Shown here: positions 1 to 40,967 of the stretch, piece after piece
How the letters are laid out: every line of letters begins with the position of its first letter
Numbering within the stretch: the stretch's first letter is position 1
IMG/VR virus record: IMGVR_UViG_3300042369_000253
Location: 1 to 40,967 of that record
Length of the DNA stretch: 40,967 bases
Source: a virus
Strand: one strand, 5' to 3'
Notes under the pieces: generated by a model
What the model saw: the letters and a program-made list of their open reading frames with translations, nothing else
Database searches by the model: none
Told to the model about the DNA's origin: nothing
Program-made: the position numbers and the translations under genes

Positions 1-73
1 TGCTTCCGTTGGAGTTGAGTGAATAAAGTGGTGCGAAGTTTTTCATAATAAGTGTTTTCATTGTTGTTTTCAT
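1..73 (-). CDS. Partial CDS (5' end only), unknown, possibly ligase-like
   Basis: On the minus strand an open frame starts at an ATG (71-73) that overlaps the TGA of the preceding gene as ATGA and runs off the window edge after 24 codons. The visible peptide contains FAPLYSLNSNG; a similar 'LYxLxSxGK' opening is found, from memory, in some phage ATP-dependent DNA ligases, but this is too short to assign. Two further in-frame ATGs at 61 and 46 could be the true start. Coupling to the upstream gene is the main support that it is real. Confidence 0.4.
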   Translation of the reverse strand, partial: MKTTMKTLIMKNFAPLYSLNSNGS

Positions 74-390
74 TTGGTTCGGGTTTTACGATTCAAGTCC
101 TGATACGATGTGCTGATGATACATTTGATTCGTGGCATTTGAGTGACAAAGAGAGCAATAAGAGCATTGGCACGCTTGTATCCTCTAACAGAGAACGAAT
201 AGTCTCGTTCCTCGGACATAAAGCAATACCCGCTACCCTTCTCGGATTGTTTGAAGGTCTTTGGGAGTGTGTTCACAAGCATATCAAGTTTGTCCACTTG
301 TTTACTAGAAAAACTCAAATCGAATACTCGATTCTTGTTACGATGCGTTTCTTCTACTGATTTCATTGTTGGATTCATTATTGTTTTCAT
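70..390 (-). CDS. Hypothetical protein, 106 aa
   Basis: This is a short basic protein of unknown function. Its ATG (388-390) overlaps the TGA of the upstream gene (387-389) and its own TGA overlaps the next start, so it sits inside a translationally coupled minus-strand string with the AAA+ ATPase gene. In-frame ATGs at codons 1, 5 and 9 leave the exact start open. It has no clear motif, signal peptide or membrane segment; the middle (SGYCFMSEERDYSFSVRGYKRANAL) suggests a small folded domain. An overlapping plus-strand frame at 52-360 is rejected because it has no coupled neighbour. Confidence 0.55.
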   Translation of the reverse strand: MKTIMNPTMKSVEETHRNKNRVFDLSFSSKQVDKLDMLVNTLPKTFKQSEKGSGYCFMSEERDYSFSVRGYKRANALIALFVTQMPRIKCIISTSYQDLNRKTRTK

Positions 391-638
391 TGTTGAGTTT
401 CTGTTGGTTGTGCGAGTGTGAATAGAGTGTAATCTAATACAGGCAAGGTCATTGCCTTTTGGTACGAGTCGATCTGATGTTGCAATCCTGCAATGTTATC
501 TGTTGACATGGGAAACTCGGATCTGATTGTGCATAGTTCCGGCGTTCCGTCTTGGTAGTAGACTTCTCGAATCGTAAAGGTTTCTTGTTCATCTTCAATA
601 GATCGAATGATACGGTAGTTCCAATTTGAGTTTGGCAT
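387..638 (-). CDS. Conserved small phage protein, 83 aa
   Basis: The start at 638 (MPNSNWNYRIIRS) was chosen over an upstream in-frame ATG at 773 because the longer form would lie inside the AAA+ ATPase gene and because CTGAAAGATATAAA before 638 gives an AGAAAG-type ribosome site like those of other genes here. The pattern W-x-Y-R-I-x-R at the start, then IREVYYQDGTP, then a C-terminal KAMTLPVLDY, is one I recognise from small uncharacterised proteins spread widely in phages and bacteria ('NWNYRV... EVYYDEDGxP... PVL'). Function is unknown. It lies 10 bp downstream of the ATPase stop, probably on the same mRNA. Confidence 0.72.
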   Translation of the reverse strand: MPNSNWNYRIIRSIEDEQETFTIREVYYQDGTPELCTIRSEFPMSTDNIAGLQHQIDSYQKAMTLPVLDYTLFTLAQPTETQQ

Positions 639-648
639 TTTATATCTT

Positions 649-1911
649 TCAGAAAGGGCAAGTAGAAGAAACAGTAGGAACAGGAACTTCGACAGCATCG
701 GTCGAACCATTCGGCAAGATTTCTGCATCAATCTTGGTGTACGATGAAAAGAAAGACTGTTGAGTGGCATCATCGAAACGACTCAATGACATCTTGACTG
801 CTTTTGCTTTGTCACCGAACATGGCATACGCTTTGATGATGTTCAACAAGCGACGAGTACTGATGATTTCATCACACGCACCTTCTGCGAAGGTCTTGCG
901 AATCATAGCAGCCCATACAACAAGATTTTCCGAAAACGCTTCATCTTCCATTCCAAACTTCTTCATGAAGCGAGTAAGAATCTTGCGTTCGATTGCTTTT
1001 GGTGCATACTCTTGTTCAAGAGTGTAATCGAAACGATCCAACATTGCTTCGTTCATGACACGAGTACCAACAAAACGACCGTCATCACTTCCTTTGCCTT
1101 TTGTGTTTGCTGTTGCGAAGATCGTGAAACCTTCCTTCGGGGTCACCCATGTGTTGGTCTTCTTGAGATAAACACCCTTGCCTTCAAGAACAGATTGAAG
1201 ACACATCATCTTGTCCGATCCCAAATCAATTTCGTCCAAGAGAAGAATGCCACCACGCTTCATGCAACAAGTTACCGGCCCATCTTGCCAAATCATATCG
1301 CCGTTCTGCAAACGGTAACCACCAAAGAGATCATCTTCATCAGTTTCTGCGACGATGTTCACACGAAAACATTCTCGTCCAAGATCGGCACATACTTGCT
1401 CGATCATTGTTGTTTTGCCGTTGCCAGACAATCCTGTGATGAATACAGGTGAAAACATTCCTGTCTTGATGATTGCTTCAACATCCTTGTAATTTCCCCA
1501 CGCAACAAATTCAGGATTGATTGATGGAACAAGAGTCGAACGATCTCCGCCGGTCATTCCAAGCACTGCGGCCGCAGCCGGATCAATACTAGGTGATCCA
1601 ACAATAGGAGTCGGCAGATGAGTCGGTGTGAATCCTTTGAACTTTTTGATTACAGGTTTTGTTTTCATAATGGGTGGTGTTGGTGCAATGGTTGCTTGAA
1701 AGTTGACGATGGGTGGAAGTTGTGTAACTTCATCGACATGAAAATATCCACGGCCGGCATTGCGTGTCGGATCTTTTACAATCCATGCCGGTGGGCACGC
1801 TTTACCCATTAGGGAAGCGCAACGAACTAACACAGAACGAGACACGGGCGAAGTCTGTTGAATGGTGCGAAGTTGTGAAACAAACGATAACTGTTTTTGA
1901 GAGAGAGTCAT
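649..1911 (-). CDS. cobS-like: MoxR/CobS-type AAA+ ATPase
   Basis: This 420-aa AAA+ ATPase resembles the CobS cobaltochelatase subunit and MoxR chaperone-type ATPases. Visible motifs are Walker A GLSGNGKT (about 160-167), Walker B ILLLDE (about 222-227), the sensor-1 region FATANTKGKG (about 265-274) and an LDRF arginine-finger segment (about 291). Residues 1-65 form a separate domain ending in PAWIVK...RGY, followed by a Pro-rich linker (70-115). The start at 1911 (MTLSQKQ) is preferred to 1923 because the -10 element lies over the upstream ATG. Family members act with a vWA protein; the divergent gene at 2097 is exactly such a partner. CobS-like genes are common in marine T4-like phages, where a cobalamin role is unproven. 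A general protein-remodelling role is equally possible. Confidence 0.88.
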   Translation of the reverse strand: MTLSQKQLSFVSQLRTIQQTSPVSRSVLVRCASLMGKACPPAWIVKDPTRNAGRGYFHVDEVTQLPPIVNFQATIAPTPPIMKTKPVIKKFKGFTPTHLPTPIVGSPSIDPAAAAVLGMTGGDRSTLVPSINPEFVAWGNYKDVEAIIKTGMFSPVFITGLSGNGKTTMIEQVCADLGRECFRVNIVAETDEDDLFGGYRLQNGDMIWQDGPVTCCMKRGGILLLDEIDLGSDKMMCLQSVLEGKGVYLKKTNTWVTPKEGFTIFATANTKGKGSDDGRFVGTRVMNEAMLDRFDYTLEQEYAPKAIERKILTRFMKKFGMEDEAFSENLVVWAAMIRKTFAEGACDEIISTRRLLNIIKAYAMFGDKAKAVKMSLSRFDDATQQSFFSSYTKIDAEILPNGSTDAVEVPVPTVSSTCPF

Positions 1912-1921
1912 AAGTACTCCC

Positions 1922-1949
1922 ATCTTACCAAAAATTCGTTCTATGTCAA
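1922..1949 (-). promoter_or_regulatory. Sigma70-type promoter of the cobS-like gene
   Basis: Read on the minus strand: TTGACA (1944-1949), 16-nt spacer, TAAGAT (1922-1927), then 10 nt to the ATG at 1911. The stretch AGTACTTATGA around the start codon is identical to that of the divergent gene at 2097. Predicted 5' UTR is only a few bases. Confidence 0.65.
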
Positions 1950-1973
1950 GACCTATCCCAAAAAATCTTTTTT

Positions 1974-2038
1974 GTTATCGGACACCGTTATTGTAGTCTT
2001 GCCGGTAAAACACGCATAATGACAGTGCGTCCGATAAC
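1974..2038. repeat. Perfect 10-bp inverted repeat between cobS- and cobT-like genes
   Basis: GTTATCGGAC (1974-1983) and its exact reverse complement GTCCGATAAC (2029-2038) flank 45 bp in the middle of the divergent region. The two arms lie about 25 bp upstream of the cobS-like -35 box and about 20 bp upstream of the cobT-like -35 box. This symmetry suits a shared operator for a dimeric or looping regulator. Regulatory function is inference. Confidence 0.6.
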
Positions 2039-2057
2039 CATGTTTTCAAGTATTCTC

Positions 2058-2086
2058 TTGACAAGATGCAGACCTCTTGGTACAAT
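2058..2086 (+). promoter_or_regulatory. Sigma70-type promoter of the cobT-like gene
   Basis: TTGACA (2058-2063), 17-nt spacer, TACAAT (2081-2086), then 10 nt to the ATG at 2097. This is close to consensus. With +1 expected near 2093 the mRNA would have about a 4-nt leader. The longer reading frame beginning at 2019 would have to be translated through the promoter, so it is not used. Confidence 0.75.
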
Positions 2087-2096
2087 CGCAGTACTT

Positions 2097-4325
2097 ATGA
2101 GTCTCTCACCAAAATCTTCCGTCAATTCCGCATCGAAAGATATTCTTGCCCGCTTACTTGCAGGCGAAAATATCACAGTCGTTCATGATTCGCAGGCCAA
2201 TACTGCAATGTTTGAACCATCTACTCGCACACTCATTCTACCAACATGGGACAACATGACAAATGAAATCTACGATATGCTCGTAGGTCATGAAGTCGGT
2301 CATGCTTTGTTTACGCCATGGAATGATGACAACGACAAATCATCCGGCGCTTGGTGTATCGAAGCAGAACAGATTGCAGGAACTGCCCATGCCGCTACTT
2401 GCCATGGTTACATCAACATCATCGAAGATGCTCGCATCGAACGCTTGATCAAAGCAAAGTTTCCCGGCCTTCGCCGTGACTTCTTTATGGCTTATGAAGA
2501 CTTCGTGAAGCGTGATTTCTTTGGACTAGAACAACATATCAAGAGCGGAAAATCTTTCAAAGATTTACCCCTGATCGACCGAATCAATGTCCACTTCAAG
2601 GTCGGGACTTGCGGCGATTCCAAAATGACATTCAATTCAATGGAAAAGACTTTTGTGGATCGCACAGAGACTGCTACTACTTTCGATGATGTTATCGAAA
2701 TCGTTCGTGATTTGTGGGAATACGAGTCCAAGCAACAAGGAAATGCACCCGAACAAGCAACACAAAAGATGCCGAAAGCTGCATCGAGTGATGGTGAACC
2801 CGGCGAAAGTAGTGGTGAACCTGGCGATCAGTCGGGTGATTCATCGAAGAAAGCAAGTAATAAAACTGGTTCGACGAGAGATTACAGCACAAAAGCACCA
2901 CTTCCAAGTAAAACACAAAAGAACTTTGACGAAATGGTCGAAAAGAGTTTCAAAAGTGATGCAGACAAGGTGTTTTATCAAAATCTGCCGCAGTTCAATG
3001 CAAAAGCTACAATCGAATCGTGCAAATCAATCGACGATATGATGAATGCCTTTTATCAAGGTTCTACACCACAATACAAAGCAGAAATTGACTCCCTTCG
3101 ATTGAAGGCAAAAGAAACATTAGAGGACTTTACCAAAACATCAAGACCAAACATCTCATTGATGAATAAGCAATTTGAATTGAAGAAAGCGGCAGATGCT
3201 TCCAAACGAAACTCGATTCGCAAGACCGGCTTGCTCGATTGTGTTCGTGTTGTCAATTACAAAACAAGTGATGATATTTTTCGTCGCAACATGATTGTCA
3301 AAGATGGCAAGAATCATGGTCTTGTGATGTATATTGATTGGTCGGGGTCGATGTCAGGTTGTTTGTTGGACACAGTTCGTCAGTTGACTCAACTTGTTTT
3401 CTTTTGCAAGAAACAAAATATTCCATTTCAGGTATATGCTTTCTCTAGTGTAATGCCGGATGAGTTTCAAATCACTGATGCAACACAAAGATCATGGGTT
3501 CGTCGAGATGCTTCGTTGGATCATAAAACAAACGATCCAAGTTCTTACAGAGAGTTCATGCACGATTTCAAGTTGTTGAATCTGATTTCATCCGATCTCA
3601 AGTCCAATGAGTTCAAACGAGCATTGGAAAATATGTACATGATGGCTTTATCGAATACAGGAAGCGGACATTATTATTGCATTCCTGATCGACTTCGACT
3701 TGCATCCACTCCACTAGACGAAGCGATTTTGGCTGCTTGCACTATGGTGCCGGAGTTCAAAAGAAATAACAAGTTGCAAGTCGTTCATACTATTTTCTTG
3801 ACTGACGGTGAAACATCCGGCGGAGTGAGACAATACACAAAGCGAACACCTTCTTTCTTTCGAGATAAGAAAACTCACAAGGATTACAAAATCATTGGAA
3901 ATTCTACTGATACTTTGATTCGGATTCTTCGTGAAAAAACTGAATCAAATGTCATCGGGTTTTATATTTACAGTGGTCGAAGTCTTCGCACTAGCGACTT
4001 GGACAAGTATCTTCGTTCATATTATTGTCCTGAAAGTGGTGATCGTGTGTGGGATAGGACTTCTACTTCGATGGAACTAGAATCAAAACAATTGAAATCG
4101 TACAAAGAGAATGGTTTTATGATGGTCAATCCAAAATCTACCGGCTACAGCGCAGAATATATCATCAAATCATCTGATATGTCAATTGATGATTCTAATG
4201 TGTTCGATACTCTTGGAGCGCATGCTACCATCAGTAATATCAAACAAGCATTTATACAAACATCACACAAGAGAATGAAATCACGAACCATGTTGATCAA
4301 CTTCATTGACATGATTTCAAAATAA
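2097..4325 (+). CDS. cobT-like: CobT-like protein: HExxH metallopeptidase-like domain plus vWA/MIDAS domain
   Basis: This 742-aa protein has three parts. The N-terminal part carries GHEVGHALF (HEVGH about 65-69) and, 40 residues on, EDARIE (about 110-115), the spacing and residues of a zinc gluzincin site. Residues about 221-274 are a low-complexity Ser/Gly/Glu/Lys linker. The C-terminal half is a von Willebrand A domain with the MIDAS motif DWSGSMSG (about 414-421) and a later TIFLTDGETSG. The start at 2097 follows a strong promoter by 10 nt, and an earlier in-frame ATG at 2019 is upstream of that promoter. It is divergent from the AAA+ gene; AAA+/vWA pairs (CobS-CobT, MoxR-vWA) form insertion or remodelling machines. 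Phage relatives are usually labelled cobalamin biosynthesis CobT; the metallopeptidase reading is my inference. Confidence 0.86.
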   Translation: MSLSPKSSVNSASKDILARLLAGENITVVHDSQANTAMFEPSTRTLILPTWDNMTNEIYDMLVGHEVGHALFTPWNDDNDKSSGAWCIEAEQIAGTAHAATCHGYINIIEDARIERLIKAKFPGLRRDFFMAYEDFVKRDFFGLEQHIKSGKSFKDLPLIDRINVHFKVGTCGDSKMTFNSMEKTFVDRTETATTFDDVIEIVRDLWEYESKQQGNAPEQATQKMPKAASSDGEPGESSGEPGDQSGDSSKKASNKTGSTRDYSTKAPLPSKTQKNFDEMVEKSFKSDADKVFYQNLPQFNAKATIESCKSIDDMMNAFYQGSTPQYKAEIDSLRLKAKETLEDFTKTSRPNISLMNKQFELKKAADASKRNSIRKTGLLDCVRVVNYKTSDDIFRRNMIVKDGKNHGLVMYIDWSGSMSGCLLDTVRQLTQLVFFCKKQNIPFQVYAFSSVMPDEFQITDATQRSWVRRDASLDHKTNDPSSYREFMHDFKLLNLISSDLKSNEFKRALENMYMMALSNTGSGHYYCIPDRLRLASTPLDEAILAACTMVPEFKRNNKLQVVHTIFLTDGETSGGVRQYTKRTPSFFRDKKTHKDYKIIGNSTDTLIRILREKTESNVIGFYIYSGRSLRTSDLDKYLRSYYCPESGDRVWDRTSTSMELESKQLKSYKENGFMMVNPKSTGYSAEYIIKSSDMSIDDSNVFDTLGAHATISNIKQAFIQTSHKRMKSRTMLINFIDMISK

Positions 4326-4335
4326 GAAAGAACAT

Positions 4336-5199
4336 ATGACTATATCACATACCGCTCTAACATCTGATCATCCACATCCCTTACTTAAATATAATCGAAT
4401 TATGCCATCCGATGTTCTTTCGGTAATCGCAGAGGATAGATTGTATTCTGGCATAGCCGGAACAGATCAAATGGTTGCGATTCTAAATCCAAAGCCATCA
4501 GATATTGACGAATTGAAACAACTTATTGGAATAACTCAACACAATGTTACAGGATTGTGGTATTACCATCCAAATAAGCCGTGGACGAAGAACCTTACAC
4601 TAGAAACGGCAGTCGATACAATCAATAAGTTTCACTGCTTTGTTGGATTTTCTTCTGAAGCTTTAGTGTATGCTACATCAGATATTACAAACAAACATAT
4701 TTGTAATTTTGGTGATATGGTTGTTTGTAACTCTCAAGGCAATTTAGAATATGATTGGATATTACAAACTCTAAAGGTTTATGGAAATGTTCCATCAGAT
4801 GGTTCACTTTCGACCAACATTAAATACTATGAATTGGTCAAACCGAATATGCTTTCATATCTCTTTATGAAAGTTGAGGCTAAAAGTAATGACCAATCAT
4901 CGAACCCTACGGTGTTCATGTATCAAGAACATGATGATCTTCGATTTTCCTGTTTTCAAGCAGACCTAGAATACTCACGAGAGTTTTGGAAAGGTCTTGC
5001 TATGGATGGTTACAGACAATCACATACTAATCAAGTAACGATAATGCCACGAAATATGCAAAAGTCGTTACGCCGAGTGCATGATATGAGAATGGACTAT
5101 TACGAAGTGCAAAATGAAAAAAGAAGACTAAAAAAAGAATCGTTTGAAAAAGAAGCAAGAATGGTTGAAGAATTATATGCAATGAGGGAGACCGTATAA
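4336..5199 (+). CDS. Hypothetical protein, 287 aa
   Basis: No family recognised. The protein is soluble-looking, with aromatic-rich segments (LWYYHPNKPWTKN near residue 75) and a strongly charged helical tail (residues about 240-287, KRRLKKESFEKEARMVEELY) that could form a coiled coil. It starts 10 bp after the cobT-like stop behind AAGAAAGAACAT, the same AGAAAG-type ribosome site seen elsewhere here, and probably shares the cobT-like mRNA. The next gene begins 1 bp after its stop. Confidence 0.65.
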   Translation: MTISHTALTSDHPHPLLKYNRIMPSDVLSVIAEDRLYSGIAGTDQMVAILNPKPSDIDELKQLIGITQHNVTGLWYYHPNKPWTKNLTLETAVDTINKFHCFVGFSSEALVYATSDITNKHICNFGDMVVCNSQGNLEYDWILQTLKVYGNVPSDGSLSTNIKYYELVKPNMLSYLFMKVEAKSNDQSSNPTVFMYQEHDDLRFSCFQADLEYSREFWKGLAMDGYRQSHTNQVTIMPRNMQKSLRRVHDMRMDYYEVQNEKRRLKKESFEKEARMVEELYAMRETV

Positions 5200-5200
5200 T

Positions 5201-5485
5201 ATGAAAAACAAAACATTTATAAAAATCAGCTGTGACGAATTGAATTGTCAGGAGAGTTTTGCAGTTCCACTCTCATTTGCTTTGACAAATGGATATAAAG
5301 TTGTTGCCGTAATTCAATCTTCAAAAGAAACAGAGTCATTTCCTGTATATGTGTATGATACTAATGGGCATCCTGTTTCGTTCAAAGATGATAATACTGT
5401 TAGACATGATACTAAACTAAAAGAATTGATTGAGATTATTACATGGGCAGATTCTGTAAAAGCTCCAATGGAAACGGCAAAATGA
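5201..5485 (+). CDS. Hypothetical protein, 94 aa
   Basis: This is a small protein of unknown function. Its ATG follows GAGGGAGACCGTATAAT, which places a good Shine-Dalgarno sequence inside the 3' end of the preceding gene and argues for coupled translation. It has two Cys near the N-terminus (SCDELNC) and an alternating beta-type pattern (YKVVAVIQS, FPVYVYD), suggesting a small beta fold. Its TGA overlaps the next start as ATGA. Confidence 0.6.
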   Translation: MKNKTFIKISCDELNCQESFAVPLSFALTNGYKVVAVIQSSKETESFPVYVYDTNGHPVSFKDDNTVRHDTKLKELIEIITWADSVKAPMETAK

Positions 5486-5730
5486 ATATGCCTAATAATG
5501 AAGATGATCAAGAAAATATGAATCATGTAAATGAGTTCATAGAAGAACTGAACAAAATAGTTTCACAAGAAATGGAAAACACAATCGAAACGCTAATTAA
5601 AAATAATTGCGCCGAGATACTGACCGATGAGGCAGGAAGATTTAGCTATCGCCTAACAAAATTAGGCAGAGAAATGTATGAGACGGAAACAGGCTTGCCG
5701 GCTCCTACATATGATATTTATTTGAAATAA
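5482..5730 (+). CDS. Hypothetical protein, 82 aa
   Basis: The start at 5482 (MNMPNNEDD) overlaps the upstream stop as ATGA behind GGAAACGG; an in-frame ATG at 5443 lies deep inside the previous gene and is less likely. The protein is acidic at the N-terminus and mostly helical. The segment AEILTDEAGRFSYRLTKLGREMYE resembles the 'x-L-T-x-x-G' wing of small winged-helix or phage regulatory proteins, but this is only a hint. No function assigned. Confidence 0.55.
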   Translation: MNMPNNEDDQENMNHVNEFIEELNKIVSQEMENTIETLIKNNCAEILTDEAGRFSYRLTKLGREMYETETGLPAPTYDIYLK

Positions 5731-5735
5731 GCCTA

Positions 5736-5763
5736 TTGACAAAAACAGAAAGAACCATATACT
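5736..5763 (+). promoter_or_regulatory. Sigma70-type promoter before the acidic-protein gene
   Basis: TTGACA (5736-5741), 16-nt spacer, TATACT (5758-5763). The ATG at 5764 directly follows the -10 box and would lie upstream of +1. The in-frame ATG at 5770 sits exactly where +1 is expected, so a leaderless message starting with Met3 of the long frame is plausible. Confidence 0.65.
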
Positions 5764-6117
5764 ATGGCAATGAACCCAACACAAACTAGCACTTACACCG
5801 AAGCACCAACATTCAATGAAAGGAATGAAATGCCCAAATGGGACGATGAAACGGATTTAGACGGCACCGATGATTTAGACGAAGATAAAGAAGGAGATGT
5901 AACAGACGATATTGATTCTGATGATATCGACTCTGAAGAAATCTTTGAAGACAACGAGGATGACATTAGACAAGATGATGACGATGATGATCTCATGTGG
6001 GGAGATGATGATGATGACGAAGTGAATGGAAGATACTTCAATGTGGATGGTGGAGATGTGAGCGAATATGCTCAAGTCTTATTGGCTCGTTTAGATAGTC
6101 GTGGATACTTCGTTTAA
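5764..6117 (+). CDS. Highly acidic Asp/Glu-rich protein, 117 aa
   Basis: Residues about 22-85 are almost entirely Asp and Glu with scattered Gly, Ile and Leu (for example DQDDDDDDLMWGDDDDDE-like runs), giving an extreme negative charge. The last 25 residues (NVDGGDVSEYAQVLLARLDSRGYFV) look like a small ordered tail. Such composition can mimic DNA or bind basic proteins, as known for some phage anti-restriction or nucleoid-binding inhibitors; no specific relative is recognised. The true start may be the ATG at 5770, which lies exactly at the expected +1 of the promoter at 5736. The repetitive GAT/GAA codons also produce a spurious Ser-rich frame on the other strand. Confidence 0.65.
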   Translation: MAMNPTQTSTYTEAPTFNERNEMPKWDDETDLDGTDDLDEDKEGDVTDDIDSDDIDSEEIFEDNEDDIRQDDDDDDLMWGDDDDDEVNGRYFNVDGGDVSEYAQVLLARLDSRGYFV

Positions 6118-6133
6118 CTTACAAGGATAATAT

Positions 6134-6457
6134 ATGAATACAATGATTCAACAACCTCAATTTAGTCTTTCAACTCTGAAACCAAATCAAATCTTATTTT
6201 TAGAATGGATTTATACAGAACAACTCAAACAATTCAAAGCTACATCAGCAGCCATAAGTAATCCATCATTTTCTAGGCAATATCTAAAAACTATTGCCAA
6301 GTTAAATGGTATGTCATGGGCTCCTGCTTGGATTGTAAAAAATGTCAATCGCATTCAATCAAGGGGATTCTATAACATCCCCGAATATTCTGAATGGGTA
6401 ATGATTCACGAATCAAAACAAACCACAACACCTAACAATAATGAAACGGCAATCTAA
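6134..6457 (+). CDS. Stand-alone copy of the cobS-like N-terminal domain, 107 aa
   Basis: The core reads L-x-x-x-Q, then a helical stretch ending SW-APAWIVKN-x-NR-x-x-SRGFYNIPE. The cobS-like ATPase of this window has the same layout in its first 65 residues: CPPAWIVKD-x-TR-x-x-GRGYFHVDE. The shared PAWIVK-x3-R-x3-RG(F/Y) signature indicates a paralogous domain without the ATPase. It may be a substrate or partner-binding module that competes with or supplements the ATPase's own domain; that role is inference. An AAGGATAATAT ribosome site precedes the ATG 16 bp after the acidic-protein gene. Confidence 0.68.
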   Translation: MNTMIQQPQFSLSTLKPNQILFLEWIYTEQLKQFKATSAAISNPSFSRQYLKTIAKLNGMSWAPAWIVKNVNRIQSRGFYNIPEYSEWVMIHESKQTTTPNNNETAI

Positions 6458-6459
6458 AT

Positions 6460-6858
6460 ATGTCTATTGAAATTATTATCAATGAAGGAAAAGGATCGAA
6501 ACTTTGGAAGTGGGCTTCAGGTATGACTGAAGAACAATTTGTTTCTTGGTGGACGGATATGCGTGATCGAGAATATATTAAATACTATTTCAATATCAAA
6601 GCATTAGATGGTAAGTTAACACCATTCACTCCACCAAATACAGAGAAGACTGCGGCACAAAGAATGCCGGGTGATCCATCAGGATACACACCCTATTACT
6701 ACTGTCACTTCAATGAAATGGAAGACTCATTTATCGCAATCAACACAGAAAAGATTTACTATACACCAACCAGTCGCCGTGATTGGCGTGAACTATGGTC
6801 GGATTGGATGGCCAAACGACCGATTAAACCAAGAAATGGATATCAAAATGCCCGATGA
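6460..6858 (+). CDS. Hypothetical protein, 132 aa
   Basis: No family recognised. The protein is rich in Trp and Tyr (KLWKWASGMTEEQFVSWWTDMRD at the start, GYTPYYYCHFNEMED in the middle, RDWRELWSDWM at the end), consistent with a compact soluble fold. It starts 2 bp after the preceding stop. The stretch GAAACGGCAA just upstream also occurs before the start at 5482. The stop overlaps the next gene. Confidence 0.6.
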   Translation: MSIEIIINEGKGSKLWKWASGMTEEQFVSWWTDMRDREYIKYYFNIKALDGKLTPFTPPNTEKTAAQRMPGDPSGYTPYYYCHFNEMEDSFIAINTEKIYYTPTSRRDWRELWSDWMAKRPIKPRNGYQNAR

Positions 6859-7081
6859 TACAAAACCCGTAATCAAATTAACAATGACCTTTGAATGTGC
6901 CACAATCGAAAGTGGTTTAGAATTTGCCGAAGAAGCATATCAGAACTTTTTCTATAAAACATATCAAGATCCATCCGATAAAGGCATAGTTCATCCTAAA
7001 ATGTTGAATTGGGCATTATCTGAAAATGGAGTAGATACATTCCAAATGGATATTTCTACCCCAACGGAAACAGATGGATAA
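6848..7081 (+). CDS. Hypothetical protein, 77 aa
   Basis: The frame is open from 6671, but everything before about 6836 lies inside the previous gene. I use the ATG at 6848 (MPDDTKPVIKLTM), with the ATG at 6836 (MDIKMPDD) as the alternative. The protein is acidic with an alternating N-terminal strand (VIKLTMTFECATI) and a helical middle (LEFAEEAYQNFFYKTY). Unknown function. Its end overlaps the next start by 8 bp. Confidence 0.5.
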   Translation: MPDDTKPVIKLTMTFECATIESGLEFAEEAYQNFFYKTYQDPSDKGIVHPKMLNWALSENGVDTFQMDISTPTETDG

Positions 7082-7337
7082 GACATTATCTGCCTTTGGA
7101 TATGATAAAGCATTCCTTGGCGTATTTGATCGTGTTGGTCAACCAACAGTATTTGTATATGATTATGACAAATGTGTCGAATTGCTAATGATTAGTGGAA
7201 ATATGTCCCACGAAGATGCCGAAGAATATATGCAGTTTAATGTTGTCGGCGCGTGGGTTGGCACTGGCACTCCTGCATTTCTAAAATTGTGTTCTATCGA
7301 AGACGCAATAGAGAATATGGCAGAAGATAATGATTGA
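7074..7337 (+). CDS. Conserved phage protein, 87 aa
   Basis: The sequence AFLGVFDRVGQPTVFVYDYDKCVELLM, then MSHEDAEEYMQFNVVGAWVGTGTPAF, is a pattern I recognise from small uncharacterised proteins in many phages and some bacteria ('GVG...pvavYD..kc...Lm...gms.eeA.E...fNv.GA.VG..TP.f'). No activity is known. It overlaps the preceding gene and is followed by a strong promoter that begins inside its last codons. Confidence 0.72.
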   Translation: MDKTLSAFGYDKAFLGVFDRVGQPTVFVYDYDKCVELLMISGNMSHEDAEEYMQFNVVGAWVGTGTPAFLKLCSIEDAIENMAEDND

Positions 7338-7361
7338 CAAAACAAACATTTATGGTATAAT
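7334..7361 (+). promoter_or_regulatory. Consensus sigma70-type promoter with start codon at +1
   Basis: TTGACA (7334-7339), 16-nt spacer ending TTTATGG, perfect TATAAT (7356-7361), then GTAATT and ATG at 7368. Placing TATAAT at -12 to -7 puts +1 on the A of the ATG, so a leaderless mRNA is predicted. The TTTATGGTAT block recurs at 17027-17036. Confidence 0.82.
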
Positions 7362-7367
7362 GTAATT

Positions 7368-7562
7368 ATGTCCAAAAGAGTATGGGATCGGATAGACCAA
7401 CAGGCTGAAAAAGAAGCCGGCGAAGTCTATAAACATTCACGCACCATTTGTAAGCCATTCGGCTATAACAAACAAACACACAAAAATCGTGCGGCACGGT
7501 CTGCCGCTGATGCGTTCATCGAATGCAAAACAATCAAGAATTATTATACAACATCTCTATGA
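7368..7562 (+). CDS. Hypothetical basic protein, 64 aa
   Basis: This small basic, mostly helical protein (MSKRVWDRIDQQAEKEAGE..., NRAARSAADAFIECKT) is the first gene behind a perfect promoter. No Shine-Dalgarno sequence is possible if the mRNA starts at the ATG, as the promoter geometry predicts. Its TGA overlaps the following zinc-finger gene's ATG, so the pair is co-expressed. Function unknown. Confidence 0.6.
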   Translation: MSKRVWDRIDQQAEKEAGEVYKHSRTICKPFGYNKQTHKNRAARSAADAFIECKTIKNYYTTSL

Positions 7563-7771
7563 CATACTGTGATCATTGTAATTGCCCTATTCCGCCAGCA
7601 AGAATGCTGGCAGTACCACACACGACTACTTGCATAAAGTGTTCCAAAGAACGACCATATATGGGATTCATGGACTGGCATCATAAGACAGCACCTGAGC
7701 TCGTTATGATTCCTGCAGGTGACAAAGAAAGCATTCGACGAGCTCAACGAATCACAAACAGAAGTAGATGA
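7559..7771 (+). CDS. DksA/TraR-type zinc-finger protein, 70 aa
   Basis: The start at 7559 overlaps the upstream stop (ATGA); an upstream in-frame ATG at 7523 is inside the previous gene. The N-terminus CDHCNCPIPPARMLAVPHTTTCIKCS gives a C-x2-C ... C-x2-C finger with the 'I-x-x-x-R-x-x-A-x-P' spacing of DksA/TraR proteins, which bind RNA polymerase through its secondary channel. The following MGFMDWHHKTAPELVMI matches a tail I associate with phage TraR-like proteins. There is no long coiled coil, so it is a mini form. A role in modulating host transcription is inferred from the family. Confidence 0.75.
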   Translation: MTYCDHCNCPIPPARMLAVPHTTTCIKCSKERPYMGFMDWHHKTAPELVMIPAGDKESIRRAQRITNRSR

Positions 7772-7772
7772 T

Positions 7773-8270
7773 ATGAACATATTTGTATTAGACGAAAACC
7801 CAACAGTTGCCGGAATGTCTCTTTGTGATAAGCATATCGTGAAGATGGTGATTGAATCTGCACAGATGCTCTGTACTGCCATGCCAGCCGCACGGAACTA
7901 CCAAATGTATTGTGGAGTGACACTATACAAGCAAACACATATAAACCATCCCTGCACTATATGGGCCGGAAAGAGTCAAGAAAACTTTTCGTGGTTGTGT
8001 AAACACGCAAAGGCAATGGCTATGGAATACACACAGAGATATAAACGACATCATAAGTCGGAAAGAGTGATCAATGCTATGATGGTACTCAATGATAGAT
8101 ATAGACTTCCTAGCATTGGACTCACACCCTTTGCACAGGCAATGCCGGAACAATATAAAGATGCGAGTGCAGTCGTTGCATATCGTAACTATTATATTGG
8201 CGAAAAGAGTAGGTTTGCAGTATGGAAACATTCGATAGCACCATCTTGGTGGAAAGTTGAAGCAAAATGA
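7773..8270 (+). CDS. Conserved phage protein, distant resemblance to pyrimidine-dimer glycosylase-type family
   Basis: The start MNIFVLDENPTVAGMSLCDKHIVKMVIESAQML is a recognisable phage-conserved opening ('LD.dp..aA...cDKHvvKM..EsaQmL'), followed by THINHPCTIWAGKSQENFSWLCKHA. The KH-x-VKM-x-x-E-x-x-QML element recalls the short Pyr_excise (pyrimidine-dimer DNA glycosylase-like) proteins, and annotation of phage members varies between this and unknown. The start at 7773 lies 1 bp after the upstream stop region; the in-frame ATG at 7719 is inside that gene. The length, 165 aa, fits the phage family. Function uncertain. Confidence 0.66.
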   Translation: MNIFVLDENPTVAGMSLCDKHIVKMVIESAQMLCTAMPAARNYQMYCGVTLYKQTHINHPCTIWAGKSQENFSWLCKHAKAMAMEYTQRYKRHHKSERVINAMMVLNDRYRLPSIGLTPFAQAMPEQYKDASAVVAYRNYYIGEKSRFAVWKHSIAPSWWKVEAK

Positions 8271-8785
8271 GAATTAAACCAAAGACAGCAGGGCAAAAGA
8301 TTGCAGAGACAATGACGGTAGAAACATTTATGAATGAACTCAGTAGTTCGTTTGTGGGCAAACTATTTGAAGGAGAGAATGGAGAACCTAATACGATCTT
8401 ATTGATGCAGAAGTATTTGGATGAGGGCAGGGGATCGTCCCTAGAGCAGATTTTGATGGGTAGAGCGATTGCTGAACTTGTAAAACTACAAGATCAAGTT
8501 GTTGCCCTCAAGGAGGAGTTGTTGGATACCCTCGAGGGAGCAGGAGTCTTACATGAGCGGATAGAAGAGGCAAACATAAGAATATCAGAGTATGTCCCGT
8601 CACCAGTTGTGCGTGGGATATTACCTCCGTACGGCGCATCCCCTGCAGGAGATTGCACTCTTTCCATTGAGAATGTAATGAAGATCTGCCGTGAAGACGA
8701 GCAGAATCAACTAGCCGAAATGCTTAATCTTCAAGACGAAGCAAACTTTAACAATGAACAGTTCAATAAAGAAAATATGAAATGA
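8267..8785 (+). CDS. Hypothetical coiled-coil protein, 172 aa
   Basis: No family recognised. Residues about 65-105 (ELVKLQDQVVALKEELLDTLEGAGVLHERIEEANIRI) have heptad-like spacing of Leu, Val and Ile and probably form a coiled coil. The C-terminus is acidic and Asn/Gln-rich. It overlaps both neighbours as ATGA, so it is translated as part of the accessory string. Confidence 0.6.
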   Translation: MRIKPKTAGQKIAETMTVETFMNELSSSFVGKLFEGENGEPNTILLMQKYLDEGRGSSLEQILMGRAIAELVKLQDQVVALKEELLDTLEGAGVLHERIEEANIRISEYVPSPVVRGILPPYGASPAGDCTLSIENVMKICREDEQNQLAEMLNLQDEANFNNEQFNKENMK

Positions 8786-9321
8786 AAAATGCTAACCTAC
8801 CACATCATCTGTATGTGAATGTTAAAAATTCATTTCTTGGTAATGATATGCCTATTGGGCACACTCCTGCCATATGGCACGCAGTCTATTCAAGAATAGG
8901 ACAATTGATTTGCTGTCATGTTGTTCTTCAATCAGGTGCTCATTGGTCGGGTCTTCCCTTATCTGCTTTGTCCACCACAGAAGTGTTTGATGATGGTATG
9001 GATGATGCCATTCAACCTTGGGGTGGAATGGGTAATCATCTTGAAACTTTTGGAGCAACTTATCTTGAAGGACTCGCTGTAAATGTATTTCATGCGGGAA
9101 AATTTGGTAGGCATACAGGAATCATAGTTGATTGGGAAGATGGTTATTCTCGTTATCCTGCTGAACATAAACCCTTAAGTCTTATTACACTTGATCGTGG
9201 ATATTTTGCTCTTGTTCCTAATAATCATTTCACTATCAAGGACAAGCATTTTACAGATGAAAAGCATTCAAAGAACTTAAAATTTTACAAACGAGGAGAA
9301 ATAGTATATTGGGAAAGTTAA
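8782..9321 (+). CDS. Conserved phage protein, 179 aa
   Basis: The stretch LQSGAHWSGLPLSALST and the later PWGGMGNHLETFGATYLEGL resemble uncharacterised proteins of T4-like cyanophages that carry a 'GaHWSGLPlhAL' signature. No enzymatic motif, signal or membrane segment is evident; the protein is rich in His, Gly and Trp. It starts in an ATGA overlap and its 3' end holds the AGGAG ribosome site of the next gene. Confidence 0.62.
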   Translation: MKNANLPHHLYVNVKNSFLGNDMPIGHTPAIWHAVYSRIGQLICCHVVLQSGAHWSGLPLSALSTTEVFDDGMDDAIQPWGGMGNHLETFGATYLEGLAVNVFHAGKFGRHTGIIVDWEDGYSRYPAEHKPLSLITLDRGYFALVPNNHFTIKDKHFTDEKHSKNLKFYKRGEIVYWES

Positions 9322-9581
9322 ATAATAAAATAACAGTAACAGAAGATCAATTATTTTGGTGCTTTAGATATTGTCTGTCTAGGCGAACATACGCTGCATC
9401 AGACGGTGCCGATGCCATCGTAACGAATTGGAAACTTTTATCCAAAAATACAAAAAACATGATTGTAAAGGAAGTAAATGAGGCAATGTATAGCAATGGG
9501 TGTGACCAAGAAACATGGCGCAAAGTAATTCTAATTGACTTGGATGAAAGAGTAGAACAAGAAAGAAACTCACATGAATGA
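9309..9581 (+). CDS. Conserved phage protein with TTG start, 90 aa
   Basis: Translation appears to begin at TTG (9309-9311), 10 nt after a clear AGGAG (9294-9298); there is no in-frame ATG before residue 51, well past the conserved core. The core LFWCFRYCLSRRTYAASDGADAIVTNW is recognisable as a small family common in phages ('FRYaLGRRTYa...v...i..nw..l'). Function is unknown. It overlaps the preceding gene by 13 bp and the next by 8 bp. Confidence 0.72.
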   Translation: MGKLNNKITVTEDQLFWCFRYCLSRRTYAASDGADAIVTNWKLLSKNTKNMIVKEVNEAMYSNGCDQETWRKVILIDLDERVEQERNSHE

Positions 9582-10428
9582 AAAATTACAAAACGATTTA
9601 ATAAAAACCTATCCAAAGATATTCAAGAATATCGGCGGTGATCCGATGGTGACTTGTATGGCATGGGGTATCGAATGCAACGATGGGTGGTACGACCTCC
9701 TAGATACACTCTGTTATACAATGCAACAACATTGTACTGCTGCAAATACACGCTACATAATCGAAACAGATAAGTACGAGTTCGTCGAAGAAGGTGATCC
9801 TGAATATGTACAGGTTGTTGCTGCCCAAGTCAAAGAGAAATTGGGAACACTTCGATTCTATGTGGACGGTGGAGATGCTAGCACAGAAGCAATGATTGAG
9901 TTGGCAGAAGCAATGTCAGGACGAATATGTGAACTATGTGGAAGTCCTGCACGGAGAAATACAGATAGTGGTTGGTTGCACACCACTTGCACTGCCTGTA
10001 ATCTAAAACGCCAAGGTTGGGTAAGTGGAAGTGCCGAAGAATTTTTGAATGACACGGATACGGATTCTGCATCTTTTCAATCCCTTTGTCATTCGTGTGG
10101 CGTGCCGTGGGCATCTCATGCCGGCATTGCTAAAACTTGTGCAGAGAATGCACAACTTCGTAGGGAGCGGGACGAGGCACGGCGTGAAGTGTGTGAGATA
10201 AATGCAATTGAGTCTTCAAACGAGTCTGTGGACTTTCTTTCACTAACCCCTCAAGACATCGCTGATGAGCGTGGTTGGGATTGCTACGCAAGCGACACTT
10301 TGTCGCAAGATGTAAAATTTTACACATTGCAAGATGCAAAACTTTGCAAAGGACTCAAACAGGCAAAAGAAGGTAAGTTCAGTAAGAACCCACCAAAAAT
10401 CAAACCAAAGAAGAAGAAAACAAAATGA
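9574..10428 (+). CDS. Conserved phage zinc-binding protein, 284 aa
   Basis: Residues 1-105 have the pattern YPKIFK...CMAWGIECNDGWYDLLDTLC...VVAAQVKEKLGTLRFYVDGGD, known to me from many uncharacterised phage proteins. A four-Cys zinc site follows: CELCG (about 117-121) and C-x2-C in TTCTAC (about 139-144). A second Cys/His cluster, SLCHSCGVPWASHAGIAKTC, begins near residue 168, and the tail is Lys-rich (KPKKKKTK). The gene at 10723 is a shortened paralog of the first domain. Role unknown; nucleic-acid binding is plausible from the zinc sites and basic tail. Confidence 0.72.
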   Translation: MNEKLQNDLIKTYPKIFKNIGGDPMVTCMAWGIECNDGWYDLLDTLCYTMQQHCTAANTRYIIETDKYEFVEEGDPEYVQVVAAQVKEKLGTLRFYVDGGDASTEAMIELAEAMSGRICELCGSPARRNTDSGWLHTTCTACNLKRQGWVSGSAEEFLNDTDTDSASFQSLCHSCGVPWASHAGIAKTCAENAQLRRERDEARREVCEINAIESSNESVDFLSLTPQDIADERGWDCYASDTLSQDVKFYTLQDAKLCKGLKQAKEGKFSKNPPKIKPKKKKTK

Positions 10429-10604
10429 CAACAAGAGAAGAAGAATTACGATCACTTGAAATGACTAGGCAATTTCTAATTGCACTACTTAATAAAACAA
10501 TAACACCAAAAGTGCCTAAAGAGATTAGAGCAAAGGCATCGGCGTGTCTTCGCCACTACCCACTCGTGATTACAGATGTGATCACAGAAAGCAAACTGAA
10601 ATGA
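10425..10604 (+). CDS. Small BPSL0761-like conserved protein, 59 aa
   Basis: Reading ATGA-coupled from 10425 gives MTTREEELRSLEMTRQFLIA, then LLNKTITPKVPKEIRAKASA, then CLRHYPLV. The signature 'R-x-x-E-x-TRQFL-x-x-LL...P-x-VP-x-E-x-R-x-x-A-x-x-x-LRHYP' matches a family of small proteins I know as BPSL0761-like, frequent in phages and proteobacteria. No function is established. Both ends overlap neighbours (ATGA at each side), strong evidence that it is a real gene despite its length. Confidence 0.78.
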   Translation: MTTREEELRSLEMTRQFLIALLNKTITPKVPKEIRAKASACLRHYPLVITDVITESKLK

Positions 10605-10723
10605 ACGAACGAACACAAGTACTCATATTCGTTATCCTCGCATTCACTGCACTATTTGGTATGATAGGATGGTCAGTTTGGGATTACAGACAACTAAAGA
10701 AAAAGAAAAAGAAAGGTAAATAA
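10601..10723 (+). CDS. Tiny single-span membrane protein, 40 aa
   Basis: ATGA-coupled to the preceding gene and ending in TAATG with the next. The peptide MNERTQVLIFVILAFTALFG continues MIGWSVWDYRQLKKKKKKGK: one hydrophobic span of about 20 residues followed by a very basic tail, giving an N-out/C-in single-pass protein by the positive-inside rule. Its small size and position among early-type accessory genes suggest a host-membrane effector, but that is inference. Confidence 0.65.
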   Translation: MNERTQVLIFVILAFTALFGMIGWSVWDYRQLKKKKKKGK

Positions 10724-11040
10724 TGCGTAGCGAACTACTTACTAAATTAGAAGAAAAATATCCAAAGATATTTGTTGCAGGATCTCCCGCTCCATGTGGA
10801 GATGGATGGTATGAGATCATTGATTCTTTGTGTGGTGTCATACAAAATCGTTGCAATTTTTGGAACAGTGTTGTTCATGAAGATAGATTTCCAATAGGAC
10901 ATAGACTTCATATGCAAACAGAATGTACAAGCATCAAATATAAGGAAGACACAATGCGATTCTATTACAAGGATGGAGATTCGTTTATTGATGGTGCAGT
11001 TCGGATGGCAGAAGAAATGAGCACAAAGGTGAAACAATGA
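10723..11040 (+). CDS. Short paralog of the 9574 gene, 105 aa
   Basis: LLTKLEEKYPKIFVAGSPAPCGDGWYEIIDSLC matches the N-terminal domain of the 284-aa protein upstream (LIKTYPKIFKN...CNDGWYDLLDTLC), and TMRFYYKDGDSFIDGAVRMAEEMS matches TLRFYVDGGDASTEAMIELAEAMS. It stops exactly where the zinc-binding part of the longer protein begins, so it is either a domain duplication or a truncated copy that has become a separate gene. Reading frame and ATGA/TAATG junctions are intact, so it is not a pseudogene. Confidence 0.7.
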   Translation: MRSELLTKLEEKYPKIFVAGSPAPCGDGWYEIIDSLCGVIQNRCNFWNSVVHEDRFPIGHRLHMQTECTSIKYKEDTMRFYYKDGDSFIDGAVRMAEEMSTKVKQ

Positions 11041-11375
11041 ATCCAATAACGACACAATCCAGATACGGAGACAAACGCACAATTGAGTGTGTTGATTCTA
11101 AACAAGGCGTTTTTAGAATATATGGCAAAAGCCAATATGCTAGGCAAGGAGAAGGCATGTTTGACTTTGAAGGCGGACCAATGCTAGAAGTAGGAGAGGA
11201 GTTCTATGGTCTTGGAACAATAGCAGGACTTGATTCTACTAGGAAACCTGAAGATCAAGGAACAGACGCCTGTGTCTATGTCTCTGTAAATATGAATAAG
11301 AAGACTATTAAGGAAATAAACAAGGATACGAATCCAATTAGGCATTCGGGATGGGTTGCCGGAAAAGACGAATAA
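11037..11375 (+). CDS. Conserved phage protein, 112 aa
   Basis: The run YGDKRTIECVDSKQGVFRIY, then GKSQYARQGEGMFDFEGGPMLEVGEEFYGLGTI, follows a conserved pattern ('F-x-IYGKS-x-YAR-x-G-x-MFDFEGGP') that I recognise from uncharacterised phage proteins. The fold is probably a small beta-rich domain. It overlaps the preceding gene as ATGA and is the last gene of the early-type string before a 50-bp gap with a possible late promoter. Confidence 0.68.
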   Translation: MNPITTQSRYGDKRTIECVDSKQGVFRIYGKSQYARQGEGMFDFEGGPMLEVGEEFYGLGTIAGLDSTRKPEDQGTDACVYVSVNMNKKTIKEINKDTNPIRHSGWVAGKDE

Positions 11376-11400
11376 ATTATATATTTGCTTAGCCGCGGCA

Positions 11401-11408
11401 CATAAATA
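11401..11408 (+). promoter_or_regulatory. Possible T4-type late promoter (CATAAATA)
   Basis: CATAAATA differs from the T4 late element TATAAATA only at its first base. It lies 18 nt before the ATG at 11427, with GGAG of ATGGAGAAACACAGC in between as a ribosome site. The 50-bp gap also contains the 8-bp palindrome GCCGCGGC just upstream. Confidence 0.4.
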
Positions 11409-11426
11409 TCAATGGAGAAACACAGC

Positions 11427-12041
11427 ATGACGAATACTAAACGATTCGTGTCTCATGTTCGTAATCACCTTAAAGAATATGGATTCGTATTGATATTTGG
11501 CAAAGGCCGACAAGTAAACATCAGTTCATCTAGGTGTGAAGGTTACTTTTCAGATTCCCCAAATAGAGAAATACGAGTCGCTCGTGCCGGATCAGGTTGG
11601 TTGGGTATATTAGCGCACGAATACTGTCATTTTCTACAATGGCTAGAAAAACCACAATATGTGCTTACTTCAGAGGATTCTGCTGGATTTATTGTACATA
11701 ATATCTCTATAGGTCAATTAGTCGATAATTATTCAGACTGTAAGATTGATAAGGCATTTCTACGAATAGCAGAAATGGAAAGAGATTGTGAAAAAAGAAC
11801 AGTTGCTTTAATAAAACAATGGAAATTACCGATAAACAAGGATATGTACATTCGGCAGGCTAATTTGTACATATATCTCCATCATATGTGGAAGGAATAT
11901 AAGACAAGAAAGACTTGTTTTAATCCAAATGTCTCAAAAAGAGTTCTTTCCAATATGCCTAAAACATTCAAAGCAAAGTCTCATTTGATTCTTCCAAGAA
12001 GAGTGGAACGAGAACTGGCTAGATGTTTTATCAATCCTTGA
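11427..12041 (+). CDS. Putative zinc metallopeptidase, 204 aa
   Basis: The segment WLGILAHEYCHFLQWLE contains HEYCH (about 64-68), a classical HExxH zinc-binding helix preceded by hydrophobic residues. A third ligand is not obvious; candidates are the acidic residues in IAEMERDCEKRT (about residue 120). The start at 11427 (MTNTKRF) is used because GGAG lies 9 nt upstream; the ATG at 11412 overlaps that site. Similar short HExxH proteins occur in T4-like phages, role unknown. It ends 3 bp before a convergent gene. Confidence 0.66.
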   Translation: MTNTKRFVSHVRNHLKEYGFVLIFGKGRQVNISSSRCEGYFSDSPNREIRVARAGSGWLGILAHEYCHFLQWLEKPQYVLTSEDSAGFIVHNISIGQLVDNYSDCKIDKAFLRIAEMERDCEKRTVALIKQWKLPINKDMYIRQANLYIYLHHMWKEYKTRKTCFNPNVSKRVLSNMPKTFKAKSHLILPRRVERELARCFINP

Positions 12042-12044
12042 AAT

Positions 12045-12452
12045 TTACGATCTTTTCTGCCTTCGATTTCGGAAGGCATTAGCTTCATCAGCGTTAAAGG
12101 ATGCATTACGATTTAAGTCTCGAGCATGTTCGTTTCCCTTCCATGGCGCATCCACAAGCTTCCACATCTGTGAGGAATCATCGAACACGCCAACCTTGGC
12201 CTGTCTGTTTCCCCCTGGCGTGGCCGCAACCTCAGCTTCTTGGTCATATGGAAGATTGCCACTCTTGGCCTTTATAAGTGATAATATCTCATTCCTTTTA
12301 TTCTTTGGCATAAAAAGGTTCTTTGTTGCTTTTTCTAACCGTTCTATTCTGGGGCCTCGAGTCTTTGGAACAAGCTTTCCTGCTGGAGATGCAGTTATTT
12401 CGGTCATCAATAAGTTATTAAGTATTTCTTTATAGTATTCTTTTAGATTCAT
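12045..12452 (-). CDS. Hypothetical protein on the opposite strand, possible capsid-targeted protein, 135 aa
   Basis: This is the only minus-strand gene between 2097 and 27643. Its ATG follows AAGGAAATAACAT, a good ribosome site. The N-terminus MNLKEYYKEILNNLLMTE resembles the amphipathic leader of neighbouring late proteins and contains LMTE, a possible prohead-protease site. The rest is basic and hydrophilic (GPRIERLEKATKNLFMPKNKRNEIL, a Gln/Asn/Arg-rich tail ADEANAFRNRRQKRS). A competing plus-strand frame at 12196-12435 lacks a ribosome site and is rejected. Function unknown. Confidence 0.6.
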   Translation of the reverse strand: MNLKEYYKEILNNLLMTEITASPAGKLVPKTRGPRIERLEKATKNLFMPKNKRNEILSLIKAKSGNLPYDQEAEVAATPGGNRQAKVGVFDDSSQMWKLVDAPWKGNEHARDLNRNASFNADEANAFRNRRQKRS

Positions 12453-12492
12453 ATGTTATTTCCTTGTATATTATGTATGATTATTGTATTCT

Positions 12493-12500
12493 TATAAATA
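12493..12500 (+). promoter_or_regulatory. T4-type late promoter, start codon at +1
   Basis: A perfect TATAAATA (12493-12500) is followed by five bases and then ATG (12506). In T4 late promoters the octamer spans about -13 to -6, which puts +1 on the A of this ATG. Confidence 0.72.
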
Positions 12501-12505
12501 TCGAT

Positions 12506-12886
12506 ATGAAGAGTTTCACATCATTCATTCGAGAAAATAAAGAAAAGGAATCTAAAATACAACATTTTTTAGATTTTGCATCCCAATACCTCGATTTAGG
12601 CGAAAAACCTTCGGTTTCTATGGTAACAACCAGAGAACCTGGCATGACGACTGCTTTTTATGAACCTAAAACTGGCAATATAAAGATCTATGCAAAAGAT
12701 CGGGCAGTGTTCGACATATGCCGATCCGCAGCACACGAACTAGTTCATAGAAGACAACACAAGGACATAGAAAATCCCGAAGATCTGGATGGGTCTACTG
12801 GAAGTCCCCACGAAGATGAAGCAAACGCTGTTGCCGGTAGAATAGTACGGACATATGGGGAACAAAATCCAGAGTTTTACGAATGA
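12506..12886 (+). CDS. Putative virion zinc metallopeptidase with capsid-targeting leader
   Basis: This 126-aa protein has the leader MKSFTSFIREN, then SAAHELVHRRQ with HELVH at about 77-81, then GSTGSPHEDEANAVAGRIVR, where E103 or E105 would supply the third zinc ligand. The combination 'aHELvHlRQ ... tGSp-x-E-x-EANA-x-AG-x-x-x-R' is one I know from T4-like marine phages. The start at 12506 is set by the late promoter and by the leader; an in-frame ATG at 12464 lies upstream of the promoter. IRE at residues 8-10 fits the (L/I)xE cleavage pattern of T4 gp21. It is likely packed in the head and released into the host, by analogy with T4 internal proteins. Confidence 0.72.
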   Translation: MKSFTSFIRENKEKESKIQHFLDFASQYLDLGEKPSVSMVTTREPGMTTAFYEPKTGNIKIYAKDRAVFDICRSAAHELVHRRQHKDIENPEDLDGSTGSPHEDEANAVAGRIVRTYGEQNPEFYE

Positions 12887-13833
12887 AAGATATTAAATCA
12901 ATATTGTTTGAAATAGCAAAAAATAATGGAAAATCAAAAGATTTTCCAATGGGTAAGGTATATGATCCAGACGCAAAGGATCCAAATTCTATGGAATGGG
13001 ATCCGTTAAATAAAGATGGAACGAAAAAGCCATTAAATAGTTTTCAGTATAAGAAGTGGATTAAAAGCCAGGAGAAACCAAAACCTGATGTTTCAGAATC
13101 TTTACTTAAAAAATTAGCAATACCAGCTGCAATTATTGCAGGTGGTGCATTGGCAATACCTGCGGCGAAGACAATGGTTTCTGCTATCAAAGGAACTAAT
13201 GTTGTTGCTCCAACCCATCAGACTCCTATTGTAAAAACAGAAACACAAAAACCAAAAGCACAAACTACACCAATAGTAACCGCTGCTACATCAGAAACTC
13301 CAGAACATTTTCAAAATGAAAATATTAGAAGATTCTATGCAGGGATTGTGAATGCAGAACATCGTGGATCTGCTAAAAAATTGGGACTGACAACAGATCC
13401 ATTTCAACATCATGCAGATTTATATGTACGAACTAAAGGCGACTCTGCATCTTCTGCATATGGCCCTGCTCAATTAACAAGAAACACTGTGATGGATCAT
13501 ATGAAACGACATCCTGATTTGTTTAAAGGTCAAGAATCTTATGCAAAACAATTTGTTGACCAAGGAACAAGTATGTTGAAATCGGGCAGAATGCATCCTA
13601 CATTTGGTGGTGGTAAGGCAGGAACTCTATCTAGTGCAGAGCATCATGGGAATTATCAAAGATTAGCGACTGGCGTGATGAGATCAATGGCAAAAGACAT
13701 AAGTGTAGATTTAGAAAAACCTATGTCAGATGATGATCATTACAGATTGACTAAACGATGGAGAGGTGTGGGCCAGAAAGAAGATCCAGCATATTATACA
13801 GCACATAATGGAGCATATAGTACTACAAAATGA
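12883..13833 (+). CDS. Putative virion muramidase/transglycosylase-like protein
   Basis: This 316-aa protein begins MKDIKSILFEIAK, a leader with LFE as a possible prohead-protease site. A hydrophobic span lies at about 78-100 (LAIPAAIIAGGALAIPAAKTMV). From about 145 there is a lysozyme-like layout: FYAGIVNAEHRGS (candidate catalytic Glu159), then GDSASSAYGPAQLTRNTV (about 186-203), matching the 'S-x-x-GP-x-Q-x-T' element of lytic transglycosylases. The C-terminus DPAYYTAHNGAY could complete the site. A peptidoglycan-cutting enzyme carried in the virion for DNA entry is a reasonable inference; the fold match is by eye only. Confidence 0.6.
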   Translation: MKDIKSILFEIAKNNGKSKDFPMGKVYDPDAKDPNSMEWDPLNKDGTKKPLNSFQYKKWIKSQEKPKPDVSESLLKKLAIPAAIIAGGALAIPAAKTMVSAIKGTNVVAPTHQTPIVKTETQKPKAQTTPIVTAATSETPEHFQNENIRRFYAGIVNAEHRGSAKKLGLTTDPFQHHADLYVRTKGDSASSAYGPAQLTRNTVMDHMKRHPDLFKGQESYAKQFVDQGTSMLKSGRMHPTFGGGKAGTLSSAEHHGNYQRLATGVMRSMAKDISVDLEKPMSDDDHYRLTKRWRGVGQKEDPAYYTAHNGAYSTTK

Positions 13834-14813
13834 ATACTAGACAATTATTAATGGAACAATTGATGGAGTCTATTACAAAGCGTAATGGAGAAATTTATAC
13901 ATTACCAATTACTCGTAAGGGAGAATCATTACGGCCTAAACTAGATATAAGAGATCCTAGATCTCCAATAAAAATATCAAAGAAAACTTTGAATAGGTAT
14001 GATACCGCATTGAATGCACTACAACAAAGTAAACCCGACACAATTCAACGAGGCCGCGCAGATGAAAAATATCGCAAGGTAATAAAAAATATTGGAAGCA
14101 AAGAACGTTTTCGTGGTATCTATAGAGGAAAGATAAAGCGAGCATCGGATACACTCACTTATCATTTTAAGCCTTCGGGTGTCATTAGTAGCGGAAATCG
14201 AGCTAATCCTGAACTTCATTATTATCCACAACTGGGTCAACATTATACAGAAGCAGGCGAACATGTATATTCTTTTACAACACCACATGGGAGTGAAGGA
14301 AAAATATCAATGTCTCATGGGACGACTGGTCGTAAATCTAGCGAGAGAAGAAATGGGCATATGACAAAAACAGAAATACAATTTGATGTAGATTCTAGTA
14401 AAGCAAAAACTGGTAGACAAGGAAATAAAGCTGTTGGAATTTTTAGAAATGTATTGGCTGCTATAAAGCATCATTCTAAATCACATGATCCTGATGTTGT
14501 TACCTTTTCTGCGTCTGAAGATTTGTTCGGTCCTAGAAATACTCGCGTTAAACTATACAAATATTTAACAACTAAAATGAATAAAGTTGTAGGAAATAAA
14601 TATAGAGTATCTCATCATGAAGATCGACAAACGGGTCAATCTCCAGGCGATGGACCGCTAAACTTTACATTAGAACGAAAGAAAATAAGTGATCGGACCG
14701 CAAGAAGTTTTATTGCACAATTGGATGCAAACAGAGAAGAAGCAAGAAAAATAGCAAAAGGCAAGATCACGAAACCTATAAATACTAAAGAGAAAAAGGA
14801 GAAAACTAAATGA
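13830..14813 (+). CDS. Putative virion protein with GNAT-like domain, 327 aa
   Basis: The leader MNTRQLLMEQLMESI contains LME, again like a prohead-protease site. The second half has GNKAVGIFRNVLAAIKHHSKSHDPDVVTFSASE, then NTRVKLYKYLTTKMNKVVGNKYRV. This 'V-x-x-x-V-x-x-A-I...D-x-V-x-FSA...R-x-x-LY-x-x-x' layout is shared by T4-like phage proteins that I place near the GNAT acyltransferase fold. No acetyl-CoA loop (R-x-x-G-x-G/A) is clear, so activity is uncertain. It overlaps the previous gene as ATGA and its own 3' end carries the late promoter for the next gene. Confidence 0.58.
   Translation: MNTRQLLMEQLMESITKRNGEIYTLPITRKGESLRPKLDIRDPRSPIKISKKTLNRYDTALNALQQSKPDTIQRGRADEKYRKVIKNIGSKERFRGIYRGKIKRASDTLTYHFKPSGVISSGNRANPELHYYPQLGQHYTEAGEHVYSFTTPHGSEGKISMSHGTTGRKSSERRNGHMTKTEIQFDVDSSKAKTGRQGNKAVGIFRNVLAAIKHHSKSHDPDVVTFSASEDLFGPRNTRVKLYKYLTTKMNKVVGNKYRVSHHEDRQTGQSPGDGPLNFTLERKKISDRTARSFIAQLDANREEARKIAKGKITKPINTKEKKEKTK
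14777..14784 (+). promoter_or_regulatory. T4-type late promoter
   Basis: A perfect TATAAATA lies inside the 3' end of the upstream gene, 25 bp before the ATG at 14810. Unlike the leaderless cases, it leaves about a 20-nt leader with an AAGGAG ribosome site. Confidence 0.6.
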
Positions 14814-15079
14814 ATCCACGATCAGCAAAAGGAAATAAAAACACTAGCGCCTCACAGGCCGCCAGAGACGCAACATCGAATAGAAGAAATGGTGGTCAAG
14901 CACCAATTCAGCCTCCTGCGCAAGGAAATAATGCCATGGCTAGAGCAAAACAAGCAAGGGCTTCTTATAAGCAACAAGGAACTGGAACAAAACAGATTGA
15001 TCCATCCCAAAATGCAACAGATAGAGATCATGACAAGAGAATGCAAAAACGACAGCAAGACGCTCAACAAGGATATTAA
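14810..15079 (+). CDS. Disordered Gln/Asn/Arg/Ala-rich protein, 89 aa
   Basis: The whole protein is hydrophilic and low-complexity (SASQAARDATSNRRNGGQAPIQPPAQGNNAMARAKQARASYKQQ), with a strong net positive charge and no hydrophobic core. It is probably unstructured and could bind DNA or sit inside the head. A strong AAGGAG ribosome site 8 nt before the ATG and a late promoter suggest high expression. No family recognised. Confidence 0.6.
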   Translation: MNPRSAKGNKNTSASQAARDATSNRRNGGQAPIQPPAQGNNAMARAKQARASYKQQGTGTKQIDPSQNATDRDHDKRMQKRQQDAQQGY

Positions 15080-15081
15080 AT

Positions 15082-15384
15082 ATGCCTAATTATGGATTTA
15101 TATGTGACAACTGTGATCATCGATTTGATTGTTATTTGACTATGGATAATAGAAACAATCCATTGAAAGAATCATGTCCTGAATGTAAAAAGGCCGGTGG
15201 AGTAATAAAAGATTTGAATGGAATTAGATGTTCATTGAATTCTGATGCAACATTGACTCCAGACAAAGCAACTGGCGGAAAATGGTCTGAACTCATGACT
15301 CAAATGAAACGAGGAGTATCTAAACGATACCACACGAATTTAGATCAAGCAAGCAGTCAGACTGGACGATTATGGAAAGGTTAA
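15082..15384 (+). CDS. FmdB-type zinc-ribbon protein, 100 aa
   Basis: MPNYGFICDNCDHRFDCYL followed by PLKESCPECKKAGGVIKDL is the classical FmdB zinc-ribbon pattern (MPxYxFxCxxCxxxF ... CPxC). FmdB-like ribbons are frequent in phage late regions; their role is not established. The C-terminal half is polar (SDATLTPDKATGGKWSELMTQMKRGVSKRYHTN). An AAGGA site precedes the ATG. The last 13 bp overlap the next gene. Confidence 0.75.
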   Translation: MPNYGFICDNCDHRFDCYLTMDNRNNPLKESCPECKKAGGVIKDLNGIRCSLNSDATLTPDKATGGKWSELMTQMKRGVSKRYHTNLDQASSQTGRLWKG

Positions 15385-15752
15385 AAGAAGGAGCAACATT
15401 TTTTTCCAAGCTTGGGGGCGAAAGCGCCGCCGACTCTGACTCTGTTAGGTCTTTAGGTCAAGGAAGAGACTCTGCGAGTAGTGTAAAAGACCGTTGGATG
15501 ACTGCAATACGATATGGAGGAAAAGGCGCCTCTCCTTCTGCTCAATGGAATGATGGACAAAACGCTAAGGCTATGGTAACGGCAGCCTTTGCAGCTAAGG
15601 GAATTCCGGCATTAAAACGAGCAGGAAGAATACCATCAAAAACTGGTGGAGATTACTCTGCAATAGTAAAAAGACGCCAAAGACTCGCAGAATCTATAGC
15701 ATATATAAAGCAAAATATACAACAGTATAAATATAATATTAAAGGGAAATAA
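15372..15752 (+). CDS. Hypothetical virion-type protein, 126 aa
   Basis: No family recognised. The protein starts MERLKEGATFFSKLGGES, somewhat like the leaders of its neighbours but without a clear hydrophobic-x-Glu site. The centre is Ala/Gly/Ser-rich (AKAMVTAAFAAKGIPALKRAGRIPSKTGG) and the C-terminus is a basic helix (RRQRLAESIAYIKQNIQQYKYN). Its 3' end contains the late promoter of the next gene. Confidence 0.55.
   Translation: MERLKEGATFFSKLGGESAADSDSVRSLGQGRDSASSVKDRWMTAIRYGGKGASPSAQWNDGQNAKAMVTAAFAAKGIPALKRAGRIPSKTGGDYSAIVKRRQRLAESIAYIKQNIQQYKYNIKGK
15726..15733 (+). promoter_or_regulatory. T4-type late promoter
   Basis: A perfect TATAAATA in the 3' end of the upstream gene, 22 bp before the ATG at 15756, with AAAGGG as ribosome site in the leader. 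Confidence 0.6.
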
Positions 15753-15755
15753 TAC

Positions 15756-17015
15756 ATGAACAAGTTATATCTTTCTTGGCTCACACAACATCTCGATACC
15801 AATAAAACCAATAGAGAATTGGTAAATATAGCGGAAAAAGTTAATTCTGGTAAAAAATCAGAAGCCAAGGGTAAAAAGCCAGAGCCAAAGAAGGTAAAGG
15901 CAGAGAAGCAGACTGATGATCCATTCTTGTTAGGGTCTAATGATGGAGAAGAACAAGAACCAAAAGAACCAAAATCTAATAAAAAAAGTGAAGCGGCAAC
16001 GAAGCGTAACGTTGATGATCGTATTGAAGCTGAAAAAAATAAAGAGTCAGGAACAAATCCAGAAGATCTTGCGGCCGCTTTGCATGGAATACGTCATGCT
16101 TCGGAACTAGAACAAGCAATAGGATCTCCAGATTCTGTATTCAGATCACAAGAACGAGAACCAAGTAAGGGCACAGGAGCTCAATATAGAAAAACAGAAT
16201 CCCCAGAAGATGTAATGGCTAGAATGGTGCGAGAAGGATTTTTTGGTAACATGGCTGCAGGAGCTGGAAATTTGGCTGGAAAGGCCGCCGGAGGAATTGC
16301 TAAAGCAGGAGCTGGGGCAGTTAATATGGCAGACAAGGGAATCGTAGGAGCAGGAAAATTAGCAGGACAGGCTGGAGGAGCATTCAAGACAGGAATGGGT
16401 AGTAGTTTAGGAACAGCAGCAGACAAAATAAAGAGTGGGCCGATTGCACAAAAACTAGGTAATGTAGGAGGAGCAATCAAAGGAAAGGTAGGAGGAGCAA
16501 TCAAAGTTGTTGGTGGACTCACAAAACAAGTTTCATCCAATCCAACAGTTCGTGGATTGGCATCCAAGGGAGTCGATGCAATTAAAGCAAAACTAAATGA
16601 TACTGGTAGTAAACAAACTGGTATACCAGTACCTCCAGATGGAGGAGCTAAACCTGTTGCTGCTGGAGCTAAACCTGCGGCAGGTGGTGAATCTGCACCA
16701 GCTGGAGGAAATTCTTCCTCAAATACCAACACGGTAGGTCGAGATCAGACTAACTCAAACAATACCACAACCAACAATTATGGTGGTGGCGGCGCAGCAG
16801 GTGGCAAAGCAGCTCCACAACAGCAAGCTTCTGAATTGGGTACTGCTAGTGGAGATTCTGTAATTAGAGGTGGGGCAAGAGAAGCCTCTGGTGGAAGAGT
16901 TCCGGCTATTACAGGAAGACCTAGAATGAGTATGAACGAAGAAACCAAACCACAGAGCAATCTATCTCGTATAATGGAGATGAGAAATAGATTGTCTGTC
17001 AAATATGGGGATTGA
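15756..17015 (+). CDS. Ala/Gly-rich putative virion structural protein, 419 aa
   Basis: Three parts are visible: a charged Lys/Glu/Pro-rich N-terminal region (30-110), a central Gly/Ala repeat region (about 165-280) with units such as GNLAGKAAGGIAKAGAGAVN and GGAIKGKVGGAIKVVGG that form glycine-zipper-like amphipathic helices, and a Gly/Asn/Ser-rich tail (300-370). The C-terminal MEMRNRLSVKYGD may be a small folded end. Glycine-zipper segments can insert into or lie on membranes, so a role in DNA ejection is possible. The N-terminal AEKVNSGK is shared, at DNA level too, with the gene at 24679. No named family recognised. Confidence 0.62.
   Translation: MNKLYLSWLTQHLDTNKTNRELVNIAEKVNSGKKSEAKGKKPEPKKVKAEKQTDDPFLLGSNDGEEQEPKEPKSNKKSEAATKRNVDDRIEAEKNKESGTNPEDLAAALHGIRHASELEQAIGSPDSVFRSQEREPSKGTGAQYRKTESPEDVMARMVREGFFGNMAAGAGNLAGKAAGGIAKAGAGAVNMADKGIVGAGKLAGQAGGAFKTGMGSSLGTAADKIKSGPIAQKLGNVGGAIKGKVGGAIKVVGGLTKQVSSNPTVRGLASKGVDAIKAKLNDTGSKQTGIPVPPDGGAKPVAAGAKPAAGGESAPAGGNSSSNTNTVGRDQTNSNNTTTNNYGGGGAAGGKAAPQQQASELGTASGDSVIRGGAREASGGRVPAITGRPRMSMNEETKPQSNLSRIMEMRNRLSVKYGD
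15831..15850 (+). repeat. 20-bp direct repeat, copy 1
   Basis: The 20-mer gcggaaaaagttaattctgg is identical to 24712-24731. In both genes it is read in the same frame as AEKVNSG near the N-terminus. Confidence 0.7.
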
Positions 17016-17039
17016 CTTTTATTAAATTTATGGTATTAT
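17012..17039 (+). promoter_or_regulatory. Sigma70-type promoter of the exonuclease gene
   Basis: TTGACT (17012-17017), 16-nt spacer ending TTTATGG, TATTAT (17034-17039). The ATG at 17041 lies upstream of the expected +1, while the in-frame GTG at 17047 falls at it. The TTTATGGTAT block is shared with the promoter at 7334. Confidence 0.65.
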
Positions 17040-17040
17040 A

Positions 17041-17724
17041 ATGATCGTGTGTGGTAATTTTAATCATCTTGAATTGAATTTTGACCGTGTAGATCTCGAA
17101 AAAGAAGAGGTCAATGGTAAAAGATTTTATAAAACGCCTGATGGCATATTCCCATCTGTTACTACGGTCACAGGATGGGAAAAGAGAAACTTCTTTGCCG
17201 GGTGGAGAAAAAATAATCTAGAAGAATCCAAAAGAGTTTGTGCAAGAGGTAATAGATTACATTCTATGACCGAAAAATATCTACTAAATGATAAATTAAA
17301 CCTAGATGAATATAAAGAAGAGATAGACCTCTTTAATACATTAAAACCTGAGTTAGATAAGATAAAAAACATATATTGTTTAGAATATCCTCTATGGAGT
17401 AAAGTTCTTGGTCTAGCAGGAAGAGTTGATTGTATTGCAGAATATGACAAACAATTATCCATAATCGACTTCAAGGGAAGTACTAAAATCAAGAAAAAAG
17501 AACACATAGAAAATTATTTTCTACAAGCATCTGCATATGCTTTAATGTGGCAAGAACGTACTGGCATGAAGATTAAAGATATTAAAATCCTGATATCTAC
17601 CGAGTATGGAACGATTCAAGTGTTTGAAGAAAAGGTAATAGATCATGTGCCCCGACTCAGAGAAGTAATAATGAATTATAGAAGGGAAAATCCAAATGGT
17701 AATACTGAAACAATCAGACATTAA
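17041..17724 (+). CDS. PD-(D/E)xK exonuclease (Cas4/RecB/MGME1-like)
   Basis: The core reads GNRLHSMTEKYL (His-containing helix), EYPLWSKVLGLAGRVDCIAEYD (Asp of the motif about residue 127) and LSIIDFKGSTK (D-x-K), then ENYFLQASAYALMW (Q-x-x-x-Y). This is the full RecB/Cas4-type nuclease order and is closest, from memory, to MGME1-like exonucleases of T4-like marine phages. Expected role: single-strand end processing in recombination or host DNA breakdown. The start may be the GTG at 17047, which suits the promoter better than the ATG at 17041. It has its own sigma70-type promoter in a module otherwise driven by late promoters. Confidence 0.82.
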   Translation: MIVCGNFNHLELNFDRVDLEKEEVNGKRFYKTPDGIFPSVTTVTGWEKRNFFAGWRKNNLEESKRVCARGNRLHSMTEKYLLNDKLNLDEYKEEIDLFNTLKPELDKIKNIYCLEYPLWSKVLGLAGRVDCIAEYDKQLSIIDFKGSTKIKKKEHIENYFLQASAYALMWQERTGMKIKDIKILISTEYGTIQVFEEKVIDHVPRLREVIMNYRRENPNGNTETIRH

Positions 17725-18064
17725 TAGACAAAATTCTCCTACATGGATTGCATGTAATGATGATTCTAGAGCTGGATATTGGAGAAGTGTGTTTACCTCT
17801 CAATTTGGTGGAGAATTCACAAAGAATTTTAGGTATTGGTCATGGAAAGAAACCGAATCTTATATCGCTCCTAAGTTCTGGGTCTTTGCTTTTCAAGGAA
17901 AAGAAGTAAAAACCTTCAATTTGTATGAGTTTTGTAAGGAGAAATCCTTAACAAGATCCGCAATGTACGACCTTATGCATGGTAGAAGACCACAACATAA
18001 GGGATATACCTTCCTTCGAGAAGAAGCCAACCCAAAATACGTCCCAAAAAATACCACAGCTTGA
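17696..18064 (+). CDS. NUMOD/IENR-like helix-turn-helix protein, 122 aa
   Basis: Residues about 75-108, FNLYEFCKEKSLTRSAMYDLMHGRRPQHKGYTFLR, fit the small DNA-binding repeat found in homing endonucleases (NUMOD1/IENR1 type: 'F-x-x-L-x-x-FC-x-x-x-x-L-x-x-x-x-M-x-x-x-x-x-G...HKGW/Y'). The first half is Trp-rich (YWRSVFTSQFGGEFTKNFRYWSWKETES) and is not recognised; no GIY-YIG, HNH or LAGLIDADG motif is present, so it is either a DNA-binding remnant of a homing endonuclease or a regulator. The start overlaps the exonuclease gene by 29 bp. Confidence 0.58.
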   Translation: MVILKQSDINRQNSPTWIACNDDSRAGYWRSVFTSQFGGEFTKNFRYWSWKETESYIAPKFWVFAFQGKEVKTFNLYEFCKEKSLTRSAMYDLMHGRRPQHKGYTFLREEANPKYVPKNTTA

Positions 18065-18090
18065 GTAGATATTACATAGATCTACATCGT

Positions 18091-18098
18091 TATAAATA
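18091..18098 (+). promoter_or_regulatory. T4-type late promoter, start codon at +1
   Basis: TATAAATA followed by CTATA and then ATG at 18104, the same octamer-N5-ATG geometry as at 12493. The extended TATAAATACTAT is the T4 late consensus. Confidence 0.78.
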
Positions 18099-18103
18099 CT
18101 ATA

Positions 18104-19255
18104 ATGATCAAATCTTTTATATCCTTCCTAACGGAAGCGGCTAAAGTTCATGCGACGACAGGTCATCTAGATCACGTTGAAGCTTTACTATATCAAGATC
18201 CGAGCAAAGCTTTTAGGCATTTTGATAATGCCGTAAATAGATTTCAAAACAAACCAGCAGAGGGAAAGATCTCCCAAAAGGCAGATGGTGGCACTTCGGT
18301 TAAGATTGCTCGAATGCCAGATGGTACTCCAGCAGTAGGATATAAAACAGGAGAGTGGTTTACAACCCATCAACAGATCGAAGATCACGCAAAGAAGAAT
18401 AAAGCACCACATTATAAAAAGATATTTTCGCCTCTTTTAAATATGGTTTCTGGTATGAAGAAACTAAAGAAAGGAACAGCGATTCAGGCTGATATTATCC
18501 ACCAGTCTGATACCCCAACTGAGCTTCCAGGAATATCTCAACCAAATACTATAAAGTATAAAATTGAGAAAGGCCATAAACTAGTATTGGCAGCTCACTC
18601 TCAATATAGAGTAAAGAAGAGTGGAGAGTTGAAGAAAACTTCTAGTCATCCTGATGTCGGTATGCTGTCTGCGGAAGGAGTTCATGCACCAGAGCTGGCA
18701 ATGAAGGATAATATCAAATTACAATTACATCCTCAAAGAACACAAGCAATATCAAACGAACTAGCATCTGCTAAAAAAGCAATGACTCCCAAAGTAAGAA
18801 AATTTGCCTCGGGAGTCAGAGGATTGCATCCAAAATTTACACAATTCTTTGATCAATATCATAGTCACGCTTCTCGTACTAGTGGTGCAAGATCTGTAGA
18901 AGGCCTTAGAGATTATATGGATGGATTTATGAGTAAGAAGGCTCAGAGTTCATTGAAACCCGCAACACAAACAGCACTACGAACAACTATTGGTGGCATT
19001 ATTGATACTCATGCTCATCATTTTGGTCCACTCTTCGACGCACACAATGCAATGATCCGAGCAAAGCATCATACATTAGATCAGATGCGAGAGCATGAAG
19101 GTCAGTTTCAATTACAAACTCATGGCGGAGAAGAACACGAAGGAATGGTATCGTCTATAGGAACGCCAGGTGTGGATGAACATCAAGCAAAGTTTGTACG
19201 AGAAGGTCCAGCAGGATTTCCAAAGAAAAATAATGATAATCCAAGATTTAAATAA
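18104..19255 (+). CDS. KxDG covalent-nucleotidyltransferase-like protein with capsid-targeting leader
   Basis: This 383-aa protein starts MIKSFISFLTEAAK, with LTE as a possible prohead-protease site after residue 11. It continues GHLDHVEALLY, then KISQKADGGTSVKI with K59-A60-D61-G62, the lysine motif of the ligase/capping superfamily, then GEWFTTHQQIEDH and KGTAIQADIIHQ (about 127-134, like motif III/IV strands). Phage relatives in T4-like viruses (I believe DUF6267) show 'K-x-DG-x-P ... K-x-G-x-x ... IQGDLL'. The His-rich C-terminal half (HAHHFGPLFDAHNAMIRAKHH) is unassigned. The product is probably packaged in the head; substrate unknown. Confidence 0.62.
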   Translation: MIKSFISFLTEAAKVHATTGHLDHVEALLYQDPSKAFRHFDNAVNRFQNKPAEGKISQKADGGTSVKIARMPDGTPAVGYKTGEWFTTHQQIEDHAKKNKAPHYKKIFSPLLNMVSGMKKLKKGTAIQADIIHQSDTPTELPGISQPNTIKYKIEKGHKLVLAAHSQYRVKKSGELKKTSSHPDVGMLSAEGVHAPELAMKDNIKLQLHPQRTQAISNELASAKKAMTPKVRKFASGVRGLHPKFTQFFDQYHSHASRTSGARSVEGLRDYMDGFMSKKAQSSLKPATQTALRTTIGGIIDTHAHHFGPLFDAHNAMIRAKHHTLDQMREHEGQFQLQTHGGEEHEGMVSSIGTPGVDEHQAKFVREGPAGFPKKNNDNPRFK

Positions 19256-19266
19256 AAGGAACATAA

Positions 19267-22086
19267 ATGAATTATACGTCTCTTAAAGAATCTTTGAAAA
19301 CTCCAGCATCTAGAGCTTTTTTAGTAAGTGGTGCTTTCAATCCACCAACCCGTGCACATGAAGATATGATATCAAAGGCAGCCGATTTTGCTTCAAAGAA
19401 ACATACTCATTTTTATGTCGGATCATCTTCAGCATCACAAGAAAAAGATGATGCACCTCTTACACATGATCAAAAAATATCTGTATTGTCAAAAATTCAT
19501 GAACCATTATCCAAAAAACATAAAGGATTAGCGTTCGGAATACTTCCAAAAGAAAATGCAATATCTCCATTTCATCAGATAACTCATCTAATAGAAACCG
19601 GCGGTCATAAAGATATAACAGTAGGATTGGGATCAGATCAAATGGATGGTCCTACTTCTTTACGAAAACAATTGAAATCTCATATTAAAAAATGGGGAGG
19701 ATTTCTTGGATCTGATCGTAAGAAGGTGCACAAGATTCGTCTTTCTTTTAAACAATTAGGAGAACCTAGACAAGAAGGCGATACTACAAGAGAAGAGGAA
19801 TTAAAACGAATCGCAACAGGAAATATTACAGGAGTAAAGAGCGGAAAATTACGGAAAGCAGTCGCCTCTGGGGATATTGAATTAGCAAAAGCAATGATGC
19901 CACTTGGTGTAAATTCGAGTGAATATCATAAACTAATTCAATCTCAGCAGGCAAAAGTAAAAGCAATGCCGAAGAAAAAGAAGACAATAAAAGAAGATTA
20001 CAATACTTGGTTTTGTGCTGAAGAATTTATGGAATATAAATTAGAGAATGTGTTGGAGTTGTTGTTAGAAGCAAAACCAAAAGAAGAACAAAGAAGATAT
20101 CAAAACGAGAATAAAAGAAAGCAAAGAGCAACCGACGAAGCTACTATGCAATCTAATCCATATTCTGGAAAGATTATGGTTGTTCGAGATGCTAGAGACA
20201 ATCTTATGATTGTCGATAAGAATTCTTATAATCCAGATAAGCATGAGATTGTGACTGCTCCAGATAAAATGAGCGAGGGAGCAGCATCTAAAGTTCTAGA
20301 TGATCCAGATTTCGTGAATACGAAAACTTCTATAAAACTTTTTGGTAAAATTCAAGGAGCAGACGATGCAAAAGAACCAAAAGAAAAGAAACAAGAACAA
20401 CAACAAGAACAGCAACCACAAGAACAACAGCAGCCAGTAGTTCCACCAAGACCCGAGCCAACAACGGGAAAGGGTTCTCAGTTTCCAGATTCAGATCATT
20501 CCGCAACAGATCTAGAAGCAGGAATTGCAGCTGCCCATGGATTATTAGGTGGAGTTTCATTAGAAGATCAGGTCAAGATGGGAATGCTTGGGCCAAAAGA
20601 GTATGAGAAGGTCGCTACAAGTCAGACTCTATTAGCTGCAGGTCAAAGATCGTTAATGACTACCATGCAAACATTGAAAATGGATTATCCTGATTCAAAT
20701 TTCGAAGCTTTCCATTATGGAAGAAAGAAAGATCAACCTCTTAGTAAATTCTATGTTGAAAGAGGAGCACGAGATAATACACCAAAATCTGATATAATTT
20801 TTAGAGATAAAAATACAGGAATGATTGTGGGTGCTTCTGTTAAGAGTGGTCCTTCACAACTCACGTCTGGAAAGGCTCAAGGAGAAGCACAAGCTTTGGT
20901 CATGACTGCCATGGAAACTATGGATCAAGGACAGAAGAATCCAGAGTTTACTAAAAAGGTTGATGGCTTATTAGATCAGTTGAACAAACTGGCGAAGTCA
21001 GGAAAAACTCAAGCAGGCCCAGTAGATCCATATCAAAAAGGTGGAGAAAAAGAAGGACAAGACACAGAAATATTACGCTATGAAAAGTTACATGAAAAAT
21101 GTAAGGAATTATTGCGAGATATTCTTACCGAAAATAAATCATTCAAGAAAGCATTAGTTTATGAAGCATTGACTGGTGCTAGAAAATTTGATACAGGGAA
21201 AAAGGGAGTGGTTAGTCCTGCAGTTCCTCAATACGTCTTATCAACAAATAAAGACGGAACTGGTGCTAGTATGACACAAATAAATGAAAATTATCTAGAT
21301 AAACTAGTAGATCAAATAAATCAAATACAAATACGATTTAAAACTAGTAGTGTAGCAGGTAAGGAGAATCAAGCAAAAGGAAAAGATAAACAATATTCAT
21401 ATTGGTCTGTGATTGCTCTTGGATCTAACAAACAATTGAATGAATATTTCAAACACAATGCTATATTACGAGAATTGGTTGGAGATTCACAAAATACAGA
21501 AGAACCTAACATTGACGATGTTATACAGTTCCTCAAAAAAGATATCGGCGGAGATCCACAAAAATGGATGCAATTTCTTGAAGTAGAAGCAGAATCTGTA
21601 AATATATCTCCAGTAGATTTTCAAACTATAGCATCAAAAGAACATGATAATGTAAATATTATAGTGATAAACGGCGTAGAAGTAGAAATTCCAGTAGAAA
21701 AGGACGTAGACTACAATGATATGTCTGATCTGCAAAATGACGCAGAAGATAATCAGGAAATGGAAGCACAACAAGCTGCAGAATCTAAAGGCAAACAAGA
21801 AATAAACGAATCTTATATTTCATACGCACTAAAATTTCTTGCAGAAAGAAAAAAAGTAGACAAAGCAAGCGGAAGAGATTATAAAGCAGAATACAAATGG
21901 CAAGGAACAACCAAGCAAAAGAAAAGACGAGCAAAAAGAAATGCCGCAAGAGCATTGTTAACAAAAATGGGTAGAGTTCATAAAGGTGATGGTAAAGATG
22001 TAGATCACAAGAACCACAACACTCATGACAATTCATTGGATAATTTAAAAGTTATGAGTGCAGGAAAAAATAGATCAAAGAAGTGA
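19267..22086 (+). CDS. Multidomain virion protein: HxGH-type nucleotidyltransferase, PD-(D/E)xK-like region, HNH nuclease (939 aa)
   Basis: Domain 1 (about 15-240) has FLVSGAFNPPTRAHEDMI, the N-P-x-T-x-x-H variant of the HxGH adenylyl/cytidylyltransferase motif. A Gln/Pro/Glu linker (370-400) leads to a middle region with KSDIIFRDKNTGMIVGASVKSG (about 507-527), which matches the D...x-V-K core of PD-(D/E)xK nucleases. The C-terminus (845-939) has KKRRAKRNAAR and DVDHKNHNTHDNSLDNLKVM, an HNH motif. Domain borders carry leader-like helices ending in LLLE (about 266) and FLAE (about 859), and the N-terminus has SLKE. These resemble T4 gp21 sites, so the protein may be a polyprotein matured in the prohead; that is inference. 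RBS AAAGGAACATAA. Confidence 0.7.
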   Translation: MNYTSLKESLKTPASRAFLVSGAFNPPTRAHEDMISKAADFASKKHTHFYVGSSSASQEKDDAPLTHDQKISVLSKIHEPLSKKHKGLAFGILPKENAISPFHQITHLIETGGHKDITVGLGSDQMDGPTSLRKQLKSHIKKWGGFLGSDRKKVHKIRLSFKQLGEPRQEGDTTREEELKRIATGNITGVKSGKLRKAVASGDIELAKAMMPLGVNSSEYHKLIQSQQAKVKAMPKKKKTIKEDYNTWFCAEEFMEYKLENVLELLLEAKPKEEQRRYQNENKRKQRATDEATMQSNPYSGKIMVVRDARDNLMIVDKNSYNPDKHEIVTAPDKMSEGAASKVLDDPDFVNTKTSIKLFGKIQGADDAKEPKEKKQEQQQEQQPQEQQQPVVPPRPEPTTGKGSQFPDSDHSATDLEAGIAAAHGLLGGVSLEDQVKMGMLGPKEYEKVATSQTLLAAGQRSLMTTMQTLKMDYPDSNFEAFHYGRKKDQPLSKFYVERGARDNTPKSDIIFRDKNTGMIVGASVKSGPSQLTSGKAQGEAQALVMTAMETMDQGQKNPEFTKKVDGLLDQLNKLAKSGKTQAGPVDPYQKGGEKEGQDTEILRYEKLHEKCKELLRDILTENKSFKKALVYEALTGARKFDTGKKGVVSPAVPQYVLSTNKDGTGASMTQINENYLDKLVDQINQIQIRFKTSSVAGKENQAKGKDKQYSYWSVIALGSNKQLNEYFKHNAILRELVGDSQNTEEPNIDDVIQFLKKDIGGDPQKWMQFLEVEAESVNISPVDFQTIASKEHDNVNIIVINGVEVEIPVEKDVDYNDMSDLQNDAEDNQEMEAQQAAESKGKQEINESYISYALKFLAERKKVDKASGRDYKAEYKWQGTTKQKKRRAKRNAARALLTKMGRVHKGDGKDVDHKNHNTHDNSLDNLKVMSAGKNRSKK

Positions 22087-22092
22087 GGATTT

Positions 22093-22725
22093 ATGGATTT
22101 CATATCAGACTTACGCCTTAATACTTGGTTAGAACTTGGCATTGCTAGTGCAGTATTTCTCATGGGATGTATACTTACCCTAAAAAGTAAAGTAAACTAT
22201 TTTCATGTATCTAAGAAAATGTCAACTCAGTGGAATCTTCATACTCAGATTCATGAAAGATTGACTGAATTGAGATGCATAACTGATTGTGCTCGTGTCA
22301 CATTGGTTCAATTTCATAATGGTGAGTATTTTATGGATGGTGTATCTATGGCTAAACTCTCATGCACTCATGAGTCCTTGACCAAAGGAGTGTCCTCTAC
22401 TGCACATAGTATAACGAATGTATTAATATCTCTGCATACTCCAATGATTGAAAAGATATTAAAAGATTCTCCCATATTATATTTTGTGAAAGATGAAAAA
22501 GAAGGATATTATAAAAATTTATTAGAATCGGTAAATGTTACGTGCTATATGATTATGCCTGTGAAGTATAGGAATATGATATCAGGATATGTTTCTGCTC
22601 AATGGTGTAGTCCATACAAGAATGCCAAGGTACTACATAATATAGAAGAATTTGGAAAATTGATGGTTGATACTAGAAATCAAATTCAAGTCCATTTGAA
22701 TGAACAATTAAGGTCTAATAAATGA
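22093..22725 (+). CDS. Membrane-anchored GAF-like protein, 210 aa
   Basis: One N-terminal membrane span (about 13-30, WLELGIASAVFLMGCILTL) is followed by a predicted cytoplasmic domain: IHERLTELRCITDCARVTLVQFHNGEYFMDG, MIEKILKDSPILYF, SVNVTCYMIMPVKYRNMISGYVSAQWC. The 'L-x-x-x-x-x-x-a-R-v-x-L-x-Q-F-H-N-G' and 'mP-v-x-x-x-x-x-x-G-x-x-x-x-x-W' elements are those of GAF domains, which bind small ligands. A membrane GAF protein in a late phage module is unusual. It overlaps the next gene as ATGA. Confidence 0.65.
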   Translation: MDFISDLRLNTWLELGIASAVFLMGCILTLKSKVNYFHVSKKMSTQWNLHTQIHERLTELRCITDCARVTLVQFHNGEYFMDGVSMAKLSCTHESLTKGVSSTAHSITNVLISLHTPMIEKILKDSPILYFVKDEKEGYYKNLLESVNVTCYMIMPVKYRNMISGYVSAQWCSPYKNAKVLHNIEEFGKLMVDTRNQIQVHLNEQLRSNK

Positions 22726-23243
22726 AAAATATGAAGCCTACAAAGTCTATCGAGGATCTTTCCAAAAAACATAAAGTTCCTATTGGTGAATTAAAAACAC
22801 AATTGAAAATGGGAATAGGAGTCGAACATGAGCATACTAAATCTAAATCGTTAGCAAAAACTATAGCTTTACAACATATAGCAGAATTGCCTAATTATTA
22901 TACCAGATTAAAGAAAATAGAATCGGTAAAGGAAGACTGGGCTGTTATGGATAGACAGAATCGAGGAGATTATATTGACGGTGCAGAACCAGATCCGATG
23001 ACTGGAGTTCCAGGTCCAATGAAATTTAAGACCAAACAAGAAGCCTTACAGGCCGCAAAACAGGTAGCTCCAGGCAATAAAAATGTAATTCCTGATGTAT
23101 TTTCTGAATTAAAAGATAAAAAACCACTTCCTCTTGATCCTAACCCAGAAGAATCTAAGAAATTAAAGGAATTCTTCTATAATAGACAATTGGCAAGAAT
23201 CAATGAATCGTACGGAATCCGAAAGAAAAATAAGACTAAATAG
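22722..23243 (+). CDS. DUF5661-like protein, 173 aa
   Basis: Residues 8-65 (SIEDLSKKHKVPIGELKTQLKMG, IGVEHEHTKSKSLAKTIALQHIAELPNYYTRLKKIE) match the pattern I know as DUF5661: 'la-x-kH...l-x-x-Ql-x-x-G-x-x-vE-x-EHT...A-x-x-ia-x-dHl-x-E-x-p-x-YY-x-x-L-x-x-mE'. The remainder has a Pro/Gly-rich segment (DPMTGVPGPMKF) and ends KEFFYNRQLARINESYGIRKKNKTK. The INESYG ending resembles a leader-like cleavage segment. Function unknown. Downstream gene starts after AGATAGGAGACAAA. Confidence 0.65.
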   Translation: MKNMKPTKSIEDLSKKHKVPIGELKTQLKMGIGVEHEHTKSKSLAKTIALQHIAELPNYYTRLKKIESVKEDWAVMDRQNRGDYIDGAEPDPMTGVPGPMKFKTKQEALQAAKQVAPGNKNVIPDVFSELKDKKPLPLDPNPEESKKLKEFFYNRQLARINESYGIRKKNKTK

Positions 23244-23257
23244 AGATAGGAGACAAA

Positions 23258-24301
23258 ATGAAAAGATTTAAAGAAATTTACCATAAGACATTAAAAGAAG
23301 AATACACAGAAGGTGGCAGCGTATTTAACGGATATAGCGATTCCGTCAGAAGGACTGCCCAAAGTGATTTTGGAGTCCATCGAGTGGGTGAAGGCGACTC
23401 CATTCATAGATTGAATGCCTTTATCAATAAATTCCTTGGTGGTACTTATATCGACCCAGAAGCTGCGGTGACCGAGCTTCGAAGTAGATTGAATCATGCA
23501 GGCCTAGATTTTGTCTTTGACGGTAAAAAGATAACACTACATCCTGGAGTCAATAGTTTCCCTGCCAAATTATATGGAGAAGTCTTTGGAACGACTCCGA
23601 CTACGGATCTCTCAAAGGGATTCGATAAGGGTATGGATCTGCCTGGATTGAATCTCGTAATCGATGTTACCTATGACGAAACTAGTTGTATGTACAGTAT
23701 GTCTGGTAAATTGATTCCAACACCAAAAACATCTCCAACAACACCAATGAAAGAAGGAGCATTTGGGAAGATGGCAGGAACGTTTCTTGGCAATATGCTT
23801 CTTCCAGGGGTTGGTGGAGTTATCGGTGGTATGCTAGGAAGTGCTGCGGGTGATGCTGTAAGTAGTGCAACAGCAAACGATGCTCAGGCTAATGGTAGAG
23901 CATCTGCTATGGGTGAAAATGGAATGAAGCGCAAGAAGAAAATAAAGAAGACGTCTGAAGATGCTTTGGCAGTTGCTATGAGTGAAGAAAAGATAGAACA
24001 CGTTTCTGATTTTCCTAGAAAAGTAGAACACTTCATCATGCGTGATAAAGACATGAAAGATAAAGTTTTAGTTCCTGTATTCAATCATTTATTATCCAAG
24101 AAGAAAAAGGGAAAACTGACATTAGATGATGCTAGAAAAGAATTATATTTCGTCGTCAATTCTGCTTTACGAAAAATGAAAGATACGGTTGAGGGTGATG
24201 AAAAGAGAGAAGTTACTCTTACACAAAAAGAAAAGGGTAGAGTGGTTGGAGACTTGGTGAGAAATTTTAAAAAATACATGACGACTCATGCTAAAAAGTA
24301 A
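23258..24301 (+). CDS. Capsid-targeted protein with glycine-zipper segment, 347 aa
   Basis: The leader MKRFKEIYHKTLKEEYTEGG contains YTE and KEE as candidate prohead-protease sites. A folded domain follows (about 40-165). Residues about 170-210 are a glycine zipper (AFGKMAGTFLGNMLLPGVGGVIGGMLGSAAGDAVSS), a membrane-active type of helix. The last 110 residues are basic and helical (KRKKKIKKTSEDAL, RNFKKYMTTHAKK). A strong TAGGAG site precedes the ATG. An internal virion protein acting at the host membrane during DNA entry would explain leader and zipper together, but no homolog is recognised. Confidence 0.6.
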   Translation: MKRFKEIYHKTLKEEYTEGGSVFNGYSDSVRRTAQSDFGVHRVGEGDSIHRLNAFINKFLGGTYIDPEAAVTELRSRLNHAGLDFVFDGKKITLHPGVNSFPAKLYGEVFGTTPTTDLSKGFDKGMDLPGLNLVIDVTYDETSCMYSMSGKLIPTPKTSPTTPMKEGAFGKMAGTFLGNMLLPGVGGVIGGMLGSAAGDAVSSATANDAQANGRASAMGENGMKRKKKIKKTSEDALAVAMSEEKIEHVSDFPRKVEHFIMRDKDMKDKVLVPVFNHLLSKKKKGKLTLDDARKELYFVVNSALRKMKDTVEGDEKREVTLTQKEKGRVVGDLVRNFKKYMTTHAKK

Positions 24302-24304
24302 TAG

Positions 24305-24682
24305 ATGAAGCAAAAAATAACTCCTGATACCTTTTTATTATATGCAACCAAGATGTATGACAATCCGTCTTGTTCGGGTATAGAGGAGTTTTATGAGGAC
24401 ATACATCGAATAAAGTACATAAAGCGTCTGCTCATAAGGTTTAAACGGGGAGGAAGATTGAAAGAACGATTGATTTTAAATCATATCATCACTCTACAAA
24501 ATATATTTGGAGCAGAAGCTTGCACTAGAATGTTATTTTTTAAAATGACTCCAGATCTATATTCTATGATTATTTCATTTTTACAGTATCTACAATACTT
24601 ACCAGAACAAATACCAGAAGTTTCATTGAAGAGTATACGCTCAGATCATAGAATAGACACAATACTAGGAAATCTCAAATGA
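24305..24682 (+). CDS. Conserved T4-like phage protein, 125 aa
   Basis: The sequence YATKMYDNPSCSGIEEFYEDIHRIKYIKRLLIRF, then LKERLILNHIITLQNIFGAEACTRMLFFKM, fits a family I recall from T4-like cyanophage late regions (labelled DUF7207 in recent annotations), with the signature 'yDNp-x-c...EF-x-eDl-x-R-x-KYlKRL...LrERLiLNHii-x-l-x-NvFG'. It is all-helical and basic. Function is unknown; neighbours in other genomes are structural genes. It overlaps the next gene as ATGA. Confidence 0.68.
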   Translation: MKQKITPDTFLLYATKMYDNPSCSGIEEFYEDIHRIKYIKRLLIRFKRGGRLKERLILNHIITLQNIFGAEACTRMLFFKMTPDLYSMIISFLQYLQYLPEQIPEVSLKSIRSDHRIDTILGNLK

Positions 24683-25284
24683 TCAATCCATACCATCCGA
24701 TAATTAAAAAAGCGGAAAAAGTTAATTCTGGAAAGATTATATCTAGTAATCATACTTCAACATTAGCCTATAGAAGAGTTCCAAACTCAAAGGATTTAAA
24801 TAAGGTAATCAGTTCCTTTACCGTGTATAAATTCATCAAGTCTATAACTCAACATTTTTCTCAAACTAATGCATTCTCTTTAGGAGTAATAGATGCCTAT
24901 GGAAGATATCTGAAAGATCCTGAAGGACTAATAACTCCATACGATAGATTGATAATAAACCTGAAGGTTTTATTGGCTATGATTCCAAATCCATCTATAA
25001 AAGCTAAATTGAATTATCTTGTTACTGGCATAGGACTATTAGCAGAAGATTCGGAACAATTGGGTGCAGATCCTCATTATGTGTTCACCGAAATTCTAGA
25101 TTACCTATTAGAACAAGGATTAGATCTATATTCAATCCTAGACGAAGAAGGAATGTCTGTGGGTGGCGGAGGGATTGCAGGAGTCACAGACATATATCCA
25201 TCAAGTGGTGGTGATTATGGAAATACTGTAGTTCATAGAAAAAATATTGTTGGAAAAATGCTCAAAAGAAGGAGACGACGATGA
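24679..25284 (+). CDS. Hypothetical protein, 201 aa
   Basis: No family recognised. A mostly helical domain (about 40-165: VISSFTVYKFIKSITQHF, YDRLIINLKVLLAMIPNPSIKAKLNYLVTGIGLLAEDSEQL) is followed by a Gly-rich stretch (SVGGGGIAGVTDIYPSSGGDYG) and a polybasic end (KMLKRRRRR). The N-terminal AEKVNSGK is encoded by the same 20-bp sequence as in the gene at 15756. Its late position and conserved neighbours suggest a structural or assembly role. Confidence 0.6.
   Translation: MINPYHPIIKKAEKVNSGKIISSNHTSTLAYRRVPNSKDLNKVISSFTVYKFIKSITQHFSQTNAFSLGVIDAYGRYLKDPEGLITPYDRLIINLKVLLAMIPNPSIKAKLNYLVTGIGLLAEDSEQLGADPHYVFTEILDYLLEQGLDLYSILDEEGMSVGGGGIAGVTDIYPSSGGDYGNTVVHRKNIVGKMLKRRRRR
24712..24731 (+). repeat. 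20-bp direct repeat, copy 2
   Basis: Identical to 15831-15850 and read in the same frame (AEKVNSG), 33 nt into the gene. Confidence 0.7.
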
Positions 25285-25718
25285 TACCTACGGAATTAAT
25301 TACTTTAATTGCTGGATCTGCAACAGGATTCATTTTTCGTCACATGGCAGAGAACAGAAAGAATGCACAAGAGAACTTCCAACGTGCAATGGATTCTCAA
25401 AAACAAACTGAAGTCTCTAGAAATGCTGCCGTACAGAGAGTGCCTATCGATGTAGGTAGAGGAGTCAGACAAACCATAGTGCTTGCAATTCTTTTTGGAA
25501 CTATTCTTGCACCGTTTGTACTTCCTTTCTTTGGCATACCAACAATCGTTGAAGTAGAATATACTTCTCCAGAATGGTTGTTTGGTCTTATTCCATCTAG
25601 TAACACTAAACTGTTTCAAACAATCAACGGATATCTTTTCACAACAGAGAATCGTCAAATTCTAGTTTCCATCGTAGGTTTCTACTTTGGAAGCGCAGCT
25701 GCATCAAACAAGTCATAA
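25281..25718 (+). CDS. Membrane protein, candidate holin, 145 aa
   Basis: The N-terminal helix ELITLIAGSATGFIFRHMAENRK is followed by a polar helix rich in Gln, then a long span TIVLAILFGTILAPFVLPFFGIPTIV (about 65-90) and a last span ILVSIVGFYFGSAAASNK (about 124-141). Two or three spans with short polar ends fit holin-type proteins, and the next two genes (a basic N-terminally amphipathic protein and a lipoprotein) would suit a lysis group. No direct holin family match is recognised, so this is a context-based proposal. Confidence 0.55.
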   Translation: MIPTELITLIAGSATGFIFRHMAENRKNAQENFQRAMDSQKQTEVSRNAAVQRVPIDVGRGVRQTIVLAILFGTILAPFVLPFFGIPTIVEVEYTSPEWLFGLIPSSNTKLFQTINGYLFTTENRQILVSIVGFYFGSAAASNKS

Positions 25719-25728
25719 GGAGAATCGT

Positions 25729-25932
25729 ATGGAAAAGTTAAAACAAATTTGGAGTGTCGTTTGGTCACATATCGTATCTTTTGGTAAACTTTTAAAGAAA
25801 TTGTTTACCGAAGAAGGTGTCGCAGAGCAAAAGGCACAGATAACGAAAACTGTCCAAGAAAAGAAAGAGAAGAGTAAGATTCGTCTTCGCAAGAAGAGTG
25901 CAAAGAAAAGTACTAAGAAAAACAAGAAATAA
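25729..25932 (+). CDS. Small highly basic protein, 67 aa
   Basis: The start at 25729 follows AAGGAGAATCGT, a strong ribosome site; an in-frame ATG at 25687 lies inside the previous gene. The first 25 residues (MEKLKQIWSVVWSHIVSFGKLLKKLF) form an amphipathic helix with Trp residues, able to lie on a membrane, and the last 25 are nearly all Lys/Arg/Ser (KIRLRKKSAKKSTKKNKK). Unknown family; placed between the membrane protein and the lipoprotein. Confidence 0.6.
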   Translation: MEKLKQIWSVVWSHIVSFGKLLKKLFTEEGVAEQKAQITKTVQEKKEKSKIRLRKKSAKKSTKKNKK

Positions 25933-25937
25933 TTCTT

Positions 25938-26456
25938 ATGAAATTCTTTACTATTATACTCTTAGCATTGATGGTTGGTTGTTCTCCGTCTATTCAGATG
26001 CCAAGTCTCACCAAGCAAGCACCTGATGTCCTGACTAACGACACAGAGGTTGTTGTTGCTCCTGGAGTTCGTGGAACTATTAACAAAGGATCTTTGATAC
26101 AAATTCCTGAAGAAGATAAAGTGGATGTTGTACTACAAGAAAAGATTCAAACTGTTGTGAATGGTAAAACAGTAGAAATACCAAAAAACACAAAGGTAAC
26201 TATTCCTGCTAACACATACCTTAAGACCACAGAATCAACGGATATTCGTCTTTCAGAAGGTGCAGATGTTACTCTACGCAAAGGTACAGTCATCACCATC
26301 TCAAAGATCAACTGGTATGCTATTCTATTCTATATGATGTTAATAGGTGGTGCGATTGCGTACTGGATCTATTCTCGGAATAAAGATATAGATAAAGACA
26401 ATGATGGTTATGTTGATGAAGAAAAACTACAGCAGTTGAACGAAAGCGAAAGATGA
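25938..26456 (+). CDS. Lipoprotein with C-terminal membrane span, 172 aa
   Basis: The N-terminus MKFFTIILLALMVGC is a type-II signal peptide with lipobox MVGC (Cys15). A beta-repeat middle follows: TEVVVAPGVRGTINKGSLIQIPEE, KTVEIPKNTKVTIPANTYLK, DVTLRKGTVITI, which looks like repeated short strands. A transmembrane span lies at about 123-142 (WYAILFYMMLIGGAIAYWIYS), then an acidic segment DIDKDNDGYVDEEK, which matches the calcium-binding loop D-x-D-x-D-G of EF-hand or dockerin repeats. Lipid anchor at one end and membrane span at the other could bridge two membranes as spanins do, but the size and Ca-binding loop are atypical. Confidence 0.65.
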   Translation: MKFFTIILLALMVGCSPSIQMPSLTKQAPDVLTNDTEVVVAPGVRGTINKGSLIQIPEEDKVDVVLQEKIQTVVNGKTVEIPKNTKVTIPANTYLKTTESTDIRLSEGADVTLRKGTVITISKINWYAILFYMMLIGGAIAYWIYSRNKDIDKDNDGYVDEEKLQQLNESER

Positions 26457-26836
26457 TGTATGAGTATTCTGCTACTCTAATAAAGATTGTTGACGGTGAT
26501 ACTGTCGATGTTCTTATTGATCTTGGTTTTAATACCACGAAAAAAGAACGAGTAAGATTGTTGGGTATTGATACTCCAGAATCTGCCACAAAAGATCTAG
26601 CAGAAAAAAAACTAGGTATTGAAGCAAAAGAATATATCACACAATGGTTCACGAAGAATACTCCATTTCGTTTGCAAACAACCAAGGATGATAAATATGG
26701 AAGAATCCTTGGTGTGTTTACTGGATTAGATGGAAAGACTTTGAATACTCGTTTAGTAGATGAAGGATATGCATGGGCGTATGATGGTGGAACTAAGAAG
26801 AAAGATTTTGCTCTTTTATTAGAGAAACGAAAATGA
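26453..26836 (+). CDS. Staphylococcal-nuclease-type endonuclease (SNase), 127 aa
   Basis: The sequence ATLIKIVDGDTVDVLIDLG, then RVRLLGIDTPES and KYGRILGVF, is the full thermonuclease pattern. R35 and E43 line up with the catalytic Arg35 and Glu43 of staphylococcal nuclease, and R84 with Arg87; Asp14 and Asp40-type calcium ligands (VDGDTV, GIDTPE) are present. The C-terminal NTRLVDEGYAWAYDG is typical. No signal peptide is visible, so it acts in the cell or is packaged. It overlaps both neighbours as ATGA. Likely role: degradation of host DNA or RNA; the precise target is inferred. Confidence 0.9.
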   Translation: MMYEYSATLIKIVDGDTVDVLIDLGFNTTKKERVRLLGIDTPESATKDLAEKKLGIEAKEYITQWFTKNTPFRLQTTKDDKYGRILGVFTGLDGKTLNTRLVDEGYAWAYDGGTKKKDFALLLEKRK

Positions 26837-27279
26837 AATCATTTAAAGAATATCTAACCGAAGATCTACGTGATTGGTTCAGTAAAAGTGACCCAGATGG
26901 AGACTGGAAACGAATAAATTCAAAAGGTGAAGCGGTTGGTCCTTGCGCAAGGGAAGAAGGAGAACCTAAACCTAAATGTATGTCAAAGAAGAAACGAGCA
27001 TCTTTAACTAAAAAAGAAAGAGCTGCAGCGGTTCGTGCTAAAAGAAAACATGATCCAGATGCAGATAGATCTGGATCTCCTATAAACGTTTCAAATTATG
27101 GAAAAGGTAAAATAAGTGAAGAAATTCTACAAGAAAAAAATATACCAACCAGTCCAGAAAAATGGAGTCAAGCAAAGGCATTAGCTAGATCTAAATTTAA
27201 GGTGTATCCTTCTGCCTATGCAAATGGTTGGGCTGCTAAAAAGTACAAAGCAATGGGTGGCGGATGGGAAACTGAATGA
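26833..27279 (+). CDS. DUF5872-like basic protein with capsid-targeting leader, 148 aa
   Basis: The leader MKSFKEYLTEDL (LTE at 8-10) is followed by GPCAREEGEPKPKCMSKKKRASLTKKERAAAVRAKRKHDPDADRSG, which matches the pattern I know as DUF5872 from phages and giant viruses. A second motif, SPEKWSQAKALARSKFKVYPSAYANGWAAKKYKAMGGGW, follows. The protein is strongly basic, suited to DNA or RNA contact inside the head. Its first 19 nt are identical to those of the next gene. Confidence 0.78.
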   Translation: MKSFKEYLTEDLRDWFSKSDPDGDWKRINSKGEAVGPCAREEGEPKPKCMSKKKRASLTKKERAAAVRAKRKHDPDADRSGSPINVSNYGKGKISEEILQEKNIPTSPEKWSQAKALARSKFKVYPSAYANGWAAKKYKAMGGGWETE

Positions 27280-27647
27280 AATCATTTAAAGAATTTACAG
27301 AATCTTGTTGGAGTGGCTACAAGGCTGTAGGTACAAAACGTAAAGGTAGTCGTGTAGTTCCTAACTGTGTTAGTATGAACGAAACGGCCGCATGGACACG
27401 CAAAGAGGGAAAGAACCCCGAAGGTGGTCTGAATGCAAAGGGTGTTGCGTCTTATCGTGCAGAAAATCCTGGAAGTAAACTAAAGACAGCAGTTACTACC
27501 CCACCATCTAAATTAAAGAAGGGCTCTAAAGCAGCAAAAAGAAGAAAGTCCTTTTGTGCTAGAATGGGTGGAATGCGTGGTCCAATGAAGGACGAAAACG
27601 GAAAACCGACACGCAAGGCTTTATCTTTGCGCAAGTGGAACTGTTAG
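27276..27647 (+). CDS. DUF6321-like basic protein with capsid-targeting leader, 123 aa
   Basis: The leader MKSFKEFTES (FTE) precedes NETAAWTRKEGKNPEGGLNAKGVASYRAENPGSKLKTAVTTPPSKLKKGSKAAKRRKSFCARMGGM and ends in SLRKWNC, the pattern I know as DUF6321, conserved in phages and giant viruses. The charge is very positive. It probably travels with packaged DNA, like the gene before it; the function of the domain is unknown. The stop codon overlaps the convergent RuvC-like gene by 4 bp, so the two operons meet tail to tail with no spacer. Confidence 0.8.
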   Translation: MKSFKEFTESCWSGYKAVGTKRKGSRVVPNCVSMNETAAWTRKEGKNPEGGLNAKGVASYRAENPGSKLKTAVTTPPSKLKKGSKAAKRRKSFCARMGGMRGPMKDENGKPTRKALSLRKWNC

Positions 27648-28195
27648 ACTTTAATCTTATTGTACAAGAATTTGCAGATATAGAATGCATCGACTATATC
27701 GCTAACAGGATTTGATACTTTAGTTTTATCTGGTGATATAATATCCATCAGTGGAATATTGGTATCGGTCATAAATTGTTGATACATTGCTGCTTTATCA
27801 CTATTTCCTTTTCCTGTTGCTAGCTTCTTTACTGCAGATGGCGGAATTACTTCAACTGGAATTCTACTTTGCCAAAGTTTATACTTGAGGATGCCTGTAT
27901 TTTCTGCTATATTGAATACTCTACCCTGAGCACTATATGCATATCCTTCGAGTGATACTTGATCTACACCTGCAACTATACCCATCACCCAATCAGATAT
28001 AGAATCATATCTTTCAGATTCTTCGTTATATGCCTTAAAGTTCTCTCCGTGGATATTATGTAAAAATATATTAGAGTATTTTTTAATATCAGAGAGGAAA
28101 TAGAAATTACAATTGGCAAACTCAAAGTTATATCCTGTGTTGAAAACACAAATAGCGGGCCCGTTAAGTGAGTAGTCTATTCCAGCCAGTATCAT
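27644..28195 (-). CDS. RuvC-like Holliday-junction resolvase
   Basis: This 183-aa protein has the RNase-H-fold resolvase layout: MILAGIDYSLNGPAICVF with catalytic Asp7, VSLEGYAYSAQGRVFNIAENTG with the second acidic residue, PPSAVKKLATGKGNSDKAAM (a basic helix typical of RuvC-like phage proteins), and SDIVDAFYICKFL carrying the final Asp pair. Bacterial RuvC is about 170 aa, so length fits. Role: resolving branched replication intermediates before packaging, the job done in T4 by gp49. It is the last gene of the minus-strand metabolic arm. Confidence 0.86.
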   Translation of the reverse strand: MILAGIDYSLNGPAICVFNTGYNFEFANCNFYFLSDIKKYSNIFLHNIHGENFKAYNEESERYDSISDWVMGIVAGVDQVSLEGYAYSAQGRVFNIAENTGILKYKLWQSRIPVEVIPPSAVKKLATGKGNSDKAAMYQQFMTDTNIPLMDIISPDKTKVSNPVSDIVDAFYICKFLYNKIKV

Positions 28196-28202
28196 CTAGT
28201 AT

Positions 28203-28955
28203 TTAGGGTTTTATAATACTATGAATCCAGACCAAATACCTATCGACTCTAACACACGAGTTTTCTATTATTGTAGGAGCTCCACGAACTCTTATAGCAG
28301 AGAAACTTCTAATGATTCCTATTTGGTATTTCTTTCCTCCTATAGTGGCAAATGCTCCTCCACCAGAATCTCCAAACCACACACTACCATCTACAGGAAG
28401 AATCTTGAATTCATTTATCTCGTGAATAAGAATACCATAAAAATTAAACTTACCTACTTCACTTTGCTTCTTCCATGATCCTCCATATCCGCATAGGTCG
28501 ATATCTTGAAACTTATACATCTCCATTAGATCTGGACATAGATCATAGATCTTTACATCTAGTATAGGTTCATCTAGAGCAATTATGCCTATATCATTCA
28601 TAACATACTTACCAATAGAATAATATGGATGATGAATTAATTGTCTAACACAGAAGACTCGACCGTCAAACAAATGAACTTCTGTTATGTCATCACCGTC
28701 TATACAATGACCAGCAGTCAAAATATAATAAGGAGTTATGAGAACTCCACTACCTACAAACGATTTGTTTGCTCTGTGTAATGCAATAACACAAGGATAC
28801 TTGTCATTGTCGAGAGTGGAATTCTCGAACCCTTGACGAGTTGGTTGTGTTGATGGTTGTTGTGGTAGTTTTGCTACTTGTGTGACTGGTGTCACAGTAG
28901 TGCAACAAACTAACAGTAATATCCCGATAGAGAAACATTTAAGGACTCTTAACAT
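28203..28955 (-). CDS. Exported trypsin-like serine protease (S1 family), 250 aa
   Basis: A hydrophobic N-terminal signal (about 5-18, LKCFSIGILLLVCC) is followed by a Pro/Thr/Gln linker and a chymotrypsin-fold domain with a complete triad: His83 in LTAGHC, Asp121 in NDIGIIAL and Ser197 in GDSGGG. The residue at the S1 position six before the Ser is Ser191, as in chymotrypsin rather than trypsin. The signal could be lipoprotein-type (Cys17/18), though the residue before Cys is not the usual Gly/Ala/Ser. No PDZ domain is present. S1 proteases with export signals are rare in phages; possible targets are periplasmic or surface proteins. Confidence 0.85.
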   Translation of the reverse strand: MLRVLKCFSIGILLLVCCTTVTPVTQVAKLPQQPSTQPTRQGFENSTLDNDKYPCVIALHRANKSFVGSGVLITPYYILTAGHCIDGDDITEVHLFDGRVFCVRQLIHHPYYSIGKYVMNDIGIIALDEPILDVKIYDLCPDLMEMYKFQDIDLCGYGGSWKKQSEVGKFNFYGILIHEINEFKILPVDGSVWFGDSGGGAFATIGGKKYQIGIIRSFSAIRVRGAPTIIENSCVRVDRYLVWIHSIIKP

Positions 28956-28969
28956 ATTGAGTGCCCTAA

Positions 28970-28992
28970 ATTATATATGCCTGATAAAGGCA
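28970..28992 (-). promoter_or_regulatory. Possible weak terminator/promoter in the 28956-29003 gap
   Basis: On the minus strand, TGCCT and AGGCA (28978-28992) form a 5-bp hairpin just before TATAAT (28970-28975), which lies 14 nt before the ATG at 28955. The hairpin is short and no good -35 box is present, so both readings are tentative. Confidence 0.25.
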
Positions 28993-29003
28993 CAAAGTTC
29001 GAT

Positions 29004-29273
29004 TTAATTTAAAAGAACTACAGTAGAACCAGCACCCGTCAAAGAAGTCAGACTACTAACTCGGATCGGCAATACCACAGGAGGTGTCGTAGATAGGAAA
29101 TTCATCGTTATTCCTGTACTTTCGGTTTTATTGTCCATTAGTAGCATTTTGAACGCAAAAGCTCCGTTAGCAGTTCCTGGAACCACCATCACAGAATGGT
29201 GTTTTGGCAGACTACCAAGATTTACGGCCGAGAACCCTGCATTGTAATTTTTTCCAATTGTGTAATTTTCCAT
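29004..29273 (-). CDS. Small beta-rich protein, 89 aa
   Basis: No family recognised. The protein is uncharged and beta-prone (SAVNLGSLPKHHSVMVVPGTANGAFAFKMLL, PPVVLPIRVSSLTSLTGAGSTVVLLN), ending in Asn, like small phage decoration or capsid-surface proteins. It lies alone between the RNR gene and the protease, 13 bp downstream of the RNR stop. Confidence 0.6.
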   Translation of the reverse strand: MENYTIGKNYNAGFSAVNLGSLPKHHSVMVVPGTANGAFAFKMLLMDNKTESTGITMNFLSTTPPVVLPIRVSSLTSLTGAGSTVVLLN

Positions 29274-29286
29274 ACTATATGTATAA

Positions 29287-31218
29287 TTAGGTTAAATCTA
29301 CTATTTCACATTTATCGCCAGAACAAGCGTATTGCTGTGTCCCTGAAGTAGAGTCCTCTTTTTCGTAAGAAACGAGGGTCTTACTCCACTCAACAGAGGT
29401 CGGTAGCACCTGTTCTAGCGCACTACAATCCTCTAGGGAACATTCTTGGTATGGAGCCTGACGATAGGAGTGATCCGAATGTGGCAAGAAAGAAATACCA
29501 CTAATTTCATCAAAATGCCTATATACCCAGGCACCCACTTCCATCCATTCGTTCTCCTTTACCGTGATGGTAATAGAAGGTTTATGCTCACACCAATGAC
29601 GCTGAAACGTCAACCAGATCTCTAGATGCTCTATTGCTGTAATATCATTTCTGGTAATAGATCCTGGAGATCGTACAGGAAAGGAAAACACCATAGTGGT
29701 GTCTGGTTTCATCACACAAGGTTCGTGTGGAAACTTCATATCCATCATCATTTGACACAATGGATCTTTACGATCTGCGCGGACTGTACGAACATAATAA
29801 GAACTATGACGAGGATGAATGCCAGATGCAGAATCTGTTAGTTGTGAAACAGTACCACTTGGTTTCACACAAGTAATAGCAGCCGCCGGATTGATTCCTA
29901 TCTTCTTTGCCCAATCCTCATTTACATCTATCGAGACCTTTCGAAGTTTGGTCAGAACCTCTTCTGTGTTTTTATTATTGGCCCGTAACATTTCATTATC
30001 AAGAATCCCAGTCAAAGATACACCCAAAAGAGCTTCTTCTTGACAATTCTTTTTGAACTCTGAGGAGAGATAAGGAAAGTGAGTGAGACTTGCTTGCCAT
30101 GTTCCGAGAATGGTTGCTAACTTTACTTTTCGTTCTAAAGTTTCTGCCGTATCCGTTGCACGAACAATAACTTCTGTAAGATTACAGAATTCACGATCAC
30201 GAAGAATAATTTCTGAACATGGGTTCACACCGAACTCATAATCAGGATCTCTTCGATCCCCTAATTTTGCAACAGTGCGCTTGCATGCATCTCGGTTAAA
30301 GATACCTCGTTCTCCACTCTTAGACTTATAGAGCGAAATCCATTCTTCCATAAAGACACCAATGTCTGGTTTCTCCTTATATGCAACACTATTATTTGCA
30401 AGTGCTCTTTGTGGGTTTGCTTCCCACCATTGTCCAACCTTTGCATCTCGCATCTTCTCGTCTGTGAGATTAGATAGAGAAATCAGTGCAGAACGTCTTA
30501 CACCTCCAACGACGACAACTTCAGCAACTTTGCATACGAGATCGTGACACTCGATGGATGTAAGTTTCCTACCTGCGGCCCTCTTAAAAGTATCAGAGGT
30601 GAACTTGAACAAATCATCGAGCGGTGCCGGGCCAGATGCTCTACCACCGAAGGTCTTAAGTCTTGCTCCTGCAGGTCGTATCTTTTTAAGGTTCCATTTC
30701 GGTATTTGACCAGCAATAAGTAACGAGATGAGTTCTTTGTAAGATTTGGCCCAGCCGGCCTTTGAATCCTCAACAACGATCTCAGTTTCCGTTGCAGAAA
30801 AATTTTCAGCGATAGTAGGAAGTTTCTCCACATATTGTCTCTCCACAGAAAATCCTACGCCTGTACCACACATAAGGACGTAGAGTATTTCATCAAAGGC
30901 ACGAACTCTATTTACTGCAATATAACTACAATTATATCCTGCAACATTATCACGACTCAATGCTTCTCCGGCGGTCATCAATGATCGCATAGAAGGCATA
31001 ATTTCCAAATTCAATACTGCATCTTCTAATTCACTTCTCAGTTGTTTAGATAGAATATACTCTTGAGATTCTTTGAGGTGATTCTCAAAGAAGTCAAAAT
31101 ATCTAGTAACAGTTTCATTCCAAGTCTCTCGCCTCTTCTCTGATTCTATCCAACGAGAATAACGAGAAAGGTGAATGAATTGTTGGTAGAGGGACGGTAA
31201 TTGTGTTTCTTTTTTCAT
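29287..31218 (-). CDS. nrdJ: B12-dependent class II ribonucleotide reductase, monomeric
   Basis: This 643-aa protein has the key cysteines of the monomeric class II enzyme (RTPR of Lactobacillus leichmannii). C97 in YNCSYI and C345 in FCNLTEV form the reducing pair. C334 in NPCSEI is the thiyl site, with E336 beside it; the 11-residue gap from C334 to C345 equals that of RTPR C408-C419. The tail YACSGDKCEIVDLT supplies the C632/C637 shuttle pair with the RTPR spacing of five. The enzyme reduces ribonucleotides using adenosylcobalamin and needs no oxygen or second subunit. It lies directly after thyX, with a late-type TATAAATA upstream. Confidence 0.92.
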   Translation of the reverse strand: MKKETQLPSLYQQFIHLSRYSRWIESEKRRETWNETVTRYFDFFENHLKESQEYILSKQLRSELEDAVLNLEIMPSMRSLMTAGEALSRDNVAGYNCSYIAVNRVRAFDEILYVLMCGTGVGFSVERQYVEKLPTIAENFSATETEIVVEDSKAGWAKSYKELISLLIAGQIPKWNLKKIRPAGARLKTFGGRASGPAPLDDLFKFTSDTFKRAAGRKLTSIECHDLVCKVAEVVVVGGVRRSALISLSNLTDEKMRDAKVGQWWEANPQRALANNSVAYKEKPDIGVFMEEWISLYKSKSGERGIFNRDACKRTVAKLGDRRDPDYEFGVNPCSEIILRDREFCNLTEVIVRATDTAETLERKVKLATILGTWQASLTHFPYLSSEFKKNCQEEALLGVSLTGILDNEMLRANNKNTEEVLTKLRKVSIDVNEDWAKKIGINPAAAITCVKPSGTVSQLTDSASGIHPRHSSYYVRTVRADRKDPLCQMMMDMKFPHEPCVMKPDTTMVFSFPVRSPGSITRNDITAIEHLEIWLTFQRHWCEHKPSITITVKENEWMEVGAWVYRHFDEISGISFLPHSDHSYRQAPYQECSLEDCSALEQVLPTSVEWSKTLVSYEKEDSTSGTQQYACSGDKCEIVDLT

Positions 31219-31231
31219 AATGAAGGTACTA

Positions 31232-31239
31232 TATTTATA
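31232..31239 (-). promoter_or_regulatory. T4-type late promoter upstream of nrdJ
   Basis: The plus-strand TATTTATA reads TATAAATA on the minus strand, 13 bp before the nrdJ ATG (31218). A late signal before a nucleotide-metabolism gene is unexpected, and the match may be fortuitous because it overlaps the AT-rich 3' end of thyX. Confidence 0.45.
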
Positions 31240-31924
31240 CTTGTTCGGTCAGACAAAACCAAGATTCCTCAAAAAGTTCTTCTAATATTTTTCCTATTGC
31301 AGATGCATATTCTCTAATTTCCCATTGTGCATGAGGATCTATTCTTTGCTTGTAAAAACGAGCATAGGCCGCAAGAGAACCAGTCCACCACCATTCGGTG
31401 TAAGTACCTTGTGGCAAAATAAATCGTGCCTGTTCTGGTGCTATCTCATTTGCAATTAAATCGTTATATACTTCAAGACATTTAGAAGCGGCACGAAAAT
31501 ATGCTTCTTTGGATAATTCTTTTTTAGATCCATCAGGCATAAAATCTTCACTTCCCTGTTTGGCGCCTTGTGTTGGTGATGTTCTCCAATTTGGCGTATA
31601 AAATTCAGGCTCAAAGGTAACATATCTACGAGAAATTTCATTCTCTACAAATCCTTGTTTGTGTTTAAAGAATTGTGTACGAATAGAAATTGGTGCCTTT
31701 ATTCTTAATGTAATTTGTGGATGTGCAAAAGGTGTCCAATGATTGTGTTTTGCTAGATATTTAATAAGATTAAAATCCTTATCTGAAACCATTGCGCCAG
31801 GAACTGTTTTCTTATTGAAGGATACTCTGGCAGCATCAACAACAGTCAAATCTGATCCCATGTGGTTAACATATTCTACAAATCCAACATCCAAAACCGA
31901 AATTTTATTTACATAATCACTCAT
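31235..31924 (-). CDS. thyX: Flavin-dependent thymidylate synthase ThyX
   Basis: This 229-aa protein carries FFKHKQGFVENEISRRYV, a variant of the ThyX signature RHRxxSxNExSxR in which the first Arg is Lys and the Ser is Gly. The C-terminal QARFILPQGTYTEWWWTGSLAAYARFYKQR is the conserved dUMP/FAD-binding end. It makes dTMP from dUMP with methylene-tetrahydrofolate and FAD. The start at 31924 (MSDYVNKI) follows AGAAAGGAATATT; an upstream ATG at 31951 overlaps the primase gene. The altered signature is common in phage ThyX proteins as far as I recall. Confidence 0.9.
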   Translation of the reverse strand: MSDYVNKISVLDVGFVEYVNHMGSDLTVVDAARVSFNKKTVPGAMVSDKDFNLIKYLAKHNHWTPFAHPQITLRIKAPISIRTQFFKHKQGFVENEISRRYVTFEPEFYTPNWRTSPTQGAKQGSEDFMPDGSKKELSKEAYFRAASKCLEVYNDLIANEIAPEQARFILPQGTYTEWWWTGSLAAYARFYKQRIDPHAQWEIREYASAIGKILEELFEESWFCLTEQV

Positions 31925-31935
31925 AATATTCCTTT

Positions 31936-32958
31936 CTAACAACGTTTCCAATCATTAAATGCCAACTGTGCTTTCAATCCTATACAACTATTATTCTTTA
32001 TCACATCTACAGTTTTCTCTATATCTGTATTCAACACCATATCATTGATATCTTTTTCCTTTATTGATCTAGGCCATACACATACGGTATATCCCATATC
32101 TATTAAGTCTTTTTGTATACCTGTAGTATCCCTGTTTCTGGGTTCATTGTCAAGAACAAAACAAGCATTTTTATATTGTTTTGCTACTTCCATAAATGAA
32201 GAACTGCCAAGACATGCTATACAATTTGGCAAAAACATACTGTCGAGAGGCCCTTCTACTACATAGATCTGTTTGTTAGTATCGATTCGATCTATTCCAA
32301 AAATCAACTTCTCATCTTCATTCTTTCGTAGTGTAATATATTTTGGTGCCTTTTTATCTAAGGTAGTAGGAAGAACTCTTCCTTGAGCTCCGATTATATC
32401 TCCTTCTATATTCCTAATTAGAATAATTATTCTAGGTTCTTGTTTTAGAATATAGGTGGTATTAAACTGTTTAGAAAATACACTAAAATCTTCTGTATAT
32501 CCAATATCACACCATCTATCCTTTGGTATTTTTCTATCCACAATAAACTGAGAACATATATGAGAAGGATCAAGGTTAGTTGATTGTGTGAAATTTGAAA
32601 TAGAATCAAACTTTATCTGTTGTTTTATAAAAGGATAGGTTACTTCTTCTGCAGGTTTTATGTAATTAGATTTACCATTTTCACCAGAAATATATCGTTC
32701 TATCGAATATTCCTTACATAAAGATGGAGAGATACGTTCTAGAATATTATATAAATTATGTCCTATACCACAGTTATGGCATTTAAAAAAGAAATCATTA
32801 CCTTTTTTATAGAAGTATCCTCTAGCCTTTGATTTACTTTTATCCGAATCACCACAAAGTGGACAGCGGCAGTTTGCTAAATTATCTTTCTTCCATTTGA
32901 ATTTTGGAAGAAGACATGAGACCATATTGATGTATTTTTTGTCGATATATGTTGACAT
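31936..32958 (-). CDS. DNA primase (T4 gp61/DnaG type)
   Basis: The N-terminal zinc ribbon has C32-x2-C35 (CPLCGDSDKSK) and C60-x2-C63 (CHNCG), followed by a Toprim region: IILIRNIEGDIIGAQGRVL, QIYVVEGPLDSMFLPN with the catalytic Glu, and ACFVLDNEPRNRD with the D-x-D-like metal site. At 340 aa it matches phage gp61-type primases. It synthesises RNA primers with the adjacent helicase. It begins right after the helicase stop, giving the helicase-primase order of T4. Confidence 0.88.
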   Translation of the reverse strand: MSTYIDKKYINMVSCLLPKFKWKKDNLANCRCPLCGDSDKSKSKARGYFYKKGNDFFFKCHNCGIGHNLYNILERISPSLCKEYSIERYISGENGKSNYIKPAEEVTYPFIKQQIKFDSISNFTQSTNLDPSHICSQFIVDRKIPKDRWCDIGYTEDFSVFSKQFNTTYILKQEPRIIILIRNIEGDIIGAQGRVLPTTLDKKAPKYITLRKNEDEKLIFGIDRIDTNKQIYVVEGPLDSMFLPNCIACLGSSSFMEVAKQYKNACFVLDNEPRNRDTTGIQKDLIDMGYTVCVWPRSIKEKDINDMVLNTDIEKTVDVIKNNSCIGLKAQLAFNDWKRC

Positions 32959-34356
32959 TTAGACTGTCCATGACTGAAATTTCTTAGATGATTTCTTTTT
33001 GTTATCGTTGAAGAAATCATCTTCTTCATCTCGCTGTTTCTTTGCAGTATCCGTGATGAATGATTGGTCTTCTTTCTTAGCATCAAACAGTTTCATTTTA
33101 GCTCTATTTATTCCTAGTATGAATTTTCTATTCTTTACCTTATCATTATATCGATTCTTAAGTTGTTTAACCATGATCTGATTTAGTTCATCCAATTCAT
33201 CGGTAGCAATCAACGCAAACATAAAATCGGCAGTAGCCGGAAGTCCAAATGACTCGGATGTATTTTCCAAATCCACATCAGTATTAGAATATCCTGCTCT
33301 ATTGGTCTGTGTTGCTGTAAAGATTGGTACATTATATTCAATTGCTAGTCCACGAATTTCTTCTGCAATCGATTTGATATACTCGTACGAATTTATATTC
33401 TTTGCGCCTTTATGTCTAGAAGAAGCACAAATATTCAAATAATCGATAAAGATGATGTCTGGTTTGAATTTCTTTTTAAGTTTCAATTCGTCTAATAGAA
33501 ATCTAAAATGATTCACATTAGCAGTAGCAGTTGGATATTCCTTGATAATCAATTTTCCAGTAACACTAACCGATGCTGCTTGAATCTTTTTCTCATATAC
33601 AGATTTTGATAAATCTTTTAAATCATCTAGATTGATATCTAATAAATTTGCATCTATTCGTTCTGCGATACGTTCTTCTGCCATTTCACAAGTAATATAC
33701 AGTACATTCAGATTTTGCTTTAGACATGAAACTGCATGATGACACAGGAAGAGACTTTTTCCAACTCCAGTTCCTGCCATGACGACATTGAGAGTCTTTG
33801 GTGTAATTCCGTCTTTAGTAATCGCATTAAAGTATTCCAAATCAAACGAGATCTTCTTTTCAGTAAGATGATAAAAATCATATCGCTTTTCATAGTCTTG
33901 AATGTAATCATGTCCTACATTAGGATCAAAAGAAACTGCCAATGCTTTGCTTAGTATTTCAGGGATTGCTCCCTTAGCATTGTTAGATTTCCCATCGATG
34001 ATATTGATGGATTCCATAATAGCATTATATACTGCTTTTTCTCTACAGAAAGATTCAGTCTCTGATGCCAACCATTCTTGATCTATAGGATCAACATCCT
34101 TTGAAATGTTATCAACAATAGTTGATATTTTCTTTATCTCATCATCTGACACGATTTTATTCTTGTCGATAAGAATGAATAAAGCTTCTTTGGTTGGAAG
34201 ACTATTATACTTTATAATATATTCACTGATCGTCTCAAAAACAAATCTCTCAGACCGATCTTGAAAATATTCTTTAGTTAAGAATGGAATCACCTTTCTG
34301 GAAAAGGTTTCATTTTTAATTAAATTATTAAGTATAATCTGTTCTATGCTATTCAT
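32959..34356 (-). CDS. Replicative DNA helicase (DnaB/T4 gp41 type)
   Basis: The 465-aa protein has an N-terminal helical primase-interaction region, then a RecA-like motor: Walker A MAGTGVGKSLFLC (about 193-204), Walker B KPDIIFIDYLNICAS, and the Gln/Arg motif VPIFTATQTNRAGY. The C-terminal tail is acidic/basic and ends KKKSSKKFQSWTV. It unwinds the fork with the adjacent primase. It is translationally coupled (ATGA) to the upstream speD-like gene. Confidence 0.9.
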   Translation of the reverse strand: MNSIEQIILNNLIKNETFSRKVIPFLTKEYFQDRSERFVFETISEYIIKYNSLPTKEALFILIDKNKIVSDDEIKKISTIVDNISKDVDPIDQEWLASETESFCREKAVYNAIMESINIIDGKSNNAKGAIPEILSKALAVSFDPNVGHDYIQDYEKRYDFYHLTEKKISFDLEYFNAITKDGITPKTLNVVMAGTGVGKSLFLCHHAVSCLKQNLNVLYITCEMAEERIAERIDANLLDINLDDLKDLSKSVYEKKIQAASVSVTGKLIIKEYPTATANVNHFRFLLDELKLKKKFKPDIIFIDYLNICASSRHKGAKNINSYEYIKSIAEEIRGLAIEYNVPIFTATQTNRAGYSNTDVDLENTSESFGLPATADFMFALIATDELDELNQIMVKQLKNRYNDKVKNRKFILGINRAKMKLFDAKKEDQSFITDTAKKQRDEEDDFFNDNKKKSSKKFQSWTV

Positions 34357-34754
34357 TTTGTAATGTTTCCATACCCAGTGCCGCGAACAAAATAATGTTC
34401 TTCTATCTTTTCAAACCCAAAGCATTCTCGTGCATAATCAAGAATGATATTCTTGTCAAACTTATTACAAGAGTAAACATCAAGAGTAATAAATCTTTTG
34501 GGTTCCATAGAATGAATTTGAATGCCACTTTCTATAAGAGGAACCCAACCACTTACTCCTGCTTTATCAGGATACATTTCGTGTCCATTTTTAATTGGAC
34601 CATGCATTACTACAGGTTGTGACATACGAGTCATTCCAATCTTATCTACTACTCGTTCTAAGAACCTATAATGTAGTTCCAAGTCATCTGCGGCGCCTAC
34701 ACGGCAATCGTACATATCAAGATAATAAGAGTATCCGAAAGGGGTATCGCTCAT
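34353..34754 (-). CDS. speD: S-adenosylmethionine decarboxylase (SpeD-like), 133 aa
   Basis: The sequence GWVPLIESGIQIHSMEPKRFITLDVYSCNKFD matches the bacterial SpeD core: Glu75-Ser76 is the self-cleavage site that yields the pyruvoyl group, His81 the processing base and Cys96 the active-site Cys. The length is that of prokaryotic AdoMetDC proenzymes. It makes decarboxylated SAM for spermidine synthesis; no spermidine synthase is seen here, so the host would finish the pathway. It sits in ATGA overlap with both uvsX and the helicase gene, so it is made with the replisome. Polyamines could help DNA condensation. Confidence 0.86.
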   Translation of the reverse strand: MSDTPFGYSYYLDMYDCRVGAADDLELHYRFLERVVDKIGMTRMSQPVVMHGPIKNGHEMYPDKAGVSGWVPLIESGIQIHSMEPKRFITLDVYSCNKFDKNIILDYARECFGFEKIEEHYFVRGTGYGNITK

Positions 34755-35788
34755 ATGGTTTCTTCTGTGGATTCTGAACCATACTTGAATTCTTTGGCAG
34801 CTGCTATGTTTATTTTAGACATCAATTCCTTTGTGAAGTATTTTTCTGGGGTTTCATACATTTGTTTCTCGAAGACTTTAGTACCGTTCAGTTCTATTCG
34901 TCCTGCAGTCTTAGTAACTATACCATGTTGTACTGCTAAGTCAAGTAAACCAAAATAAGGATCTAGACCAGAATCATAATTTAGTTTAACGTCTACTACC
35001 TTATTCTCCTTTGTAAATCTTCCCTTATATAACTTACAGTGAATTATGTTACCTACAACTTCTCCGGCGCTATCCTTGTCCTTCTTCTTTGAGAGATAGA
35101 TAATCATAGATGCTGCGAATTTAAGACCAGATCCTCCACCCATTTCCTTTGTTGGGAAATAAGATCCAATCACATCGTATGTGTGGTTGGTCATGATCAA
35201 AGGAATTTTAGCAAGTCCCAATTTAACAGTCAATACACGAAATGTTGACTTGATAATTTGTGCCCGTGTCATGTCTCGTACTTCTTTACCTTCGGCAGTA
35301 TCAGTCATTTCCTTTGAAGTAGACAACATCCCCAATGAATCCAAGATAATCATTGTCTTCTTTTTCTTTTCTTCTGGCAGTTCAAGATACTTATCTACAA
35401 TCGTAATAACTTGTTTACGAAATTCCTCAATAGTAGATACAGGAAATACTGCTACTCTCTTGGGATCAATTCCACGATTCTTGAACATCTCTGATGTTAC
35501 TGCTTGCTCTGAATCAAAGTACAATACAATTGCTTCTGGATTATCTCGTAAGAACTTCGACAAGATTCCCATTGCAATATAAGTCTTTCCTGTAGCTTGT
35601 TCTCCTGCCAAAGCAATAATTTTATTGTCTGGCATTCCTTTATAGATGTCACCAGAAACCAAAGCATTCAGGATATAACATCCTGTATCCATAAATGTGG
35701 TGACATCTGCACCATCCAATCCTCCAGATACTAATGATGCATATTTGTTGCCAGAATCTTTGATAAATGAATTTAATAAATCAGACAT
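34751..35788 (-). CDS. uvsX: RecA-like recombinase UvsX
   Basis: This 345-aa protein has Walker A GEQATGKT (about 62-69), Walker B KKTMIILDSLGML and the loop region VLTVKLGLAKIPLIMTNHTYDVIG typical of T4 UvsX/RecA. It drives strand exchange in recombination-dependent replication. The start at 35788 (MSDLLNSF) follows AGGAG; an upstream ATG at 35842 falls within the polymerase gene. It lies just after the C-terminal polymerase gene in an operon of replication functions. Confidence 0.92.
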   Translation of the reverse strand: MSDLLNSFIKDSGNKYASLVSGGLDGADVTTFMDTGCYILNALVSGDIYKGMPDNKIIALAGEQATGKTYIAMGILSKFLRDNPEAIVLYFDSEQAVTSEMFKNRGIDPKRVAVFPVSTIEEFRKQVITIVDKYLELPEEKKKKTMIILDSLGMLSTSKEMTDTAEGKEVRDMTRAQIIKSTFRVLTVKLGLAKIPLIMTNHTYDVIGSYFPTKEMGGGSGLKFAASMIIYLSKKKDKDSAGEVVGNIIHCKLYKGRFTKENKVVDVKLNYDSGLDPYFGLLDLAVQHGIVTKTAGRIELNGTKVFEKQMYETPEKYFTKELMSKINIAAAKEFKYGSESTEETI

Positions 35789-35796
35789 AATTTCTC

Positions 35797-36912
35797 CTAA
35801 TTGAATAGACTTTCTAGTGTTGTTTTCTTCTCGTACGACCAACCAATAGTATTTAGAATAGTGGCGAGCGGATCGAGAAACGATTTCTCGAATTGTTTAG
35901 CATAATCAATATATGCCTCTAATTCGAATTCTTTTGGAACTTTATTTGGAAAAGAAACGATATGATCGTCTCCATACATACCACCAAAAGGATTTGGTGT
36001 TTTCAGATAAACGAATTTGATTTTTTCGCCTTCTTGAATTAGTTTGTATTTCTTTTCTAATTTCATTTTGTTGATGTGGTGATTGTATATCAATGCACCC
36101 TTTACTGCAATAGGTGTTGATTTTTTGTAAATATAATAAGAATCTCTATACTTTTCTAGTCCATTAACCCGTCTAGGAAAAGCTATATTCTCAGCAGACA
36201 TAGAAAAGAAATTCTTCTTTATATTTTCAATAAAGGTTATCAGATAATCTTCATCGTGATTTAACATGATATCGATACACTTCTTTAAATCGTTTCGAAC
36301 TAATTCTGGAGTAGAACTTCTCGTAGTTTCGATACCCATGATCTTTAGTTCTGGTGTAGAGTACTTCACTCCTTCAGAATCATATACATTTAGAATATAT
36401 CTCTTTTTTGCTGTCCATATACCCTTATTCGCTATAGATTCTCTAGCCATTACCATTTTATTTTCGTATGCATTCATGGTAGAAGATAACTCATTGAATT
36501 TCTTCTCTATGAGAGGGAGAATGATATTCTTAGAACATTTATCTAAGTATGAACATATCTTATGATCATCAGTTTCGTTTGGTAGATATTTCTTTACCAA
36601 AGAACCTAGATTCAAATAAACAGAGTCTGTATCTGATGCTATGATATAGTCAATATCAGTTGTTCCTAGATTTTTATTAAGAAATGCATTTAATTCATTT
36701 CCAATATATTGAATAGATAATTGACCCGACACCGTAATTGCCTCTGCAATATCTGTACTGTAATATCGGAAATATTGATTTCCGATTGCTCCGTATGCCG
36801 AATTTAACTGAATCTTTTTTACCAACTGAAAGTTATGATACTTTGAAATATCATATTCTAGTTTGGTTTTAAGACTCAGCAGTTCTTCTTTTGTTAGTTT
36901 TGTTAAGTCCAT
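35797..36912 (-). CDS. 43B: DNA polymerase B family, C-terminal part (gp43B-like)
   Basis: This 371-aa protein begins just before polymerase motif B: KKIQLNSAYGAIGNQYFRYY (about 32-51). It carries motif C in ASDTDSVYL (DTDS 94-97) and KKRYILNVYD (about 169-178), then the thumb, and ends in TTLESLFN, which resembles the C-terminal sliding-clamp peptide of T4 gp43 (ASLDFLFG). It lacks the exonuclease and motif A, which are encoded separately at 37097. An unsplit T4-like polymerase would run through the fingers at this point. The two halves must assemble for activity, as reported for gp43A/gp43B of some Aeromonas T4-like phages. Confidence 0.9.
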   Translation of the reverse strand: MDLTKLTKEELLSLKTKLEYDISKYHNFQLVKKIQLNSAYGAIGNQYFRYYSTDIAEAITVSGQLSIQYIGNELNAFLNKNLGTTDIDYIIASDTDSVYLNLGSLVKKYLPNETDDHKICSYLDKCSKNIILPLIEKKFNELSSTMNAYENKMVMARESIANKGIWTAKKRYILNVYDSEGVKYSTPELKIMGIETTRSSTPELVRNDLKKCIDIMLNHDEDYLITFIENIKKNFFSMSAENIAFPRRVNGLEKYRDSYYIYKKSTPIAVKGALIYNHHINKMKLEKKYKLIQEGEKIKFVYLKTPNPFGGMYGDDHIVSFPNKVPKEFELEAYIDYAKQFEKSFLDPLATILNTIGWSYEKKTTLESLFN

Positions 36913-37015
36913 TTTTTCGTTTCTTTTTAAAGATCAAATCATAATTCTTAGAATACTGTTCAGTATCTACTTTTCTATAAGTGTCACCTTTACCTGCGTT
37001 GTGTTTTCTACTCAT
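36869..37015 (-). CDS. Tiny basic ORF between the polymerase halves, 48 aa
   Basis: Minus-strand reading gives MSRKHNAGKGDTYRKVDTEQ, then YSKNYDLIFKKKRKNG and a short Asn/Lys/Arg tail. The pattern 'M-x-R-x-N-x-GKGD-x-x-R-x-V...Y...NYD-x-IF' recurs, from memory, in very small uncharacterised phage proteins. It begins 3 bp downstream of the tRNA and its last 44 bp overlap the 43B start, so it may also set the translation of 43B. Confidence 0.6.
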   Translation of the reverse strand: MSRKHNAGKGDTYRKVDTEQYSKNYDLIFKKKRKNGLNKTNKRRTAES

Positions 37016-37017
37016 AA

Positions 37018-37091
37018 TAGCACGAGCGGGACTCGAACCCGCAACACAAAGATTTTAAATCTTTTGTCTCTGCCAATTGGACTACCGTGCC
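37018..37091 (-). tRNA. tRNA-Leu(UAA) with short variable loop
   Basis: Minus-strand cloverleaf of 74 nt: acceptor GGCACGG/TCGTGCT (two G-U pairs), D arm GTCC...AGAC, anticodon stem AAAGA/TCTTT with loop TTTAAAA giving anticodon TAA, variable loop GTGTT, T arm GCGGG-TTCGAGT-CCCGC, discriminator A. CCA is not encoded. The anticodon reads UUA (Leu), but the variable loop is five bases instead of the long arm of bacterial tRNA-Leu. It lies in the gap between the two polymerase genes. Confidence 0.88.
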
Positions 37092-37096
37092 AGCAA

Positions 37097-38563
37097 TCAT
37101 CGTTTCTTTAACTCAGTTATAACTTCTTGTAACTGTTTCTTGGAATCAGTCATCATATTCTTATACATCTTTCGTTCTTCATACATCTTATCCATCAATT
37201 CTGGTAGAAATCCTCTTCGGTCTTTGCTATATGTTGTTCCGTTGGCAGCAATAGATACGTTTTGTGTTTTTAAGTCCTCTAAAATATCAAGAACTTCTTT
37301 ATCCTTTTGAAGGATTGCTATTGGATTGATTTTTGATACCTTTCCAGTTTCCATTTTAGTCTCTGGAGAAATATTATATTGCATGATCAAATGAGGATAT
37401 AGGGAATTCAAATCATAACTGACTACCCAATTGTGCATTCCAACCAATGGTTCTTTGACATACGCTCCTGCATATTGCTCATCTTTGACTGATGTTTTCT
37501 TTTGAGGAATGATTATGTTCTTCTTTGCGAGATAATTATAAATTATCACATCCCATGTCTTTACCTGAGAGAATACGTCATTGAAATTCACACCCGCAGT
37601 ATATGCGAGAGCAACTGCCAATTCTAGTAGTTTTAATTTATCTTCTAGTTTTTGTACTAATAAAACGTCTTGGATATTATATTCTACAAATTTCTGAAAG
37701 TTATTGGTGTAAAAATCTTGCAGATTATCATACTCATCATATGAGACTTTCTTTTGTCCCAATTCAATATAACAAATATGATTTAGACTATAGGATTCTC
37801 TGTTCACATAGGTAAAGGTTTGATATAGTTGAATATAATCTAAGGTAGAAATACCAACCAAATCATATGTTGTGTTTTCTTTCCCATGACTTGTTATCTT
37901 CTTCTCTTTTATTATACCCCAAGGAGATAGTTTTTTGGCATACTTTGCTCCATATAGATTTTTAATTCTATTGTAGAGATATGGAATATCGAAAAATTTA
38001 ATGTTCCACCCAGTAATAATATCAGGATAATCCTTGCAGAAGTAATCCATGAAATCTTCAAGCATCTCCCTCTCGTTCTCTCCTTCGTGAACGATTTCAT
38101 CGTTCTGAGGTGTGTATGCTCCACGACAGAATACTACAGGAGGAGTACCCTTTCGGACAACGGTGATTGCTATGATCTGTTCATTTGCGGTATCTATGTT
38201 TGGAAACCCAGATTCACAAGTAGTTTCAATATCAATATATGCTATATCTAATTGAGAGAAATTATAACTGTTTGAATCTTTATACTCGTTTCGAATATAT
38301 TGATATTCAGCACCAATTTCTCCGTGTATTTCAAATCCATCCACATCTTCATAACTTTTTATAAAGTCTCGATAATCCATATAATCATCGAATTCCATTC
38401 GAGTCAATGGCTTTCCTGTAATACTCTTATATTTGGCATCGGCATCTGCCGTCACAAACAGGGAAGGTTTAAAGTTTATTTTATTTGTCTTTTTTGTGCC
38501 ATTGTCAGTTTCTCTGCAATAGATCAGAGAACCAGAGGCATATACATTAGTATAGAACTTCAT
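37097..38563 (-). CDS. 43A: DNA polymerase B family, N-terminal part (gp43A-like)
   Basis: This 488-aa protein has a complete 3'-5' exonuclease: Exo I IAYIDIETT (D111/E113), Exo II TGWNIKFFDIPYLYNR (about 184-199) and Exo III EYNIQDVLLV (Y295, D299). Polymerase motif A follows as VVSYDLNSLYPHLIM (about 380-394), then the first fingers helix MDKMYEERKMYKNMM. It ends in LQEVITELKKR just where the fingers would turn back to motif B, encoded at 35797. The start at 38563 (MKFYTNVYASG) is set by the -10 box seven bases upstream. Confidence 0.9.
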   Translation of the reverse strand: MKFYTNVYASGSLIYCRETDNGTKKTNKINFKPSLFVTADADAKYKSITGKPLTRMEFDDYMDYRDFIKSYEDVDGFEIHGEIGAEYQYIRNEYKDSNSYNFSQLDIAYIDIETTCESGFPNIDTANEQIIAITVVRKGTPPVVFCRGAYTPQNDEIVHEGENEREMLEDFMDYFCKDYPDIITGWNIKFFDIPYLYNRIKNLYGAKYAKKLSPWGIIKEKKITSHGKENTTYDLVGISTLDYIQLYQTFTYVNRESYSLNHICYIELGQKKVSYDEYDNLQDFYTNNFQKFVEYNIQDVLLVQKLEDKLKLLELAVALAYTAGVNFNDVFSQVKTWDVIIYNYLAKKNIIIPQKKTSVKDEQYAGAYVKEPLVGMHNWVVSYDLNSLYPHLIMQYNISPETKMETGKVSKINPIAILQKDKEVLDILEDLKTQNVSIAANGTTYSKDRRGFLPELMDKMYEERKMYKNMMTDSKKQLQEVITELKKR

Positions 38564-38570
38564 AGTCTGT

Positions 38571-38598
38571 ATTATACCCAATAAACAGCAAACTGCAA
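38571..38598 (-). promoter_or_regulatory. Sigma70-type promoter of the 43A gene
   Basis: On the minus strand: TTGCAG (38593-38598), 16-nt spacer ending TTTATTGGG, perfect TATAAT (38571-38576), then 7 nt to the ATG at 38563. The start codon lies at about +2, again nearly leaderless. The -35 box is weak (3 of 6). Confidence 0.6.
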
Positions 38599-38600
38599 GG

Positions 38601-38834
38601 TTATTGTTTTGTTGATTCTATTATTTTATTCAGTCTAGAAATCTCATCCGCTGCGGCGAGCAAGGCATTTTGAATTTCTGACCAAAAGGTAAACATCGGA
38701 CTATATGCCACGACCCGAAGACGTTCCTCTACTGGCATATCTTCTGTGAGTCTAGCAATGAGCAACTTTGCGGTTTCGGCATTGCCAAACTCATGAACAG
38801 GATGCATACGATAAACATAATCACTTTCTTTCAT
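38601..38834 (-). CDS. Hypothetical protein, 77 aa
   Basis: This is a mostly helical small protein (GNAETAKLLIARLTEDMPVEERLRVVAYSP, then IQNALLAAADEISRLNKIIE). It starts inside the end of the DUF1599-like gene (14-bp overlap) behind AATGAAAGAA, a GAAAG-type ribosome site. Unknown function, probably co-translated with that gene. Confidence 0.6.
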   Translation of the reverse strand: MKESDYVYRMHPVHEFGNAETAKLLIARLTEDMPVEERLRVVAYSPMFTFWSEIQNALLAAADEISRLNKIIESTKQ

Positions 38835-39153
38835 TATTGGATTCCTTATCCTTAATATAAGCAGTCAATAATACCATATAATTTATCACATCAATACAAG
38901 TGTCTCTGAATGATTCATCTTTAACATTCATTTTACCACTCTGTATGAATGAAGACAATCTACTCATCTTATCTGTTAGTCTAACCATGAATCCTTGTTC
39001 TGTTTTACATATACCCATAGATTCTACACGGGTAAAATTTGCAAAGGGTTGTAATCCATCATTTCCCGCGTAGTCTCGATTTTTGAGTTTCATCAATTCT
39101 TTCGCTTCGGTGCATAACATATCGTGAAATTGTATAAGTTCGTCTCTTGTCAT
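38821..39153 (-). CDS. DUF1599-like nucleotide-metabolism protein, 110 aa
   Basis: KLKNRDYAGNDGLQPFANFTRVESMG, then GFMVRLTDKMSRLSSFIQSGKMNVKDESFRDTCIDVINYMVLLTAYI is the DUF1599 pattern ('KN-x-DYg...F-x-Nf...vRl-x-DK-x-x-Rl...v-x-DEs-x-x-DT-x-x-D-x-x-nY'), an all-alpha fold related to MazG-type NTP pyrophosphatases and linked to nucleotide modification. Its neighbours (methyltransferase, dUTPase) fit a role in the nucleotide pool. Substrate unknown. Confidence 0.78.
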   Translation of the reverse strand: MTRDELIQFHDMLCTEAKELMKLKNRDYAGNDGLQPFANFTRVESMGICKTEQGFMVRLTDKMSRLSSFIQSGKMNVKDESFRDTCIDVINYMVLLTAYIKDKESNNERK

Positions 39154-39156
39154 AAT

Positions 39157-40449
39157 TTATTCCATAATAGATTCTAGTGAAGGATTTCCTTCAAACACAT
39201 AACTTTGTTTAGAAAAACACCAAACGTTTTCTATAAAATTGGTAGAAAGATGTTCAGATAATAGTTTTTTGTCTATATTTTTTGGTCTCTGTTTGATTCT
39301 CATTCCTACCTGTCCTATAAAATTACCACCTAATTCATCTGTCACATAATCAACCATCTCATCACATGATCGATGTCGTTTACCCTTTACTGTCGGATCC
39401 ATGATATTAATCATCATCACTCCTGTAGGTTTTAAGGATTCGTATGATATTTTCAACATGGGTAAGTAGAACTTCTCTTTCCAATTATTATATTCTGAAT
39501 ACCTACTCCATGATTGATCTTCTTCTTTTTCTCCACCTTTGTTGTACAACTCTGTAGAGAAATATGGAGGAGAAGTGAAAACACAATCCATAGTTTCTTT
39601 TTGTTCAGACCAATCGATATCTTCTGCAGGTTTATTATACATCAATACAGATTTTTTACCAACACATTTCCACCATCCATCATTATTGTTTTCAGATATT
39701 TCTGGTCTCAAACATCCTAGCATTTCTTCATATGCCATGCATTGTTTTTTATATACTTCAAATGTTTGAGGGTTTGGATCGCATCCAACATAGGATGTTG
39801 CTTTCGATGCGTAAAATCCTGCTAGACGATCTCCCCATCCCATACTCATATCTAATACCGATTTTGATTTTGTTATATTATAAATGACAGTTGCGACATG
39901 AGGTTTAAATTGTGTGGCAACATATGCTCCCAATCTAAATGATCCTCTAATATTTGTTTCGTTTATTGTAGATGTTCCCATTCTCCAGAATATCCAATTC
40001 ATCTTCAACAATAAATCATGACTATTCCATATATCCAAAGGAGATTCAAATCCATATGATCCACAACTCATTCGATTGTTTTGTTGAAAATAATTACTGA
40101 TATCGTTATAGTAATGACCAAATTCTATTAGAAATTTACCATGTTTTGAATATGGATATTTGTAATCATCGTATTTTTCTACAACACTTTTTGGATCTGG
40201 TTCTGATACAAAATCTAGAGCGTTTCCTCTTCGTAATGCTTCGAATTTTTCGTTCACAGTCAAATATGAAATATCCCTAAATGGGAAGTTAATCTTATTA
40301 ACAATAATATACTCTGCTAACCCTTTTCGTATTTCTTCTTTGGTGAATTTAGAATTCAATTCCACCCAATCTTCTATCGATAAATTAATAGAAGATTCTG
40401 GTAACTTTTCTTTAAGAAATTGTAATACATCAGACTCAGTTATATTCAT
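39157..40449 (-). CDS. DNA methyltransferase-like protein (TSPPY type), 430 aa
   Basis: Motif I is visible as SVLDMSMGWGDRLAGFYA (about 197-214) followed by SYVGCDPNP with the SAM-binding acidic residue, and motif IV as CVFTSPPYFSTELYN (about 289-303), typical of amino (N4-C or N6-A) DNA methyltransferases. Residues 1-190 have no recognised motif and may bind the target. There is no restriction endonuclease gene nearby, so it is an orphan, probably protecting phage DNA. Similar TSPPYF proteins of this length occur in phages and giant viruses, target unknown. It is ATGA-coupled to the dUTPase gene. Confidence 0.78.
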   Translation of the reverse strand: MNITESDVLQFLKEKLPESSINLSIEDWVELNSKFTKEEIRKGLAEYIIVNKINFPFRDISYLTVNEKFEALRRGNALDFVSEPDPKSVVEKYDDYKYPYSKHGKFLIEFGHYYNDISNYFQQNNRMSCGSYGFESPLDIWNSHDLLLKMNWIFWRMGTSTINETNIRGSFRLGAYVATQFKPHVATVIYNITKSKSVLDMSMGWGDRLAGFYASKATSYVGCDPNPQTFEVYKKQCMAYEEMLGCLRPEISENNNDGWWKCVGKKSVLMYNKPAEDIDWSEQKETMDCVFTSPPYFSTELYNKGGEKEEDQSWSRYSEYNNWKEKFYLPMLKISYESLKPTGVMMINIMDPTVKGKRHRSCDEMVDYVTDELGGNFIGQVGMRIKQRPKNIDKKLLSEHLSTNFIENVWCFSKQSYVFEGNPSLESIME

Positions 40450-40967
40450 GTTAATCCTGTTGAACCAAAACCACCAATGCGAGTAGATCCTTCAATAAAG
40501 GGTTTAGTATAACACACTTCTATACTATAGTCAAGTGTTTTTACTAATTCTCCTTGAGCAATTCGTTGTCCGTGTTTTATTTTTATTCTTTCCGTGGAGA
40601 TGTTTGTAAGCATAATATAAGTTGGATCTATGTAATCTTGATCAATTATACCTTCGCTGTTTGCAAGAACAAGCCCTTCTTTAAAGGCTAATCCAGATCT
40701 GGCATGAATTCTAATAGAATGCCCCGTTGGAATATTAAATATAAGTCCAGTCGGAATCAATGCCCTTATGCCAGGAAAGATCTCAAAATATTTTGTTTCT
40801 TTGTCTTCTTCGTAAGAACAACAAGGAATTTTTATCTTTTCGTTCTGAATAGTATATGCAGTCAGCAGCTCATTGTTCGGTAGATATGAATAAATATCGA
40901 AACAGGCCGACTGTTTAGTGCCGAAAGTAGGTAATATTGAATCTTCATATAACTTGTAGCATCCTAA
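40446..40967 (-). CDS. dut: dUTPase (5' end beyond window)
   Basis: The frame is open to the window edge, giving 173 C-terminal residues with no start codon in view. All five trimeric dUTPase motifs can be read: SACFDIYSYL (motif 1, with Cys where Gly is usual), ARSGLAF (2), GIIDQDYIDP (3), HGQRIAQ (4) and RIGGFGSTGL (5). Between motifs 1 and 2 lies a longer segment (QNEKIKIPCCSYEEDKETKYFEIFPG). It hydrolyses dUTP to dUMP, feeding ThyX and keeping uracil out of DNA. A TTG at 40758-40760 is internal and not a start. Confidence 0.9.
   Translation of the reverse strand, partial: LGCYKLYEDSILPTFGTKQSACFDIYSYLPNNELLTAYTIQNEKIKIPCCSYEEDKETKYFEIFPGIRALIPTGLIFNIPTGHSIRIHARSGLAFKEGLVLANSEGIIDQDYIDPTYIMLTNISTERIKIKHGQRIAQGELVKTLDYSIEVCYTKPFIEGSTRIGGFGSTGLT

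Follow-up and report, generated by a model that had tools for sequence, protein, structure and literature searches.

The internal proteins IPI, IPII and IPIII of phage T4 are the closest described counterparts of the proteins considered here. Mutagenesis of IPIII assigned residues 4 and 7 to targeting and residues 8 and 10 to processing, and the cleavage site of gp21 is L/I-x-E (PMC9026906). T4 Alt, an ADP-ribosyltransferase, resembles the present proteins in that it is packaged and starts with a short propeptide, seven residues that gp21 removes. Its leader (MELITELFDE) is, however, not of the MKxFxxF type and scores -7.9 in the leader model used below, and no Alt homologue was seen in the window, that is, the whole 40,967-nucleotide stretch of IMG/VR virus record IMGVR_UViG_3300042369_000253, which belongs to a T4-like phage of marine origin. 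Several cyanophage enzymes carry this leader and have been detected in CsCl-purified particles, namely the NMNAT/cytidylyltransferase, SAM hydrolase and APH-like kinase of S-CREM2 and the NMNAT of S-SCSM1. Finally, SPN3US-like giant phages are described in published abstracts as having a head-packaged, prohead-protease-cleaved and ejected set of proteins.

The window proteins share with the T4 internal proteins the length of the leader, the fixed positions 4, 7, 8 and 10, the L/I-x-E site and the attachment of leaders to unrelated bodies. The leaders are also similar in sequence: MKSFKEYLTE and MKSFKEFTES in the window compare with MKTYQEFIAEA and MKTFKEFT... in T4, and the second of them (27276) resembles MKTFKEFTSTTTPVSTITE/A of IPI. 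The cargo of the window and its relatives differs in being larger, more often enzymatic and not homologous to the T4 bodies, and relatives of the window phage also retain tags inside fused proteins. With a probability of roughly 0.88, the leaders serve for capsid targeting in the manner of the T4 internal proteins, and the bodies are interchangeable cargo carried into the head.

Leader-bearing proteins of the window

Genes are named by the first coordinate in Table 1. Four of the 57 window genes (12506, 12883, 18104 and 26833) match the strict pattern M-x2/3-[FLIYM]-xx-[FYLI]-[LIMF]-x-E, as compared with 0.13 expected from shuffled N-termini; none of 2000 shuffles reached four. All four keep the canonical spacing M..[F/I]..[F/Y/I][L/I].E, with hydrophobic or aromatic residues at positions 4 and 7 and a closing L/I-x-E, the spacing of 18104 being shifted by one additional residue after Met. 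In 27276 and 23258 (MKRFKEIYHKTLKE/E) the first half of the leader is kept and the Glu at position 10 is absent; 27276 possesses F4 and F7 with no clear L/I-x-E near the leader. The L/I-x-E of 23258 and 13830 lies at shifted positions.

Table 1. Leader-bearing and related features of the window (slash, putative cleavage point)
Coordinates	Strand	Feature	Basis
12045..12452	-	135-aa protein, weak shortened leader MNLKEYYKE	leader-model rank 5/523 only if a one-residue deletion is allowed
12506..12886	+	126-aa protein, leader MKSFTSFIRE/N (codons 12506-12535), HExxH (HELVH) metallopeptidase-like body	leader model, regex; HExxH read from sequence
12883..13833	+	316-aa protein, leader MKDIKSILFE/I (12883-12912), hydrophobic stretch near residues 75-95	strict regex
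13830..14813	+	327-aa very basic protein, net charge +33, weak leader MNTRQLLME/QLME/S	leader-model rank 12/523
18104..19255	+	383-aa DUF6267 protein, leader MIKSFISFLTE/A (18104-18136), predicted RNA-ligase-like nucleotidyltransferase	Pfam PF19782 (E=6.9e-12); family fold and leader conservation
19267..22086	+	939-aa fused protein: cytidylyltransferase/NMNAT-like N-terminus, middle part, C-terminal HNH	Pfam/PHROG and homologue comparison
20029..20070	+	internal leader-like segment MEYKLENVLELLLE/AK, residues 255-268, at the joint of parts 1 and 2 of the 939-aa protein	
21835..21846	+	FLAE/RKKVDKASGRDY in the 939-aa protein, L-x-E immediately ahead of the HNH-bearing C-terminal part	
23258..24301	+	347-aa protein, extended IPI-like leader MKRFKEIYHKTLKE/EYTE/G	leader-model rank 10/523
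26833..27279	+	148-aa basic protein, the window's best leader MKSFKEYLTE/DLRDWF (26833-26862)	leader model, strict regex
27276..27647	+	123-aa very basic protein (+22), IPI-like leader MKSFKEFTES, DUF6321 body	Pfam PF19846 (E=2.6e-25)

A leader model was trained on 81 non-redundant leader proteins from IMG/VR, with neither the window sequences nor T4 included. The top six of the 523 ATG frames of the window are, in order, 26833, 18104, 12506, 27276, 12045(-) and 12883, and four window genes score at least 6 (0.04 expected). The first-pass annotation had grouped nine proteins by their leaders. Each motif that it listed was found again, at unequal quality: four to six members are convincing, and 13830 (LLME and QLME), 12045(-), with a P3 residue other than L/I, and 19267 (MNYTSLKE) are weak. 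Its statement that shared leaders precede unrelated bodies was borne out by Pfam/PHROG comparison. Beyond residue 20 its members, 19267 left out, contain 3 L/I-x-E motifs where shuffling predicts 9.4 (P=0.016, post hoc), and the remaining window genes contain 111 as against 89.8. The sole L/I-x-E of 12883 and of 18104 is that of the leader; such sites are confined to the first 14 residues in 13830 and 23258, and the only two of 13830 lie within its first 13.

Among the bodies, that of 12506 shows a weak match to phrog_2439. The body of 12883, previously described as muramidase-like, matches no family in Pfam or PHROG, and neither 12883 nor 13830 has close relatives in IMG/VR. The homologue of 23258 is gp139 of pelagiphage HTVC008M, with the N-terminus MKSFKDFQ. 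The body of 26833, in which a second site (ILQE/KN) precedes a second module, is homologous to S-CREM2 gp160, and the DUF6321 domain of 27276 occurs also in S-CREM2 gp137; both gp160 and gp137 are on the virion list. Body homologues of 27276 in two other leader proteins (L083 and L035) come directly after canonical leaders. Neither a head gene nor a prohead protease (S77) was found in the 41-kb window.

A single-sequence search with 18104 returned no relatives, which were found by means of a family alignment. This comprises 50 rows, 49 homologues fetched by body patterns and 18104 itself, and its leader columns are conserved at position 4 (F 40, L 9), position 7 (Y 26, F 21), position 8 (L 30, I 19) and position 10 (E in 50 of 50), the others being variable. 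Hydrophobic-x-E stands just ahead of the body in all 75 scored relatives fetched by body patterns. DUF6267 has no sequence match in the PDB. For 18104 itself, four sequences gave only a poor AlphaFold model (pLDDT 47), and its relative L141 was therefore modelled instead, with 50 sequences (pLDDT 85.6). Ligases occupy 42 of the 43 top rows of a structural search with the L141 model, with a best Z of 7.8 and an rmsd of 3.8 over 184 residues; Foldseek gave E > 0.05. Motif I (KxDG) is located at residues 59-62 of 18104, where QKADGG begins at residue 58 once the gap set by MAFFT has been realigned by hand, and the family consensus is VKWDG, with the motif I Lys. The family thus has the look of an RNA-ligase-like nucleotidyltransferase, as a prediction. 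Homologues with no leader exist (S-SZBM1 gp141 and S-SM1_189), so the leader is not essential to the fold.

The leader in other phages and in purified particles

The leader is common to many uncultured aquatic phages and to proteins from cyanophage particles. With the leader model, T4 ipII, ipIII and ipI were recovered at ranks 2-4 of 1,580 T4 ATG frames. A canonical leader is present on 49 of the 59 SAM-lyase-like proteins, a family collected through its bodies alone. Cargo found on leaders elsewhere includes SAM lyase, ADP-ribosyltransferase, HD and acetyltransferase proteins, and one tagged IMG/VR protein is an ART-PolyVal domain. Of 26 records with leaders, 12 encode an S77 (gp21-type) protease; every one of the five records of at least 100 kb is among them, although in one of these (G021) the protease scores below the Pfam curated cut-off. 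Exact leader strings such as MKTFKQF were not found in the literature searched, and the words leader, targeting and N-terminal are not used in the S-CREM2 paper.

Packaging is borne out in part by published mass-spectrometric data on the virions of other phages. In S-CREM2, five of the six strict-leader proteins were found in the particle (p=0.003); the strict match absent from the detected proteins is gp175, of 55 residues. The top frame of the leader model in S-SM1 is the cytidyltransferase T4-GC190, present in the virion by a statement in the text of the paper only, as GenBank product names reflect the proteomics only in part. Leader-bearing nucleotidyltransferases also occur in the virions of S-SCSM1 (NMNAT) and S-SZBM1 (cytidylyltransferase). 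S-SZBM1 gp191 and gp192 and S-SCSM1_30 possess excellent leaders and are missing from the published virion lists, and none of three strict matches was detected in the S-SZBM1 proteome, whose list is short (30 proteins). Taken with the recovered T4 proteins, the conservation at the four IPIII positions and the gp21-type protease of the relatives, these data uphold the earlier reading of a T4-like capsid-targeting leader on unrelated proteins.

Alternative readings and fused proteins

The leader might instead mark components of the prohead core or scaffold that are degraded at maturation, like T4 gp67 and gp68, and not every tagged protein would then be delivered cargo. This is unlikely but carries some weight. 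The commonest tagged family (24 of 132; 106 residues, starting MKSFKQFISESVNISGDF) maps close to the terminase genes of both S-SZBM1 and S-SCSM1 but appears on neither virion list. L/I-x-E is moreover abundant in S-CREM2 gp137 (13 against 5.2) and gp160 (4 against 0.8), two homologues of window bodies, as it is in the scaffold protein gp144 (15 against 5.1). Many tagged bodies, however, are enzymes of the kinds listed above, with 71 internal L/I-x-E motifs against 89.4 after shuffling, and several tagged enzymes persist in mature virions.

The short, amphipathic pattern could also be read as an ordinary helix or shared N-terminal domain serving membrane contact or oligomerisation, and the leaderless DUF6267 homologues would suit such a role. 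We consider this improbable in view of the near identity to the proven T4 targeting sequence, with the same four conserved positions and an invariant Glu, and of the enrichment of leaders among S-CREM2 virion proteins; moreover, S-SZBM1 gp140, with a leader, is on the virion list, and the adjoining leaderless gp141 is not. A third reading is a 5' nucleic-acid signal (promoter, ribosome site or packaging site) misread as peptide, as the stretch is nearly always at a gene start and TATAAATA begins 13 nt before the ATG of both 12506 and 18104. Codon usage rules this out for practical purposes, with ten codons at position 8, four at position 7 and both GAA and GAG at position 10, and the leader is present inside fused proteins too. 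Nor does TATAAATA, examined as a possible late promoter, favour a nucleic-acid signal: it stands upstream of 1 of 131 leader genes and of 44 of 687 other ORFs. The lack of enrichment probably reflects the position of most leader genes inside operons, and the result is neutral on packaging.

Fused proteins may extend the capsid-targeting reading. The window's own nucleotidyltransferase, 19267, has no canonical N-terminal leader, unlike the cyanophage virion enzymes; its middle part is related to HTVC008M gp126 and contains a PD-(D/E)xK-like motif recognised by eye, and residues 870-938 match phrog_4590. Intact mid-protein leaders are found in S-SZBM1 gp194 (TYREFIAE at residue 540 of 707) and in five IMG/VR proteins (L025, L032, L046, L093 and L126), and SAM-lyase-like modules within longer leaderless proteins are still preceded by I-D-E in seven of seven cases. 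These retained L/I-x-E junctions hint, at the level of sequence, that such fused proteins may be packaged polyproteins. A bolder proposal, which we hold only tentatively and judge less probable than its negation, is that the targeting sequence and L/I-x-E form a general cargo code of marine T4-like phages: each module of a fused polyprotein, 19267 among them, would be preceded by L/I-x-E, and the prohead protease would sort and then dice in the head a defence-countering toolkit of RNA-ligase-like repair, NAD-related nucleotidyltransferases, SAM lyase and nucleases.

Probable cargo delivery and its meaning

Packaging of the proteins with canonical leaders is likely; core binding, cleavage and ejection in the window's phage are inferred. 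During head assembly the first ten or so residues, hydrophobic or aromatic at positions 4 and 7, would attach to the core of the prohead and bring the protein behind them inside. A gp21-type (S77) protease of the phage would then cut after L/I-x-Glu, leaving the mature protein in the head, from which it would probably enter the next host together with the DNA. The cargo, including the predicted RNA-ligase-like enzyme, the HExxH peptidase and the basic proteins, would most likely be at work during the first minutes, countering the defences of the host or acting on its metabolism; this is the least certain part of the scheme.

Marine T4-like phages consist largely of genes without a known function. 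Since the leader is readable from sequence and present on proteins of cyanophage particles, it can predict which phage proteins travel inside the particle: a tag of ten residues would show which of them ride in it and act before phage gene expression. It offers a common explanation for cyanophage enzymes that several groups could call only 'virion-associated', and the proteins that bear it can be taken directly as candidate effectors of early infection and candidate anti-defence proteins.

Leaders on the window proteins

The window, a virus fragment of 40,967 bases, encodes a UvsX that in a sequence search was about 57% identical to those of pelagiphage HTVC008M, Methylophilales phage Melnitz and cyanophages, and its replication genes place the phage with the marine T4-like myoviruses. 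The 40,967 bases contain neither head genes nor a match to PF03420, the family of the T4 gp21 protease.

The first-pass annotation had listed nine proteins, two of them less clearly, as sharing a T4-like leader on unrelated bodies. The leaders are real, though graded in quality: four are canonical, two share only the first half of the leader, as does T4 IPI (MKTFKEFTSTTTPVSTITE), and three are weak. A strict regular expression matched 4 of the 57 window genes, against 0.13 from shuffled N-termini, and 4 matches were reached in none of 2000 shuffles. The bodies are indeed unrelated, those assigned being DUF6267 (18104), DUF6321 (27276) and HNH (19267 C-terminus), with no common family; family searches gave no match for the bodies of the remaining listed proteins.

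Leader-bearing proteins and associated features
Feature	Location	Strand	Sequence	Remark
12506	window		MKSFTSFIRE	canonical leader
12883	window		MKDIKSILFE	canonical leader
18104	window 18104-19255		MIKSFISFLTE	canonical leader
26833	window		MKSFKEYLTE	canonical leader
27276	window		MKSFKEFTES	first half of leader only
23258	window		MKRFKEIYHKTLKE	first half of leader only
13830	window			weak leader
12045	window	minus		weak leader
19267	window			weak leader
T4 late-promoter-like motif	window 12493-12500		TATAAATA	upstream of 12506
T4 late-promoter-like motif	window 18091-18098		TATAAATA	upstream of 18104
Staphylococcal-nuclease-like protein	window 26453-26836		IVDGDTVDVLID	no leader; directly upstream of and overlapping 26833
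Possible phage-encoded secreted serine protease	window 28203-28955	minus	TAGHC ... GDSGGG	lipoprotein-like N-terminus, trypsin-like motifs
T4 gp61.1	L130 (T4) 18966-19130	minus	MKTFKEFIKED...	54 aa
S-CREM2 gp12	L001 (S-CREM2) 7704-10313	minus	RFASFMAE/AAV	annotated Cas9; leader-like segment about 17 residues in (slash, predicted cut)
SSCSM1_93	L221 29627-29836		KRTFKEFLEYIE	70-aa virion protein; leader-like C-terminal end

Both late-promoter-like motifs begin 13 nt before the ATG, where a Shine-Dalgarno sequence is not clear; if used as promoters, they would give nearly leaderless mRNAs.

Leader model and conserved positions

An independent leader model was trained on the results of an IMG/VR search in which M-K-[ST]-F-K-x-F-[LIVMF]-x-E, written as a degenerate DNA pattern, matched at least 120 stretches; the matches listed contained 132 ORFs with a leader, and 81 of the bodies were distinct. 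The resulting position-weight matrix, from which the window, T4 and isolates were kept out, leans to the MKxFKxF form since its training set was collected with that kind of pattern. It placed the listed proteins at ranks 1-6, 10 and 12 among 523 window frames. Among the 1,580 frames of T4, ipII, ipIII and ipI came second, third and fourth; the capsid-targeting sequence (CTS) has been established on IPIII and inferred to be shared by IPI and IPII (PMC9026906). The top T4 frame, the small gp61.1, scores above these known proteins and is predicted to be a so far uncharacterised T4 internal protein.

The DUF6267 family was fetched with body patterns, which avoids the pattern bias of the matrix, and the best 80 of at least 589 relatives were kept. 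Hydrophobic-x-E directly precedes the body in all 75 scored members of these 80. In an alignment of 50 sequences, one of them from the window, the residues are F40/L9/Y1 at position 4, Y26/F21 at 7, L30/I19/M1 at 8 and E in 50 of 50 at 10, while positions 2, 3, 5, 6, 9 and 11 are variable. The conserved positions are the functional ones of T4 IPIII, in which mutagenesis linked residues 4 and 7 mainly to targeting and 8 and 10 to processing, gp21 cutting after L/I-x-E (PMC9026906). Codon usage varies freely at these positions, and selection therefore acts on the peptide. Members without a leader occur (S-SZBM1 gp141, S-SM1_189); the leader is therefore a removable module. A second search, by body only, found the canonical leader in 49 of 59 SAM-lyase-like proteins and a slightly altered one in 3; the other 7 are embedded within longer proteins, with I-D-E at the equivalent place.

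Virion proteomes and the prohead protease

The S-CREM2 virion list holds 52 of 219 proteins (PMC10665884), including five of the six with strict leaders: gp6 (SAM hydrolase), gp13, gp14 (kinase), gp136 and gp154 (cytidylyltransferase) (Fisher p=0.003); the sixth, gp175, is absent from it. The cytidyltransferase T4-GC190, top of 1,730 S-SM1 frames under the matrix, has been reported from that virion (PMC3037559). NMNAT SSCSM1_91, second of 1,987 S-SCSM1 frames, is labelled a virion protein, a label that first-ranked SSCSM1_30 does not carry. The S-SZBM1 list includes cytidylyltransferase gp140, yet misses gp191 and gp192, the best leaders there. The leader is thus a good, though imperfect, predictor of virion proteins.

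The undetected leader proteins are small, and may have been overlooked owing to shallow proteomics. Alternatively, they may be core components degraded at maturation: gp191 and SSCSM1_30 belong to one family of about 106 aa (MKSFKQFISESVNISGDFNGNLYINS...), whose genes adjoin terminase genes in the isolates and which is the commonest tag bearer (24 of the 132 leader ORFs among the matches listed), yet it is missing from two virion lists.

S-CREM2 gp160 contains the body of 26833, and gp137 that of 27276; both S-CREM2 proteins are virion-listed. The 27276 body directly follows a canonical leader in several contigs (MKSFKQFLEE/SAAWQRK in L083, MLTFQEFITE/ATPAWQRK in L035) and in others ends a long fused protein. 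In the virion-detected S-CREM2 nuclease gp12, the leader-like segment could be an internal tag, or else the annotated start is misplaced.

PF03420 was matched in 12 of 26 leader-carrying records, 11 above the Pfam cut-off. Each of the five records of 100 kb or more has a match, that of the 110-kb record G021 being at E=2e-7, below the cut-off. In a post hoc analysis of L/I-x-E beyond the first 20 residues, with expectation by shuffling, the listed window proteins without 19267 hold 3 sites against 9.4 expected (P=0.016), other window genes 111 against 89.8, and the IMG/VR leader set (matches listed) 71 against 89.4. This depletion is supporting evidence only, because in S-CREM2 leader proteins alone the shortfall is not significant (7 against 10.2), and the count is also low in DUF6267 proteins that lack a leader (2 against 4.9).

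Cargo, possible polyproteins and the probable targeting system

The 81 bodies that carry the tag (IMG/VR matches listed) belong to Pfam families that include SAM lyase, CTP_transf_like, ART-PolyVal, HD, acetyltransferases, methyltransferase and a lytic transglycolase-like domain. A structure predicted on a DUF6267 relative (pLDDT 85.6) matched almost only RNA and DNA ligases, with Z up to 7.8, too low to stand alone; a KxDG motif agrees with these matches, and DUF6267 looks like an RNA/DNA-ligase-type nucleotidyltransferase. Judging by phage counter-defence in general, such an enzyme, if packaged, could mend host tRNAs that defence nucleases have cleaved, and cargo of the NMNAT-like kind might replenish NAD.

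Intact leaders also lie within longer proteins, in S-SZBM1 gp194 (TYREFIAE at 540 of 707) and in records L025, L032, L046, L093 and L126. The 939-aa product of 19267 consists of three joined parts, two corresponding to separate HTVC008M genes (gp130, gp126); the sequences at the junctions, LELLLE and FLAE, resemble leaders. Together these sequences suggest possible packaged polyproteins that the head protease would separate. A stretch homologous to SSCSM1_93 starts the long gp194.

That the leaders form a T4-type capsid-targeting system with a set of cargo proteins is the most likely reading, with a probability of about 0.88, given the recovery of T4 ipI-III, the conserved positions 4, 7, 8 and 10 and the virion lists of other phages. 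Canonical members would be packaged into the head because they bear the tag; cleavage of the leader and then ejection would follow as in T4. The kind of system is already known, and a T4 review proposes the CTS as a general means of protein loading (PMC9026906). By the literature searched, what is new is how widely it occurs in aquatic T4-like phages, how it agrees with the proteomes of cyanophage virions, and the candidate internal processing sites.
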